A stretch of DNA of 64,000 nt from Blastococcus sp. CT_GayMR20 (GTDB lineage: Bacteria > Actinomycetota > Actinomycetes > Mycobacteriales > Geodermatophilaceae): positions 1-64,000 of the forward strand of contig NZ_SPQM01000010.1 in NCBI RefSeq assembly GCF_004570345.1. Direction: 5' to 3'. Shown here piece by piece: positions 1 through 64,000 of this stretch (positions within the stretch are counted from its first letter, which is position 1; each line of letters starts with the position of its first letter). The notes under the pieces are model-generated. The model was given only the letters and a program-made list of their open reading frames with translations. It had not been told where the DNA came from and ran no database searches. Position numbers and translations under genes: made by a program.

Positions 1-342
1 CCCACCCAGTCCCGGCGGAGAGTTGCGTGCGGGTGGAGCAACTGGCGGGTGACGACTGGAGGAAGGTCTGCGCCTGGAAGTCGGGGCGCTGACCAGTGAC
101 CCAAGGCGGGCCCAGTCAGGGACCAGGCTTGTTGCAGGGTCAGAGTTGCGGCGGACCCTGGCTGTGCATGTGCCGGTCGAGCCGGTTCGGCCAGCGCAGC
201 TTCCACTGCGCGCGAACGCCTCGTTGACGACGGATCGAAGGATGTCCGGCGTGGATTCACCAGGGCGGCAATGCCTGGCAGCATCCCAGGACCGCCTCGT
301 CGAAGGCGGGGCGTCCGACGTCGGACATCGCCGGAACGGTTG
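1..342. other. Left edge, no gene recognised
   Basis: I see no convincing coding region here. The short open frames that cross this stretch read as arginine/proline-rich sequence typical of GC-rich shadow frames. It lies downstream of the AraC-type regulator that ends at 343 on the minus strand and may hold that gene's 3' untranslated region. Confidence 0.4.
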
Positions 343-1311
343 TCAGTCGATGGATGGGCCAGGAAGCTCCCGCCATAGGGCGCGCCACTCGCGTGGCGTC
401 GCCCCGTAGCGTTCGCGGAAGCGCCGGCTGAAGTGGGTGGCGTCGGCGAAGCCGTAGCGATGCGCGACCGACGTGATGGCCTCTCGGCCAACTGCCAGCT
501 GGCGGCTGGCGCGTTCCAGACGTTGGCTCATGACCCACTCTGCGAGGCCCTGGTCGCTGTGGGCGGACCACAAGTAGTACAGCTGTCGCACGGAGATGTA
601 GTGAGCGGCCGCGACCTGTGTGGCCGACAACGAAGGATCGCCGAGGTGCTCCAGCACGTATTGCTCGACGCGCATCGGAATAGAGCTGTGAAGTGTGTCG
701 ACGGCTTCCGGAGCCGTCCCTCCGGCCGTGGCGACCAGAGTCCGGGTCAGATCGACGGTGACCTCGCGGAGGGCCTGCGCTGCGGGCGTGTCCTCGAGTG
801 ACGGCAGGGCGGCACAGCAGCGGACGATGTGTCGGAGCAGGAGCTCGTAGATCGGGCTTGCCTGCGGATTTCGTACCGCTCGCCGGATCACCTTGCTCGG
901 GAGGCCGAGGTCGCGCTGATCGATCATGAAGCCGAAGATGTTGTGGCCGTCAGGCTGGGCTTGGCTGTGCGGCTCGGTCGTGTCGTACAGCAGCAGGGCG
1001 CCCGGGTGACAACGAAACTCGTCTTCCCGGCGCGTGAACGTGGTGACGCCGTGGGCGGCGTAGGCAATCACAAGGTGGGCGTCGGGGGTGGCGTCGACTT
1101 CGTGCGCACCCCGGACGCCGCGTATCGCTGAGCCTTGCGCCTGCAGCACCTTGAGTCCGCCCAGCGACCAGGACGCCGTCCACGTCTGCATGTCTGCAAC
1201 CGGACGGCTGAGATCGAACTTCATCGGCGTCGACACGCCCTCGAGGAACACCGACATCGCCTGGCAACGCTGGAGTGCGGTCATTCTCGTCGTGTCGAGG
1301 AGCACCGCCAC
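343..1311 (-). CDS. AraC-family transcriptional regulator
   Basis: This is a DNA-binding regulator of about 322 residues. The N-terminal two thirds resemble the AraC-binding-like sensor half; the C-terminal hundred residues carry two helix-turn-helix units, the second reading YGFADATHFSRRFRERYG, the AraC/XylS signature. The open frame extends upstream to 1497, but that extension is low-complexity. I chose the GTG at 1311 because a GAGAGGGA stretch sits about five bases in front; ATG at 1284 is the alternative. It is the last gene after two alpha/beta hydrolases on the same strand, separated by 227 bp, so it probably has its own promoter and may control them. The inducer is unknown. Confidence 0.85.
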   Translation of the reverse strand: MAVLLDTTRMTALQRCQAMSVFLEGVSTPMKFDLSRPVADMQTWTASWSLGGLKVLQAQGSAIRGVRGAHEVDATPDAHLVIAYAAHGVTTFTRREDEFRCHPGALLLYDTTEPHSQAQPDGHNIFGFMIDQRDLGLPSKVIRRAVRNPQASPIYELLLRHIVRCCAALPSLEDTPAAQALREVTVDLTRTLVATAGGTAPEAVDTLHSSIPMRVEQYVLEHLGDPSLSATQVAAAHYISVRQLYYLWSAHSDQGLAEWVMSQRLERASRQLAVGREAITSVAHRYGFADATHFSRRFRERYGATPREWRALWRELPGPSID

Positions 1312-1538
1312 AGTGGTCCCTCTCGGTTGTCGGTGCAGGGAGCACCGTTGTGGCCGTTGGGATGCACCACGAGGTCCGGCGTCCATGGGAGCCGGGCACC
1401 GCTGGATGGCGCGAGGGTAGTGAATTCGGCGTCCCGTGCGTACCGGATCGTTGCGCACGATGTCTTGCTCATCGTGCAGTTGTCGGGTCTGACGCAACGG
1501 CGCCGTGGCGAACGACCGCGGGCGGCGAGCACGTTGGC

Positions 1539-2540
1539 TCAGGCGACCGCCGGCGCAAACGTCGGTACGGGGGCGGAGGTGTCGTGCAGGGCCGCCTGCA
1601 GAACCGCATTGGCCTGAGCGACCGCGGCCCTGGCCGCATTGGTCTCGTGCAGGGCGTTGAGCATGACGAAGTCGTGAATGATCCCGGCGTAGCGGACTGC
1701 TGTTGTCGGCACCCCGGCGGCGCGCAACCTGGCCGCGTATGCCTCGCCCTCGTCGCGCAGAACGTCGGCCTCGGCGGTTATCACCAGCGCCGGGGGCAGC
1801 CCGGCCAGCTGCCCGAGGGTTGCCCGTAGCGGGGACGCAGTGATCTGGGCGCGCTCATCCGGGTCGGTCGTGTACTGATTCCAGAACCACTTCATGCCGT
1901 CACGGGCGAGGAAGTAGCCTTCGGCGAACTGCTCGTAGGAGCCGGTGTCGAACGCGGCGTCCGTCACCGGGTAGAAGAGCACCTGCTGCACGAAGGAGAC
2001 GTCACCCCGTTCCTTGGCCAGCAGCGTCAGCGCAGCCGCCATGTTGCCGCCGACCGAGTCACCGGCGACCGCGATCCGGGCGGGGTCCAACGAGCGCTCC
2101 GCGCCCGCCTGTGCCAGCCATGCGGCGACGGCGTAGCACTGTTCGATGGCAACCGGGTACCGAGCCTCGGGTGAGCGGTCGTACTCCGGGAAGACGACGG
2201 CAGCGTGCGCGCCCAGGGCGAGATCGCGGACGAGCCGGTCGTGGGTGTGCGCGTCCCCGAAGACCCACCCGGCGCCGTGGACGTAGACGATGACCGGCAG
2301 CACATCATCGGTACCGGGCGGTCGGACGATGCGCGCCCGGACCGATCCGGTGGGCCCGCCCGCGACGGAGATCCACTCTTCGGCGACTGCCGGCTTGAAG
2401 ATCTCGCTGCTCTGCACCCCGTCGACGGTCGTGCGGCCGTCTTCCGGAGCCAACTGGTAAAGGTACGGGGGAGCCGCCGTTGCCTCGACGAAAGCCTGGG
2501 CGGCGGGCTCGAGGGACAGTTGGTGCGGGTTGGCGGGCAT
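1539..2540 (-). CDS. Alpha/beta hydrolase, HSL-type esterase
   Basis: A 333-residue cytoplasmic carboxylesterase of the hormone-sensitive-lipase (alpha/beta hydrolase fold 3) family. Visible motifs are the oxyanion-hole HGAGW near residue 95, the nucleophile elbow GDSVGG near 167, the acid in AEADVLRDE, and the catalytic histidine in IIHDF near the C terminus; all triad members are present. No signal peptide is seen. A GAGG ribosome site precedes the ATG by about seven bases. It lies 93 bp downstream of a second, unrelated-looking alpha/beta hydrolase and probably shares its transcript. Family members cleave short acyl esters; the substrate cannot be read from sequence. Confidence 0.88.
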   Translation of the reverse strand: MPANPHQLSLEPAAQAFVEATAAPPYLYQLAPEDGRTTVDGVQSSEIFKPAVAEEWISVAGGPTGSVRARIVRPPGTDDVLPVIVYVHGAGWVFGDAHTHDRLVRDLALGAHAAVVFPEYDRSPEARYPVAIEQCYAVAAWLAQAGAERSLDPARIAVAGDSVGGNMAAALTLLAKERGDVSFVQQVLFYPVTDAAFDTGSYEQFAEGYFLARDGMKWFWNQYTTDPDERAQITASPLRATLGQLAGLPPALVITAEADVLRDEGEAYAARLRAAGVPTTAVRYAGIIHDFVMLNALHETNAARAAVAQANAVLQAALHDTSAPVPTFAPAVA

Positions 2541-2633
2541 GACGGACCTCTGTCGTGTCGGTGGACATGGCGATGCGGACCGGGCCGGTCGGCCGATGTG
2601 GCCGACCGTGCCTGCTTGGTCGGGCGCTGGCGG

Positions 2634-3497
2634 TCAGACGGCTTCCGGCATGCGGCTGTGCGCCTTCACGAAGTTCAGGGCGGTGTCGGCCACCTCGCGC
2701 CAGCCCGAGTCGATGGTCAGCGAGTGGCCGCGGTTGGGCAGCTCCACGAATTCGGTGATGGCGGTGTTGTGCTTCTGGTGCTTGTAGGCGCCATGGCTGA
2801 GGGCGCGGGGCACCTGGTGGTCCTTCTCGCCGGAGATGATCAGCAGCGGCCCGCGGTCGGCGGCGTGCGTGTTCACCTTGATCTCTGTGAACGGGTTCAG
2901 GTTCGCCGCGACCGCCTGGAAGATCGGGACGCCCGAACCGGCGACGTGGAACTCCTCGTAGAGCCGCCGTGCCTCCTCCTCCGACAGCGCGTTACCCCAG
3001 CCGTAGGTGAACTGTTCGAAGGTCAGCGCGATCGCGCGTCCGCGGTTGGCCGGGTTGCTGAGCACCGCGGCCGAGGCCTTGATGGTCGACGTCGGCACGG
3101 GCAGCACTCCGCGGAAGGGAGACGGGTCGATCGCCACCGTCGTCACCGAGAGTCCCTCGGCTGCGAGCATCTGCGCGAACAGGCCGCCGAAGGAGTGCCC
3201 GACGACGGCCGGCTTGCGGTCCAGGCGCCCGATGGCCTCGGCGTAGTGGTCCGTGACCTGATGCACCATCTTGCGCGCGAACACGTCCGGGTTCGCGCGG
3301 GCCTCCTGCACGGTCTCCGGGTCGTCCGGCCAGCCCGGCGCCACGGTTGTGAAGCCTGCCGACTCGAACACATGGCGCCAACGGTCCCAGCTGCTGGCCA
3401 GCAACCACAGGCCGTGTACGAACAACACCGGCCGTCTTCCGCTGGCGTTCGCGTCGTCGATCTCGTGCAGCTCCCTGCTGGTGAGGGTGTCCGGCAT
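2634..3497 (-). CDS. Alpha/beta hydrolase, fold-1 type
   Basis: A 287-residue hydrolase. HGLW starts the oxyanion region near residue 28, GHSFGG near 99 supplies the nucleophile serine, GEKDHQV holds the likely acid and NRGHS the catalytic histidine. No signal peptide or membrane segment is visible. The start is well supported by GGAGGAGA just before the ATG. It is the first gene of a probable three-gene unit with the esterase and AraC regulator that follow on the same strand. Members of this fold include non-haem peroxidases, haloalkane dehalogenases and esterases; I cannot choose among them. Confidence 0.85.
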   Translation of the reverse strand: MPDTLTSRELHEIDDANASGRRPVLFVHGLWLLASSWDRWRHVFESAGFTTVAPGWPDDPETVQEARANPDVFARKMVHQVTDHYAEAIGRLDRKPAVVGHSFGGLFAQMLAAEGLSVTTVAIDPSPFRGVLPVPTSTIKASAAVLSNPANRGRAIALTFEQFTYGWGNALSEEEARRLYEEFHVAGSGVPIFQAVAANLNPFTEIKVNTHAADRGPLLIISGEKDHQVPRALSHGAYKHQKHNTAITEFVELPNRGHSLTIDSGWREVADTALNFVKAHSRMPEAV

Positions 3498-3735
3498 GTC
3501 TCCTCCTCCGGCGCGGACCCCGGCGGGGTCTGATGACGCCCGACGCTAGGAGGCACGTGTGGTGCGGTCTGGTACTTGAGCGCAGAGTTCCATGCTCAAC
3601 CGGCAGACTCGTATCGCCTCAGAGCCCTCCGATTACGTGGCCGACGGCTACGAGGCGGGGCGCACGGAGAGCGGCCGGCGTCGCTTCTGGGGCCAGGCAA
3701 CAGGACCCCGCGACGGCGGGATCGACGCGGGCCGG

Positions 3736-4764
3736 TCAGTCCGGCATGGAGGTCAGCGGTGCGACGGCTGCCAGCGCGGGGAGAATCTCGCGACCGAGCC
3801 GCCGGATGGTGGCGATCCCCTCGTCGGCGCTCATGGTGGGCCACTGCGGACGGAAGAGGAGAGGGTCGACCGGCAGCGTGGTGACGATGTCGGTCAGCGC
3901 GGCGATGACCTCGTCCGGAGTGCCGAGGACGGCGTGGTCGGACACCGCCTGCTCGAAGTCGCCCCGCAGGTCGGCGTCCTTCAGCACGTCCAGCCCGCGG
4001 TCCCGGTAGGTCAGGTACCGCGCCTGCGTCACCTTCGCGTAGCCCTCGACCGCCGCCTCGTGCGTGTCGGCGACGAAGATGTTGCGGCGCAGGGGCTGCG
4101 GACCGAAGGGCTTGCCACGGGCCGCGAAACCGGCTCGGACGATCTCGAAGCGTTCGCGCACCTGGGCGACGGTCGTCTCGGGAGGCACCGTGAAGGCGTC
4201 GCCGAACCGCCCGGCCCGGCGGGCACCCGCATCGCTGTGCGCGCCGATCCAGATCGGCGGGTGTGGCTGCTGCACCGGCAGGAGATGCGGCCGAACCCCC
4301 TCCAGGTTCCAGAACCGCCCGTGGTGGGTGACCTCCTCCTCCGTCCAGAGCCGGACCATGATGTCGAGGATCTCGTCGGTGCGCGGCGCACGTTCCCGGA
4401 ACGGGATCTCGAAGTCGCGGAACTCGTCGGGCCGGTACCCGATGCCCGCCCCGACGACCAGTCGCCCCTCCGTCACGACGTCGAGGGTCGCCAGCTCCTC
4501 GGCGAGCATCACCGGGTGGTACAGCGGCGTGATGAGCACGCTGGTCACCAGGCGGACGTGCGGGTCCACGTGCGCCGCGAGCCGGGCGAGCAACGGCACC
4601 GGCTGCAGGTAGCTGAGGTCGCCGTAGAGGAAGTGCTGGCCGAAGGTGATGTGGGTGAAGCCGGCCTCCTGTGCCGCGTCGACGACGCGCAGCGTGTCCT
4701 CGAACTGCTGCCGCGGGCTGACGGTCTTGGGGATGTCGGTCATGAGGAGACCTACGTGCACCAT
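3736..4764 (-). CDS. LLM-class flavin-dependent oxidoreductase
   Basis: A 342-residue TIM-barrel protein of the luciferase-like monooxygenase family, many actinobacterial members of which use F420. Typical segments are the N-terminal GLLMTDIP strand, LATLDVVTEGRLVVGAGIGY around residues 90-110, PIWIGAHSDAGARRAG around 170-187, and a C-terminal LGTPDEVIAAL. The length is normal. GGGAGCGG precedes the ATG. The neighbour upstream, 37 bp away on the same strand, is a sugar-isomerase-like TIM barrel, and a GcvT/LigM-type methyltransferase is transcribed divergently. This suggests one catabolic block. The substrate is unknown, and flavin or F420 use is a family inference. Confidence 0.88.
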   Translation of the reverse strand: MVHVGLLMTDIPKTVSPRQQFEDTLRVVDAAQEAGFTHITFGQHFLYGDLSYLQPVPLLARLAAHVDPHVRLVTSVLITPLYHPVMLAEELATLDVVTEGRLVVGAGIGYRPDEFRDFEIPFRERAPRTDEILDIMVRLWTEEEVTHHGRFWNLEGVRPHLLPVQQPHPPIWIGAHSDAGARRAGRFGDAFTVPPETTVAQVRERFEIVRAGFAARGKPFGPQPLRRNIFVADTHEAAVEGYAKVTQARYLTYRDRGLDVLKDADLRGDFEQAVSDHAVLGTPDEVIAALTDIVTTLPVDPLLFRPQWPTMSADEGIATIRRLGREILPALAAVAPLTSMPD

Positions 4765-4801
4765 GCTTGCCGCTCCCTGACGCTGGTCGTCTCGATGGCT
4801 G

Positions 4802-5695
4802 TCACGTGCGGGGGTTCGTGCTGGCGATGATCACGCTGCGGGTCGCGTCCCCGAGGAGAGTGGCCACCTCGGCGGCCGCTCGGGCTCGGAGGTCAGCCGA
4901 CAGGACCTCGACGGAGATCGGTGCCTGCACGCCCATACCCCGGAGCAGGCGCAGGAAGGACGTCAGGTCGAAGTCGCCTTCGCCGGGTGGCAGCCGGTTC
5001 AGCACGGTGTCGGTGATGAAGTCGGGGTCCTGCGGGGAGCGGGGTCCGTCGTCAAGCTGGATCATGATCACCCGGTCGGGATCCATCGCGCGGAGCAGGT
5101 CGTCGTCCGCGCGGCCCCGGAAGTGGTGCCAGCTGTCGACGCACAACCCGCCGTTGGGGCGGCCGGCTGCCGCCACGACGCGTTGGGCGACGCCGGCGTC
5201 CGGGACGTTCGTGGTGGGAACGAACTCCAGGGCCACCAGCAGGCCGGATTCCGCTGCGCGATCACAGAGCCCCGCGAACCTCTCCGCCGCATCCTCCTCG
5301 AGAACGTCGGTGCCGAAGGTGCCGACGGCCTGCAGATGGCGGGCACCGAAAGCCTCGGCCATCTCGAAGAAGGTCGCTTCCGTCTGCCGGTCCGTATAGC
5401 GGAGGTGGGGGGTCGGCGCGGTCCCGACCAGCGCGTCGGGCGCCGAGAAGCCCGTGAAGACGGTCAGCTCGGCCAGGCGTAAGCCATGGCGGTCCAGCGC
5501 CTCGCGCATCTGGGAGACCGCGTACCCCTCATCGCGCAGGCGCAGGTACTCCGCCACCGACAGGCCGATCCCGTCGAAGCCTCCGGCCACTGCCGCACCT
5601 AGCCGCTCCTCGAACGGCACCGGGCCGAGCGAGCCGCCGGCCAGGATCAGGGCTCCTGCTCCCAACGGAGCCACGGAGGATGGGGCTGAGTTCAT
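4802..5695 (-). CDS. Sugar phosphate isomerase/epimerase-like TIM barrel
   Basis: A 297-residue protein of the xylose-isomerase-like (AP endonuclease family 2) superfamily. Candidate metal ligands are Glu in VALEFVPTT, Asp and His in CVDSWHHF, and Glu in SVEVLS near the C terminus, in the usual order. Relatives isomerise sugars or inositol compounds or decarboxylate and dehydrate keto acids such as dehydroshikimate. No strong ribosome site is seen before the ATG at 5695. It is first in a two-gene unit with the LLM oxidoreductase, divergent from the LigM-like gene 254 bp away. A role in breakdown of a methoxylated aromatic or a sugar acid is inferred only from this context. Confidence 0.8.
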   Translation of the reverse strand: MNSAPSSVAPLGAGALILAGGSLGPVPFEERLGAAVAGGFDGIGLSVAEYLRLRDEGYAVSQMREALDRHGLRLAELTVFTGFSAPDALVGTAPTPHLRYTDRQTEATFFEMAEAFGARHLQAVGTFGTDVLEEDAAERFAGLCDRAAESGLLVALEFVPTTNVPDAGVAQRVVAAAGRPNGGLCVDSWHHFRGRADDDLLRAMDPDRVIMIQLDDGPRSPQDPDFITDTVLNRLPPGEGDFDLTSFLRLLRGMGVQAPISVEVLSADLRARAAAEVATLLGDATRSVIIASTNPRT

Positions 5696-5949
5696 CGGCG
5701 CGCCGCCCTAGCTCGTCCACGTGGGGCTCGAGCATAGGTAGGGGCCTCGATCCAACGACAACGCGACGGATGCCCTCGGCGGCTTGTCGCGCGCCCACGC
5801 CGGGGATCTTCGAGTCGGCCGGCACGTGCGCCGTTGCCGCTCCTGCCCGAACGACGCCCGCGAGAACCACCGCTCGCGCTGACTCCGGGGGGAGCGGGGC
5901 CTAGCGTCCGAGGTGGACAGCGCCTGCCGACACCACAGCGAGGACGTCG

Positions 5950-7230
5950 ATGGACTATTCAGTCAGCCGCATGCGTCGGGCTCCCGAGGGATACGCCTGG
6001 AGCCGCTTCGGTGAGCCCGAATACACCGATTGGCTGGACGAGAGCCTGTCGTGGAAGCAGACCTGCTACATCGGGGACTGGTCGTTCCTCTGGCAGCACC
6101 GCTTCACCGGGCCGGACGTCCTGGCGTTGCTGAGCGAGATCACGGTCAACAGCTTCGCGAGGTTCGACATCGGCCAGTCCAAGCACGCGATCCACACCAA
6201 CCGGAACGGCAAGGTCATCCACGAAGGCGTTCTCACCCGGTTCGGGCCCGAGGAGTTCATGCTCCACGGACGCGGAGGGTTCTGGGCCAGCCACCACCTC
6301 GCCTCCACCGACTACGACGTGCAGGTGGAGAGGGACGACTGGTTCATCCTCCAGGTGTCCGGTCCGCAGTCGGTCAACGTGCTGGACAAGATCGCCGGAA
6401 GCGGGCTGCGCGACACCGGCTTCATGTACGTCAACACCATCACCGTCGCCGGCCACGAGGTCTACGCCCTCCGTCAGGGCATGGCGGGCGAGATCGGCTT
6501 CGAACTCCAGGGGCCTGTCGAGCACAAGCAGGAGGTGTACGACGCCGTCCTCGAGGCGGGCCAGGAGTTCGGAATCCGCAAGCTCGGCGGCCGGACGGCA
6601 CCGATCAACCACCTCGAGGCGTGCTTCCCCACCATCGCGACGGACTACATCCCGGCGATCTTCGAGCCGGAGACCGCGGACTACCTGGAGCTGTTCACCG
6701 CGTCGATGCCCGCGTTCGCCCAGCCCGCCTACATCGCAGGCTCCTACGACGGGCAGGACATCTCCGAGTACTACCGCAGCCCGGTCGAGCTCGGCTGGGG
6801 CCGCAACATCAAGTTCGACCACGACTTCCTCGGTCGAGAGGCACTCGAGGCGGAGAAGGCCAATCCCCGTCGGACGATCCGCACCCTCGTGTGGAACGCC
6901 GACGACGTCCTCGACGTGCACGCGTCGCTCTTCCGGCCCGGGGAGAACTACCCGTTCATGGACATGCCGCGTGACCAGCGCGGGTTCATGTGGGCGGACA
7001 GGGTCACGCGGGACGGCGAGCACGTCGGGGTGGCGACCTCCCGCGGCTACAGCTACTACTTCCGGGAGATGCTCTCGCTCGGCACCCTCGACGTCGCCCA
7101 CGCCGAGGTCGGGACGCCGGTGACGGTCCACTGGGGCAACCCCGGCGGCCCGCAGAAGGAGATCCGAGCCACCGTCGCCCCCGCGCCCTACAAGACCGAC
7201 CGCAGACGAGAAGACCTGCACAGCGCCTGA
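5950..7230 (+). CDS. GcvT/LigM-like folate-dependent demethylase
   Basis: A 426-residue aminomethyltransferase-fold protein. The family includes GcvT, the DMSP demethylase DmdA and the vanillate/syringate O-demethylases LigM and DesA, which pass a methyl group to tetrahydrofolate. The GcvT-like core runs from about residue 40 (SFLWQHRFTGPDVLALL) to 300, with the conserved GEIGFELQG near 180, and a C-terminal barrel domain ends near 415. The length and the aromatic-rich N terminus resemble LigM/DmdA more than glycine-cleavage T protein, and no gcvP or gcvH is nearby. GAGGA lies six bases before the ATG. It is transcribed alone, divergent from the isomerase/LLM pair. Confidence 0.82.
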   Translation: MDYSVSRMRRAPEGYAWSRFGEPEYTDWLDESLSWKQTCYIGDWSFLWQHRFTGPDVLALLSEITVNSFARFDIGQSKHAIHTNRNGKVIHEGVLTRFGPEEFMLHGRGGFWASHHLASTDYDVQVERDDWFILQVSGPQSVNVLDKIAGSGLRDTGFMYVNTITVAGHEVYALRQGMAGEIGFELQGPVEHKQEVYDAVLEAGQEFGIRKLGGRTAPINHLEACFPTIATDYIPAIFEPETADYLELFTASMPAFAQPAYIAGSYDGQDISEYYRSPVELGWGRNIKFDHDFLGREALEAEKANPRRTIRTLVWNADDVLDVHASLFRPGENYPFMDMPRDQRGFMWADRVTRDGEHVGVATSRGYSYYFREMLSLGTLDVAHAEVGTPVTVHWGNPGGPQKEIRATVAPAPYKTDRRREDLHSA

Positions 7231-7231
7231 G

Positions 7232-7251
7232 CCGCCGCGGTGACACGGCGG
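7232..7251 (+). terminator. Possible terminator hairpin
   Basis: CCGCCG and CGGCGG form a six-bp stem with an eight-base loop directly after the stop codon of the LigM-like gene. There is no U tract, as is common in high-GC actinobacteria, so this is only suggestive. Confidence 0.3.
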
Positions 7252-7610
7252 GCCCCGGTCGGAAGGGCAGGAGTTCCGAAGAGGTGGGCGAATGCATGGT
7301 CTGCGGGGCTCGATGTCCTCCCCGGTGTGGTGCTGCTCGGAGCCAGACCATAGGGACCCCCGGACGGGCGGCGACGCCACTTGGCCAGCTCACCCCGATC
7401 GAAAATGGAAACGTCACTCGCGCGGCCGCAGCGGGTCTCGCCTCTACCGGCACGAGTCAATCGGAGCGAGGTCAGTCCCTCCTTGTGGTGCCACGATGGT
7501 GGCCGAGGCGTGGCGTTCAGGGGGTCGTCGAGATCTCACTCTCCTCTGACTTGCGTGAGTACGTCGGCGAACGTTCTCGGACCCGCTCAAGCCGCCCTGG
7601 CAGTGTGCCG

Positions 7611-7640
7611 GTCAGGGGTTCGAGTCCCCTCAGCCCCACC
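7611..7640 (+). other. tRNA 3'-end fragment, candidate att core
   Basis: The stretch contains a T-arm (stem AGGGG/CCCCT around loop TTCGAGT) followed by an acceptor-like CAGCCCC-A-CC. The matching 5' acceptor GGGGCTG, D-arm and anticodon arm are absent from the preceding 90 bases, so this is not a full tRNA. Such 3' halves are what site-specific integrases leave at an attachment site, and the integrase remnant about 80 bp away supports that. Confidence 0.6.
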
Positions 7641-7717
7641 CTTGTGAGCAGGTCCTCCTTCGTCGAACCCTGAGTCGACGTTTCCGGGGTTGCAGTTCGT
7701 CTCGTCTCACCTGTGTG

Positions 7718-7850
7718 CAGGAGGCGCCCACGCGGTCCGCCGCGTCGCGGGCCAGGACGGACAGGAGGTGCCTGTTCCTGTCCATCTCCGTGCGCACCTG
7801 GCTGTGGCCGAGCAGCTTCATGTCGACGCCCGGTTGCACGTTCTCGGTCA
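7718..7850 (-). pseudogene. Tyrosine recombinase C-terminal remnant
   Basis: Around 43 codons on the minus strand read like the end of a phage-type integrase: a VQPGVDMKLLGHSQVRT segment, then MDRNRHLLSVLARDAADRVG. Functional relatives have LGHSxxxTTMDRYxHxL followed by a REAADRM-like tail, where the tyrosine is the catalytic nucleophile. Here that position is Asn, and no upstream catalytic domain with the Arg-His residues is present. The fragment faces the tRNA 3' end, the standard arrangement of an integrase beside its att site. I read it as the scar of a lost or decayed integrative element. Confidence 0.6.
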
Positions 7851-8014
7851 AGCCTGCAGTGGCTGAGATTCCCATCTCGCTGCACCGTACAAGCACCGCA
7901 GCTGCCGAGGCGTCGAAGGGCGTTTCCTTGAGGATCACGGCTCGTATTCCCTGCCCTCGGGGCACTCAGGCCGTCGAGGCTCACCGAGGTAGTGGCGGGT
8001 CGCGCTGACCGGGG

Positions 8015-8299
8015 TTACTCGTCCGCGTCGAGAGGGGCGCCCACGACGGTGCCCGCGGCCCTCTGGGGGAGGCCCCGGGCGCGCAACAGCGTCCCGATCC
8101 CGATGAGCGTCCACACGACGTTGAGACCGACCGACGGAAGCGCCGAGTGGTGCAGGCCGTTCACCAGGAGACAGCTCCCGGCGACGATGTTTGCGACCGC
8201 GTTCCGCCAGCCTGTCGCGGGCCACCGCCCTCGCGCGGCGAGCCCGTAGGCCGCGAGTCCCAACGCCGCTCCGAACCACCCCACCACCTCGTAGACCAT
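8015..8299 (-). CDS. Small membrane protein, CBU_0592-like
   Basis: A 94-residue protein with three predicted membrane helices (about residues 4-22, 33-52 and 57-73) and a polar tail. The pattern VGWFGAALGLAAYGL followed by LLVNGLHHSALPSVGLNVVW resembles the small CBU_0592-type permease-like domain; no function is established for it. A longer in-frame opening continues upstream, but that part is antisense to the ureohydrolase, so I chose ATG 8299, five bases past the ureohydrolase stop. It is the last gene of the transporter/ureohydrolase transcript. Confidence 0.65.
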   Translation of the reverse strand: MVYEVVGWFGAALGLAAYGLAARGRWPATGWRNAVANIVAGSCLLVNGLHHSALPSVGLNVVWTLIGIGTLLRARGLPQRAAGTVVGAPLDADE

Positions 8300-8304
8300 G
8301 CCGG

Positions 8305-9354
8305 CTAGAGGTCGTCCCCGGTGATGGGCGTCGGGTCGTAGCCGCGCCAGCCGTCGTTGCGCCGCAGGAACAGTCCGGCGAGAAAGGTGAGCAGCGCGCC
8401 GGTCATCGTGCGGCCGGTCATCGTGGACACGTCCCGGGCGGGGTCGTGCTCCACGAAGTCGATCGCGGCCACCTTCGGGTTCTGGCCCAGCGCGAACAGT
8501 GCCTCGTACAGGTCCATCGGGTGCAGGCCCTCCGGAGTCGCGGCCCCGGTCCCGGTGCCGTAAGCGAGCTCCAGCACGTCGATGTCGACGGTGACGTACA
8601 CGGCGTCGGTGCCCTCGCAGGCGATCTGCACCGCCTCCTCGATCACGGCGTCGATCCCGGCCCGGCGCACCTGACGCCCGGTGATGATCGTCCCGCCGTG
8701 TCCTTCCACCCACCGCTTGTAGTAGCTGGCATTCATGAACCCGTGGATGCCGACCTGCACCAGGTTCTCGCCGGAGAACGGCAGGCCCGACTCGAGGAGC
8801 TGGCGGATCGGCGTGCCGTTGGTCGGGCCGTGGTCCATCACGCGCACGTCGTTGTGCGCGTCGAAGTGGATCAGTCCCATCTTCTGCCCCGGGTGGGAGC
8901 GGGCGTACGCACGGGCGGCGGGCGCGGTCACCGCGTGGTCGCCGCCGATCAGCACGAGGAACGCGTCGCCGGACGCGCGCCACAGGGCCTCCATGGTGTC
9001 TTCGATCCGCTGCAGCGCCTCCCGCTGATCGAGAATCGGCATCCCGATGTCGCCCAGGTCGCGAGCGACCATCGTGGCGATGTCGACGTCGAAGTCCGGG
9101 CTGTACGTCGTGAACGACGGAGTGGACAGTCGCAGTGCGTCGGGCGCGGCGAAGCACGCGGTCGGGAGGATCGAGGTGGTCGAGAGCCCGGCGCCGATGA
9201 TCCCGACGTCGAACGGCGAGGCGAAGTCCCAGGGCCGCAACCAGTTCCAGATCCGCGGCTCGTGGCGGTCCTCGAACTTGCCGTTCAGGACGAGTCCGGG
9301 CTCCTTGAGGTGCGCGACCCCGTGCCGGTCCAGCCACTCCTGGCGTGCTGTCAC
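8305..9354 (-). CDS. Ureohydrolase (agmatinase/arginase family)
   Basis: A 349-residue manganese hydrolase that should cleave a guanidino or related C-N bond to release urea or an amide. The metal-binding motifs are complete: GGDHAVT near residue 137, HFDAHND near 165 and DIDVLEL near 256, with the late E in FVEHDPARD. GGAAGGAGC precedes the GTG start. It follows the amino-acid ABC transporter genes by 57 bp on the same strand, so it probably acts on what the transporter brings in. Agmatinase, guanidinobutyrase, guanidinopropionase and formimidoylglutamase all share these motifs; I cannot separate them by eye. Confidence 0.88.
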   Translation of the reverse strand: MTARQEWLDRHGVAHLKEPGLVLNGKFEDRHEPRIWNWLRPWDFASPFDVGIIGAGLSTTSILPTACFAAPDALRLSTPSFTTYSPDFDVDIATMVARDLGDIGMPILDQREALQRIEDTMEALWRASGDAFLVLIGGDHAVTAPAARAYARSHPGQKMGLIHFDAHNDVRVMDHGPTNGTPIRQLLESGLPFSGENLVQVGIHGFMNASYYKRWVEGHGGTIITGRQVRRAGIDAVIEEAVQIACEGTDAVYVTVDIDVLELAYGTGTGAATPEGLHPMDLYEALFALGQNPKVAAIDFVEHDPARDVSTMTGRTMTGALLTFLAGLFLRRNDGWRGYDPTPITGDDL

Positions 9355-9411
9355 GACTGCTCCTTCCGGTGCACCCGACGCGGGCGCAGTTGAACGTGGT
9401 GGCGTGGAGGC

Positions 9412-10179
9412 CTAGAGCACGCGGCGAAGGAACGCCTTGGTGCGCTCGTGCGACGGCCGCCCCAGCACCTGCTCGGGCGGCCCCTGCTCGACCAGCTGGC
9501 CCTGATCCATGAAGACGACGCGGTCCGCGACCTCGCGCGCGAACGCCATCTCGTGGGTGACGACGATCATCGTCATACCGTCCCGAGCGAGATCGGTCAT
9601 GACGGCGAGGACGTCGCCGACGAGCTCGGGATCGAGCGCGGAGGTCGGCTCGTCGAACAGCATCAGCTTGGGGCGCATCGCGAGCGCGCGGGCGATCGCG
9701 ACGCGCTGCTGCTGTCCTCCGGACAGCTGCCACGGGTACGCCGACTCCTTCTCGGACAGCCCGACCTTGCCGAGCAGCTCGCGGCCCGCGGCTTCGCTGT
9801 CCCGCTGGCTCATTCGGCCGAGCCGCACCGGCGCTTCGACGATGTTGCGGAGCACGGTCATGTGCGGGAACAAGTTGAACTGCTGGAACACCATCCCGAT
9901 CTGCTCACGCTTGCGGCAGATCTCGCGGTCCTTCAGCTCGTACACCTTGTGGCCTTTGCGGCGGTACCCGACCAGCTCGCCGTCGACCTCGATGTGCCCG
10001 GCGTCGACCTTCTCGAGGTGGTTGATGCACCGCAGCAACGTGGACTTGCCGGAGCCCGAGGGGCCGATGAGGCAGAGCACCTCTCCGGCGCCCACCTCGA
10101 GGTCCACCCCGGCGAGGACCTCGAGGCGTCCGAAGGACTTGCGGATCCCGTGCAGCTTGACCATCGTGTCGGCGGTCAC
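9412..10179 (-). CDS. Polar amino-acid ABC transporter ATPase
   Basis: A 255-residue cytoplasmic ATPase of the GlnQ/HisP type. Walker A is GPSGSGKST at residues 39-47, the Q-loop lies in [13 protein letters not shown], the ABC signature is LSGGQQQR near 150, and Walker B is [12 protein letters not shown] near 172; the switch histidine follows in VVTHEM. It starts at a GTG that overlaps the permease stop codon (GTGA), so the two are translationally coupled. With the permease and the lipoprotein it forms a complete importer for an amino acid or a similar zwitterion. Confidence 0.95.
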
Positions 10180-11192
10180 GGGTGTCCACCCTCAGGCCGG
10201 GACAACGCGGTCACTGCCGCGTGCGGGCGAAGTTGGCGCCGGAAGGCCTGCGCAACCGTCCCGCCGCCGCGCCGGTCCCGGGAGAACCTCCGTTCGATGA
10301 AGGTCTGCCCGACCGTGAGGACGCTGGTGACGATCAGGTACCACAAGCTGGCGACGACGAGCAGCGGAATCGTCTCGAACGTCCGGGAGTAGATGATCTG
10401 CGCGGAGTAGAGCAGCTCGGGCAGCGCGATGACAGACACCAGCGAGGTGTACTTCAGCATCGAGATCGTCTCGTTGCCGGTCGGCGGGATGATCACCCGC
10501 ATCGCCTGCGGCAGCACGATTCGCCGCATCACCGTCGACCGCGGGAGGCCCAGCGCCTGCGCCGCCTCCGTCTGCCCGCGGTCCACCGAGTTCACGCCGG
10601 CCCGAACGATCTCCGCCATGTAGGCGGACTCGTTCAGGGACAGACCGACGATCGCGACCACCGCCGGCGTGAGGATGTCGTTGACCGGGAGCTCTACCAG
10701 GGTCGGCCCGAAAGGCAGGCCCAGGCCGATCACCGGGTAGAGCGCGGAGATGTTGAAGAGGAAGATCAGCTGAACCAGCAGTGGCGTGCCGCGGAAGAAC
10801 CAGGTGTAGAAGTTCGCCGCGGTTCTCAGGACCGGGTTCGGGGACAGCCGCATGAGCGCGACCAGCACGCCCAGCACGACGGCGATCGCCATCGAGACGG
10901 CGGTGAGCCACAGCGTCGTCCACAGGCCCTCGAGAATCGCGGAGGAGAACACGTACTCCGCGACGACGTCCCACATGAACCGCTCGTTGGTGACGAGGGA
11001 CTCGACCAGGGCGGCGGCCACGAGGAGGACCAGGGCGGCGGCCACCCACCGGCCCGGATGCCGCAGCGGCACCGCCTTCACCTCGCCGGCGGGCGGGACT
11101 GTTGTCACGCCACCAGGGGGTGGCGCGGTCCTCACGTCCCCGGCGGGCGGCTCCGGAGAGCCGCCCGCCCCGGTGTTGCGACGCGCATCCAT
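10176..11192 (-). CDS. Polar amino-acid ABC transporter permease
   Basis: A 338-residue inner-membrane protein of the HisMQ type, with about five or six helices between residues 48 and 305 and the EAA loop [20 protein letters not shown] that docks on the ATPase. The N-terminal 45 residues are unusual: a soluble proline-rich tail with three copies of a roughly ten-residue unit ([26 protein letters not shown]). The ATG lies two bases after the stop of the binding-protein gene. A single permease gene implies a homodimer. Confidence 0.93.
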
Positions 11193-11194
11193 CG

Positions 11195-12115
11195 TCAGTT
11201 GCGGGCGTCGTTCACGGTCGCCGTCTCGAGCGCGCCGCCCTCGACGCCGTACTTCTTCAGGATCTCCAGGTAGACCCCGCTGTCGATGAGCTCCTGCAGC
11301 GCCTTCTGGAAGACCGGGACGAGCTCGCTGCCCTTCGGCAGCGCCATGCCGACCGGTGCTTCGTTGATGGCACCGCCGGCCTGCTTGACCTGCGCGCCCG
11401 GCTGCGACTCGAGATAGGCGTTCTGCAGCTTGTCACCGCAGAGGGCCTCGATCCGGCCGCTGGTGACGGCCAGCACGCCCTGCTGCAGCTGCTGGAAGAC
11501 CTGCAGATCCACGGCGGGCTCGCCCTGGGCCTCGCACTTCCCGCTCTGCTCGGTCAGGTACATCTCCTCGGCGCTGCCGCGCACCACGCCGATCGTCCGG
11601 CCGCAGCTGGTCTCAAGCGTCAGGTCGGCCAGGTCGCTGTCGACGGGGACTATGAAACCCGATGCGTCGATGATGAAGTCGACGAAGTCGACCTGCTCCT
11701 GCCGCTTCTTGTTGTCCAGCATCGCGGAGATCGACACGTCGTACCGATTCGCCACGAGGCCGGGGATCAGGCTGTCGAAGCTGGTGTTCTGCAGGTCTAT
11801 CTCCGCCCCCAGCACCTCGCCGAGAGCTGTCGCGAGGTCGATGTCCAGGCCGGTCTGCTCGCCGTCCTCCTCGACCGCCCACGGCAGTCCGATCGTGAGG
11901 TCCGTGGCGACGACGAGCGTGCCGTCGTTCCCGGCCGCCTCCAGCTCGGCGGCCAGGTCCGGGTCGGTCTCCGTCCACACCGGCGCCGAGGAGCTGCCGT
12001 CATCACCGTCCGGTGCATCTCCGGAGCCGCACGCGGTCAGCGCGAGGCACGCCGACATCGTCACGCCGACGAGCGTCAGCGGTCGCTGTGCCGAGGCGGA
12101 CCTCAGGGCGCGCAT
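11195..12115 (-). CDS. ABC transporter substrate-binding lipoprotein
   Basis: A 306-residue periplasmic-binding-protein-type lipoprotein (SBP family 3, amino acids). A signal peptide ends in the lipobox LTAC with Cys29, followed by a Gly/Asp/Ser-rich linker. The mature part contains the family pattern TGLDIDLATALGEVLG, then NRYDVSISAMLDNKKRQEQVDFVDF. AGGAG lies seven bases before the ATG. It is the first gene of the importer unit. The 178-bp gap upstream, which separates it from the PucR gene, contains a 14-bp palindrome that may be an operator. The ligand is probably a polar amino acid or amidino compound; this is inferred from the family and the ureohydrolase. Confidence 0.93.
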   Translation of the reverse strand: MRALRSASAQRPLTLVGVTMSACLALTACGSGDAPDGDDGSSSAPVWTETDPDLAAELEAAGNDGTLVVATDLTIGLPWAVEEDGEQTGLDIDLATALGEVLGAEIDLQNTSFDSLIPGLVANRYDVSISAMLDNKKRQEQVDFVDFIIDASGFIVPVDSDLADLTLETSCGRTIGVVRGSAEEMYLTEQSGKCEAQGEPAVDLQVFQQLQQGVLAVTSGRIEALCGDKLQNAYLESQPGAQVKQAGGAINEAPVGMALPKGSELVPVFQKALQELIDSGVYLEILKKYGVEGGALETATVNDARN

Positions 12116-12251
12116 GTGGGTCTCCTAGCTTGGTCGTTTCGTGGGTTGTCTCGACTGTCGGACCGGCTCACTGGCCGCCCGAGTTCGTGGAGTTTGGCAC
12201 GGGGTATTGCCGCCGATCTGGCGACAGCTGTTGCACGTTCGACGGCGTGGT

Positions 12252-12265
12252 TCGACAACTGTCGA
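12252..12265. promoter_or_regulatory. Palindrome TCGACA-AC-TGTCGA, possible PucR site
   Basis: A perfect 6-2-6 inverted repeat lies 137 bp upstream of the binding-lipoprotein gene, just past the end of the PucR-type regulator. A similar sequence (GCAACATCTGTCGA, 11 of 14 identical) lies upstream of the cupin operon. The two sites would link both operons to the regulator encoded between them; this is inference. Confidence 0.4.
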
Positions 12266-12293
12266 GCGGCTCGCCGTGGGCCGGCGCCGCCGG

Positions 12294-13565
12294 TCAGCGT
12301 GCGGCGGAGAAGGGGTCGTGGTCTTCGTGGGCGCCGCGCCGGACCCGCTGCAGGCGCGCGATCTTGAGCTCGAGATGCGCCACCAGCCGGTCCTGTCCGT
12401 TGCCGAGGTCCAGGCCGGTCTGCTCCTCGATCCGCCGGAGCCGCGCGTACAGAGAGGCTCGGTGCACGTGCAGCCGTTCCGCCGAGCGCACGGCGTCGCC
12501 TGCGTTGTCCAGGTAGACCTCCAGCGTCTCGGCGAGGTGGTCGCCGGCGCCCTCCCGGTCCAGTAGCAGCCGCACACCCGGATGCAGCCCCACGTCTGTG
12601 GCGCGATCCGACACGAGCTGCGCGATCCGGCGATACACGCCCAACTGGTCGTAGTGGACGGTCTTGCCAGGCGCCTTGAGCGCGGCCGAGACCTCCGCGG
12701 CCTGCAGCGCCTCGCGGTACGACCCGGCCAGATCGGCGAGACCGGCCCGGGTGACGCCGATGCCCGCCCACACCGGACGGGGCCGCCGCACGGTCAGTGC
12801 CTGCTCCAGCCGCGCCCGCGCGGTCTCGGCGAGCTCGGTGGCCGTGCCGTGCCGGTCGCGGGTCGCGTCGGGCCTGGCGACCACCAGTACGCCGTGCCCG
12901 GGCCGAACGAGACCCATGGTCTGCCGGGACGACAGCGCGAGGCGTGCGTCCTCGAGCACTGCGGCCATCGCGGCCCGGTCCCGATCGGACGGCACGGAAC
13001 CGGAAGGCGCGGCCGCCAGCAGCACGATCGCGGCGACCGGGTCGTCATGCATGAAGTCATCGCCGTCGGCCATCCGGCCGGCGGCCCGGCTCCGCAGCGC
13101 GGGGTCGTCGGACAGGAGCTCGCTCAGGGACTCCTGTTCCCGGAGGCTGCGGAGCTCGTCGAAGCGCCGCTGGCGCGCGAAGACCTCGGCGACGCTCTCC
13201 GCGGCCGCGACGATGTGCCGTTGCCTGGCGGGGTCGAGCTCCTCGTCCGGCGTCGCCACCCATACGAAGGCGACGCCGCGATCGTCGACGCGGGCGACCG
13301 CACCCCACCGGGGGAGGCTGAGCCCGATGCTCGGGTTGGCCGGCAGCAGGAAGGCCCCGTGTCGCTCCGAGACCCTCTGTTCGCTGGTCCACCGGACGAT
13401 CTCCGGACTGGCGTGGCGTTGGAGGATCGCCCGCTCGCGGGCCGCGTCGTTCCCGTCCGGGTGGTACGTGTAGACGAGCTGCCTGATCTTCATGTCGTCG
13501 ATCGCGACCGGTCGGTCGAGGAGCGTTCCGAGTCGGTCGGCTATCCGCTGAAGGGCCGCGATCAT
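12294..13565 (-). CDS. PucR/CdaR-family transcriptional regulator
   Basis: A 423-residue regulator. The N-terminal 140 residues are a GAF-like sensor region, the middle (about 170-300) a GGDEF-like CdaR domain, and residues 345-395 the PucR C-terminal helix-turn-helix: ETLEVYLDNAGD, then LHVHRASLYARLRRIE. Family members control purine, sugar-acid and amino-acid catabolism. It follows the ATC-hydrolase-like gene by nine bases, so it is the last gene of the cupin operon and lies directly before the ABC transporter. The inverted-repeat pairing reaches at least to base 12,627 inside this gene; whether the pairing includes its last third depends on sequence beyond the window. Confidence 0.9.
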   Translation of the reverse strand: MIAALQRIADRLGTLLDRPVAIDDMKIRQLVYTYHPDGNDAARERAILQRHASPEIVRWTSEQRVSERHGAFLLPANPSIGLSLPRWGAVARVDDRGVAFVWVATPDEELDPARQRHIVAAAESVAEVFARQRRFDELRSLREQESLSELLSDDPALRSRAAGRMADGDDFMHDDPVAAIVLLAAAPSGSVPSDRDRAAMAAVLEDARLALSSRQTMGLVRPGHGVLVVARPDATRDRHGTATELAETARARLEQALTVRRPRPVWAGIGVTRAGLADLAGSYREALQAAEVSAALKAPGKTVHYDQLGVYRRIAQLVSDRATDVGLHPGVRLLLDREGAGDHLAETLEVYLDNAGDAVRSAERLHVHRASLYARLRRIEEQTGLDLGNGQDRLVAHLELKIARLQRVRRGAHEDHDPFSAAR

Positions 13566-13574
13566 GCGGTCATG

Positions 13575-14696
13575 CTAGGGCCCCCGACTGTCGTGAACGG
13601 GTGCGTTGTCGAACTCCTCCGGGGTGGGGTCGTTGTCGGTGAGGAACTCCGGCACCGTGAACCGGAACCGGCAGACATGGTCACCTCGGGACTTCACGGA
13701 CGTCCACCGCACCTCGGTGCTCGGGTTGTAGCTCTGGAACAGTCCGCGGTGGTTGGAGGAGTCGAAGAGGTAGCCGAGCCGCAGCCCCTCAGGGCCTTCG
13801 GTGGCCCACACCTCGGCGAGCGGGCAGTACGTGCAGTCGAGGTAGTACGCACCGTCGCTGATGTGCTGCCGCTCCTTGAAGACGAACACCGCCTCACCGG
13901 GGTCGCGCTCCTGCAGCCCGTCCGTGCTGGCGAAGTTCGCCATCGTGAGCGGCTTGCCGAGCGCGAGGATGCGCTCGCGGATCACTGACCCCCGATCGGC
14001 GCCGAATCGGTAGGCCGCCCTCCGTACCGTCTCTTCGCCCGATGCGTCAAAGGTGTCGATCAGTGCTTTGGTGACGTACATCTGCATCGCCGCGAGCAGT
14101 CCTGTCGTCCGCCGGTTGACCTCGACCATCCGGATCGGGTCGGCCGTACGTGAGCCGAGCCGGGGCGCCTGCTCCACCCTGTCCGGTCCGGTGATCCGGA
14201 GCCCCCAGGGCCGCACCGTGGGGTCATCCACCTCGATGGCGACTCCGGAGCCGTAGCCCTCCGCCACCCCGTCGAGGAGCGGTGCCCAGTACGCCGCGAG
14301 GGCCGCGACCGCGTCGACGTCCCCGAGGAGGTCCGCGAGGTACGCGCGCCCGGGTGCTTCGGGGAGCGTCAGCGTCAGCGTGGGGCCCTCGGCAGTGACC
14401 CGGAGCGTGCCGTCCTCGGCCCCGAGCTGCCATTCTGCGGTGTCCCAGTGCTCGACCAGTTGCGCTGGTCCGCGGCCGGCCACGAACGACGCCGGCTGGT
14501 CTCGCATCGCGGTCCCCCGGAACACGCCGGCCTGCCGCATGCCCGCGGCCAGCTGGGCGAGACCTGCCGTGCCGTGCGCGTCCAGCACCGCGTCGTAGAA
14601 CACCTTCAGCATCAGCCAGTGATAGTCCTGGAACGTCCGCAGCGACGCCATCATCGGCAACGCGCCGTCCGGGACGGCCTGGTCGGGAACGGTCAT
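13575..14696 (-). CDS. ATC-hydrolase-like protein
   Basis: A 373-residue protein whose C-terminal half matches the L-2-amino-thiazoline-4-carboxylic acid hydrolase domain: LDCTYCPLAEVWATEG, then YLFDSSNHRGLFQSYNP and RGDHVCRFRF, with the conserved cysteines. In Pseudomonas that enzyme opens the ring of the cyclic amidine ATC to give S-carbamoyl-cysteine. The N-terminal part (about 1-190) is not one I recognise. A longer frame runs upstream, but the ATG at 14,696 overlaps the amidohydrolase stop as ATGA, which fixes the start. It lies between an amidohydrolase and the PucR regulator, so a role in opening an amidine or amide ring is likely; the substrate is unproven. Confidence 0.78.
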   Translation of the reverse strand: MTVPDQAVPDGALPMMASLRTFQDYHWLMLKVFYDAVLDAHGTAGLAQLAAGMRQAGVFRGTAMRDQPASFVAGRGPAQLVEHWDTAEWQLGAEDGTLRVTAEGPTLTLTLPEAPGRAYLADLLGDVDAVAALAAYWAPLLDGVAEGYGSGVAIEVDDPTVRPWGLRITGPDRVEQAPRLGSRTADPIRMVEVNRRTTGLLAAMQMYVTKALIDTFDASGEETVRRAAYRFGADRGSVIRERILALGKPLTMANFASTDGLQERDPGEAVFVFKERQHISDGAYYLDCTYCPLAEVWATEGPEGLRLGYLFDSSNHRGLFQSYNPSTEVRWTSVKSRGDHVCRFRFTVPEFLTDNDPTPEEFDNAPVHDSRGP

Positions 14697-15922
14697 CGGG
14701 CCACCTCGTGGACGGGTCGTCGGTAGGTCCTGCATCCGGCCTGCCAGGTCTCCACGACGCGGCCGGCCAGCCCGGACAGGTCGGTCAGGTCGCCGTCCAG
14801 GATCACCAGGTCGGCGGTCAGACCCGGCTGGATGCTCCCGATCCGGTCTGCGAGGCGGAGCAGCACCGCGGCGCCCGACGTCGCGGCGGCCCACGCCTGG
14901 TACGGAGAGAGCCCGCAGTCGACCAGCAGTTGCAGCTCCCGGAGGTTGTCACCATGCGGGCCGATGCCGGTGTCGGTCCCCATCGCGATGGGCACCCCGG
15001 CCTCGACGGCCCGCGTCACCGCGTCACGGTGCACGGCGGCGACCTCCAGGGCCTTGTCCAGCACGGCCGGCTCGTGGACCTCGCCGCGCTCGGCCGCCTC
15101 GATCACCGACAGGGGCGCCAGCAGCGTCGGGACCAGCCAGGTGCCCTTCGCCAACATGAGCTCGATCGCCTCGTCGTCGAGGAAGATGCCGTGCTCGATC
15201 GAGCGCACCCCGGCGCGCACCGCGTTCTTGATCCCCTCGGCGCCCTGCGCGTGGGCCATGACGGGGACGTGGGCAGCGTCCGCCTCCGCGACCAGGGCCG
15301 CGAGCTCGTCCGGGCGCAGGTGTGCATGCTTCGGGTCGTCCGACGGGGACAGCACGCCGCCGGTCGTCGCGACCTTGATGACGTCCGCGCCGGCCCGGAG
15401 CATGGTCCGCGCGGTCCGGCGCATCTCGTCCGGGCCGTCGGCGACGCCGGACGGCACCCCGGGGTGGTGCGGGAACAGCTCGACCGCGAGACCACAGCTC
15501 AGGTGGCCGTCGTTGTGGCCCCCGGTCTGGCTGATCATGTTCACGGCGATGAGCGCTCGCGGCCCGCTGATCAGCCCGCGGGCGAGGGCCTGTTTCAGCC
15601 CCAGATCCGCGCCTGCGGCGTCCCGCACGGTGGTGATCCCGGTTGCGACGGTCCGCCGGCAGTTGACCACCGCCTGGAAGAAGTGGAAGGAGAACGGGTT
15701 CGCGAGCCTTTCCACCAGGTTCACGCCGGACAGCGTGAGGTGGACGTGAGCGTCGATGAGGCCGGGCAGGACGGTCCGACCGGTCGTGTCGACGACGGTG
15801 TCACCGTCGAGGGACGTGCCGACCGCCCGGATGACGCCGTCCTCGATGAGGACGTCGGCCCGCGACGGCGCCGAGCCGGTGCCGTCGAATACGTACCCGC
15901 CCGCGAAGAGTGTGCTCCGCAT
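14693..15922 (-). CDS. Amidohydrolase-superfamily enzyme
   Basis: A 409-residue metal-dependent hydrolase of the imidazolonepropionase/prolidase-like branch. The HxH metal motif is DAHVHL near residue 65, the bridging-lysine position is DVIKVATTGG, and further ligands are in MAHAQG, SIEHGIFLDD and GTDTGI; both composite-domain edges (residues 1-55 and 370-409) are present. The start codon overlaps the cupin stop (TGATG), so I rejected the in-frame extension upstream. The set cupin, amidohydrolase, ATC-hydrolase-like protein and PucR is one coupled operon. It probably hydrolyses a cyclic amide, amidine or dipeptide. Confidence 0.9.
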   Translation of the reverse strand: MRSTLFAGGYVFDGTGSAPSRADVLIEDGVIRAVGTSLDGDTVVDTTGRTVLPGLIDAHVHLTLSGVNLVERLANPFSFHFFQAVVNCRRTVATGITTVRDAAGADLGLKQALARGLISGPRALIAVNMISQTGGHNDGHLSCGLAVELFPHHPGVPSGVADGPDEMRRTARTMLRAGADVIKVATTGGVLSPSDDPKHAHLRPDELAALVAEADAAHVPVMAHAQGAEGIKNAVRAGVRSIEHGIFLDDEAIELMLAKGTWLVPTLLAPLSVIEAAERGEVHEPAVLDKALEVAAVHRDAVTRAVEAGVPIAMGTDTGIGPHGDNLRELQLLVDCGLSPYQAWAAATSGAAVLLRLADRIGSIQPGLTADLVILDGDLTDLSGLAGRVVETWQAGCRTYRRPVHEVAR

Positions 15923-16809
15923 CACACGTGGAAGCCTCGACGGGGGCCCGTTTCCAGAGGGCGGCGCGGCGGCGTCGAGTACACCGGCTCCAGCGGCTCC
16001 CACGCCCACGTGCCGTCGCACGCGTCCAGCGTGTAGAACCAGTACATCCGCAGGTCATCGTCGTTCGTGTCGATGCCGTGCGGCGCCCATGCGGGGACGT
16101 ACACGGTGTCGCCGGGACCTGCCCTGTAGGCATCGTCGCCCACGTAGATCGTCGCGGTGCCCTCGAGGACGTGGTAGATCTCGGCCGGCGCATGCCGGTG
16201 GATCGTGTAGTGCAGCTGCGGGTCGACCGCCGCCGTGCCGATGACGAATTCCTTCGTGCCGGTCGCCGGCTCGAGCAGATAGCGGCACCGCAGGCGCATC
16301 CCCTTGGTGGGTTCGACAGGGACCCAAGCGACCATGTCCTCGGCCACGGCCCAGCGGTCGAACAGGCCCGCCGACGGTGCCGTGCTCGGGTTCGTCGTCC
16401 CCTCGAGGGCGGTGTCGGGCAGCAGCTCCGAGGTCACCGTCTTCTGGTCCCCGCCGGTGGCGTACGCGACGAGCAGGCGCGCCGGCTGGCTGCCGAGGCA
16501 CTGGAGCGAGTGTGCCTCACCCGGCGGGAAGTACGCCGCGCCGGGGGCGGACAGCTCGGCGGAGCCACCCGGGCGCCACAGTCGGACGGTGCCTTCGACG
16601 AGGAACACCGCCTCCGCCTGGGGATTGCGATGGGTCGGCACCCGCTGACCGGGCGCCAGCGTGACCTCGCCGAAGGTGATGTCCGCGGCGAGCCCTGCGG
16701 TGTCCGGGAGGAGTCCGAGCACCTCGAGGCCCGCGAACTCTGGGAGCTCGTGAAGGTTGTCGCCGGCGGTGGACGCGGCGGTGCGCGGGAAGTGCAGGGA
16801 TGCCGTCAA
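15922..16809 (-). CDS. Double-cupin protein
   Basis: A 295-residue bicupin. The first cupin (about 45-120) has THRNPQAEAVFLVEG and PPGEAHSLQCLG. The second (about 195-270) has IHRHAPAEIYHVLEG and PAWAPHGIDTND, giving a plausible His/Glu/His metal site. The start is a TTG at 16,809 with an excellent GAGGAGAAG ribosome site; the ATG further up gives an Arg-rich, unlikely N terminus. It is the first gene of the amidohydrolase operon. Bicupins include dioxygenases, lyases and isomerases, so its step cannot be named. A divergent AraC gene begins 445 bp away. Confidence 0.82.
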   Translation of the reverse strand: MTASLHFPRTAASTAGDNLHELPEFAGLEVLGLLPDTAGLAADITFGEVTLAPGQRVPTHRNPQAEAVFLVEGTVRLWRPGGSAELSAPGAAYFPPGEAHSLQCLGSQPARLLVAYATGGDQKTVTSELLPDTALEGTTNPSTAPSAGLFDRWAVAEDMVAWVPVEPTKGMRLRCRYLLEPATGTKEFVIGTAAVDPQLHYTIHRHAPAEIYHVLEGTATIYVGDDAYRAGPGDTVYVPAWAPHGIDTNDDDLRMYWFYTLDACDGTWAWEPLEPVYSTPPRRPLETGPRRGFHV

Positions 16810-16921
16810 CGCTTCTCCTCGTGCGGGGCGCTCGCCGGCTCCGTCCCGGCCTTGCCGCGATGCTAAGGACGCGCCCACTCCCGGCGGACTGGTCGTCCGT
16901 CGCGTCTCCGGGTGACGGCAC

Positions 16922-16935
16922 GCAACATCTGTCGA
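16922..16935. promoter_or_regulatory. Degenerate PucR-like dyad
   Basis: GCAACATCTGTCGA matches the palindrome at 12,252-12,265 in 11 of 14 positions and lies 113 bp before the cupin TTG. A shared site in front of both catabolic operons would fit control by the PucR protein encoded between them. Confidence 0.3.
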
Positions 16936-17139
16936 ACCCAGTACATCGTCGGCGCCCGGCGCTTCACCGGCAGAACGGCCGGGGGAGCTCGCTCCTCATC
17001 GCGCGTGCCGGCGAGGTGGACACGCAGTGAGCCTCGGAGCCGGGAGTCGTCCACGAACTGCTGTCGCCGGTTGTCGCGGTCGACGTGATTCGCGGCCGCC
17101 TCCCCGACGGGGGACCCGCCGGGTCGACGGGCCGGCCGA

Positions 17140-17157
17140 TTCGGCAGGGCTGCCGAT
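17140..17157. promoter_or_regulatory. Palindrome TTCGGCAG-GG-CTGCCGAT
   Basis: It matches the 18-bp stress-cluster operator consensus in 15 of 16 defined positions and lies 97 bp before the AraC start. It is outside the stress island, so it may be a chance GC-rich dyad or the AraC protein's own site. Confidence 0.4.
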
Positions 17158-17254
17158 ACCGCCACCCCGCCCTCCGCGCGACGCTGGTCCCGACGGTGAT
17201 CTGCCACGGCGACCACACCGAGTGCTTCCTGACCACTCGGGACGAGGAGGGGCC

Positions 17255-18190
17255 ATGCTCGTGACGTCGGACCCGCACGTGGCGCACACCTGGCTTCGCG
17301 CGACGTATCCCGGCTACCTGCCGGAGGAGACCAACAGCCGCAGGAACTTCGTGTTCCAGGCGGTGCACGAGCAGGCCGGCCGCAGCGGGCTCTCGCGGCT
17401 GAGGTACTCGACGAGCGCGGACAACAACGTCGCCCCGGACGTGATGCTCGTCGTCCGACCGTCGGCCGGCGCCATGATGGTCCGGTCCGGCCGCGAGGAG
17501 GTCGCCGTCCCTCCGGGCACGCCGGTGCTCCTGCCGGCGCATCAGGCGGTGAGCGTCCTGTGGGCCGATGCCGAGGTCGACTGCGTCTGCCTGAATGCGG
17601 ACGACGTCGAGCGGGTCGCGGTGGAGACCACCGGTCTCGACGACCTGGCCCTGCGATTCACCGGGCTACGGCCGATGCTCCCGGGCCTCGACCAGCGCTG
17701 GAACGACACCGTGCAGGACGTGACGCGTGAAGTACTGCGGAACCGCACCACGGCCGGCCCCGTGCTGACCGGGCAGCTGACCCAGCGGCTGGCCGAGGCT
17801 GTCCTGGGCACCTTCCCCAGCACCCGGCTGGCCACCCGTCGCCGTGTCCCGCCCGACCACGCGACGCCCGCCGTGGTGCGTCGTGCCGTCGACTTCATCG
17901 ACGCCAACGCCGAGCGCGACCTGACGACGAGCGACATCGCCGCCGCCGCGGGGATCGGGCCGCGCGGGCTGCAGGCGGCCTTCGTGCGCCACCGGGACTC
18001 GACGCCGACCACCTACGTGAGGCGGGTGCGACTGGACCATGCGCACCGCGAGCTGGTGGACACCGATCCCGCCGACCACGACACCGTGCCCGCCGTCGCT
18101 GCTCGGTGGGGCTTCCCCCGGACGAGCGCGTTCGTCACCGCTCACCAGCAGGTCTACGGACGCCCACCCGGTCAGACCCGGCAGGGCTGA
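17255..18190 (+). CDS. AraC-family transcriptional regulator
   Basis: A 311-residue regulator. Residues 1-190 form an AraC-binding-like sensor domain; residues 205-305 carry the paired helix-turn-helix, with ERDLTTSDIAAAAGIGPRGLQ and VRLDHAHRELVDTDP then VAARWGFPRTSAFVTAHQQVYG. An in-frame extension starts at 17,027, but ATG 17,255 has a strong GAGGAGG just upstream and gives a normal N terminus. It is divergent from the cupin/amidohydrolase operon and convergent with the metalloprotease gene. It may control the catabolic operon; the effector is not known. Confidence 0.88.
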   Translation: MLVTSDPHVAHTWLRATYPGYLPEETNSRRNFVFQAVHEQAGRSGLSRLRYSTSADNNVAPDVMLVVRPSAGAMMVRSGREEVAVPPGTPVLLPAHQAVSVLWADAEVDCVCLNADDVERVAVETTGLDDLALRFTGLRPMLPGLDQRWNDTVQDVTREVLRNRTTAGPVLTGQLTQRLAEAVLGTFPSTRLATRRRVPPDHATPAVVRRAVDFIDANAERDLTTSDIAAAAGIGPRGLQAAFVRHRDSTPTTYVRRVRLDHAHRELVDTDPADHDTVPAVAARWGFPRTSAFVTAHQQVYGRPPGQTRQG

Positions 18191-18222
18191 GGGGCGCACT
18201 GCTTCATCTCGACGCTCAGCCC
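18184..18222. terminator. Bidirectional hairpin between convergent genes
   Basis: GGGCTGAG and CTCAGCCC form an eight-bp stem with a 23-base loop spanning the AraC stop codon. It sits where the AraC gene and the metalloprotease gene converge. There is no U tract. Confidence 0.35.
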
Positions 18223-18322
18223 GCGCCGGCCTGCCCCGCCCGACGGACAGGGACGGGTGTGGGAGGACCGGGCCGCTGAGCTCGCGTCTCGGGATCGACC
18301 AGGACACGAGACCTCACAGTGG

Positions 18323-19726
18323 TCATCGGAGTCCGATGTCGCAGGGGCCGCCACCGTGCAGGAATCCGTTCCGGAAGGCGCGGAGCAGTTCGAACCCGGA
18401 CGCGTCGACGTCCGGGAACACTCGGTCCGACAGTCCGTAGGTCAGCAGGAACGTCACGGCCTCGTCGATGTCGCCGGGGCTGATGCGCACTCCCGCGGAG
18501 CCGGCGAAGGCGCCCTTGAAGACCTGGGCCGCGTACCAGCCCGTGAGGCAGACCGCCGAGCGGGTGGCCGCCTCGTCATCGATCGACAGGCCGAGGTCCG
18601 AGCGGGCGGCGAGCGAGTAGGGGAGGGATATCGCGGTGATCACCGCGAAGTCCCCCAGCTGCTGGTACGCGGGCCGGGCCAGCTCGGTCTCGTCGTAGTA
18701 CACCGTCGAGTCGGCCTCGCAGAACGCGAGATCGAGGTCCTCGGTGCTCCGCTCAGCGCACGGCGGCGGCATCCGGTCGAGGGGGCGGATCGTCGGCTCG
18801 TCGAACTCCCGCTCGAACTCCTCCAGGAGCACGGCACGCCAGAACGGGGGGAGGGTGTTGTCGACGATCAGGAGCGTCTCGCCGTACGCGGCGTTGCCGC
18901 GGTTGGCCAGCTCGTCCTGGTCGAAGGTCTCCGCGGTGAAGAGCCGGTCGGGTCCGAAGTGGTCCCGGCAGGAGGCGACGCCGCCGTCGTGGCCTTCGGA
19001 GAACGCCGAGACCCGGTCGAAGTACGAGCCGTGGGCCTGGCTGTTGTCCGGGTCGCTGCCGACGGGGTCACGGAGCAGGAGGTAGCCGCGCAGGACGCCG
19101 TCGAGATCCCGCTCGTCGATCGCCAGGTGCCTCGCCTCACCGTCGTTGACCCAGGCCGTCCAGGCTCCGGCGAAGCAGTCGGCCTGCGTCTCGTCCTGGA
19201 TGCTCCGGCCGCTCGCCGCGAAGCCGACACGTCCCTGGACGGCATGGCCGAACTCGTGGGCCAGCACGACGGCCGGCAGCGAGCGCCCGTAGGTGTCGGC
19301 GAGATCCTGCAACAGCGACCGGTCGTAGGCGATGGCGTCGCAGCGAGGGTTGTAGAGGGCGTTCCCGGCCACTGCCGCGGGATCCATCGGGTGTTCCGGG
19401 CAGCCGATGCCGCTGGGCGGGTACCTGGCCGCGTCCAGGGCGGAGCTGTCGACGGAGAAGTAGCCGCCGGCCAGGGGTGGGAACGCCACGCGGTAGAACC
19501 GTGGGAACGCGTCGGCCCAGAAGGTCTCGAGGTCGGCGAGGGCGTTGCGCGCCAGCCGGTCGATCGGGTTGTCGGTCGCGCCGGTGATGGTCACCTGCTC
19601 GGCGGGCACGTCGACGAGCTGCCGGGGACCGCCGGAGGAGGTGTCGGGCGCCGTGCCGGAGCACCCGGCCAGGAACACGACGGTCAAACCGGTGACGGCC
19701 AGCGCGCGAGGCGGGGACCGTCTCAT
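18323..19726 (-). CDS. Neutral zinc metalloprotease lipoprotein (YpfJ-like)
   Basis: A 467-residue exported lipoprotein. An Arg-rich start and hydrophobic helix end in lipobox LAGC. The zinc motif HEFGH is at residues 157-161 (AHEFGHAVQGRVG), and the downstream DETQADCFAGAW supplies the likely third ligand, as in the neutral zinc metallopeptidase (YpfJ/KPN_02809) family. Length beyond residue 320 is family-specific. I placed the start at ATG 19,726 because the signal peptide begins there; the frame upstream is Arg-rich and overlaps two operator palindromes. It is divergent from the dnaK operon and shares the 469-bp regulatory region, so it probably belongs to the same stress response, acting outside the membrane. 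Confidence 0.87.
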   Translation of the reverse strand: MRRSPPRALAVTGLTVVFLAGCSGTAPDTSSGGPRQLVDVPAEQVTITGATDNPIDRLARNALADLETFWADAFPRFYRVAFPPLAGGYFSVDSSALDAARYPPSGIGCPEHPMDPAAVAGNALYNPRCDAIAYDRSLLQDLADTYGRSLPAVVLAHEFGHAVQGRVGFAASGRSIQDETQADCFAGAWTAWVNDGEARHLAIDERDLDGVLRGYLLLRDPVGSDPDNSQAHGSYFDRVSAFSEGHDGGVASCRDHFGPDRLFTAETFDQDELANRGNAAYGETLLIVDNTLPPFWRAVLLEEFEREFDEPTIRPLDRMPPPCAERSTEDLDLAFCEADSTVYYDETELARPAYQQLGDFAVITAISLPYSLAARSDLGLSIDDEAATRSAVCLTGWYAAQVFKGAFAGSAGVRISPGDIDEAVTFLLTYGLSDRVFPDVDASGFELLRAFRNGFLHGGGPCDIGLR

Positions 19727-19902
19727 CCGGTGGCTGTCCCCACCAGCCGGAGGGTCGGACTCTTCTGGACGGTCATCACGTCCCCACCCCGCCTCATCGG
19801 CCTGTGCAGCCCCGGTGGCATCGATCAACGGCTGCACGGCGACGGTCAGCCATCGGCGGCCCGCCAGGGCCTCATGGCACCCTGCCCGGCGTCGATCCGT
19901 CC

Positions 19903-19920
19903 ATCGGCAGCACTGCCGAT
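19903..19920. promoter_or_regulatory. Perfect operator palindrome
   Basis: ATCGGCAG-CA-CTGCCGAT is an exact 8-2-8 inverted repeat and the best example of the cluster's operator. It lies 176 bp before the metalloprotease start. Confidence 0.7.
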
Positions 19921-19937
19921 CCACGGGGTGGGGCGGC

Positions 19938-19955
19938 ATGGGCAGAACGACCGAT
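19938..19955 (+). promoter_or_regulatory. Operator palindrome, dnaK-operon side
   Basis: ATGGGCAG-AA-CGACCGAT matches the consensus in 13 of 16 positions. In the orientation facing the dnaK operon it shares the exact string GGCAGAACGACCGATTGC with the site in front of the debranching-enzyme gene. Confidence 0.65.
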
Positions 19956-20195
19956 TGCCGCCGCGGGGGCCGACGGCGAGCGTGGATGAGCACGGTGCGG
20001 TGGGCCGCCACGTGGCCACCGCACAGTCGGCGGGCCTCCGTCGACCTCCAACCGGCGGGAGGAACAGTCCGTGCCTCTGATGCGGCGCTCCTCCTGTCCC
20101 TCCACCGTTGTCACCGGCTCCGTGCCGCGCCCGCGCCCCCCAGGACGCCGCAGCCGCGGCCACCCAGTCGGCCCCGTCTGATCTGGGAGTCACTC

Positions 20196-20732
20196 ATGAC
20201 CTCGCACGACGCGAACCCCACCGGATCGGGAGGGAGCACCGCGGTCCACCCCTGGTCCCCCGGTAGCCCTGACGCCTCCGCCCGGTCGGCCAGACGGACT
20301 GTCGCCTCCTACACCACCTACGCCGACGCCGAGCGAGCGGTCGACCGGCTCGCCGACCGTGACTTCCCCGTCGAGCGGGTCGCCATCATCGGCCAGGACC
20401 TGGAGACCGTCGAACAGGTGACCGGAAAGCTGGACTATCCCACCGTCGCCTGGCGGGGCGCGGTGAGCGGTGCCGTCCCCGGCGCGTTGCTCGGCTGGAT
20501 CTTCGGACTCTTCGACTGGGCCGATCCGATCGTGAGCGCGCTTCTGCTCGCCCTCTACGGACTGCTCATCGGGGCGGTGATCGGAGCCATCATCGGGGTG
20601 ATCGTGTACGCGCTCCAAGGGGGTCGCCGGGACTTCGCGTCGGTGACCGTCATGCGCCCGCGGCGCTACGAGCTGGTCGTCGACGACGAGGTGGCCGACC
20701 AGGCTGCCCGGCTGCTCACAGAGAGGATCTGA
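20196..20732 (+). CDS. YflT-like (general stress protein 17M) membrane protein
   Basis: A 178-residue protein. Residues 36-75 match the heat-induced stress protein YflT/DUF1269-like fold ([34 protein letters not shown]); two glycine-rich membrane helices follow at about 90-110 and 115-140. A short C-terminal domain ends at [17 protein letters not shown] lies six bases before the ATG. It is the first gene of the chaperone operon; only one base separates its stop from the dnaK start. The function of the family is unknown, but its members are general-stress proteins. Confidence 0.82.
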
Positions 20733-20733
20733 G

Positions 20734-22617
20734 ATGGCGCGCGCGGTCGGTATCGACCTCGGGACGACGAACTCGGTCATCGCCGCCTGGGAGGGCGGCG
20801 AGGCCTCGGTCGTCCCGAACGCCGAGGGAGCTCGCACGACGCCGTCGGTGGTGGCGTTCACGGAGAACGGCGAGCGTCTGGTCGGGCAGTTGGCCCGCCG
20901 GCAGGCGATCCTCAACGCCAAGGGCACGATCTACTCGGTCAAGCGGTTCGTCGGCCGCAGGTTCGAGGAGGTCGAGGAGGAGGCCGGTCAGGTCACCTAT
21001 GACGTGGTCCCCGATGCGAACGGGCTCGCGCGCATCAAGGTGCGGGACAAGATGTATGCGCCGGAGGAGATCTCCGCCCTGATCCTGCGCAAGCTCGCCG
21101 ACGACGCCGGCCGGCACCTCGGCGAGCGTGTCACCGAGGCGGTCATCACCGTCCCGGCCTACTTCAACGACGCGCAGCGAACTGCTACCCGCGACGCGGG
21201 GAAGATCGCCGGCCTCGAGGTCCTGCGGATCATCAACGAGCCGACCGCCGCGGCGCTGGCCTACGGCATGGACAAGGGCCAGCACGAGACGGTGCTGGTG
21301 TTCGACCTCGGCGGTGGGACGTTCGACGTCAGCGTCCTCGACGTGGGGGACGGCGTGGTGGAGGTGCGGGCCACGGCGGGCGACACCCACCTGGGCGGGG
21401 ACGACTTCGACCGGCGGATCGTCGACCACCTGGCCGAGGAGTTCCAGAAGGAGAACGGCATCGACCTGCGGAAGGACCCGCAGGCGCTGCAACGGCTCTA
21501 CGAGGCGGCCGAGAAGGCGAAGGTCGAGTTGAGCTCGGTCACGCAGACCCAGGTCAACCTGCCCTTCGTCACCGCGGACGCGAACGGGCCGAAGCACCTC
21601 ACGACGACGCTGATGCGCTCGCAGTTCGAGCACCTCACGGCGGACCTCGTGGAACGGACGATGGGGCCGGTCCGTCAGGCCATGTCCGACGCCAAGGTGG
21701 GGGCGGACGACGTCGACGAGGTCATCCTGGTCGGCGGGTCGACCCGGATCCCGGCAGTGCAGGCGCTCGTGCGCCGGCTCACCGGTGGCAAGGACCCGAA
21801 CATGACGGTCAACCCCGACGAGGTCGTGGCGGTCGGCGCCGCGATCCAGGCGGGGGTGCTCAAGGGCGAGGTCTCCGACGTCCTCCTGCTCGATGTCACG
21901 CCCCTGTCGCTGGGGGTGGAGACCCAGGGCGGGCTGATGACCAAGATCGTCGAACGGAACACCACGATCCCGGTCCGGCGCAGCGAGGTCTTCTCCACGG
22001 CCACGGACAACCAGCCCGCCGTGGACGTCGTCGTGCTGCAGGGGGAGCGGGAACGCGCGGCGGACAACCGGGTCCTGGGTCGGTTCCAGCTCACCGGCAT
22101 CCGGCCGGCGCTCCGCGGTGAGCCGCAGATCGAGGTCGTGTTCGACATCGACGCCAACGGCATCCTCAACGTCACCGCCCGCGACAAGGACACCGGTGCC
22201 GAGCAAGGGATCACGATCTCCGAGAGCACCAACCTGGACACCTCCGAGGTCGAGCGGATGGTCACGGAGGCCGAGCGGAACAGGGCCTCGGACCAGCAGC
22301 TCCGGCAGGAGGTGGACGCGCGCAACCAGCTGGACACCGTGGCCTACCAGGTGCAACGCCGACTCGACGAGCTCGGCGACGCCGCACCCCCGCACGAGCG
22401 GGCCCGGGCCGAGATGCTGGTGACCGAGGCCCGGCAGGCGGTGGCCGACCAGGCGCCGATGGATCGTGTCCGCGAGCTGACCGGCGAGCTGCAGCAGGTG
22501 CTCGCCGGGCTCCAGGCGGCCTCGACCAACTACGCCGCCGACGTCGGTGACGCGGCCGCCGGTGAGCCGGTGGCCGCGGACGACGACGTCATCGACGCCG
22601 AGTTCGACCGGAACTGA
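20734..22617 (+). CDS. dnaK: Hsp70 chaperone DnaK
   Basis: A 627-residue cytoplasmic ATP-dependent folding chaperone. ATPase motifs are [16 protein letters not shown] at residues 6-21, [11 protein letters not shown] near 191 and [14 protein letters not shown] near 335. The linker [16 protein letters not shown] leads into the beta-sandwich substrate domain, and the helical lid ends in [12 protein letters not shown], the usual bacterial acidic tail. Length is normal. It works with the GrpE and DnaJ encoded directly after it and with ClpB three genes on. The company of thioredoxin and reductase genes, and a CbpM-like rather than a canonical HspR gene, suggests a dedicated stress copy; a housekeeping dnaK is likely elsewhere. 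Confidence 0.97.
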
Positions 22618-22627
22618 GCCTCCGGCG

Positions 22628-23221
22628 ATGGCTGAGCCCGGACCGGAGACGCCGACCGCCCGGCCACCCGGTACACCGGATGCAGATCCGGGAGCCGCCG
22701 AGGCACGGGTCCAGCCGGAGGGCGGACCTCCGCAGGAGGCGGCGCCCACCGCGGCGGACGGCGCGGCGGCGGGCGCGACCCAGCGCGCGCTCGTCGCCGC
22801 CGAGGACCGCTGGCGGCGCGCCGCCGCCGACCTGGACAACCTGCGCAAGCGATACGCGCGGGAGGTCGCGCGCGAGCGGGAGAACGAGCGGGAGCTGGTC
22901 ACGTCGGCGTTCCTCCCCGTGCTCGACACCATCGATCGCGCGCTCGAACACGCCGCGGCGGACCCGGGATCGATCGTCGAGGGCATCCGCACCCTCCGTG
23001 AGCAGGCCCTCGCCGTCGTCAGGGGACTCGGCTACGGACGGGAGGACGAGCCCGGAGTGCCCTTCGATCCGGCGCGGCACGAAGTGGTGGGGGTGGTGGA
23101 CGCCGACGGGGCAGGGACTCCGCCCGGTTCGGTGGCCTCCGTCGTGCGGCCCGGCTACGGCGCCCCCGGCCGCCAGTTGCGTCCGGCCGCGGTGACCGTG
23201 GCCCAGCGCGCGGGGAGCTGA
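22628..23221 (+). CDS. grpE: GrpE nucleotide-exchange factor
   Basis: A 197-residue partner of DnaK that releases ADP. The N-terminal 50 residues are Pro/Ala/Glu-rich and disordered. The long dimer helix runs from about 55 to 110 (AAEDRWRRAAADLDNLRKRYAR), with VLDTIDRALEH at its end, and the C-terminal beta domain has EPGVPFDPARHEVVGVV. The frame extends upstream into dnaK; I chose ATG 22,628, ten bases after the dnaK stop, which gives an MAEPG start. The dnaJ gene begins three bases after its stop. Confidence 0.93.
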   Translation: MAEPGPETPTARPPGTPDADPGAAEARVQPEGGPPQEAAPTAADGAAAGATQRALVAAEDRWRRAAADLDNLRKRYAREVARERENERELVTSAFLPVLDTIDRALEHAAADPGSIVEGIRTLREQALAVVRGLGYGREDEPGVPFDPARHEVVGVVDADGAGTPPGSVASVVRPGYGAPGRQLRPAAVTVAQRAGS

Positions 23222-23224
23222 CGG

Positions 23225-24217
23225 ATGGCCCGCGACTACTACGACGTGCTCGGTGTGTCGCGGGACGCCGGCCCCGACGAGTTGCAGCAGGCCTTCCGGC
23301 GGCTGGCGAGGGCGAACCACCCCGACGTGAACAAGGACCCGGGTGCGGAGGAACGCTTCAAGGAGATCAACGAGGCCTACTCGGCCCTGTCCGACCCGGA
23401 GCTCCGCAAGCGCTACGACCGCTTCGGCGAGGACTTCCGGCGGGTTCCCGAGGACTGGGAGCAGCGCGTCGGTGCCGGGGCCGGCGGTGGGGGCCGGCCC
23501 GGTCGGGGTCCCCGCACGACCTGGACCACCGAGGGCGCGGACGTCGGTGGGGGATTCGGTGGCGGGGGCTTCGGTGGCGCGGACTTCGAGGGCATCGACC
23601 TCGAGGACCTCCTGGGCGGCATGTTCGGTGGGCGCGGGCGGCGTGTGGCCCGAACTGCGGGAGCCGATCAGGAGGCCGAGCTCCCGCTCACCGTGGAGGA
23701 GGCGTATCGCGGTGGGCGCAAGGAGGTCACGCTCAACGGCCCGGACGGCCCGCGCAGCTACTCGGTCACGATCCCTCCCGGCGTCAACGACGGGCGGCGG
23801 ATCAGGCTGGCCGGCGAGGGCGGGCGGGGCCTCGGCGACGGCCCGGCCGGAGACCTCTACCTGGTGGTGCGGCTCCTGCCGCACCCGCTCTTCCGCGTGC
23901 AGGGCCGGAACATCCACGTCGACCTGAAGCTCGCCCCCTGGGAGGCGGCGCTCGGCGGGAGCGTCCCGGTCGCCACGCCCGGGGGCGAGACCACGGTGAC
24001 CGTGCCCCCCGGCTCCTCGTCGGGACGACGGCTCAGGCTGCGGGGGCAGGGCATGCCGGATCCGGCCGGGCACCCGGGCGACCTGTTCGCCGAGATCAAG
24101 ATCATGGTCCCGCCACGGCTCAGCGAGCGTGAGCGTGAGCTCTTCTCCGAACTCGCCGCGTCGTCGACGTTCGATCCGCGTCGCGCTCCGACCGACGACA
24201 GGGGAGGACGCCGATGA
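23225..24217 (+). CDS. dnaJ: DnaJ/CbpA-type Hsp40 co-chaperone
   Basis: A 330-residue J-protein. The J domain fills residues 1-70 ([13 protein letters not shown], then NHPDVNKD with the HPD motif that triggers DnaK ATP hydrolysis). A Gly-rich region with [11 protein letters not shown] lies around 95-130. Two C-terminal beta domains follow from about 150. The four CxxCxGxG zinc repeats of type-I DnaJ are absent, so this is a type-II, CbpA-like protein. The gene after it, overlapping by ATGA, encodes a CbpM/MerR-like protein, the usual partner of CbpA. Confidence 0.94.
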
Positions 24218-24590
24218 GCCCGCCGGGTCGTCCAGTTCGCTACCCGCTGGTCCCGAGACCGGCATCCGCCCTGCTGGACCACGAGGAGTTCGCCCGGCGC
24301 TGCGGCGTGCACCCCGAACTCGTGCGGCGGTTCTGGGCGCTCGGCCTCATCCCGGCCGCGCGACGGCCCGACGGGTCGCTGGGGTTCAGCCCGGCGCAGG
24401 TACCGGCCGTCGCGCGGTTCCAGCGGCTGCACGCCACCCTGCCGCTCAACTACGCCGCCCTCGGACTCGTGTGCGACCTCCTCGACCGGATCACCGATCT
24501 CGAGACCGCCCTGCGCGTTCGCGGGCGCACCGAACCCGTACGCCGACGCAGTCCCCAGGAGCCCGCCAACCAACCCGAGCGGAGTCAGCG

Positions 24591-24600
<10 letters not shown>
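24214..24600 (+). CDS. CbpM/MerR-like chaperone modulator
   Basis: A 128-residue protein with a MerR-type winged-helix N terminus ([21 protein letters not shown] at about 26-46) and a helical second part ([22 protein letters not shown]), then a basic tail. It resembles CbpM, which binds and restrains CbpA-type DnaJ, and more distantly HspR. Compared with HspR the DNA-binding half is less canonical and no HAIR site is seen upstream, so modulation of DnaJ is as likely as repression. The start overlaps dnaJ by four bases, and its 3' end overlaps the clpB start by ten. Confidence 0.82.
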
Positions 24601-27211
<2,611 letters not shown>

Positions 27212-27215
<4 letters not shown>

Positions 27216-27670
27216 GCGCTCCCGCGACCGCGCGGACGAGCATCGTCACCTGCTCGCACTGCTCGAAGAAGAACCGGGTGCCGGCCGCGGCAGACGGCAT
27301 CCCGAAGTGCGGCAACTGCCACCAGCCCCTGCCCTGGATCGTCGACGCGGGTGACGACGACTTCGTCGAGGTCGCGGAGCGGGCCCCGGTCCCGGTGCTC
27401 GTGGATCTCTGGGCGACGTGGTGCGGGCCGTGCCGGATGGTCAGCCCGGCCCTGGAACGCATCGCCACCGACCGGGCCGGCGAGCTCAAGCTGGTCAAGG
27501 TCGACGTCGACGCCGCACCCCGGCTGTCCCAGCGGTTCGAGGTGCGCGCGGTGCCGACCCTGATGGTGCTGCGGGACGGCGAGGTGCTGGCCCGTCAGCC
27601 CGGCGCGGCCCCCGAGCCCGCGCTGCGCAGCTGGCTGGACGGCGCCCTGTCCGGAGGGGCTGCCCGATGA
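27212..27670 (+). CDS. Zinc-ribbon thioredoxin (Trx2/TrxC type)
   Basis: A 152-residue disulfide reductase. An N-terminal zinc ribbon (Cys14, Cys17, Cys33, Cys36) precedes a thioredoxin domain whose active site is WCGPC with Cys71 and Cys74. The family signature [28 protein letters not shown] follows, with the cis-proline in AVPT. This matches thioredoxin 2, which is tied to oxidative and heat stress. It is coupled to clpB and to the UBP-type protein by four-base overlaps. Its electron donor may be the reductase-like flavoprotein two genes on, but see the missing CxxC there. Confidence 0.93.
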
Positions 27671-27939
27671 CCATCCCGGTCGGCGTCGACCCGCACCTCG
27701 CCTTCGTTCGTGAGGACGTCGTCCCGCGCACCCCGCAGGGCTGCGAGGAGTGCCTTCGAATCGGTTCCCCGTGGGTGCACCTGCGGCTCTGCCTGACCTG
27801 CGGGCACGTCGGCTGTTGCGACCAGTCCCCGGGCAGGCACGCTCGGAGGCATGCCGGTCTGGTCGGCCACCCGGTCGTCCAGTCGTTCCAGCCGGGCGAG
27901 GACTGGCGGTGGTGCTTCGTCGACGAGGCATACGTGTGA
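27667..27939 (+). CDS. UBP-type zinc-finger protein
   Basis: A 90-residue protein that is essentially one ubiquitin-hydrolase-type zinc finger. Candidate ligands are Cys26, Cys29, Cys42, Cys45, His47 and Cys50/Cys51, plus the late histidines in RHARRHAGLVGHPV. In eukaryotes this fold binds the free C terminus of ubiquitin. Bacterial stand-alone versions are common in actinobacteria beside thioredoxin-reductase-like genes, but I know of no established role. Starts and stops overlap both neighbours, so it is co-translated with the thioredoxin and the flavoprotein. Confidence 0.88.
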   Translation: MTIPVGVDPHLAFVREDVVPRTPQGCEECLRIGSPWVHLRLCLTCGHVGCCDQSPGRHARRHAGLVGHPVVQSFQPGEDWRWCFVDEAYV

Positions 27940-29648
27940 TGACCCGGTCCGTGGAGGAGGACCAGGGGCTGGAGGGCCTGCTGGCGGACCTGCCGCCGGG
28001 GGAGACCCCGGACCTGACCGGCGCGTTTCCCCGGCTGGAGGACTCGCAACTCCAGATGCTGCAGGCATGGGGGGAGCGACGACACGTCCCGCACGGCGAG
28101 GTGCTGATCGCGGAGGGCGAGCCGGAGGACACCTTCTACGTGCTGTTCTCCGGGCGGGTCGCCGTGGCGGAAGCGGTGGGGACGCCGGACCAGCGCGTCG
28201 TCCGCGTGCACGGGCCCGGCCGATTCCTCGGTGACCTGGGCATGCTCACCGGGCAGCCCGCCTACGCAACCACCATCGTTGCCGACCCGGGGGAGGTGCT
28301 GGCGATCCCCGCCGAGCGGCTGCGCGCCGGGGCGGCCGCGTCCCCGGCCTTCGGCGACCTGCTGCTGCGCGCCCTCCTGCTCCGGCGCTGGCTGGCGCTG
28401 GGGGAGGGGATGGGCTTCCGGATCATCGGCTCCCGGTTCTCCGCCGAGAGCCGGCAGCTGCGCGAGTTCGCCGCACGCAATCGGCTGCCGCACAAGTTCG
28501 TCGACCTGGAGACCGATCCGTCGGCCGAGCGGCTGCTCCGCGGCCTCGGACTGGCGCCCGACGACACGCCCGTGGTGCTGTTCCGACGGCAGGTACTGCG
28601 CAATCCGTCCCCGGCGGACCTGGCCGCGGCGTTCGGCCTGCGCGAGGTGGACCCCGCGGAGAAGGTCGTCGACCTGGTGGTCGTGGGCGCCGGACCGGCG
28701 GGCCTCGCGGCCGCGGTCTACGGCGCCTCGGAGGGCCTCGACACCGCTGTTCTCGACGGCGTCGCGCCGGGAGGGCAGGCGGCGCGGACGTCGTGCATCG
28801 AGAACTACCTCGGCTTCCCCTCCGGGATCTCCGGGGGCGAGCTGGCCGATCGCGCCGTGCTGCAGGTGGAGAAGTTCGGGGCGCGGCGGTCCGTCCCGGC
28901 GGAGGTGGTGGGGATGGAGGAGCGCGACGGGAACCACGTGCTCCGGTTCGCCGACGGCGGCGAGCTGGCCACCCGGACGGTGATCGTCGCGTCCGGCGTG
29001 CGGGTCCGCCGGCTCCCGGTCCCCGGACTGGAGCAGTTCGAGGACACGTGCGTGTACTACGCGGCCACGCCCATCGAGGCCCAGCAGTGCGCCGGCGACC
29101 CGGTGGTGGTCGTCGGTGGGGGCAACTCGGGCGGCCAGGCCGCGGTCTTCCTCACCGACCACGCCTCCCAGGTCCGCCTGGTGGTCAGAGAGGACAGGCT
29201 CGACGAGAACATGTCGCGCTACCTCGCGGACCGGATCACGCAGGACCCGCGCGTGGAGGTGCACCTCCACACCGAGGTGGAGGCCGCGGAGGGCGAGGGT
29301 GGCCGCCTCGAGGCCGTCGTCGTGAAGGACACGGTGACCGGGAAGCGGCAGCGCCTGCCCGCGCGCGACCTCATGGTGTTCATCGGGGGCGAGCCCAGCA
29401 CGTCGTGGTTGCCGGACTCGGTCGCTCTGGACCCCGGTGGCTACGTGCTGACCGGGCCGCAGGCGCGCCGGGCGACGGAGCGAGGGGAGTCCGACGGACC
29501 CGACCCGCTGCTGCTCGAGACCAGCCTGCCCGGCGTCTTCGCAGCCGGCGACGTGCGCAGCGGCTCGGTGAAGCGGGTCGCCTCGGCGGCGGGGGAGGGC
29601 GCGATGGCGGTGCGCCTGGTGCACGAGCACCTGGCGACGACGCGGTGA
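27939..29648 (+). CDS. cNMP-domain thioredoxin-reductase-like flavoprotein
   Basis: A 569-residue fusion. Residues 25-150 are a cyclic-nucleotide-binding (CAP-type) domain (GEVLIAEGEPEDTFYVLFSG). Residues about 155-235 are a small thioredoxin-like linker domain without a CxxC. From residue 245 a thioredoxin-reductase-type FAD/NAD(P) module follows: VVGAGPAGLAAAVYGASEG near 250, VVVVGGGNSGGQAAVF near 390 and the late FAD motif GVFAAGDVRSGSVKRVASA. Where classical reductases carry CATC, this reads YYAATP, with single cysteines at about 371 and 384, so normal disulfide transfer looks impossible. The start overlaps the zinc-finger stop; the in-frame upstream extension is antisense-like. Confidence 0.9.
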   Translation: MTRSVEEDQGLEGLLADLPPGETPDLTGAFPRLEDSQLQMLQAWGERRHVPHGEVLIAEGEPEDTFYVLFSGRVAVAEAVGTPDQRVVRVHGPGRFLGDLGMLTGQPAYATTIVADPGEVLAIPAERLRAGAAASPAFGDLLLRALLLRRWLALGEGMGFRIIGSRFSAESRQLREFAARNRLPHKFVDLETDPSAERLLRGLGLAPDDTPVVLFRRQVLRNPSPADLAAAFGLREVDPAEKVVDLVVVGAGPAGLAAAVYGASEGLDTAVLDGVAPGGQAARTSCIENYLGFPSGISGGELADRAVLQVEKFGARRSVPAEVVGMEERDGNHVLRFADGGELATRTVIVASGVRVRRLPVPGLEQFEDTCVYYAATPIEAQQCAGDPVVVVGGGNSGGQAAVFLTDHASQVRLVVREDRLDENMSRYLADRITQDPRVEVHLHTEVEAAEGEGGRLEAVVVKDTVTGKRQRLPARDLMVFIGGEPSTSWLPDSVALDPGGYVLTGPQARRATERGESDGPDPLLLETSLPGVFAAGDVRSGSVKRVASAAGEGAMAVRLVHEHLATTR

Positions 29649-29737
29649 GCGAGAAGCGCGAGGGGGGCGAGGGGGGCGTGCCGAGCCCGTCGATCGAACA
29701 GCCGGAGTGGGCGGCGCTCATCCGGCTGGTGCTGTAG
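29645..29737 (+). CDS. Coupled 30-codon ORF ending in amber
   Basis: A GTG start overlaps the flavoprotein stop (GTGA) and opens 30 codons ending PSIEQPEWAALIRLVL before a TAG. The next gene begins at GTG 29,759 in the same frame, with no other stop between. The simplest reading is the original N terminus of the membrane protein that follows, cut off by an in-frame amber codon. The alternative is a real short leader peptide that re-initiates the next gene. The direct repeat GAGGGGGGC in tandem near its start may promote slippage. Confidence 0.45.
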   Translation: MSEKREGGEGGVPSPSIEQPEWAALIRLVL

Positions 29738-29758
29738 ATCGAGGCGGCGGGCGCCCGG

Positions 29759-30862
29759 GTGGCAGAGGTCCGGGTGGGGGTGGTCAACGCCCCCGCGATC
29801 TCCGACGAGCTGACCACCGGGCTCGTCGACGACATCCGAGGGGAGCTCGAAGCGCGCTTCCCGGAGGTGAGGTGGGCATTCCAGCTCCTCGACGACGGCC
29901 TGGTCGAGCCGCCGGCGGACGACAGCGAGATCGTCGGCGCAGCGCGGCAGCTCCTCCTGACGCGCGCGTGGGATCTCGTCGTCGTCCTGACCGACTTGCC
30001 CCTGATGGTGGTGAGACGACCGGTGGTGGCCCACGCGAGCCCCATGCACGGGGTCGCGGTGCTGTCGGTGCCCGCGCTCGGAACCCTCGCCGTGCGACGG
30101 CGTCTCCGGAACGCCGTACTGCGCCTGATCGGCGCACTCCTCGGCGAGGCCGAGGACGACGGGCTCGGTGAGGCCAGGGGCTGCAGCGCCGACGATCGCA
30201 CGGACGCTGCGGGGAGGCGGCGGATCGACTCCCGGCTGCGCGAGCTGGGTTCCGTCGTCGAGGGGCAGGCGCCGTCCCTCCGGTTCACGACTCGTGTGTT
30301 CACCGGCCACCTCCGGCTGCTGTTCGGCATGGTGCGGGCCAATCGTCCGTGGCAGCTGGCCGCTCGCTTGTCCCGGGCGCTGGCTGCGGCCGCTGCTGCG
30401 GGTGTCTTCGCGCTCGTCACTCCGGACATCTGGACCCTGGCCAGTGCCCTCGGGTGGCAGCGGTTGACGGTGGTCAGCGTGGGCTCGGTCGTCGCGATCG
30501 GGCTGACCCTGATCGTCGGCGCGCGGCTGTGGGAGCGCGTTGCGAACCCGCGCACCAGGCAGCAGGTCGTGCTGTTCAACATCGCGACCACGGCGACGGT
30601 CGTGATCGGGGTGGCCGCCTTCTACGTCGCGCTCTTCGTGCTGAGCCTGCTCGCCGGCCTGCTGCTGATCGTCCCGTCCCTCCTCGCTGATGCGATCAGC
30701 CATCCGGTGACGTTCCGGGACTACGTCGAGGTCGCCTGGTTGACGTCCTCGCTGGCCACGGTCGGCGGTGCCCTCGGTGCGGGTCTCGAGTCGGACGAGG
30801 CGGTTCGTCGCGCTGCTTACACCTATCGCACGAGTCGCGCCACCGAACGCGGTGACGGCTGA
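29759..30862 (+). CDS. Membrane protein of unknown function, possibly N-truncated
   Basis: A 367-residue protein I do not recognise beyond similarity to actinobacterial hypothetical membrane proteins. Residues 1-125 look soluble and Rossmann-like (VRVGVVNAPAISDELTTGL, then WDLVVVLTDLPL); residues 165-200 are helical and basic. About four membrane helices lie at 203-222, 234-256, 280-310 and 325-345. The GTG at 29,759 has no clear ribosome site, and the same frame continues upstream through a single TAG to the coupled GTG at 29,645. The natural protein may thus be about 405 residues. Its place at the end of the chaperone/redox operon suggests an envelope-stress role. Confidence 0.65.
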   Translation: MAEVRVGVVNAPAISDELTTGLVDDIRGELEARFPEVRWAFQLLDDGLVEPPADDSEIVGAARQLLLTRAWDLVVVLTDLPLMVVRRPVVAHASPMHGVAVLSVPALGTLAVRRRLRNAVLRLIGALLGEAEDDGLGEARGCSADDRTDAAGRRRIDSRLRELGSVVEGQAPSLRFTTRVFTGHLRLLFGMVRANRPWQLAARLSRALAAAAAAGVFALVTPDIWTLASALGWQRLTVVSVGSVVAIGLTLIVGARLWERVANPRTRQQVVLFNIATTATVVIGVAAFYVALFVLSLLAGLLLIVPSLLADAISHPVTFRDYVEVAWLTSSLATVGGALGAGLESDEAVRRAAYTYRTSRATERGDG

Positions 30863-30885
30863 CCAGGGCGCAGGCGCCTGCAGGC

Positions 30886-30900
30886 CCCCGCTCTGCGGGG
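30886..30900. terminator. Hairpin between convergent genes
   Basis: CCCCGC-TCT-GCGGGG forms a tight six-bp GC stem with a three-base loop, just inside the 67-bp gap where the chaperone operon meets the convergent DUF2254 gene. A second dyad (GCAGGCGCCTGC) lies a few bases before it. Confidence 0.55.
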
Positions 30901-30929
30901 CAGAAGCCGGCGGAGCGTCGAGGGCCGGC

Positions 30930-32252
30930 TCAGCGCGGCACGGGGACCGACCGTGATGGTGGCGCACGGGTGACGTCGGCGCCCGACCCGATGCCCTCGG
31001 TGTCGGGCGTGAGCGCCGCGAGGACGTCCTCCTCGTCGTCGTAGGCGCGTCGGACGGCGGCGTCCAGGAGCCGCAGCTGGCGGTCCAGCGGTTCCTGTCG
31101 GTCGGCCGGCGCCACGCACTTGAGGTCGGCCAGCGCCGCGCACAGTTTCCGGGACACCTGTGGCTCCGACGCCCCGGCGAGGCGGATCTCGTCGAAGGCC
31201 AGGCGGACGTAGCCGTCCCAGCTGACGGTCCGCTCGATCAGCCGCACCACCCCGTCCTCGTCGCGGTGTTCACCGCAGGGCAGGGGACGAGCGGCGATCT
31301 GGCGCAGCAGGTCGTGCAGCCGGTGCAGCGCCTGGACCGCCGTCGTGGGGTCGTTGAACGGCTGCGCGATCGACCGCACGGCGATGTCGACGAGCTTCCG
31401 GAAGCCGTAGGCGAGATCCTCGGTGTGCACGCGCTCCTCGGCGAGCAGGACGTGGCGGGCGACGTCGGTCATCCGGAGCCGACCGGCCAGGTCCGCGTCC
31501 CCGCCCGCCGTCGACCGGGTGCCCGGAAGCACCCGGAACAGCGGCGCGCCGCCGACGACGAAGTCTCCGACGACGGGGACCAGCTCCAGCACGCAGTCCG
31601 CCCGTCGGGCCGCGGCAACCAGGGCGGGGCGATCGACGCGGATCACGTTGCCGGGTTCTGCGGCGACGATCGCGTCGGGGCCGCCGGTGACGACCGGCAG
31701 ATCTCCGTGTTCCCGGACGATGAACTCGCGGCTGCGGTCGCCGACGAGGTCGATCAGCGCCGCGACCCGGAGGCCGTGGCCGGCATGGTGCACGAACAGG
31801 ATGAGCACGATGATGCTGGCGAGCATGAGGACGTACGAGAGCAGCATCGACAGTCCGGGCACCGTGCCGGTGTCGGAGCCGCGGATCTCGCGCAGGGTCA
31901 GCACCGTGACGAGGAAGGTCGCGCCGAACAGCCCGATCGCCAGCTGGCTCCACCGGTCGGTGAGCAGCGCGCCCACGATGCGGGGCGAGAACTGGCCCAT
32001 CGCCAGCTGGACCGCGACCAGGGTGACCGTCAGGACGAGGGTGGTCAGCGACACCATCGCGGTCGCGAAGGAGGACAGGATGAACTGCGCGTCGGACGGC
32101 GTCCCGGTCAGGCTCTGGGGGATGAGGCGGTAGTCCGTCGCCCGGTCCACGGCGAGCGTTCCGAGGGCCACGAGGGCGCCCGCGGCGAGGCAACCGATGG
32201 GCAGCAGCCACAGGCTGGCGCCGACGAACCGCTGGAGCCGCATCCTGTTCAC
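30930..32252 (-). CDS. DUF2254 membrane protein
   Basis: A 440-residue inner-membrane protein of the DUF2254 family. Four helices fall in the first 165 residues: WLLPIGCLAAGALVALG, then ATAMVSLTTLVLTVTLVAVQ followed by the family hallmark QFSPRIV, then LAIGLFGATFLVTVL, and SYVLMLASIIVLILF. The rest is a soluble domain with VRSIAQPFNDPTTAVQALHRLHDLL, also a family hallmark. The function of the family is unknown. The start is a GTG overlapping the stop of a 38-codon ORF (GTGA). The gene follows the LuxR regulator and an operator palindrome on the same strand. Confidence 0.88.
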   Translation of the reverse strand: MNRMRLQRFVGASLWLLPIGCLAAGALVALGTLAVDRATDYRLIPQSLTGTPSDAQFILSSFATAMVSLTTLVLTVTLVAVQLAMGQFSPRIVGALLTDRWSQLAIGLFGATFLVTVLTLREIRGSDTGTVPGLSMLLSYVLMLASIIVLILFVHHAGHGLRVAALIDLVGDRSREFIVREHGDLPVVTGGPDAIVAAEPGNVIRVDRPALVAAARRADCVLELVPVVGDFVVGGAPLFRVLPGTRSTAGGDADLAGRLRMTDVARHVLLAEERVHTEDLAYGFRKLVDIAVRSIAQPFNDPTTAVQALHRLHDLLRQIAARPLPCGEHRDEDGVVRLIERTVSWDGYVRLAFDEIRLAGASEPQVSRKLCAALADLKCVAPADRQEPLDRQLRLLDAAVRRAYDDEEDVLAALTPDTEGIGSGADVTRAPPSRSVPVPR

Positions 32253-32365
32253 GAACTGGAGGTGCTGATCGCGTCCCCGAGACGGGAGAGCAGTGGGGGC
32301 TCGGCGCGGGGCGGGCTGGAGGCCTGCCACTCCGCCGTCCCGATGAACGACTCGTCCCCGATCAT
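32249..32365 (-). CDS. 38-residue ORF coupled to DUF2254 gene
   Basis: An ATG preceded by GGGGGAGACC opens 38 codons (begins MIGDESFIGTAEWQ, ends DAISTSSS). The TGA overlaps the GTG of the DUF2254 gene. The ribosome site here is much better than any directly before DUF2254, which suggests that translation of the membrane protein depends on reading through this peptide. It may be a leader or a genuine small protein. I know of no homologue. Confidence 0.5.
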   Translation of the reverse strand: MIGDESFIGTAEWQASSPPRAEPPLLSRLGDAISTSSS

Positions 32366-32470
32366 GGTCTCCCCCGGGGTGGACGGACGTGCTCCTGCGG
32401 ACGCACCCGATCCGGCGATCCGTCGGAACGCCAGGTCCCCTCATGAAACCGAAGCCGACGCGGCAGCTCC

Positions 32471-32488
32471 ATCGGCAGAACTCCCCAT
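32471..32488. promoter_or_regulatory. Operator palindrome before DUF2254 unit
   Basis: ATCGGCAG-AA-CTCCCCAT matches the consensus in 14 of 16 positions. It lies 11 bp after the LuxR-gene stop and 105 bp before the 38-codon ORF, so the DUF2254 pair probably has its own regulated promoter. Confidence 0.6.
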
Positions 32489-32498
32489 TTCACGCCTC

Positions 32499-33503
32499 TC
32501 AGGGCGGTGGAGACAGGGGCACGTAGAGACCTTGGCGCTCGGCCCGCACCGCGGCGAGCGTCCTCGTGGGTGCACCGAGCTTGACGAGGATGTGCTCCAG
32601 GTGTGCTGCGACGGTTCGCGGTGCCACGACCAGCGAGTGGGCGATCTGCTGGTTGGAACACCCCTCGATCAGGAACCCGAGCACCTCCAGCTCGCGCGGG
32701 GTCAGCCCCTTGAGGTCGGTCACGCGGGAGAGGACGACCGTCCCGAGGAGGTTTGCCGACGGCTCCTCACCGCTGGCCAGGACGGTCACGCGGACGTGCC
32801 CGTCCGGGGCGTGGCGTCCTCCGCGCGGCCACAGGAACGACGTGAAGATCTGGCCGTCGTCGAGGCGGGAGCAGGCGAGATCCACGAGGGCCGATCCATC
32901 GACGAGGAGTGCGTCGCCGTCGAGGCCGGGCAGTGGTCGCGTGGTCCTGTCGCAGCGCAGTACCGCCCCGGCGGTCGCCCCCCGCACCAGCCGGGCCGCT
33001 GCCGCCAGTGATCGCAGCGGGTCGATCCCGCGTGCCAGAACAGGGGTGAGCTGGTGCAGCCGGCGCCGCATGACCAGGGGCGGTGGCTGGCTGCCGGTGT
33101 AGAACAGCGCGAGGAAGCCGACATGGCGCCGCCCGGCGTCGAACAGGGCGACCCCAAGAGCCTCGTGGATCCCGGCCGGGAGAAGGCACTCGGCCCACGT
33201 CGGCAGGTCTTCGGCCGGGTAGGGCAGGTCGGAGGGGCTCAGCGGAGGGCGGGCGCGGTCGGTCTGGGTCACCTCGATGTCGCGCGCCGTCTCGGGGCCA
33301 CCCAGGTACTGCACGGTGCCTTCGTCGAGGTCGGTGCTGCCCAGGGAGGTGTAGCTGCCGCGCATCGGATCGGCGAGGGCCAGCCACGCGGCATCGAAGG
33401 GGACGACGCGGCGAAGCCTGTCCAGCATCCCCTCCGCGCGTTCGGAGAGGGGACGGGTCGAATCGGCGACCTCGGCCAGTCCAGGGCTTGCCGTCATCTC
33501 CAT
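32499..33503 (-). CDS. LuxR-type transcriptional regulator
   Basis: A 334-residue regulator. Residues about 20-230 form a GAF-like sensor region (MLDRLRRVVPFDAAWLALAD, then LGVALFDAGRRHVGFLALFY). Residues 268-325 are a LuxR/NarL helix-turn-helix: LTPRELEVLGFLIEGCSNQQIAHSL and RTVAAHLEHILVKLGAPTR. There is no receiver domain, so it is a one-component sensor. ATG 33,503 follows CGGGAG; nine codons of upstream extension were dropped. Proteins with this domain bind palindromes of about 18 bp. With the 18-bp palindromes in the cluster, this is my first candidate for their regulator; the ligand is unknown. Confidence 0.88.
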   Translation of the reverse strand: MEMTASPGLAEVADSTRPLSERAEGMLDRLRRVVPFDAAWLALADPMRGSYTSLGSTDLDEGTVQYLGGPETARDIEVTQTDRARPPLSPSDLPYPAEDLPTWAECLLPAGIHEALGVALFDAGRRHVGFLALFYTGSQPPPLVMRRRLHQLTPVLARGIDPLRSLAAAARLVRGATAGAVLRCDRTTRPLPGLDGDALLVDGSALVDLACSRLDDGQIFTSFLWPRGGRHAPDGHVRVTVLASGEEPSANLLGTVVLSRVTDLKGLTPRELEVLGFLIEGCSNQQIAHSLVVAPRTVAAHLEHILVKLGAPTRTLAAVRAERQGLYVPLSPPP

Positions 33504-33704
33504 CGGTCTCCCGAGTGGCGGCGCCAGCAAGGCACGCTGTTTCTCTCAACGGCGCCGACGCCGCACTCCTGCTCGTGCATCATTACCGCGAAACGGACGG
33601 TGTAGTCCCCGTCACTGTGCAGAAAAAGTGGCCGTGGTCTGAGGATCTGGCTAACGACGCCACGGGTGCGGGTGCGGGTGGGCGGTGGAGCAGTAACGTG
33701 CTGC

Positions 33705-34658
33705 GTGGAGTTTCGCCAGCTCAGGTACTTCCTGGCGGTGGCCGAGGAAGGGCGCTTCAGCCGTGCAGCGCGCCGGCTGCACATCGCCGCGCCGTCCCTC
33801 TCCCAGCAGATCAAGGCCCTGGAACGAGAACTGCGGGAGCCGCTCTTCGAGCGCCGGCCGCAGCGCGTGGAGCTCACCGCGGCCGGGCAGGCACTCGTCG
33901 AGCGGGCCAGGGTGATCATCGCCGAGGTGGAGCGGGCACGTGCGGACGTACAGGCCGCCGGCACGGGTCGGGAGCGACTCACCCTCCGGGTCGCGAACAT
34001 GGCCGACCTGGTCCTGGGCGCTCCGTTGAGGGGGCTGGCCCAGGGCATCGACGGGGTCGAGGTCTCCGTGAGCTCCAGCCGGGGGGACGACGCGCTGGAG
34101 GCCGTCCGTCAGGCCCGCGCCGACGCTGCTGTCGTCTGGAGCCGTCAACCGATCGACCGCGACCTCGACGGTGTCGTCCTCGGCTCGGTGCTCTTCGGCG
34201 TGGTCGTCCCGATGGGCCACCGGGCGGCCGACTCGGCGAGGGTGCCGGTCGCTGAGCTCGCCGGCGAGATCCTGGTCATGTTCCCGCGCGGACCGTTCGC
34301 CGGCGTCTGGGATCGCACGGTGGACCACTTCTTCCCCGGTGGTGCAGGGCCGGGGCAGGTGGTCGTCGAACCGAACCTGCTCAACAGTCCCGAGGCGGTG
34401 CTGCGCGCGGTCGCAGCCGGCGTCGGGATCGCCGCCGGCATCCTGGATGGCGCCGACCGTGCGCGGACCGGCGAGGTCGAGATCCGGCGTCTCGAGCCGG
34501 ACCTGCGGCTCGACCTGGAGGCCGTCTGGCGGGCGCCGGCCGGGCGGTCGGTCCGCAGGCTCGTCGACTTCCTGGTGCGATCGGCGCAGAACCCCGGTAC
34601 CGCCATCGAGGCAGCCGAGCACCCGGTCGGGGGCACCGGGACGTCGCTCAGGGTGTGA
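33705..34658 (+). CDS. LysR-family transcriptional regulator
   Basis: A 317-residue regulator. The winged helix-turn-helix fills residues 1-60 (FRQLRYFLAVAEEGRFSRAA, then PSLSQQIKALEREL), followed by a substrate-binding-like effector domain to about 295. The GTG at 33,705 gives the standard LysR N terminus, VEFRQLRYF, with GGTGGAG upstream; the extension to 33,666 was rejected. It is divergent from the LuxR gene across 201 bp. Its 3' end overlaps, on the other strand, a decayed alcohol dehydrogenase, perhaps its former target. Confidence 0.9.
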   Translation: MEFRQLRYFLAVAEEGRFSRAARRLHIAAPSLSQQIKALERELREPLFERRPQRVELTAAGQALVERARVIIAEVERARADVQAAGTGRERLTLRVANMADLVLGAPLRGLAQGIDGVEVSVSSSRGDDALEAVRQARADAAVVWSRQPIDRDLDGVVLGSVLFGVVVPMGHRAADSARVPVAELAGEILVMFPRGPFAGVWDRTVDHFFPGGAGPGQVVVEPNLLNSPEAVLRAVAAGVGIAAGILDGADRARTGEVEIRRLEPDLRLDLEAVWRAPAGRSVRRLVDFLVRSAQNPGTAIEAAEHPVGGTGTSLRV

Positions 34659-34807
34659 GGACCACCTTCTCCCAGCGCTCCTCCTTGTTCTTGAAGTGTC
34701 GTGCCGGTACGGGGTCTCCCGAGAGGCAGGCGGTCGGTGATCACCCGGGTCGGGTCGATCTCGCCGCTGCGGCAGGACAGGATCGCCTGGCGCAGGACGC
34801 GCGGCCG
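34648..34807 (-). pseudogene. Zinc alcohol/formaldehyde dehydrogenase remnant
   Basis: On the minus strand the last 50 or so codons of a zinc-dependent alcohol or formaldehyde dehydrogenase are visible, split over three frames: RSGEIDPTRVITDRLPLG, then ETPYRH, then HFKNKEERWEKVVLTP and a TGA. Intact relatives end xGxIDPTRVITHRLPLxEAPEAYRxFxxKxDGxxKVVLxP in one frame. At least two frameshifts are therefore present, and no upstream catalytic part remains. It shows that gene loss occurred between the LysR gene and the debranching enzyme. Confidence 0.65.
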
Positions 34808-34991
34808 GTCGATTCGGAGCGGACCGCTGACGGCGGCCCGGGCCCCGGCCGTCGTGGTCGCGGCAGACGCTGTCGAGGCATCAGATCCCCGGCCTGCGGC
34901 CTGCGCCATCGGCAGAACGACCGATTGCCCGTATCCGGTGTCGGAACGAACGTGGGGCGGTCTGGCCCAGGGACGACCGAGGATGGTGACC
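34659..34991. other. Intergenic region before debranching enzyme
   Basis: These 333 bases contain most of the dehydrogenase remnant and, near the debranching gene, an operator palindrome. I see no other gene. Confidence 0.5.
34908..34925 (+). promoter_or_regulatory. Operator palindrome before debranching gene
   Basis: ATCGGCAG-AA-CGACCGAT matches the consensus in 14 of 16 positions and lies 66 bp before the ATG at 34,992. Confidence 0.65.
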
Positions 34992-37163
34992 ATGGGCGCC
35001 CCTCTGGCGGAGAAGTGGAATCCGGAGAACGAGCCGGCCATCGTCGGCGCGGGCGCCGTGACCCTGGTCGAGGGCTCGTCCTTCTGCATCTGCACGCCCG
35101 CCGGGGACCTCGGCAGCGCGGGCCCGAACGGCCTCTTCTTCCGTGACACCCGGATCCTGTCCCGCTGGGACCTGCGGATCGACGGCGAACAGCCCGACCC
35201 GCTGACGGCGATGGTCCCCGACCCGTACCGGGGCACCTTCCTCGGCCGGCTGTCCCGCCGGTTCGGCCGCACCGACACCAACCTGCTGGTGCAGCGGGAG
35301 AGGCGGGTCGGCAACGGGCTCCGGGAGGACCTGGTGCTGCGCAACCCGGGTGCCGAGCCGACGACGTGCACGGTCACGATTGCCGTCGAGGCGGACTTCG
35401 CGGACCTGTTCGAGGTCAAGGAGGGGCGGGTCCAGCCCCGCGGCGAGCGGCGGGCGCAGTCACAGGACGACCGCCTCTTCCTGGACCTGCACTGGCTCGG
35501 TACTCATCGGGGGGCGGTCGTGGAGGCGCCCGGTGGCGCAGTCGCGGCGGCCGCTGTGCTGGGTTCGGGGGCGGGGAGCATCCGGTACGACGCTCTCGTC
35601 CCCGCGCACGGGCAGTGGTCGACCTCGCTGCTGGTGCGTCCGGTGGTGGAAGGCGAGGTGGTCGAACCCTCCTTCCCGTTGGACCGGCCGGAAGGGGAGG
35701 CCCTGCCTGCCAGGCGGTTGCAGCGATGGCGGGAGACGACCCCCATCGCCACGACCGGGGACGACAGCCTGCAGCGGACGCTCCAGCGCAGCCAGCAGGA
35801 CGTCGGGGCGCTGCGCATCTTCGACCCCGAGGACCCCACGCTCGCCGCAGTCGCGGCGGGCGCCCCCTGGTTCATGGCGCTGTTCGGCCGGGACTCCCTG
35901 TTGACCGCCTACATGGTGCTGCCCGTCGACCGGAGCCTGGCCCTCGGCACGTTGCGGACGCTCGCGCGACACCAGGGCCGCACCACTGACCCGGTGACCG
36001 AGGAGGAGCCGGGCCGGATCCTGCACGAGGTACGACTAGGGGTGGACTCGGGCCTGTCCCTCGGCGGCGGCAGCATCTACTACGGGACGGTGGACGCCAC
36101 CCCGCTGTTCGTGGTGCTGCTGGGGGAGTTCGCCCGATGGGGGGCCGAGCGGGGCTTGGTGGAGGAGTTGCTGCCACACGCCGACCGCGCTCTGGCGTGG
36201 ATCGATCGCTACGGCGATCGCGACGGGGACGGGTTCGTCGAATACCGCCGTGCGACCGACCGCGGGCTGCAGAACCAGGGCTGGAAGGACTCGTGGGACG
36301 GGATCACGTACGCCGACGGCCGCCCGGCCGAGGCGCCGATCGCCCTCTGCGAGGTGCAGGGATACGCCTACCACGCCTTCCACGCCCGCGCCGAGCTGGC
36401 CCGTTGGCTGGACGACGACGCGGGGGCGCAGCGCTGGTCCGAGCGGGCGTCTGCACTCAAGGCGGCGTTCAACGAGCGGTTCTGGCTGCCGGAGCGGGGG
36501 TGGTACGCCCTGGCTCTGGACCGGGACAAGAACCCGGTCGACGCCTGCGCGTCCAACATGGGTCACTGTCTCTGGAGCGGCATCGTCGACTCCGACAAGG
36601 CGGCCCTGGTGGCGGAGCACCTGGTCTCGCCAGCGATGTTCACCGGCTGGGGCGTGCGCACCCTCAGCAGTGACATGGGCGCCTACGACCCGGTCAGCTA
36701 CCACAACGGCTCGGTCTGGCCGCATGACAACGCATTCGTCGTCGCAGGGCTCATGCGCTACGGCTTCGTGGAACCGGCGCAGCGCATCGCGGAGGCACTC
36801 CTGGAGGCGGCGGAGCACTTCGGGGGCCGGCTGCCCGAACTCTTCTGCGGATTCGACCGTGCGGAGTTCCCGGAGCCGGTGCCCTATCCGACCTCGTGCT
36901 CACCGCAGGCGTGGGCCTCGGCGACCCCGGTCCAGCTCGTCCGGACGCTGCTCCGGTTCCACCCGGACCTTCCCCGGGAGCGACTGTGGGTCGACCCCGT
37001 ACTGCCCCCGGCCTTCGCTCCGCTCCGGGTCGAGGGGGTTGCCCTGGGGGGCGGCCGGGTGAGCGTGGAGGTGACCGACGAGCAGACGCTGGTCGAGGGG
37101 CTGCCATCAGGCATCGAGCTGCGCCGCGAGCCCTGCCCGCTGGAGTACCCCTTCCCTGCGTGA
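34992..37163 (+). CDS. Glycogen-debranching-type amylo-alpha-1,6-glucosidase
   Basis: A 723-residue enzyme. Residues about 20-215 are the N-terminal debranching beta domain (FFRDTRILSRWDLRIDGEQP). The (alpha/alpha)6 barrel spans about 260-660 with FMALFGRDSLLTAYM, then DGFVEYRRATDRGLQNQGWKD and NGSVWPHDNAFVVAGLMRYG, which hold the family's catalytic acids. It should trim alpha-1,6 or related glucosidic branches in the cytoplasm. I chose ATG 34,992 because CGAGGA is well spaced there; ATG 34,983 is the alternative. Its last 57 bases overlap the convergent glycosyltransferase gene. An operator palindrome in front places it in the stress regulon. Confidence 0.88.
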   Translation: MGAPLAEKWNPENEPAIVGAGAVTLVEGSSFCICTPAGDLGSAGPNGLFFRDTRILSRWDLRIDGEQPDPLTAMVPDPYRGTFLGRLSRRFGRTDTNLLVQRERRVGNGLREDLVLRNPGAEPTTCTVTIAVEADFADLFEVKEGRVQPRGERRAQSQDDRLFLDLHWLGTHRGAVVEAPGGAVAAAAVLGSGAGSIRYDALVPAHGQWSTSLLVRPVVEGEVVEPSFPLDRPEGEALPARRLQRWRETTPIATTGDDSLQRTLQRSQQDVGALRIFDPEDPTLAAVAAGAPWFMALFGRDSLLTAYMVLPVDRSLALGTLRTLARHQGRTTDPVTEEEPGRILHEVRLGVDSGLSLGGGSIYYGTVDATPLFVVLLGEFARWGAERGLVEELLPHADRALAWIDRYGDRDGDGFVEYRRATDRGLQNQGWKDSWDGITYADGRPAEAPIALCEVQGYAYHAFHARAELARWLDDDAGAQRWSERASALKAAFNERFWLPERGWYALALDRDKNPVDACASNMGHCLWSGIVDSDKAALVAEHLVSPAMFTGWGVRTLSSDMGAYDPVSYHNGSVWPHDNAFVVAGLMRYGFVEPAQRIAEALLEAAEHFGGRLPELFCGFDRAEFPEPVPYPTSCSPQAWASATPVQLVRTLLRFHPDLPRERLWVDPVLPPAFAPLRVEGVALGGGRVSVEVTDEQTLVEGLPSGIELRREPCPLEYPFPA

Positions 37164-38222
37164 GGCCGGGAGATCGACCACCCGCGGGCGTGGCCGTCCG
37201 CGAAGGGAGCCGATGAGATCGGTGTAGAGCTGCACGTGCTGGCGGACCATGCGTTCGGTGGCGAATCGCGATGCGGCCACTGCCCGGCAGGCGGCCCGAT
37301 CGAGGTCCGCGGCGGCCAGGAGTGCGTCAGCGAGGCCGGCCCGTCCCTTCCGCAGGTAACCGGTCACCCCGTCGTCCACGATCTCCGGGGCCGAACCCGC
37401 CGGGGTGGCCACCACCGGCGTTCCCGCCGCCAGCGCCTCGATCATCACCAGGCCGAAGGGCTCCGGCCACTGGATCGGATTGAGCAGGGCGAAGGAACTC
37501 CCGACCAGCTCGAGCTTGTCCTTCTCGCCGAGTTCGCCGACGTACTCGACGTCCGAGCACAGGAGCGGCTTGACCTCGGCGTCGAAGTACTCCCGCTCGG
37601 CGGGCTCCCGGAGCTTCGCAGCCATCCTCAGGGGCACGCCGGCGGCGCGGGCGATCAACGCCGCTTCCCGCGGGCCCTTGTCCGGGTTCATCCGCCCGAG
37701 GAAGGCGGCGAACCCGCCCTGTCCCGTGCCCTCCGGCACGGCTCCGACGTCTATGCCGTGGGGGATCACGGCGGCCACGTTGACGCCGTCGGCGGTCGAG
37801 GCCTGGTGGTGGGAGATCGCGATCACCGGCACGTCAGGCACGGAACGGTAGATCGTCGTGAGCACACGGTCGAAGGGACCGTGGTTGGTGGTCACGAGAG
37901 GGACGCCCACGGGGCGGTGGCGGTACACGGGTCCGCACATCGTGTGGTCGTGCAGGACGTCCACCTCCCGCATGGCCGCGTAGCTGGTGACGACGTGACG
38001 CAGCTCCGTCACCACATCGCCGCTCACCGGTGCCCCGTCGCCGGCTTCATCCGTCCCGGCCACTCGCTCGACCGGACACGTGCTGTTGGCCGCCGCCGCC
38101 AGCAGCACCTCGTGACCGGCACGGACGAGGCCGCGGGCCAGCCGGTCGATCACCGACTCGGTGCCCCCATAGGCCGGGGGCGGTACGGGAATCCACGGAG
38201 GGGCGATGAGGCCGATGCGCAT
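37107..38222 (-). CDS. GT4-family glycosyltransferase
   Basis: A 371-residue GT-B transferase. The acceptor-side N terminus is MRIGLIAPPWIPVPPPAYGG and continues TESVIDRLARGLVRAGHEV. The donor side has FLGRMNPDKGPREA near 200 and the E-x7-E region PEPFGLVMIEALAAGTPVV near 295, typical of UDP- or GDP-sugar transferases. The start at 38,222 is the conserved one; the frame extends further but diverges from the mirror copy there, which confirms this choice. It lies convergent with the debranching enzyme, overlapping by 57 bp, and faces its own mirror copy across the spacer. Confidence 0.9.
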   Translation of the reverse strand: MRIGLIAPPWIPVPPPAYGGTESVIDRLARGLVRAGHEVLLAAAANSTCPVERVAGTDEAGDGAPVSGDVVTELRHVVTSYAAMREVDVLHDHTMCGPVYRHRPVGVPLVTTNHGPFDRVLTTIYRSVPDVPVIAISHHQASTADGVNVAAVIPHGIDVGAVPEGTGQGGFAAFLGRMNPDKGPREAALIARAAGVPLRMAAKLREPAEREYFDAEVKPLLCSDVEYVGELGEKDKLELVGSSFALLNPIQWPEPFGLVMIEALAAGTPVVATPAGSAPEIVDDGVTGYLRKGRAGLADALLAAADLDRAACRAVAASRFATERMVRQHVQLYTDLIGSLRGRPRPRVVDLPASRREGVLQRAGLAAQLDA

Positions 38223-38242
38223 GGGACGTCCAGGGAGAGGGC

Positions 38243-38384
38243 TGCGCATCCCGCCGGGGCTGACAGGAGGGCCCTGAGCCGATCCGACGCCGGCTGCGAA
38301 TCGGTCGCTCTGCCGATGGTTGGCGGCCGATCCGTCGGCTGTCATTGCAGACGGTCCCGTTCTTTCCCGCGACGCCCCTGCGCC
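38243..38384. other. Unpaired spacer of the giant inverted repeat
   Basis: These 142 bases are the only single-copy sequence between the arms. They hold one operator palindrome and no gene. The two glycosyltransferase genes fire outward from here. One mismatch (38,243/38,384) followed by five pairing bases (TGCGC) at the border suggests microhomology at the fold. Confidence 0.8.
38300..38317 (-). promoter_or_regulatory. Operator palindrome between the two glycosyltransferases
   Basis: ATCGGTCG-CT-CTGCCGAT matches the consensus in 14 of 16 positions. Read toward the left glycosyltransferase it is ATCGGCAGAGCGACCGATT, nearly the same as the debranching-gene site. It lies 77 bp from the left start and 87 bp from the right start, so it could serve both. 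Confidence 0.65.
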
Positions 38385-38404
38385 GCCCTCTCCCTGGACG
38401 TCCC

Positions 38405-39520
38405 ATGCGCATCGGCCTCATCGCCCCTCCGTGGATTCCCGTACCGCCCCCGGCCTATGGGGGCACCGAGTCGGTGATCGACCGGCTGGCCCGCGGCCTC
38501 GTCCGTGCCGGTCACGAGGTGCTGCTGGCGGCGGCGGCCAACAGCACGTGTCCGGTCGAGCGAGTGGCCGGGACGGATGAAGCCGGCGACGGGGCACCGG
38601 TGAGCGGCGATGTGGTGACGGAGCTGCGTCACGTCGTCACCAGCTACGCGGCCATGCGGGAGGTGGACGTCCTGCACGACCACACGATGTGCGGACCCGT
38701 GTACCGCCACCGCCCCGTGGGCGTCCCTCTCGTGACCACCAACCACGGTCCCTTCGACCGTGTGCTCACGACGATCTACCGTTCCGTGCCTGACGTGCCG
38801 GTGATCGCGATCTCCCACCACCAGGCCTCGACCGCCGACGGCGTCAACGTGGCCGCCGTGATCCCCCACGGCATAGACGTCGGAGCCGTGCCGGAGGGCA
38901 CGGGACAGGGCGGGTTCGCCGCCTTCCTCGGGCGGATGAACCCGGACAAGGGCCCGCGGGAAGCGGCGTTGATCGCCCGCGCCGCCGGCGTGCCCCTGAG
39001 GATGGCTGCGAAGCTCCGGGAGCCCGCCGAGCGGGAGTACTTCGACGCCGAGGTCAAGCCGCTCCTGTGCTCGGACGTCGAGTACGTCGGCGAACTCGGC
39101 GAGAAGGACAAGCTCGAGCTGGTCGGGAGTTCCTTCGCCCTGCTCAATCCGATCCAGTGGCCGGAGCCCTTCGGCCTGGTGATGATCGAGGCGCTGGCGG
39201 CGGGAACGCCGGTGGTGGCCACCCCGGCGGGTTCGGCCCCGGAGATCGTGGACGACGGGGTGACCGGTTACCTGCGGAAGGGACGGGCCGGCCTCGCTGA
39301 CGCACTCCTGGCCGCCGCGGACCTCGATCGGGCCGCCTGCCGGGCAGTGGCCGCATCGCGATTCGCCACCGAACGCATGGTCCGCCAGCACGTGCAGCTC
39401 TACACCGATCTCATCGGCTCCCTTCGCGGACGGCCACGCCCGCGGGTGGTCGATCTCCCGGCCTCACGCAGGGAAGGGGTACTCCAGCGGGCAGGGCTCG
39501 CGGCGCAGCTCGATGCCTGA
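38405..39520 (+). CDS. GT4-family glycosyltransferase, right copy
   Basis: Identical 371-residue GT-B transferase to the one ending at 38,222, with the same PEPFGLVMIEAL donor motif. Its upstream sequence is different from the left copy's beyond 20 bp, because the arms stop pairing there, so the two copies may not be expressed equally. It overlaps the convergent right-arm debranching gene by 57 bp. Confidence 0.88.
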   Translation: MRIGLIAPPWIPVPPPAYGGTESVIDRLARGLVRAGHEVLLAAAANSTCPVERVAGTDEAGDGAPVSGDVVTELRHVVTSYAAMREVDVLHDHTMCGPVYRHRPVGVPLVTTNHGPFDRVLTTIYRSVPDVPVIAISHHQASTADGVNVAAVIPHGIDVGAVPEGTGQGGFAAFLGRMNPDKGPREAALIARAAGVPLRMAAKLREPAEREYFDAEVKPLLCSDVEYVGELGEKDKLELVGSSFALLNPIQWPEPFGLVMIEALAAGTPVVATPAGSAPEIVDDGVTGYLRKGRAGLADALLAAADLDRAACRAVAASRFATERMVRQHVQLYTDLIGSLRGRPRPRVVDLPASRREGVLQRAGLAAQLDA

Positions 39521-41635
39521 TGGCAGCCCCTCGACCAGCGTCTGCTCGTCGGTCACCTCCACGCTCACCCGGCCGCCCCCCAGGGCAACCCCCTCGACCC
39601 GGAGCGGAGCGAAGGCCGGGGGCAGTACGGGGTCGACCCACAGTCGCTCCCGGGGAAGGTCCGGGTGGAACCGGAGCAGCGTCCGGACGAGCTGGACCGG
39701 GGTCGCCGAGGCCCACGCCTGCGGTGAGCACGAGGTCGGATAGGGCACCGGCTCCGGGAACTCCGCACGGTCGAATCCGCAGAAGAGTTCGGGCAGCCGG
39801 CCCCCGAAGTGCTCCGCCGCCTCCAGGAGTGCCTCCGCGATGCGCTGCGCCGGTTCCACGAAGCCGTAGCGCATGAGCCCTGCGACGACGAATGCGTTGT
39901 CATGCGGCCAGACCGAGCCGTTGTGGTAGCTGACCGGGTCGTAGGCGCCCATGTCACTGCTGAGGGTGCGCACGCCCCAGCCGGTGAACATCGCTGGCGA
40001 GACCAGGTGCTCCGCCACCAGGGCCGCCTTGTCGGAGTCGACGATGCCGCTCCAGAGACAGTGACCCATGTTGGACGCGCAGGCGTCGACCGGGTTCTTG
40101 TCCCGGTCCAGAGCCAGGGCGTACCACCCCCGCTCCGGCAGCCAGAACCGCTCGTTGAACGCCGCCTTGAGTGCAGACGCCCGCTCGGACCAGCGCTGCG
40201 CCCCCGCGTCGTCGTCCAGCCAACGGGCCAGCTCGGCGCGGGCGTGGAAGGCGTGGTAGGCGTATCCCTGCACCTCGCAGAGGGCGATCGGCGCCTCGGC
40301 CGGGCGGCCGTCGGCGTACGTGATCCCGTCCCACGAGTCCTTCCAGCCCTGGTTCTGCAGCCCGCGGTCGGTCGCACGGCGGTATTCGACGAACCCGTCC
40401 CCGTCGCGATCGCCGTAGCGATCGATCCACGCCAGAGCGCGGTCGGCGTGTGGCAGCAACTCCTCCACCAAGCCCCGCTCGGCCCCCCATCGGGCGAACT
40501 CCCCCAGCAGCACCACGAACAGCGGGGTGGCGTCCACCGTCCCGTAGTAGATGCTGCCGCCGCCGAGGGACAGGCCCGAGTCCACCCCTAGTCGTACCTC
40601 GTGCAGGATCCGGCCCGGCTCCTCCTCGGTCACCGGGTCAGTGGTGCGGCCCTGGTGTCGCGCGAGCGTCCGCAACGTGCCGAGGGCCAGGCTCCGGTCG
40701 ACGGGCAGCACCATGTAGGCGGTCAACAGGGAGTCCCGGCCGAACAGCGCCATGAACCAGGGGGCGCCCGCCGCGACTGCGGCGAGCGTGGGGTCCTCGG
40801 GGTCGAAGATGCGCAGCGCCCCGACGTCCTGCTGGCTGCGCTGGAGCGTCCGCTGCAGGCTGTCGTCCCCGGTCGTGGCGATGGGGGTCGTCTCCCGCCA
40901 TCGCTGCAACCGCCTGGCAGGCAGGGCCTCCCCTTCCGGCCGGTCCAACGGGAAGGAGGGTTCGACCACCTCGCCTTCCACCACCGGACGCACCAGCAGC
41001 GAGGTCGACCACTGCCCGTGCGCGGGGACGAGAGCGTCGTACCGGATGCTCCCCGCCCCCGAACCCAGCACAGCGGCCGCCGCGACTGCGCCACCGGGCG
41101 CCTCCACGACCGCCCCCCGATGAGTACCGAGCCAGTGCAGGTCCAGGAAGAGGCGGTCGTCCTGTGACTGCGCCCGCCGCTCGCCGCGGGGCTGGACCCG
41201 CCCCTCCTTGACCTCGAACAGGTCCGCGAAGTCCGCCTCGACGGCAATCGTGACCGTGCACGTCGTCGGCTCGGCACCCGGGTTGCGCAGCACCAGGTCC
41301 TCCCGGAGCCCGTTGCCGACCCGCCTCTCCCGCTGCACCAGCAGGTTGGTGTCGGTGCGGCCGAACCGGCGGGACAGCCGGCCGAGGAAGGTGCCCCGGT
41401 ACGGGTCGGGGACCATCGCCGTCAGCGGGTCGGGCTGTTCGCCGTCGATCCGCAGGTCCCAGCGGGACAGGATCCGGGTGTCACGGAAGAAGAGGCCGTT
41501 CGGGCCCGCGCTGCCGAGGTCCCCGGCGGGCGTGCAGATGCAGAAGGACGAGCCCTCGACCAGGGTCACGGCGCCCGCGCCGACGATGGCCGGCTCGTTC
41601 TCCGGATTCCACTTCTCCGCCAGAGGGGCGCCCAT
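39464..41635 (-). CDS. Glycogen-debranching-type glucosidase, right copy
   Basis: Mirror of the gene at 34,992-37,163 with the same 723-residue product (N-terminal debranching domain, then the alpha/alpha barrel with FGRDSLLTAY and NGSVWPHDNAF). The promoter region with its operator is duplicated too, so this copy should be equally regulated if the repeat is real. Confidence 0.86.
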   Translation of the reverse strand: MGAPLAEKWNPENEPAIVGAGAVTLVEGSSFCICTPAGDLGSAGPNGLFFRDTRILSRWDLRIDGEQPDPLTAMVPDPYRGTFLGRLSRRFGRTDTNLLVQRERRVGNGLREDLVLRNPGAEPTTCTVTIAVEADFADLFEVKEGRVQPRGERRAQSQDDRLFLDLHWLGTHRGAVVEAPGGAVAAAAVLGSGAGSIRYDALVPAHGQWSTSLLVRPVVEGEVVEPSFPLDRPEGEALPARRLQRWRETTPIATTGDDSLQRTLQRSQQDVGALRIFDPEDPTLAAVAAGAPWFMALFGRDSLLTAYMVLPVDRSLALGTLRTLARHQGRTTDPVTEEEPGRILHEVRLGVDSGLSLGGGSIYYGTVDATPLFVVLLGEFARWGAERGLVEELLPHADRALAWIDRYGDRDGDGFVEYRRATDRGLQNQGWKDSWDGITYADGRPAEAPIALCEVQGYAYHAFHARAELARWLDDDAGAQRWSERASALKAAFNERFWLPERGWYALALDRDKNPVDACASNMGHCLWSGIVDSDKAALVAEHLVSPAMFTGWGVRTLSSDMGAYDPVSYHNGSVWPHDNAFVVAGLMRYGFVEPAQRIAEALLEAAEHFGGRLPELFCGFDRAEFPEPVPYPTSCSPQAWASATPVQLVRTLLRFHPDLPRERLWVDPVLPPAFAPLRVEGVALGGGRVSVEVTDEQTLVEGLPSGIELRREPCPLEYPFPA

Positions 41636-41701
41636 GGTCACCATCCTCGGTCGTCCCTGGGCCAGACCGCCCCACGTTCGTTCCGACACCGGATACGGGC
41701 A

Positions 41702-41719
41702 ATCGGTCGTTCTGCCGAT
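41702..41719 (-). promoter_or_regulatory. Operator palindrome, right copy (debranching gene)
   Basis: Mirror of 34,908-34,925, 66 bp before the right debranching start. Confidence 0.62.
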
Positions 41720-41819
41720 GGCGCAGGCCGCAGGCCGGGGATCTGATGCCTCGACAGCGTCTGCCGCGACCACGACGGCCGGGGCCCGGGCCGCCGTCAG
41801 CGGTCCGCTCCGAATCGAC

Positions 41820-41979
41820 CGGCCGCGCGTCCTGCGCCAGGCGATCCTGTCCTGCCGCAGCGGCGAGATCGACCCGACCCGGGTGATCACCGACCGCCTG
41901 CCTCTCGGGAGACCCCGTACCGGCACGACACTTCAAGAACAAGGAGGAGCGCTGGGAGAAGGTGGTCCTCACACCCTGA
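41820..41979 (+). pseudogene. Zinc alcohol dehydrogenase remnant, right copy
   Basis: Mirror of the frameshifted C-terminal fragment at 34,648-34,807, ending in KVVLTP and TGA. The same frameshifts are present in both arms, so the gene decayed before any duplication. Confidence 0.62.
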
Positions 41980-42922
41980 GCGACGTCCCGGTGCCCCCGA
42001 CCGGGTGCTCGGCTGCCTCGATGGCGGTACCGGGGTTCTGCGCCGATCGCACCAGGAAGTCGACGAGCCTGCGGACCGACCGCCCGGCCGGCGCCCGCCA
42101 GACGGCCTCCAGGTCGAGCCGCAGGTCCGGCTCGAGACGCCGGATCTCGACCTCGCCGGTCCGCGCACGGTCGGCGCCATCCAGGATGCCGGCGGCGATC
42201 CCGACGCCGGCTGCGACCGCGCGCAGCACCGCCTCGGGACTGTTGAGCAGGTTCGGTTCGACGACCACCTGCCCCGGCCCTGCACCACCGGGGAAGAAGT
42301 GGTCCACCGTGCGATCCCAGACGCCGGCGAACGGTCCGCGCGGGAACATGACCAGGATCTCGCCGGCGAGCTCAGCGACCGGCACCCTCGCCGAGTCGGC
42401 CGCCCGGTGGCCCATCGGGACGACCACGCCGAAGAGCACCGAGCCGAGGACGACACCGTCGAGGTCGCGGTCGATCGGTTGACGGCTCCAGACGACAGCA
42501 GCGTCGGCGCGGGCCTGACGGACGGCCTCCAGCGCGTCGTCCCCCCGGCTGGAGCTCACGGAGACCTCGACCCCGTCGATGCCCTGGGCCAGCCCCCTCA
42601 ACGGAGCGCCCAGGACCAGGTCGGCCATGTTCGCGACCCGGAGGGTGAGTCGCTCCCGACCCGTGCCGGCGGCCTGTACGTCCGCACGTGCCCGCTCCAC
42701 CTCGGCGATGATCACCCTGGCCCGCTCGACGAGTGCCTGCCCGGCCGCGGTGAGCTCCACGCGCTGCGGCCGGCGCTCGAAGAGCGGCTCCCGCAGTTCT
42801 CGTTCCAGGGCCTTGATCTGCTGGGAGAGGGACGGCGCGGCGATGTGCAGCCGGCGCGCTGCACGGCTGAAGCGCCCTTCCTCGGCCACCGCCAGGAAGT
42901 ACCTGAGCTGGCGAAACTCCAC
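41969..42922 (-). CDS. LysR-family regulator, right copy
   Basis: Same 317-residue LysR protein as 33,705-34,658, started at the GTG giving VEFRQLRYF. It is divergent from the right LuxR gene and overlaps the dehydrogenase remnant at its 3' end. Confidence 0.88.
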   Translation of the reverse strand: MEFRQLRYFLAVAEEGRFSRAARRLHIAAPSLSQQIKALERELREPLFERRPQRVELTAAGQALVERARVIIAEVERARADVQAAGTGRERLTLRVANMADLVLGAPLRGLAQGIDGVEVSVSSSRGDDALEAVRQARADAAVVWSRQPIDRDLDGVVLGSVLFGVVVPMGHRAADSARVPVAELAGEILVMFPRGPFAGVWDRTVDHFFPGGAGPGQVVVEPNLLNSPEAVLRAVAAGVGIAAGILDGADRARTGEVEIRRLEPDLRLDLEAVWRAPAGRSVRRLVDFLVRSAQNPGTAIEAAEHPVGGTGTSLRV

Positions 42923-43123
42923 GCAGCACGTTACTGCTCCACCGCCCACCCGCACCCGCACCCGTGGCGTCGTTAGCCAGATCCTCAGACCACGGCCACT
43001 TTTTCTGCACAGTGACGGGGACTACACCGTCCGTTTCGCGGTAATGATGCACGAGCAGGAGTGCGGCGTCGGCGCCGTTGAGAGAAACAGCGTGCCTTGC
43101 TGGCGCCGCCACTCGGGAGACCG

Positions 43124-44128
43124 ATGGAGATGACGGCAAGCCCTGGACTGGCCGAGGTCGCCGATTCGACCCGTCCCCTCTCCGAACGCGCGGAGGGGAT
43201 GCTGGACAGGCTTCGCCGCGTCGTCCCCTTCGATGCCGCGTGGCTGGCCCTCGCCGATCCGATGCGCGGCAGCTACACCTCCCTGGGCAGCACCGACCTC
43301 GACGAAGGCACCGTGCAGTACCTGGGTGGCCCCGAGACGGCGCGCGACATCGAGGTGACCCAGACCGACCGCGCCCGCCCTCCGCTGAGCCCCTCCGACC
43401 TGCCCTACCCGGCCGAAGACCTGCCGACGTGGGCCGAGTGCCTTCTCCCGGCCGGGATCCACGAGGCTCTTGGGGTCGCCCTGTTCGACGCCGGGCGGCG
43501 CCATGTCGGCTTCCTCGCGCTGTTCTACACCGGCAGCCAGCCACCGCCCCTGGTCATGCGGCGCCGGCTGCACCAGCTCACCCCTGTTCTGGCACGCGGG
43601 ATCGACCCGCTGCGATCACTGGCGGCAGCGGCCCGGCTGGTGCGGGGGGCGACCGCCGGGGCGGTACTGCGCTGCGACAGGACCACGCGACCACTGCCCG
43701 GCCTCGACGGCGACGCACTCCTCGTCGATGGATCGGCCCTCGTGGATCTCGCCTGCTCCCGCCTCGACGACGGCCAGATCTTCACGTCGTTCCTGTGGCC
43801 GCGCGGAGGACGCCACGCCCCGGACGGGCACGTCCGCGTGACCGTCCTGGCCAGCGGTGAGGAGCCGTCGGCAAACCTCCTCGGGACGGTCGTCCTCTCC
43901 CGCGTGACCGACCTCAAGGGGCTGACCCCGCGCGAGCTGGAGGTGCTCGGGTTCCTGATCGAGGGGTGTTCCAACCAGCAGATCGCCCACTCGCTGGTCG
44001 TGGCACCGCGAACCGTCGCAGCACACCTGGAGCACATCCTCGTCAAGCTCGGTGCACCCACGAGGACGCTCGCCGCGGTGCGGGCCGAGCGCCAAGGTCT
44101 CTACGTGCCCCTGTCTCCACCGCCCTGA
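43124..44128 (+). CDS. LuxR-type regulator, right copy
   Basis: Same 334-residue GAF-like/LuxR helix-turn-helix regulator as 32,499-33,503. CGGGAG precedes the ATG at 43,124. The operator palindrome begins 11 bp after its stop codon. Confidence 0.86.
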   Translation: MEMTASPGLAEVADSTRPLSERAEGMLDRLRRVVPFDAAWLALADPMRGSYTSLGSTDLDEGTVQYLGGPETARDIEVTQTDRARPPLSPSDLPYPAEDLPTWAECLLPAGIHEALGVALFDAGRRHVGFLALFYTGSQPPPLVMRRRLHQLTPVLARGIDPLRSLAAAARLVRGATAGAVLRCDRTTRPLPGLDGDALLVDGSALVDLACSRLDDGQIFTSFLWPRGGRHAPDGHVRVTVLASGEEPSANLLGTVVLSRVTDLKGLTPRELEVLGFLIEGCSNQQIAHSLVVAPRTVAAHLEHILVKLGAPTRTLAAVRAERQGLYVPLSPPP

Positions 44129-44138
44129 GAGGCGTGAA

Positions 44139-44156
44139 ATGGGGAGTTCTGCCGAT
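44139..44156. promoter_or_regulatory. Operator palindrome, right copy (DUF2254 unit)
   Basis: Mirror of 32,471-32,488; read forward it is ATGGGGAG-TT-CTGCCGAT. Confidence 0.58.
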
Positions 44157-44261
44157 GGAGCTGCCGCGTCGGCTTCGGTTTCATGAGGGGACCTGGCGTT
44201 CCGACGGATCGCCGGATCGGGTGCGTCCGCAGGAGCACGTCCGTCCACCCCGGGGGAGACC

Positions 44262-44378
44262 ATGATCGGGGACGAGTCGTTCATCGGGACGGCGGAGTGG
44301 CAGGCCTCCAGCCCGCCCCGCGCCGAGCCCCCACTGCTCTCCCGTCTCGGGGACGCGATCAGCACCTCCAGTTCGTGA
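44262..44378 (+). CDS. 38-residue ORF coupled to DUF2254, right copy
   Basis: Mirror of 32,249-32,365. GGGGGAG sits just before the ATG, and the TGA overlaps the DUF2254 GTG. Confidence 0.48.
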   Translation: MIGDESFIGTAEWQASSPPRAEPPLLSRLGDAISTSSS

Positions 44379-45697
44379 ACAGGATGCGGCTCCAGCGGTT
44401 CGTCGGCGCCAGCCTGTGGCTGCTGCCCATCGGTTGCCTCGCCGCGGGCGCCCTCGTGGCCCTCGGAACGCTCGCCGTGGACCGGGCGACGGACTACCGC
44501 CTCATCCCCCAGAGCCTGACCGGGACGCCGTCCGACGCGCAGTTCATCCTGTCCTCCTTCGCGACCGCGATGGTGTCGCTGACCACCCTCGTCCTGACGG
44601 TCACCCTGGTCGCGGTCCAGCTGGCGATGGGCCAGTTCTCGCCCCGCATCGTGGGCGCGCTGCTCACCGACCGGTGGAGCCAGCTGGCGATCGGGCTGTT
44701 CGGCGCGACCTTCCTCGTCACGGTGCTGACCCTGCGCGAGATCCGCGGCTCCGACACCGGCACGGTGCCCGGACTGTCGATGCTGCTCTCGTACGTCCTC
44801 ATGCTCGCCAGCATCATCGTGCTCATCCTGTTCGTGCACCATGCCGGCCACGGCCTCCGGGTCGCGGCGCTGATCGACCTCGTCGGCGACCGCAGCCGCG
44901 AGTTCATCGTCCGGGAACACGGAGATCTGCCGGTCGTCACCGGCGGCCCCGACGCGATCGTCGCCGCAGAACCCGGCAACGTGATCCGCGTCGATCGCCC
45001 CGCCCTGGTTGCCGCGGCCCGACGGGCGGACTGCGTGCTGGAGCTGGTCCCCGTCGTCGGAGACTTCGTCGTCGGCGGCGCGCCGCTGTTCCGGGTGCTT
45101 CCGGGCACCCGGTCGACGGCGGGCGGGGACGCGGACCTGGCCGGTCGGCTCCGGATGACCGACGTCGCCCGCCACGTCCTGCTCGCCGAGGAGCGCGTGC
45201 ACACCGAGGATCTCGCCTACGGCTTCCGGAAGCTCGTCGACATCGCCGTGCGGTCGATCGCGCAGCCGTTCAACGACCCCACGACGGCGGTCCAGGCGCT
45301 GCACCGGCTGCACGACCTGCTGCGCCAGATCGCCGCTCGTCCCCTGCCCTGCGGTGAACACCGCGACGAGGACGGGGTGGTGCGGCTGATCGAGCGGACC
45401 GTCAGCTGGGACGGCTACGTCCGCCTGGCCTTCGACGAGATCCGCCTCGCCGGGGCGTCGGAGCCACAGGTGTCCCGGAAACTGTGCGCGGCGCTGGCCG
45501 ACCTCAAGTGCGTGGCGCCGGCCGACCGACAGGAACCGCTGGACCGCCAGCTGCGGCTCCTGGACGCCGCCGTCCGACGCGCCTACGACGACGAGGAGGA
45601 CGTCCTCGCGGCGCTCACGCCCGACACCGAGGGCATCGGGTCGGGCGCCGACGTCACCCGTGCGCCACCATCACGGTCGGTCCCCGTGCCGCGCTGA
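44375..45697 (+). CDS. DUF2254 membrane protein, right copy
   Basis: Same 440-residue, four-helix DUF2254 protein as 30,930-32,252, with GQFSPRIV after helix 2 and the QPFNDPTTA motif in the soluble part. It converges with the right chaperone operon across 67 bp. Confidence 0.86.
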   Translation: MNRMRLQRFVGASLWLLPIGCLAAGALVALGTLAVDRATDYRLIPQSLTGTPSDAQFILSSFATAMVSLTTLVLTVTLVAVQLAMGQFSPRIVGALLTDRWSQLAIGLFGATFLVTVLTLREIRGSDTGTVPGLSMLLSYVLMLASIIVLILFVHHAGHGLRVAALIDLVGDRSREFIVREHGDLPVVTGGPDAIVAAEPGNVIRVDRPALVAAARRADCVLELVPVVGDFVVGGAPLFRVLPGTRSTAGGDADLAGRLRMTDVARHVLLAEERVHTEDLAYGFRKLVDIAVRSIAQPFNDPTTAVQALHRLHDLLRQIAARPLPCGEHRDEDGVVRLIERTVSWDGYVRLAFDEIRLAGASEPQVSRKLCAALADLKCVAPADRQEPLDRQLRLLDAAVRRAYDDEEDVLAALTPDTEGIGSGADVTRAPPSRSVPVPR

Positions 45698-45726
45698 GCC
45701 GGCCCTCGACGCTCCGCCGGCTTCTG

Positions 45727-45741
45727 CCCCGCAGAGCGGGG
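45727..45741. terminator. Convergent hairpin, right copy
   Basis: Mirror of the CCCCGC-TCT-GCGGGG stem at 30,886-30,900, in the gap between the DUF2254 gene and the chaperone operon. Confidence 0.52.
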
Positions 45742-45764
45742 GCCTGCAGGCGCCTGCGCCCTGG

Positions 45765-46868
45765 TCAGCCGTCACCGCGTTCGGTGGCGCGACTCGTGCG
45801 ATAGGTGTAAGCAGCGCGACGAACCGCCTCGTCCGACTCGAGACCCGCACCGAGGGCACCGCCGACCGTGGCCAGCGAGGACGTCAACCAGGCGACCTCG
45901 ACGTAGTCCCGGAACGTCACCGGATGGCTGATCGCATCAGCGAGGAGGGACGGGACGATCAGCAGCAGGCCGGCGAGCAGGCTCAGCACGAAGAGCGCGA
46001 CGTAGAAGGCGGCCACCCCGATCACGACCGTCGCCGTGGTCGCGATGTTGAACAGCACGACCTGCTGCCTGGTGCGCGGGTTCGCAACGCGCTCCCACAG
46101 CCGCGCGCCGACGATCAGGGTCAGCCCGATCGCGACGACCGAGCCCACGCTGACCACCGTCAACCGCTGCCACCCGAGGGCACTGGCCAGGGTCCAGATG
46201 TCCGGAGTGACGAGCGCGAAGACACCCGCAGCAGCGGCCGCAGCCAGCGCCCGGGACAAGCGAGCGGCCAGCTGCCACGGACGATTGGCCCGCACCATGC
46301 CGAACAGCAGCCGGAGGTGGCCGGTGAACACACGAGTCGTGAACCGGAGGGACGGCGCCTGCCCCTCGACGACGGAACCCAGCTCGCGCAGCCGGGAGTC
46401 GATCCGCCGCCTCCCCGCAGCGTCCGTGCGATCGTCGGCGCTGCAGCCCCTGGCCTCACCGAGCCCGTCGTCCTCGGCCTCGCCGAGGAGTGCGCCGATC
46501 AGGCGCAGTACGGCGTTCCGGAGACGCCGTCGCACGGCGAGGGTTCCGAGCGCGGGCACCGACAGCACCGCGACCCCGTGCATGGGGCTCGCGTGGGCCA
46601 CCACCGGTCGTCTCACCACCATCAGGGGCAAGTCGGTCAGGACGACGACGAGATCCCACGCGCGCGTCAGGAGGAGCTGCCGCGCTGCGCCGACGATCTC
46701 GCTGTCGTCCGCCGGCGGCTCGACCAGGCCGTCGTCGAGGAGCTGGAATGCCCACCTCACCTCCGGGAAGCGCGCTTCGAGCTCCCCTCGGATGTCGTCG
46801 ACGAGCCCGGTGGTCAGCTCGTCGGAGATCGCGGGGGCGTTGACCACCCCCACCCGGACCTCTGCCAC
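45765..46868 (-). CDS. Membrane protein of unknown function, right copy
   Basis: Same 367-residue protein as 29,759-30,862, with the soluble Rossmann-like start and about four helices. The in-frame amber codon upstream is present in this copy as well, so it is not a one-off sequencing error unless the arm itself is an assembly copy. Confidence 0.62.
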   Translation of the reverse strand: MAEVRVGVVNAPAISDELTTGLVDDIRGELEARFPEVRWAFQLLDDGLVEPPADDSEIVGAARQLLLTRAWDLVVVLTDLPLMVVRRPVVAHASPMHGVAVLSVPALGTLAVRRRLRNAVLRLIGALLGEAEDDGLGEARGCSADDRTDAAGRRRIDSRLRELGSVVEGQAPSLRFTTRVFTGHLRLLFGMVRANRPWQLAARLSRALAAAAAAGVFALVTPDIWTLASALGWQRLTVVSVGSVVAIGLTLIVGARLWERVANPRTRQQVVLFNIATTATVVIGVAAFYVALFVLSLLAGLLLIVPSLLADAISHPVTFRDYVEVAWLTSSLATVGGALGAGLESDEAVRRAAYTYRTSRATERGDG

Positions 46869-46889
46869 CCGGGCGCCCGCCGCCTCGAT

Positions 46890-46982
46890 CTACAGCACCA
46901 GCCGGATGAGCGCCGCCCACTCCGGCTGTTCGATCGACGGGCTCGGCACGCCCCCCTCGCCCCCCTCGCGCTTCTCGCTCAC
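46890..46982 (-). CDS. 30-codon ORF ending in amber, right copy
   Basis: Mirror of 29,645-29,737. The GTG overlaps the flavoprotein stop and the TAG lies in frame with the membrane-protein gene. Confidence 0.42.
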   Translation of the reverse strand: MSEKREGGEGGVPSPSIEQPEWAALIRLVL

Positions 46983-48688
46983 CGCGTCGTCGCCAGGTGC
47001 TCGTGCACCAGGCGCACCGCCATCGCGCCCTCCCCCGCCGCCGAGGCGACCCGCTTCACCGAGCCGCTGCGCACGTCGCCGGCTGCGAAGACGCCGGGCA
47101 GGCTGGTCTCGAGCAGCAGCGGGTCGGGTCCGTCGGACTCCCCTCGCTCCGTCGCCCGGCGCGCCTGCGGCCCGGTCAGCACGTAGCCACCGGGGTCCAG
47201 AGCGACCGAGTCCGGCAACCACGACGTGCTGGGCTCGCCCCCGATGAACACCATGAGGTCGCGCGCGGGCAGGCGCTGCCGCTTCCCGGTCACCGTGTCC
47301 TTCACGACGACGGCCTCGAGGCGGCCACCCTCGCCCTCCGCGGCCTCCACCTCGGTGTGGAGGTGCACCTCCACGCGCGGGTCCTGCGTGATCCGGTCCG
47401 CGAGGTAGCGCGACATGTTCTCGTCGAGCCTGTCCTCTCTGACCACCAGGCGGACCTGGGAGGCGTGGTCGGTGAGGAAGACCGCGGCCTGGCCGCCCGA
47501 GTTGCCCCCACCGACGACCACCACCGGGTCGCCGGCGCACTGCTGGGCCTCGATGGGCGTGGCCGCGTAGTACACGCACGTGTCCTCGAACTGCTCCAGT
47601 CCGGGGACCGGGAGCCGGCGGACCCGCACGCCGGACGCGACGATCACCGTCCGGGTGGCCAGCTCGCCGCCGTCGGCGAACCGGAGCACGTGGTTCCCGT
47701 CGCGCTCCTCCATCCCCACCACCTCCGCCGGGACGGACCGCCGCGCCCCGAACTTCTCCACCTGCAGCACGGCGCGATCGGCCAGCTCGCCCCCGGAGAT
47801 CCCGGAGGGGAAGCCGAGGTAGTTCTCGATGCACGACGTCCGCGCCGCCTGCCCTCCCGGCGCGACGCCGTCGAGAACAGCGGTGTCGAGGCCCTCCGAG
47901 GCGCCGTAGACCGCGGCCGCGAGGCCCGCCGGTCCGGCGCCCACGACCACCAGGTCGACGACCTTCTCCGCGGGGTCCACCTCGCGCAGGCCGAACGCCG
48001 CGGCCAGGTCCGCCGGGGACGGATTGCGCAGTACCTGCCGTCGGAACAGCACCACGGGCGTGTCGTCGGGCGCCAGTCCGAGGCCGCGGAGCAGCCGCTC
48101 GGCCGACGGATCGGTCTCCAGGTCGACGAACTTGTGCGGCAGCCGATTGCGTGCGGCGAACTCGCGCAGCTGCCGGCTCTCGGCGGAGAACCGGGAGCCG
48201 ATGATCCGGAAGCCCATCCCCTCCCCCAGCGCCAGCCAGCGCCGGAGCAGGAGGGCGCGCAGCAGCAGGTCGCCGAAGGCCGGGGACGCGGCCGCCCCGG
48301 CGCGCAGCCGCTCGGCGGGGATCGCCAGCACCTCCCCCGGGTCGGCAACGATGGTGGTTGCGTAGGCGGGCTGCCCGGTGAGCATGCCCAGGTCACCGAG
48401 GAATCGGCCGGGCCCGTGCACGCGGACGACGCGCTGGTCCGGCGTCCCCACCGCTTCCGCCACGGCGACCCGCCCGGAGAACAGCACGTAGAAGGTGTCC
48501 TCCGGCTCGCCCTCCGCGATCAGCACCTCGCCGTGCGGGACGTGTCGTCGCTCCCCCCATGCCTGCAGCATCTGGAGTTGCGAGTCCTCCAGCCGGGGAA
48601 ACGCGCCGGTCAGGTCCGGGGTCTCCCCCGGCGGCAGGTCCGCCAGCAGGCCCTCCAGCCCCTGGTCCTCCTCCACGGACCGGGTCAT
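46979..48688 (-). CDS. cNMP-domain TrxR-like flavoprotein, right copy
   Basis: Same 569-residue protein as 27,939-29,648: cyclic-nucleotide-binding domain, linker domain, then FAD/NAD(P) module with YYAATP where a redox CxxC would be expected. Confidence 0.88.
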   Translation of the reverse strand: MTRSVEEDQGLEGLLADLPPGETPDLTGAFPRLEDSQLQMLQAWGERRHVPHGEVLIAEGEPEDTFYVLFSGRVAVAEAVGTPDQRVVRVHGPGRFLGDLGMLTGQPAYATTIVADPGEVLAIPAERLRAGAAASPAFGDLLLRALLLRRWLALGEGMGFRIIGSRFSAESRQLREFAARNRLPHKFVDLETDPSAERLLRGLGLAPDDTPVVLFRRQVLRNPSPADLAAAFGLREVDPAEKVVDLVVVGAGPAGLAAAVYGASEGLDTAVLDGVAPGGQAARTSCIENYLGFPSGISGGELADRAVLQVEKFGARRSVPAEVVGMEERDGNHVLRFADGGELATRTVIVASGVRVRRLPVPGLEQFEDTCVYYAATPIEAQQCAGDPVVVVGGGNSGGQAAVFLTDHASQVRLVVREDRLDENMSRYLADRITQDPRVEVHLHTEVEAAEGEGGRLEAVVVKDTVTGKRQRLPARDLMVFIGGEPSTSWLPDSVALDPGGYVLTGPQARRATERGESDGPDPLLLETSLPGVFAAGDVRSGSVKRVASAAGEGAMAVRLVHEHLATTR

Positions 48689-48960
48689 CACACGTATGCC
48701 TCGTCGACGAAGCACCACCGCCAGTCCTCGCCCGGCTGGAACGACTGGACGACCGGGTGGCCGACCAGACCGGCATGCCTCCGAGCGTGCCTGCCCGGGG
48801 ACTGGTCGCAACAGCCGACGTGCCCGCAGGTCAGGCAGAGCCGCAGGTGCACCCACGGGGAACCGATTCGAAGGCACTCCTCGCAGCCCTGCGGGGTGCG
48901 CGGGACGACGTCCTCACGAACGAAGGCGAGGTGCGGGTCGACGCCGACCGGGATGGTCAT
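48688..48960 (-). CDS. UBP-type zinc-finger protein, right copy
   Basis: Same 90-residue single zinc-finger protein as 27,667-27,939, again overlapping both neighbours. Confidence 0.86.
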   Translation of the reverse strand: MTIPVGVDPHLAFVREDVVPRTPQGCEECLRIGSPWVHLRLCLTCGHVGCCDQSPGRHARRHAGLVGHPVVQSFQPGEDWRWCFVDEAYV

Positions 48961-49411
48961 CGGGCAGCCCCTCCGGACAGGGCGCCGTCCAGCCAGCTGC
49001 GCAGCGCGGGCTCGGGGGCCGCGCCGGGCTGACGGGCCAGCACCTCGCCGTCCCGCAGCACCATCAGGGTCGGCACCGCGCGCACCTCGAACCGCTGGGA
49101 CAGCCGGGGTGCGGCGTCGACGTCGACCTTGACCAGCTTGAGCTCGCCGGCCCGGTCGGTGGCGATGCGTTCCAGGGCCGGGCTGACCATCCGGCACGGC
49201 CCGCACCACGTCGCCCAGAGATCCACGAGCACCGGGACCGGGGCCCGCTCCGCGACCTCGACGAAGTCGTCGTCACCCGCGTCGACGATCCAGGGCAGGG
49301 GCTGGTGGCAGTTGCCGCACTTCGGGATGCCGTCTGCCGCGGCCGGCACCCGGTTCTTCTTCGAGCAGTGCGAGCAGGTGACGATGCTCGTCCGCGCGGT
49401 CGCGGGAGCGC

Positions 49412-49415
<4 letters not shown>
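48957..49415 (-). CDS. Zinc-ribbon thioredoxin, right copy
   Basis: Same 152-residue Trx2-type protein as 27,212-27,670, with four ribbon cysteines and the WCGPC active site. Coupled to clpB by a four-base overlap. Confidence 0.91.
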
Positions 49416-52026
<2,611 letters not shown>

Positions 52027-52036
<10 letters not shown>

Positions 52037-52413
52037 CGCTGACTCCGCTCGGGTTGGTTGGCGGGCTCCTGGGGACTGCGTCGGCGTACGGGTTCGGTGC
52101 GCCCGCGAACGCGCAGGGCGGTCTCGAGATCGGTGATCCGGTCGAGGAGGTCGCACACGAGTCCGAGGGCGGCGTAGTTGAGCGGCAGGGTGGCGTGCAG
52201 CCGCTGGAACCGCGCGACGGCCGGTACCTGCGCCGGGCTGAACCCCAGCGACCCGTCGGGCCGTCGCGCGGCCGGGATGAGGCCGAGCGCCCAGAACCGC
52301 CGCACGAGTTCGGGGTGCACGCCGCAGCGCCGGGCGAACTCCTCGTGGTCCAGCAGGGCGGATGCCGGTCTCGGGACCAGCGGGTAGCGAACTGGACGAC
52401 CCGGCGGGCTCAT
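52027..52413 (-). CDS. CbpM/MerR-like modulator, right copy
   Basis: Same 128-residue MerR-fold protein as 24,214-24,600, overlapping dnaJ by four bases and clpB by ten. Confidence 0.8.
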
Positions 52414-53402
52414 CGGCGTCCTCCCCTGTCGTCGGTCGGAGCGCGACGCGGATCGAACGTCGACGACGCGGCGAGTTCGGAGAAGAGCTCACGCTCACGC
52501 TCGCTGAGCCGTGGCGGGACCATGATCTTGATCTCGGCGAACAGGTCGCCCGGGTGCCCGGCCGGATCCGGCATGCCCTGCCCCCGCAGCCTGAGCCGTC
52601 GTCCCGACGAGGAGCCGGGGGGCACGGTCACCGTGGTCTCGCCCCCGGGCGTGGCGACCGGGACGCTCCCGCCGAGCGCCGCCTCCCAGGGGGCGAGCTT
52701 CAGGTCGACGTGGATGTTCCGGCCCTGCACGCGGAAGAGCGGGTGCGGCAGGAGCCGCACCACCAGGTAGAGGTCTCCGGCCGGGCCGTCGCCGAGGCCC
52801 CGCCCGCCCTCGCCGGCCAGCCTGATCCGCCGCCCGTCGTTGACGCCGGGAGGGATCGTGACCGAGTAGCTGCGCGGGCCGTCCGGGCCGTTGAGCGTGA
52901 CCTCCTTGCGCCCACCGCGATACGCCTCCTCCACGGTGAGCGGGAGCTCGGCCTCCTGATCGGCTCCCGCAGTTCGGGCCACACGCCGCCCGCGCCCACC
53001 GAACATGCCGCCCAGGAGGTCCTCGAGGTCGATGCCCTCGAAGTCCGCGCCACCGAAGCCCCCGCCACCGAATCCCCCACCGACGTCCGCGCCCTCGGTG
53101 GTCCAGGTCGTGCGGGGACCCCGACCGGGCCGGCCCCCACCGCCGGCCCCGGCACCGACGCGCTGCTCCCAGTCCTCGGGAACCCGCCGGAAGTCCTCGC
53201 CGAAGCGGTCGTAGCGCTTGCGGAGCTCCGGGTCGGACAGGGCCGAGTAGGCCTCGTTGATCTCCTTGAAGCGTTCCTCCGCACCCGGGTCCTTGTTCAC
53301 GTCGGGGTGGTTCGCCCTCGCCAGCCGCCGGAAGGCCTGCTGCAACTCGTCGGGGCCGGCGTCCCGCGACACACCGAGCACGTCGTAGTAGTCGCGGGCC
53401 AT
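52410..53402 (-). CDS. dnaJ: DnaJ/CbpA-type co-chaperone, right copy
   Basis: Same 330-residue type-II J-protein as 23,225-24,217: HPD motif, Gly-rich region, no zinc repeats. Confidence 0.92.
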
Positions 53403-53405
53403 CCG

Positions 53406-53999
53406 TCAGCTCCCCGCGCGCTGGGCCACGGTCACCGCGGCCGGACGCAACTGGCGGCCGGGGGCGCCGTAGCCGGGCCGCACGACGGAGGCCACCGAAC
53501 CGGGCGGAGTCCCTGCCCCGTCGGCGTCCACCACCCCCACCACTTCGTGCCGCGCCGGATCGAAGGGCACTCCGGGCTCGTCCTCCCGTCCGTAGCCGAG
53601 TCCCCTGACGACGGCGAGGGCCTGCTCACGGAGGGTGCGGATGCCCTCGACGATCGATCCCGGGTCCGCCGCGGCGTGTTCGAGCGCGCGATCGATGGTG
53701 TCGAGCACGGGGAGGAACGCCGACGTGACCAGCTCCCGCTCGTTCTCCCGCTCGCGCGCGACCTCCCGCGCGTATCGCTTGCGCAGGTTGTCCAGGTCGG
53801 CGGCGGCGCGCCGCCAGCGGTCCTCGGCGGCGACGAGCGCGCGCTGGGTCGCGCCCGCCGCCGCGCCGTCCGCCGCGGTGGGCGCCGCCTCCTGCGGAGG
53901 TCCGCCCTCCGGCTGGACCCGTGCCTCGGCGGCTCCCGGATCTGCATCCGGTGTACCGGGTGGCCGGGCGGTCGGCGTCTCCGGTCCGGGCTCAGCCAT
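53406..53999 (-). CDS. grpE: GrpE, right copy
   Basis: Same 197-residue exchange factor as 22,628-23,221, started at MAEPG ten bases after the dnaK stop. Confidence 0.91.
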   Translation of the reverse strand: MAEPGPETPTARPPGTPDADPGAAEARVQPEGGPPQEAAPTAADGAAAGATQRALVAAEDRWRRAAADLDNLRKRYAREVARERENERELVTSAFLPVLDTIDRALEHAAADPGSIVEGIRTLREQALAVVRGLGYGREDEPGVPFDPARHEVVGVVDADGAGTPPGSVASVVRPGYGAPGRQLRPAAVTVAQRAGS

Positions 54000-54009
54000 C
54001 GCCGGAGGC

Positions 54010-55893
54010 TCAGTTCCGGTCGAACTCGGCGTCGATGACGTCGTCGTCCGCGGCCACCGGCTCACCGGCGGCCGCGTCACCGACGTCGGCGGCGTAGTTG
54101 GTCGAGGCCGCCTGGAGCCCGGCGAGCACCTGCTGCAGCTCGCCGGTCAGCTCGCGGACACGATCCATCGGCGCCTGGTCGGCCACCGCCTGCCGGGCCT
54201 CGGTCACCAGCATCTCGGCCCGGGCCCGCTCGTGCGGGGGTGCGGCGTCGCCGAGCTCGTCGAGTCGGCGTTGCACCTGGTAGGCCACGGTGTCCAGCTG
54301 GTTGCGCGCGTCCACCTCCTGCCGGAGCTGCTGGTCCGAGGCCCTGTTCCGCTCGGCCTCCGTGACCATCCGCTCGACCTCGGAGGTGTCCAGGTTGGTG
54401 CTCTCGGAGATCGTGATCCCTTGCTCGGCACCGGTGTCCTTGTCGCGGGCGGTGACGTTGAGGATGCCGTTGGCGTCGATGTCGAACACGACCTCGATCT
54501 GCGGCTCACCGCGGAGCGCCGGCCGGATGCCGGTGAGCTGGAACCGACCCAGGACCCGGTTGTCCGCCGCGCGTTCCCGCTCCCCCTGCAGCACGACGAC
54601 GTCCACGGCGGGCTGGTTGTCCGTGGCCGTGGAGAAGACCTCGCTGCGCCGGACCGGGATCGTGGTGTTCCGTTCGACGATCTTGGTCATCAGCCCGCCC
54701 TGGGTCTCCACCCCCAGCGACAGGGGCGTGACATCGAGCAGGAGGACGTCGGAGACCTCGCCCTTGAGCACCCCCGCCTGGATCGCGGCGCCGACCGCCA
54801 CGACCTCGTCGGGGTTGACCGTCATGTTCGGGTCCTTGCCACCGGTGAGCCGGCGCACGAGCGCCTGCACTGCCGGGATCCGGGTCGACCCGCCGACCAG
54901 GATGACCTCGTCGACGTCGTCCGCCCCCACCTTGGCGTCGGACATGGCCTGACGGACCGGCCCCATCGTCCGTTCCACGAGGTCCGCCGTGAGGTGCTCG
55001 AACTGCGAGCGCATCAGCGTCGTCGTGAGGTGCTTCGGCCCGTTCGCGTCCGCGGTGACGAAGGGCAGGTTGACCTGGGTCTGCGTGACCGAGCTCAACT
55101 CGACCTTCGCCTTCTCGGCCGCCTCGTAGAGCCGTTGCAGCGCCTGCGGGTCCTTCCGCAGGTCGATGCCGTTCTCCTTCTGGAACTCCTCGGCCAGGTG
55201 GTCGACGATCCGCCGGTCGAAGTCGTCCCCGCCCAGGTGGGTGTCGCCCGCCGTGGCCCGCACCTCCACCACGCCGTCCCCCACGTCGAGGACGCTGACG
55301 TCGAACGTCCCACCGCCGAGGTCGAACACCAGCACCGTCTCGTGCTGGCCCTTGTCCATGCCGTAGGCCAGCGCCGCGGCGGTCGGCTCGTTGATGATCC
55401 GCAGGACCTCGAGGCCGGCGATCTTCCCCGCGTCGCGGGTAGCAGTTCGCTGCGCGTCGTTGAAGTAGGCCGGGACGGTGATGACCGCCTCGGTGACACG
55501 CTCGCCGAGGTGCCGGCCGGCGTCGTCGGCGAGCTTGCGCAGGATCAGGGCGGAGATCTCCTCCGGCGCATACATCTTGTCCCGCACCTTGATGCGCGCG
55601 AGCCCGTTCGCATCGGGGACCACGTCATAGGTGACCTGACCGGCCTCCTCCTCGACCTCCTCGAACCTGCGGCCGACGAACCGCTTGACCGAGTAGATCG
55701 TGCCCTTGGCGTTGAGGATCGCCTGCCGGCGGGCCAACTGCCCGACCAGACGCTCGCCGTTCTCCGTGAACGCCACCACCGACGGCGTCGTGCGAGCTCC
55801 CTCGGCGTTCGGGACGACCGAGGCCTCGCCGCCCTCCCAGGCGGCGATGACCGAGTTCGTCGTCCCGAGGTCGATACCGACCGCGCGCGCCAT
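54010..55893 (-). CDS. dnaK: DnaK, right copy
   Basis: Same 627-residue Hsp70 as 20,734-22,617, including the IDLGTTNS start and acidic tail. If the repeat is real, the cell carries two identical stress-type dnaK genes here. Confidence 0.95.
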
Positions 55894-55894
55894 C

Positions 55895-56431
55895 TCAGAT
55901 CCTCTCTGTGAGCAGCCGGGCAGCCTGGTCGGCCACCTCGTCGTCGACGACCAGCTCGTAGCGCCGCGGGCGCATGACGGTCACCGACGCGAAGTCCCGG
56001 CGACCCCCTTGGAGCGCGTACACGATCACCCCGATGATGGCTCCGATCACCGCCCCGATGAGCAGTCCGTAGAGGGCGAGCAGAAGCGCGCTCACGATCG
56101 GATCGGCCCAGTCGAAGAGTCCGAAGATCCAGCCGAGCAACGCGCCGGGGACGGCACCGCTCACCGCGCCCCGCCAGGCGACGGTGGGATAGTCCAGCTT
56201 TCCGGTCACCTGTTCGACGGTCTCCAGGTCCTGGCCGATGATGGCGACCCGCTCGACGGGGAAGTCACGGTCGGCGAGCCGGTCGACCGCTCGCTCGGCG
56301 TCGGCGTAGGTGGTGTAGGAGGCGACAGTCCGTCTGGCCGACCGGGCGGAGGCGTCAGGGCTACCGGGGGACCAGGGGTGGACCGCGGTGCTCCCTCCCG
56401 ATCCGGTGGGGTTCGCGTCGTGCGAGGTCAT
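55895..56431 (-). CDS. YflT-like membrane protein, right copy
   Basis: Same 178-residue general-stress-type protein as 20,196-20,732, first gene of the right chaperone operon, one base from dnaK. Confidence 0.8.
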
Positions 56432-56671
56432 GAGTGACTCCCAGATCAGACGGGGCCGACTGGGTGGCCGCGGCTGCGGCGTCCTGGGGGGCGCGGGCGC
56501 GGCACGGAGCCGGTGACAACGGTGGAGGGACAGGAGGAGCGCCGCATCAGAGGCACGGACTGTTCCTCCCGCCGGTTGGAGGTCGACGGAGGCCCGCCGA
56601 CTGTGCGGTGGCCACGTGGCGGCCCACCGCACCGTGCTCATCCACGCTCGCCGTCGGCCCCCGCGGCGGCA

Positions 56672-56689
56672 ATCGGTCGTTCTGCCCAT
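56672..56689 (-). promoter_or_regulatory. Operator palindrome, right copy (dnaK side)
   Basis: Mirror of 19,938-19,955, facing the right dnaK operon. Confidence 0.62.
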
Positions 56690-56706
56690 GCCGCCCCACC
56701 CCGTGG

Positions 56707-56724
56707 ATCGGCAGTGCTGCCGAT
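56707..56724. promoter_or_regulatory. Perfect operator palindrome, right copy
   Basis: Mirror of the exact 8-2-8 palindrome at 19,903-19,920. Confidence 0.67.
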
Positions 56725-56900
56725 GGACGGATCGACGCCGGGCAGGGTGCCATGAGGCCCTGGCGGGCCGCCGATGGCTGACCGTCGCCGTGCAGCCGTT
56801 GATCGATGCCACCGGGGCTGCACAGGCCGATGAGGCGGGGTGGGGACGTGATGACCGTCCAGAAGAGTCCGACCCTCCGGCTGGTGGGGACAGCCACCGG

Positions 56901-58304
56901 ATGAGACGGTCCCCGCCTCGCGCGCTGGCCGTCACCGGTTTGACCGTCGTGTTCCTGGCCGGGTGCTCCGGCACGGCGCCCGACACCTCCTCCGGCGGTC
57001 CCCGGCAGCTCGTCGACGTGCCCGCCGAGCAGGTGACCATCACCGGCGCGACCGACAACCCGATCGACCGGCTGGCGCGCAACGCCCTCGCCGACCTCGA
57101 GACCTTCTGGGCCGACGCGTTCCCACGGTTCTACCGCGTGGCGTTCCCACCCCTGGCCGGCGGCTACTTCTCCGTCGACAGCTCCGCCCTGGACGCGGCC
57201 AGGTACCCGCCCAGCGGCATCGGCTGCCCGGAACACCCGATGGATCCCGCGGCAGTGGCCGGGAACGCCCTCTACAACCCTCGCTGCGACGCCATCGCCT
57301 ACGACCGGTCGCTGTTGCAGGATCTCGCCGACACCTACGGGCGCTCGCTGCCGGCCGTCGTGCTGGCCCACGAGTTCGGCCATGCCGTCCAGGGACGTGT
57401 CGGCTTCGCGGCGAGCGGCCGGAGCATCCAGGACGAGACGCAGGCCGACTGCTTCGCCGGAGCCTGGACGGCCTGGGTCAACGACGGTGAGGCGAGGCAC
57501 CTGGCGATCGACGAGCGGGATCTCGACGGCGTCCTGCGCGGCTACCTCCTGCTCCGTGACCCCGTCGGCAGCGACCCGGACAACAGCCAGGCCCACGGCT
57601 CGTACTTCGACCGGGTCTCGGCGTTCTCCGAAGGCCACGACGGCGGCGTCGCCTCCTGCCGGGACCACTTCGGACCCGACCGGCTCTTCACCGCGGAGAC
57701 CTTCGACCAGGACGAGCTGGCCAACCGCGGCAACGCCGCGTACGGCGAGACGCTCCTGATCGTCGACAACACCCTCCCCCCGTTCTGGCGTGCCGTGCTC
57801 CTGGAGGAGTTCGAGCGGGAGTTCGACGAGCCGACGATCCGCCCCCTCGACCGGATGCCGCCGCCGTGCGCTGAGCGGAGCACCGAGGACCTCGATCTCG
57901 CGTTCTGCGAGGCCGACTCGACGGTGTACTACGACGAGACCGAGCTGGCCCGGCCCGCGTACCAGCAGCTGGGGGACTTCGCGGTGATCACCGCGATATC
58001 CCTCCCCTACTCGCTCGCCGCCCGCTCGGACCTCGGCCTGTCGATCGATGACGAGGCGGCCACCCGCTCGGCGGTCTGCCTCACGGGCTGGTACGCGGCC
58101 CAGGTCTTCAAGGGCGCCTTCGCCGGCTCCGCGGGAGTGCGCATCAGCCCCGGCGACATCGACGAGGCCGTGACGTTCCTGCTGACCTACGGACTGTCGG
58201 ACCGAGTGTTCCCGGACGTCGACGCGTCCGGGTTCGAACTGCTCCGCGCCTTCCGGAACGGATTCCTGCACGGTGGCGGCCCCTGCGACATCGGACTCCG
58301 ATGA
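56901..58304 (+). CDS. Zinc metalloprotease lipoprotein, right copy
   Basis: Same 467-residue YpfJ-like lipoprotein as 18,323-19,726, with lipobox LAGC and HEFGH at 157-161. Confidence 0.85.
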   Translation: MRRSPPRALAVTGLTVVFLAGCSGTAPDTSSGGPRQLVDVPAEQVTITGATDNPIDRLARNALADLETFWADAFPRFYRVAFPPLAGGYFSVDSSALDAARYPPSGIGCPEHPMDPAAVAGNALYNPRCDAIAYDRSLLQDLADTYGRSLPAVVLAHEFGHAVQGRVGFAASGRSIQDETQADCFAGAWTAWVNDGEARHLAIDERDLDGVLRGYLLLRDPVGSDPDNSQAHGSYFDRVSAFSEGHDGGVASCRDHFGPDRLFTAETFDQDELANRGNAAYGETLLIVDNTLPPFWRAVLLEEFEREFDEPTIRPLDRMPPPCAERSTEDLDLAFCEADSTVYYDETELARPAYQQLGDFAVITAISLPYSLAARSDLGLSIDDEAATRSAVCLTGWYAAQVFKGAFAGSAGVRISPGDIDEAVTFLLTYGLSDRVFPDVDASGFELLRAFRNGFLHGGGPCDIGLR

Positions 58305-58404
58305 CCACTGTGAGGTCTCGTGTCCTGGTCGATCCCGAGACGCGAGCTCAGCGGCCCGGTCCTCCCACACCCGTCCCTGTCCGTCGGGCGGGGCAGGCCG
58401 GCGC

Positions 58405-58443
58405 GGGCTGAGCGTCGAGATGAAGCAGTGCGCCCCTCAGCCC
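58405..58443. terminator. Convergent hairpin, right copy
   Basis: Mirror of the eight-bp stem at 18,184-18,222, across the AraC stop codon. Confidence 0.33.
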
Positions 58444-59372
58444 TGCCGGGTCTGACCGGGTGGGCGTCCGTAGACCTGCTGGTGAGCGGTGACGAACGCG
58501 CTCGTCCGGGGGAAGCCCCACCGAGCAGCGACGGCGGGCACGGTGTCGTGGTCGGCGGGATCGGTGTCCACCAGCTCGCGGTGCGCATGGTCCAGTCGCA
58601 CCCGCCTCACGTAGGTGGTCGGCGTCGAGTCCCGGTGGCGCACGAAGGCCGCCTGCAGCCCGCGCGGCCCGATCCCCGCGGCGGCGGCGATGTCGCTCGT
58701 CGTCAGGTCGCGCTCGGCGTTGGCGTCGATGAAGTCGACGGCACGACGCACCACGGCGGGCGTCGCGTGGTCGGGCGGGACACGGCGACGGGTGGCCAGC
58801 CGGGTGCTGGGGAAGGTGCCCAGGACAGCCTCGGCCAGCCGCTGGGTCAGCTGCCCGGTCAGCACGGGGCCGGCCGTGGTGCGGTTCCGCAGTACTTCAC
58901 GCGTCACGTCCTGCACGGTGTCGTTCCAGCGCTGGTCGAGGCCCGGGAGCATCGGCCGTAGCCCGGTGAATCGCAGGGCCAGGTCGTCGAGACCGGTGGT
59001 CTCCACCGCGACCCGCTCGACGTCGTCCGCATTCAGGCAGACGCAGTCGACCTCGGCATCGGCCCACAGGACGCTCACCGCCTGATGCGCCGGCAGGAGC
59101 ACCGGCGTGCCCGGAGGGACGGCGACCTCCTCGCGGCCGGACCGGACCATCATGGCGCCGGCCGACGGTCGGACGACGAGCATCACGTCCGGGGCGACGT
59201 TGTTGTCCGCGCTCGTCGAGTACCTCAGCCGCGAGAGCCCGCTGCGGCCGGCCTGCTCGTGCACCGCCTGGAACACGAAGTTCCTGCGGCTGTTGGTCTC
59301 CTCCGGCAGGTAGCCGGGATACGTCGCGCGAAGCCAGGTGTGCGCCACGTGCGGGTCCGACGTCACGAGCAT
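58437..59372 (-). CDS. AraC-family regulator, right copy
   Basis: Same 311-residue AraC protein as 17,255-18,190, with the GAGGAGG-preceded ATG at 59,372. Confidence 0.86.
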   Translation of the reverse strand: MLVTSDPHVAHTWLRATYPGYLPEETNSRRNFVFQAVHEQAGRSGLSRLRYSTSADNNVAPDVMLVVRPSAGAMMVRSGREEVAVPPGTPVLLPAHQAVSVLWADAEVDCVCLNADDVERVAVETTGLDDLALRFTGLRPMLPGLDQRWNDTVQDVTREVLRNRTTAGPVLTGQLTQRLAEAVLGTFPSTRLATRRRVPPDHATPAVVRRAVDFIDANAERDLTTSDIAAAAGIGPRGLQAAFVRHRDSTPTTYVRRVRLDHAHRELVDTDPADHDTVPAVAARWGFPRTSAFVTAHQQVYGRPPGQTRQG

Positions 59373-59469
59373 GGCCCCTCCTCGTCCCGAGTGGTCAGGA
59401 AGCACTCGGTGTGGTCGCCGTGGCAGATCACCGTCGGGACCAGCGTCGCGCGGAGGGCGGGGTGGCGGT

Positions 59470-59487
59470 ATCGGCAGCCCTGCCGAA
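59470..59487. promoter_or_regulatory. Palindrome near AraC gene, right copy
   Basis: Mirror of 17,140-17,157, 15 of 16 positions matching the stress operator. Confidence 0.38.
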
Positions 59488-59691
59488 TCGGCCGGCCCGT
59501 CGACCCGGCGGGTCCCCCGTCGGGGAGGCGGCCGCGAATCACGTCGACCGCGACAACCGGCGACAGCAGTTCGTGGACGACTCCCGGCTCCGAGGCTCAC
59601 TGCGTGTCCACCTCGCCGGCACGCGCGATGAGGAGCGAGCTCCCCCGGCCGTTCTGCCGGTGAAGCGCCGGGCGCCGACGATGTACTGGGT

Positions 59692-59705
59692 TCGACAGAT
59701 GTTGC
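59692..59705. promoter_or_regulatory. Degenerate PucR-like dyad, right copy
   Basis: Mirror of 16,922-16,935, upstream of the right cupin operon. Confidence 0.28.
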
Positions 59706-59817
59706 GTGCCGTCACCCGGAGACGCGACGGACGACCAGTCCGCCGGGAGTGGGCGCGTCCTTAGCATCGCGGCAAGGCCGGGACGGAGCCGGCGAGCGCC
59801 CCGCACGAGGAGAAGCG

Positions 59818-60705
59818 TTGACGGCATCCCTGCACTTCCCGCGCACCGCCGCGTCCACCGCCGGCGACAACCTTCACGAGCTCCCAGAGTTCGCGGGCCT
59901 CGAGGTGCTCGGACTCCTCCCGGACACCGCAGGGCTCGCCGCGGACATCACCTTCGGCGAGGTCACGCTGGCGCCCGGTCAGCGGGTGCCGACCCATCGC
60001 AATCCCCAGGCGGAGGCGGTGTTCCTCGTCGAAGGCACCGTCCGACTGTGGCGCCCGGGTGGCTCCGCCGAGCTGTCCGCCCCCGGCGCGGCGTACTTCC
60101 CGCCGGGTGAGGCACACTCGCTCCAGTGCCTCGGCAGCCAGCCGGCGCGCCTGCTCGTCGCGTACGCCACCGGCGGGGACCAGAAGACGGTGACCTCGGA
60201 GCTGCTGCCCGACACCGCCCTCGAGGGGACGACGAACCCGAGCACGGCACCGTCGGCGGGCCTGTTCGACCGCTGGGCCGTGGCCGAGGACATGGTCGCT
60301 TGGGTCCCTGTCGAACCCACCAAGGGGATGCGCCTGCGGTGCCGCTATCTGCTCGAGCCGGCGACCGGCACGAAGGAATTCGTCATCGGCACGGCGGCGG
60401 TCGACCCGCAGCTGCACTACACGATCCACCGGCATGCGCCGGCCGAGATCTACCACGTCCTCGAGGGCACCGCGACGATCTACGTGGGCGACGATGCCTA
60501 CAGGGCAGGTCCCGGCGACACCGTGTACGTCCCCGCATGGGCGCCGCACGGCATCGACACGAACGACGATGACCTGCGGATGTACTGGTTCTACACGCTG
60601 GACGCGTGCGACGGCACGTGGGCGTGGGAGCCGCTGGAGCCGGTGTACTCGACGCCGCCGCGCCGCCCTCTGGAAACGGGCCCCCGTCGAGGCTTCCACG
60701 TGTGA
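59818..60705 (+). CDS. Double-cupin protein, right copy
   Basis: Same 295-residue bicupin as 15,922-16,809, TTG start after GAGGAGAAG, first gene of the right catabolic operon. Confidence 0.8.
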   Translation: MTASLHFPRTAASTAGDNLHELPEFAGLEVLGLLPDTAGLAADITFGEVTLAPGQRVPTHRNPQAEAVFLVEGTVRLWRPGGSAELSAPGAAYFPPGEAHSLQCLGSQPARLLVAYATGGDQKTVTSELLPDTALEGTTNPSTAPSAGLFDRWAVAEDMVAWVPVEPTKGMRLRCRYLLEPATGTKEFVIGTAAVDPQLHYTIHRHAPAEIYHVLEGTATIYVGDDAYRAGPGDTVYVPAWAPHGIDTNDDDLRMYWFYTLDACDGTWAWEPLEPVYSTPPRRPLETGPRRGFHV

Positions 60706-61934
60706 TGCGGAGCACACTCTTCGCGGGCGGGTACGTATTCGACGGCACCGGCTCGGCGCCGTCGCGGGCCGACGTCCTCATCGAGGACGGCGTCATCCGG
60801 GCGGTCGGCACGTCCCTCGACGGTGACACCGTCGTCGACACGACCGGTCGGACCGTCCTGCCCGGCCTCATCGACGCTCACGTCCACCTCACGCTGTCCG
60901 GCGTGAACCTGGTGGAAAGGCTCGCGAACCCGTTCTCCTTCCACTTCTTCCAGGCGGTGGTCAACTGCCGGCGGACCGTCGCAACCGGGATCACCACCGT
61001 GCGGGACGCCGCAGGCGCGGATCTGGGGCTGAAACAGGCCCTCGCCCGCGGGCTGATCAGCGGGCCGCGAGCGCTCATCGCCGTGAACATGATCAGCCAG
61101 ACCGGGGGCCACAACGACGGCCACCTGAGCTGTGGTCTCGCGGTCGAGCTGTTCCCGCACCACCCCGGGGTGCCGTCCGGCGTCGCCGACGGCCCGGACG
61201 AGATGCGCCGGACCGCGCGGACCATGCTCCGGGCCGGCGCGGACGTCATCAAGGTCGCGACGACCGGCGGCGTGCTGTCCCCGTCGGACGACCCGAAGCA
61301 TGCACACCTGCGCCCGGACGAGCTCGCGGCCCTGGTCGCGGAGGCGGACGCTGCCCACGTCCCCGTCATGGCCCACGCGCAGGGCGCCGAGGGGATCAAG
61401 AACGCGGTGCGCGCCGGGGTGCGCTCGATCGAGCACGGCATCTTCCTCGACGACGAGGCGATCGAGCTCATGTTGGCGAAGGGCACCTGGCTGGTCCCGA
61501 CGCTGCTGGCGCCCCTGTCGGTGATCGAGGCGGCCGAGCGCGGCGAGGTCCACGAGCCGGCCGTGCTGGACAAGGCCCTGGAGGTCGCCGCCGTGCACCG
61601 TGACGCGGTGACGCGGGCCGTCGAGGCCGGGGTGCCCATCGCGATGGGGACCGACACCGGCATCGGCCCGCATGGTGACAACCTCCGGGAGCTGCAACTG
61701 CTGGTCGACTGCGGGCTCTCTCCGTACCAGGCGTGGGCCGCCGCGACGTCGGGCGCCGCGGTGCTGCTCCGCCTCGCAGACCGGATCGGGAGCATCCAGC
61801 CGGGTCTGACCGCCGACCTGGTGATCCTGGACGGCGACCTGACCGACCTGTCCGGGCTGGCCGGCCGCGTCGTGGAGACCTGGCAGGCCGGATGCAGGAC
61901 CTACCGACGACCCGTCCACGAGGTGGCCCGATGA
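60705..61934 (+). CDS. Amidohydrolase, right copy
   Basis: Same 409-residue amidohydrolase as 14,693-15,922, with DAHVHL, the DVIKVATTGG lysine and the GTDTGI aspartate. TGATG overlap with the cupin gene. Confidence 0.88.
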   Translation: MRSTLFAGGYVFDGTGSAPSRADVLIEDGVIRAVGTSLDGDTVVDTTGRTVLPGLIDAHVHLTLSGVNLVERLANPFSFHFFQAVVNCRRTVATGITTVRDAAGADLGLKQALARGLISGPRALIAVNMISQTGGHNDGHLSCGLAVELFPHHPGVPSGVADGPDEMRRTARTMLRAGADVIKVATTGGVLSPSDDPKHAHLRPDELAALVAEADAAHVPVMAHAQGAEGIKNAVRAGVRSIEHGIFLDDEAIELMLAKGTWLVPTLLAPLSVIEAAERGEVHEPAVLDKALEVAAVHRDAVTRAVEAGVPIAMGTDTGIGPHGDNLRELQLLVDCGLSPYQAWAAATSGAAVLLRLADRIGSIQPGLTADLVILDGDLTDLSGLAGRVVETWQAGCRTYRRPVHEVAR

Positions 61935-63052
61935 CCGTTCCCGACCAGGCCGTCCCGGACGGCGCGTTGCCGATGATGGCGTCGCTGCGGACGTTCCAGG
62001 ACTATCACTGGCTGATGCTGAAGGTGTTCTACGACGCGGTGCTGGACGCGCACGGCACGGCAGGTCTCGCCCAGCTGGCCGCGGGCATGCGGCAGGCCGG
62101 CGTGTTCCGGGGGACCGCGATGCGAGACCAGCCGGCGTCGTTCGTGGCCGGCCGCGGACCAGCGCAACTGGTCGAGCACTGGGACACCGCAGAATGGCAG
62201 CTCGGGGCCGAGGACGGCACGCTCCGGGTCACTGCCGAGGGCCCCACGCTGACGCTGACGCTCCCCGAAGCACCCGGGCGCGCGTACCTCGCGGACCTCC
62301 TCGGGGACGTCGACGCGGTCGCGGCCCTCGCGGCGTACTGGGCACCGCTCCTCGACGGGGTGGCGGAGGGCTACGGCTCCGGAGTCGCCATCGAGGTGGA
62401 TGACCCCACGGTGCGGCCCTGGGGGCTCCGGATCACCGGACCGGACAGGGTGGAGCAGGCGCCCCGGCTCGGCTCACGTACGGCCGACCCGATCCGGATG
62501 GTCGAGGTCAACCGGCGGACGACAGGACTGCTCGCGGCGATGCAGATGTACGTCACCAAAGCACTGATCGACACCTTTGACGCATCGGGCGAAGAGACGG
62601 TACGGAGGGCGGCCTACCGATTCGGCGCCGATCGGGGGTCAGTGATCCGCGAGCGCATCCTCGCGCTCGGCAAGCCGCTCACGATGGCGAACTTCGCCAG
62701 CACGGACGGGCTGCAGGAGCGCGACCCCGGTGAGGCGGTGTTCGTCTTCAAGGAGCGGCAGCACATCAGCGACGGTGCGTACTACCTCGACTGCACGTAC
62801 TGCCCGCTCGCCGAGGTGTGGGCCACCGAAGGCCCTGAGGGGCTGCGGCTCGGCTACCTCTTCGACTCCTCCAACCACCGCGGACTGTTCCAGAGCTACA
62901 ACCCGAGCACCGAGGTGCGGTGGACGTCCGTGAAGTCCCGAGGTGACCATGTCTGCCGGTTCCGGTTCACGGTGCCGGAGTTCCTCACCGACAACGACCC
63001 CACCCCGGAGGAGTTCGACAACGCACCCGTTCACGACAGTCGGGGGCCCTAG
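61931..63052 (+). CDS. ATC-hydrolase-like protein, right copy
   Basis: Same 373-residue protein as 13,575-14,696, with the conserved DCTYCPLAEVW segment; ATGA overlap with the amidohydrolase gene. Confidence 0.76.
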   Translation: MTVPDQAVPDGALPMMASLRTFQDYHWLMLKVFYDAVLDAHGTAGLAQLAAGMRQAGVFRGTAMRDQPASFVAGRGPAQLVEHWDTAEWQLGAEDGTLRVTAEGPTLTLTLPEAPGRAYLADLLGDVDAVAALAAYWAPLLDGVAEGYGSGVAIEVDDPTVRPWGLRITGPDRVEQAPRLGSRTADPIRMVEVNRRTTGLLAAMQMYVTKALIDTFDASGEETVRRAAYRFGADRGSVIRERILALGKPLTMANFASTDGLQERDPGEAVFVFKERQHISDGAYYLDCTYCPLAEVWATEGPEGLRLGYLFDSSNHRGLFQSYNPSTEVRWTSVKSRGDHVCRFRFTVPEFLTDNDPTPEEFDNAPVHDSRGP

Positions 63053-63061
63053 CATGACCGC

Positions 63062-64000
63062 ATGATCGCGGCCCTTCAGCGGATAGCCGACCGACTCGGA
63101 ACGCTCCTCGACCGACCGGTCGCGATCGACGACATGAAGATCAGGCAGCTCGTCTACACGTACCACCCGGACGGGAACGACGCGGCCCGCGAGCGGGCGA
63201 TCCTCCAACGCCACGCCAGTCCGGAGATCGTCCGGTGGACCAGCGAACAGAGGGTCTCGGAGCGACACGGGGCCTTCCTGCTGCCGGCCAACCCGAGCAT
63301 CGGGCTCAGCCTCCCCCGGTGGGGTGCGGTCGCCCGCGTCGACGATCGCGGCGTCGCCTTCGTATGGGTGGCGACGCCGGACGAGGAGCTCGACCCCGCC
63401 AGGCAACGGCACATCGTCGCGGCCGCGGAGAGCGTCGCCGAGGTCTTCGCGCGCCAGCGGCGCTTCGACGAGCTCCGCAGCCTCCGGGAACAGGAGTCCC
63501 TGAGCGAGCTCCTGTCCGACGACCCCGCGCTGCGGAGCCGGGCCGCCGGCCGGATGGCCGACGGCGATGACTTCATGCATGACGACCCGGTCGCCGCGAT
63601 CGTGCTGCTGGCGGCCGCGCCTTCCGGTTCCGTGCCGTCCGATCGGGACCGGGCCGCGATGGCCGCAGTGCTCGAGGACGCACGCCTCGCGCTGTCGTCC
63701 CGGCAGACCATGGGTCTCGTTCGGCCCGGGCACGGCGTACTGGTGGTCGCCAGGCCCGACGCGACCCGCGACCGGCACGGCACGGCCACCGAGCTCGCCG
63801 AGACCGCGCGGGCGCGGCTGGAGCAGGCACTGACCGTGCGGCGGCCCCGTCCGGTGTGGGCGGGCATCGGCGTCACCCGGGCCGGTCTCGCCGATCTGGC
63901 CGGGTCGTACCGCGAGGCGCTGCAGGCCGCGGAGGTCTCGGCCGCGCTCAAGGCGCCTGGCAAGACCGTCCACTACGACCAGTTGGGCGTGTATCGCCGG
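63062..64000 (+). CDS. PucR/CdaR regulator, right copy, cut by window
   Basis: First 313 residues of the PucR-type regulator that is complete at 12,294-13,565. The window ends before the C-terminal helix-turn-helix, so it cannot be seen whether this copy is intact or whether an ABC transporter follows it as in the left copy. Confidence 0.86.
   Translation, partial: MIAALQRIADRLGTLLDRPVAIDDMKIRQLVYTYHPDGNDAARERAILQRHASPEIVRWTSEQRVSERHGAFLLPANPSIGLSLPRWGAVARVDDRGVAFVWVATPDEELDPARQRHIVAAAESVAEVFARQRRFDELRSLREQESLSELLSDDPALRSRAAGRMADGDDFMHDDPVAAIVLLAAAPSGSVPSDRDRAAMAAVLEDARLALSSRQTMGLVRPGHGVLVVARPDATRDRHGTATELAETARARLEQALTVRRPRPVWAGIGVTRAGLADLAGSYREALQAAEVSAALKAPGKTVHYDQLGVYRR

Follow-up and report, generated by a model that had tools for sequence, protein, structure and literature searches.

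The locus and its operator family

The window, that is, the whole 64,000-nucleotide stretch of Blastococcus sp. CT_GayMR20 DNA analysed here, contains a chaperone and redox operon, a LuxR-type regulator gene and several further stress-related and glycan-related units, held within an exact inverted repeat (Table 1). The motif ATCGGCAG-NN-CTGCCGAT is found 11 times in it at up to three mismatches, against an expectation of 0.46 (the mean of 100 shuffles, whose maximum was 2). Because of the inverted repeat, six of these matches are independent and the remaining five are mirror copies. Site 38300 sits in the centre between the arms. All five sites named in the sequence-only reading are present at the coordinates given there, and a further one at 17140 was absent from its list. 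The sequence GGCAGAACGACCGATTGC, noted there as common to two promoters, is indeed exactly shared by sites 19938 and 34908, both of which belong to class 2 (see below). The better-kept half-site is the gene-proximal CTGCCGAT, while the distal half is looser. In a census of dyads with 6-mers ATCGGC-N6 ranks only third; a reversed control for this census was discarded as uninformative, since reversal mirrors dyads.

The first 12 kb of the window contain zero matches, as the sequence-only reading had it, but its description of this flank as single-copy probably does not extend beyond the window. The 76,626-bp contig carrying an identical LuxR protein has the length of the mirror sum (76,627) minus 1, so that the flank is probably also duplicated, outside the window.

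Table 1. Features of the window. Operators are labelled by promoter class; mismatches are to the 16-position motif.
Feature	Position	Strand	Remarks
Inverted-repeat arms	12627-38242 and 38385-64000		exact
Centre between arms, 142 bp	38243-38384		not self-complementary
Possible sixth site	17140..17157		1 mismatch; 5′ of likely start of AraC-type gene
Putative neutral zinc metallopeptidase (PF04228)	18323..19726	-	likely lipoprotein, predicted start 19726
-10-like TGCCAT, Zn-peptidase promoter	19874..19879	-	-10 model and sequence
Class-1 operator, faces Zn-peptidase gene	19903..19920	-	0 mismatches (16/16); -10 model at offset +1, null P 0.0006
Class-2 operator, faces YflT-dnaK operon	19938..19955	+	3 mismatches; does not fit class-1 -10 model
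CGTGG at class-2 distance	19981..19985	+	as in class-2 sites of relatives
YflT-domain general stress protein	20196..20732	+	first gene before dnaK; PF11181, E 4e-18
dnaK	20734..22617	+	
grpE	22547-23221		after dnaK
dnaJ	23225-24217		after grpE
clpB	ends 27215		after dnaJ
Thioredoxin	27212-27670		after clpB
cNMP-binding thioredoxin reductase	ends 29648		after thioredoxin
DUF2254 membrane protein	30930..32330	-	predicted GTG start 32330, downstream of predicted transcription start
-10-like TTTCAT, DUF2254 promoter	32443-32448		-10 model
Class-1 operator, faces DUF2254	32471..32488	-	2 mismatches; null P 0.0006
GAF-containing LuxR-type regulator	32499..33503	-	proposed operator-binding protein, from motif co-occurrence
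Class-2 operator, faces glycogen-debranching-like enzyme gene	34908..34925	+	2 mismatches; CGTGG at 34951-34955
GDE-like glycoside hydrolase (PF14742, PF06202)	34992..37163	+	
Glycosyltransferase, left-arm mirror copy	37107..38222	-	upstream sequence breaks at palindrome junction 38242/38243
Class-1 operator, faces right-hand glycosyltransferase	38300..38317	+	2 mismatches; null P 0.0039
-10-like TGTCAT, glycosyltransferase promoter	38340-38345		-10 model
Glycosyltransferase, right-arm copy	38405..39520	+	same order with operator as in relatives
Mirror-copy sites	41702, 44139, 56672, 56707, 59470 (span 41702..59487)		not independent

The LuxR protein ends in a GerE helix-turn-helix (PF00196, E 6e-15, residues 276-329) with the recognition helix RTVA[AT]H[LVI]EH. 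This is the sole domain that Pfam identifies at E up to 0.001, and a receiver domain was not found. Cys104 of the protein is highly conserved. Residues 1-168 of the structure model match GAF domains, and the PDB sequence matches include the DNA-binding domains of VraR, NarL and DosR. A plasmid home for the regulator was unsupported: among 10 listed of 150 matching PLSDB records the best near-full-length match was 31%, the single 60-80% record not being among those 10.

Occurrence of the operator with luxR in other genomes

None of the three outcomes that the sequence-only reading named as refuting was observed. The genome-wide frequency of the motif is not random. In a set of 198 genomes from a single actinobacterial order, chosen without regard to luxR, the perfect motif is confined to LuxR+ genomes: 6/9 of these have it, always within 5 kb of the gene, versus 0/189 LuxR- genomes. 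Two of the nine have no site at up to one mismatch, a level at which chance matches appear in 16/189 LuxR- genomes and the backward pattern in 1/198 genomes. A reversed-sequence control for motif counts (135 versus 9 at up to three mismatches) proved too lenient, and the LuxR- genomes were therefore taken as control instead. In two further sets of genomes not chosen by luxR, the strict composite pattern was missing from 5 of 10 LuxR+ genomes in one, and was present in 4/16 LuxR+ and 4/184 LuxR- genomes in the other.

Conservation near luxR orthologues, on which the operator family of the sequence-only reading depended, is found in many actinobacterial families: of 80 luxR loci, kept from 222 relatives, 68 have a site at up to three mismatches and 12 do not. 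Since luxR was the criterion for choosing these loci, counts made within them are no proof of the binding partner. (Set A2 comprised 58 of 120 listed homologues, out of 1,501, plus 10 loci.) In the L080 genome no site was found near luxR at up to two mismatches. At that same threshold 63 of 91 sites are intergenic and the other 28 fall within called genes; the gene calls are crude and stretch some genes over operators, and the -10 spacing was consequently preferred over the intergenic count as evidence.

In relatives, the core near the operator consists of an FDH-like zinc dehydrogenase, DJ-1/PfpI, a second zinc dehydrogenase and DUF1345, an aldehyde-related operon not seen in the window. The one FDH-like representative scored 318.9 bits against TIGR02819, below the cut-off of 636.95, so this target is called FDH-like only and not glutathione-independent formaldehyde dehydrogenase; the one DJ-1/PfpI/YhbO representative scored 151.3 bits against TIGR01382, above the cut-off of 139.05. 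The proposal of a stress regulon stands in that sites precede stress units, also in related loci, but has to be narrowed in that the regulon is mainly cluster-local and its core in relatives is aldehyde-related.

Promoter geometry and proposed mode of action

A -10-like element that faces a gene is found at constant spacing from many of the sites. In related loci (class 1) this element, TGNNAT, is often located 22-23 bp downstream of the operator. The -10 model was trained on other genomes, with each FDH-like gene contributing a single site at a distance of 20-135 bp and with no more than three mismatches. Among 84 held-out strong-half orientations, a number that counts perfect palindromes on their luxR-facing side too and possibly FDH-like promoters missed by the gene caller, 40 have TGNNAT at 22-23 bp, with three or fewer at any other offset, and the element is wanting in 44. 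Three window sites share this layout, each directed at one of the genes for the Zn-peptidase, DUF2254 and the glycosyltransferase, and half of the glycosyltransferase-facing orientations in relatives (7/14) score above 4 in the model, which detects no -10 element at site 17140 in either orientation. Window sites 19938 and 34908 belong to a second class (class 2) and carry CGTGG about as far away, in columns 43-47 counted from the start of the site; this element occurs at 4/6 GDE-facing sites of relatives and is wanting in 29/36 class-2 orientations. One 16/16 site (L082) has neither a -10 nor a cluster gene. Activation of luxR itself from the operator via the class-1 -10 was rejected; the -10 faces effector genes and not luxR. 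By sequence geometry the layout is that of a class-II activator promoter, in which an operator that overlaps the -35 keeps a constant distance to the -10 and to a predicted transcription start.

These counts establish that the motif is enriched and co-occurs with luxR, and that its spacing is fixed and its orientation consistent with the facing genes. We propose, with a probability of about three in four, that the motif is the class-II activator operator of the GAF-LuxR regulator and serves a small, mostly cluster-bound regulon. The regulator would pair its GAF sensor fold and NarL/LuxR helix-turn-helix with a second sensor-like domain, and would bind the 8-2-8 palindrome as a dimer. Bound across the -35 position, at an operator whose centre lies ~43 bp before the predicted transcription start, LuxR may activate RNA polymerase at promoters where a -10-like element stands alone. 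Its targets would lie mostly around luxR, comprising on this contig the Zn-peptidase, YflT-dnaK-grpE-dnaJ-clpB-trx, DUF2254, debranching-enzyme and glycosyltransferase units, with the FDH-like zinc dehydrogenase/DJ-1 PfpI/second zinc dehydrogenase/DUF1345 operon as the putative core target in relatives. The GAF domain could serve to sense the signal, either reactive carbonyl or desiccation/redox stress.

A bound LuxR that overlaps the inferred -35 could also block RNA polymerase, in which case the operator would be a repressor site released by the signal. This is improbable, since the conserved columns of the FDH-like promoters hold no TTGACA-like -35 between operator and -10, and spacing fixed to 1 bp is not needed for repression; a lone -10 at fixed spacing is typical of activator-dependent (class-II) promoters. 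The identity of the binding protein raises a separate question, given that two LuxR paralogues are found in many loci and that several Geodermatophilaceae loci also contain a LysR regulator. However, the LysR family is present in only 13/55 loci with a site at up to two mismatches and was rejected as binder on its absence from the other 42, and perfect sites are kept in four loci (L030, L031, L062 and L069, the last from Kineococcus rubinsiae) whose flanks, as far as covered, contain a single LuxR. Binding by another cluster protein, LysR or a second LuxR paralogue, is thus a little less probable again than repression. The LuxR protein put forward in the sequence-only reading fits better than LysR, co-occurrence supporting it as the candidate. 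Least credible by far is an artefact of sequence composition or repeats amplified by the palindromic contig: mirror copies account for 5/11 window matches, yet six independent matches are left, unrelated contigs carry the motif with luxR-specific co-occurrence, and both the genome co-occurrence and the held-out spacing are strongly contrary.

A broader and tentative suggestion, to which we give rather less than even odds, is that a GAF-LuxR with its own operator code forms an expandable actinobacterial stress module. Its simplest form would be one operator between luxR and the aldehyde-detoxification operon, with a protein-repair/redox/glycan island recruited in Geodermatophilaceae and Pseudonocardia. 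The TGNNAT and CGTGG classes may be set by the gene-facing half-site, which might allow a single activator to work with two types of promoter or with two sigma factors.

Comparison with known systems

The operator is described nowhere in the literature searched, including the available portions of PMC12029717 and PMC2928746, a coverage outside which most subscription papers lie. An uncharacterised actinobacterial regulator family gains a concrete candidate operator, target list and promoter geometry, which makes the control of stress islands directly testable in Geodermatophilus, Blastococcus, Kineococcus and Microbacteriaceae.

The sequence-only reading set the motif apart from the HAIR, CIRCE and DosR boxes, and window scans with the consensus sequences of these boxes agree. 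Neither the DosR box TTSGGGACTWWAGTCCCSAA nor CIRCE has a match at up to three mismatches, and HAIR (CTTGAGT-N7-ACTCAAG) has two at three mismatches versus 0.79 expected, which is chance level; the two are mirror images of each other and fall in the thioredoxin reductase gene. Like the LuxR/FixJ/NarL-type regulators NarL, DosR/DevR and VraR, whose palindromes are 7-2-7 or 8-2-8, the LuxR protein has a GerE/LuxR helix-turn-helix; its gene co-occurs with a short palindrome with a 2-bp centre, which the protein may bind. It differs from the NarL/DosR two-component subfamily in having an N-terminal GAF fold in place of a receiver domain, and the NarL/DosR recognition helix and half-site differ from its helix and from ATCGGCAG. 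Vibrio LuxR activates from lux boxes by a class-II mechanism, with the site centred near -42/-43 and overlapping the -35; the protein described here has instead a GAF-type sensor, Pfam reporting only GerE and no acyl-homoserine-lactone domain. In the DosR/DevR dormancy regulon of actinobacteria a LuxR-type activator acts at palindromic boxes before stress genes, whereas the regulon proposed here, in a window free of DosR boxes, is mostly one cluster with another effector set. Finally, dnaK-grpE-dnaJ-clpB sets are controlled by HspR/HAIR and HrcA/CIRCE, while the operator before YflT-dnaK in Blastococcus is a class-2 member of the present family.

Operator matches in the window and at related loci

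The 8-2-8 palindrome ATCGGCAGNNCTGCCGAT, searched with up to three mismatches, matches the window 11 times, whereas 100 shuffled sequences gave 0.46 matches on average and never more than 2. When the inverted repeat is allowed for, six matches are independent (Table). The sequence-only reading had placed five of these correctly and overlooked the one at 17140. The 12-kb flank that it used as a control does contain no match, but this flank is probably repeated outside the window and may not be single-copy.

The window forms an inverted repeat without mismatch: every position p in 12627–38242 is complementary to position 76627-p, and the symmetry is broken only within the 142-bp centre (38243–38384). 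A protein 100% identical to the window LuxR, the GAF-containing regulator proposed to bind the operator, is found on a contig of 76,626 bp, the mirror sum minus 1, and the entire contig is therefore very probably composed of a segment A, a spacer and the reverse complement of A. An assembly or amplification fold-back is the likely origin of this palindrome, and a genuine inverted duplication is possible. Because the contig folds back at what is, in relatives, the divergent control region of the glycosyltransferase (GT), the core operon of the FDH-like zinc dehydrogenase may lie past the break.

Among the matches listed, the closest named LuxR relatives belong to Blastococcus, Modestobacter and Geodermatophilus, which points to a probable origin of the window in the Geodermatophilaceae. 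Public genomes scanned with a 16-member LuxR alignment (A1) yielded 222 relatives, of which 80 loci were analysed (41–76% identical; Geodermatophilaceae, Pseudonocardia, Kineococcus, Cellulomonas, Microbacteriaceae, Nocardioides, Aeromicrobium and others). These loci, spanning 1.40 Mb, contain 135 sites with up to three mismatches; the reversed sequence contains 9. A perfect site is present at 13 of the 80 loci, and sites with at most one, two or three mismatches at 37, 55 and 68. In a census of 7-mer dyads with spacers of 0–12, ATCGGCA-N4-TGCCGAT is top by number of loci (27 occurrences, 25 loci), and this palindrome also enters the top 15 in wider frames (TATCGGC N6, GTATCGG N8 and GGTATCG N10). 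The 6-mer census places ATCGGC N6 third (28 loci), behind two other dyads (31 and 29 loci). Two LuxR paralogues, one a strong and one a weaker match to A1, occur in the same clusters at loci L001 and L073 and in genomes G220, G230, G254 and G255.

Operator sites and associated genes in the window
Position	Feature	Faces	Observation
17140	possible operator		no gene-facing -10 matrix element
19903	operator	Zn-peptidase	-10 matrix element, null P 0.0006
19938	operator	YflT gene	no gene-facing -10 matrix element; second layout
20196–20732	YflT stress-protein gene (PF11181)		directly 5′ of dnaK
27750–29648	thioredoxin-reductase-like protein		cyclic-nucleotide-binding domain at N-terminus
29774–30862	family without Pfam hit		present in 15 of the 81 gene sets, window counted; membrane-like stretches by eye only
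32471	operator	DUF2254	-10 matrix element, null P 0.0006
34908	operator		no gene-facing -10 matrix element; second layout
38300	operator	right-hand glycosyltransferase	-10 matrix element, null P 0.0039

Promoter geometry and two classes of site

Operator-anchored alignment of 36 FDH-like target promoters reveals, after the operator, 22–23 bp of mostly unconserved sequence, whose first four bases, often ACCG, extend the palindrome, followed by a -10-like element (T at column 40, A at 44, T at 45, G at 46–47, with the first operator base as 0). A -10 matrix was trained on 35 FDH-like promoters from other genomes, with the window excluded; the element lies at offset 0 in 23 of them and at +1 in 12. 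In held-out strong-half orientations it occurs at offset 0 or +1 in 40/84 and in no more than 3 at any other of 72 offsets, and 322 of 20,000 random positions score above 4 (best of five offsets). When sites are oriented by the -10 element alone, the proximal half is exactly CTGCCGAT in 66/83 while the distal half is exact in 18/83; the gene-proximal half is thus the better conserved. With the start taken about 7 bp past the -10 element, the operator centre would be near -43, the position of a class-II activator. None of 28 luxR-facing orientations scores above 4 with the matrix (best 1.9), which assigns the divergent-region site to the effector operon.

A second layout is common to sites 19938 and 34908: the proximal half CGACCGAT is followed by TGC and by CGTGG at columns 43–47. 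This layout accounts for the 18-mer that the sequence-only reading had noticed in two promoters, which are these two. In relatives, CGTGG begins at column 43 or 44 in 7 of 36 orientations with a proximal CG[AG]CCGAT and is missing from 29, and the background is 147 of 20,000 random positions (columns 42–44). The element is present in 4/6 debranching-enzyme-facing sites of relatives. A weak half-site facing the gene, with CGTGG near the -10 position, is seen at 19938 and 34908 and at loci L004, L009, L021, L034, L051, L058 and L060.

Association with luxR and reach of the proposed regulon

Three genome sets were chosen independently of luxR. Nine of 198 genomes from the order of genome G007 contain LuxR (E up to 1e-30). 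A perfect motif occurs in six genomes, all with LuxR and every one within 5 kb of luxR, and in 0/189 without it (Fisher 1.1e-9); with at most one mismatch the counts are 7/9 versus 16/189 (Fisher 3.6e-6). In the family of genome G001, LuxR (E up to 1e-40) is present in 10 of 57 genomes. The strict composite pattern, TCGG-N5-CTGCCGAT-N22-23-TNNNAT, occurs there at seven places in six genomes, five of them LuxR-positive, and in the sixth (G247) a LuxR stretch adjoins the site; module genes are present in the fetched DNA at all seven places, and five of the ten LuxR-positive genomes lack the pattern. The third set (200 genomes, order of genome G005, partly overlapping the second) shows a weaker association than the preceding sets: LuxR is found in 16 genomes, and the composite in 4/16 with LuxR, leaving 12 without it, versus 4/184 lacking LuxR (Fisher 0.0016).

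A whole-genome search of 12 LuxR-positive genomes found 52 sites with at most two mismatches, 25 of them in the fetched 10-kb flanks. As 28 of the 52, and 8 of the 9 perfect sites, lie within 14 kb of luxR, the regulon is mostly confined to the surroundings of this gene. The operator family and its LuxR candidate regulator, as originally proposed, stand, with the scope narrowed to a mostly cluster-bound regulon. Of 11 fetched motif matches without a cluster gene in their own 3-kb locus, one has a -10 score above 4. This distant operator precedes a DUF2267 gene in Geodermatophilus ruber (L089:1501–2024), which may thus belong to the regulon although it lies away from the cluster.

Proposed targets and function

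In the minimal module (for example, loci L030 and L069) the operator lies between luxR and genes for the FDH-like zinc dehydrogenase, a DJ-1/PfpI protein, a second zinc dehydrogenase and DUF1345. Family assignments are based on one representative tested per family, and the FDH-like representative scores under the cut-off of TIGR02819. Several loci of Geodermatophilaceae and Pseudonocardia also contain dnaK/clpB/thioredoxin, LysR, debranching-enzyme, GT, DUF2254 or SRPBCC genes, and at four loci (L009, L016, L058 and L059) GT and the FDH-like gene diverge from a common control region. The effectors, which include dehydrogenases, a deglycase-type protein, chaperones, thioredoxin, a peptidase and glycan enzymes, suggest a role in carbonyl, redox or desiccation stress.

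No description of this operator was found in the literature searched. Judged by sequence comparison, the operator is real and conserved and its regulator strongly associated with it, in a system of known kind.
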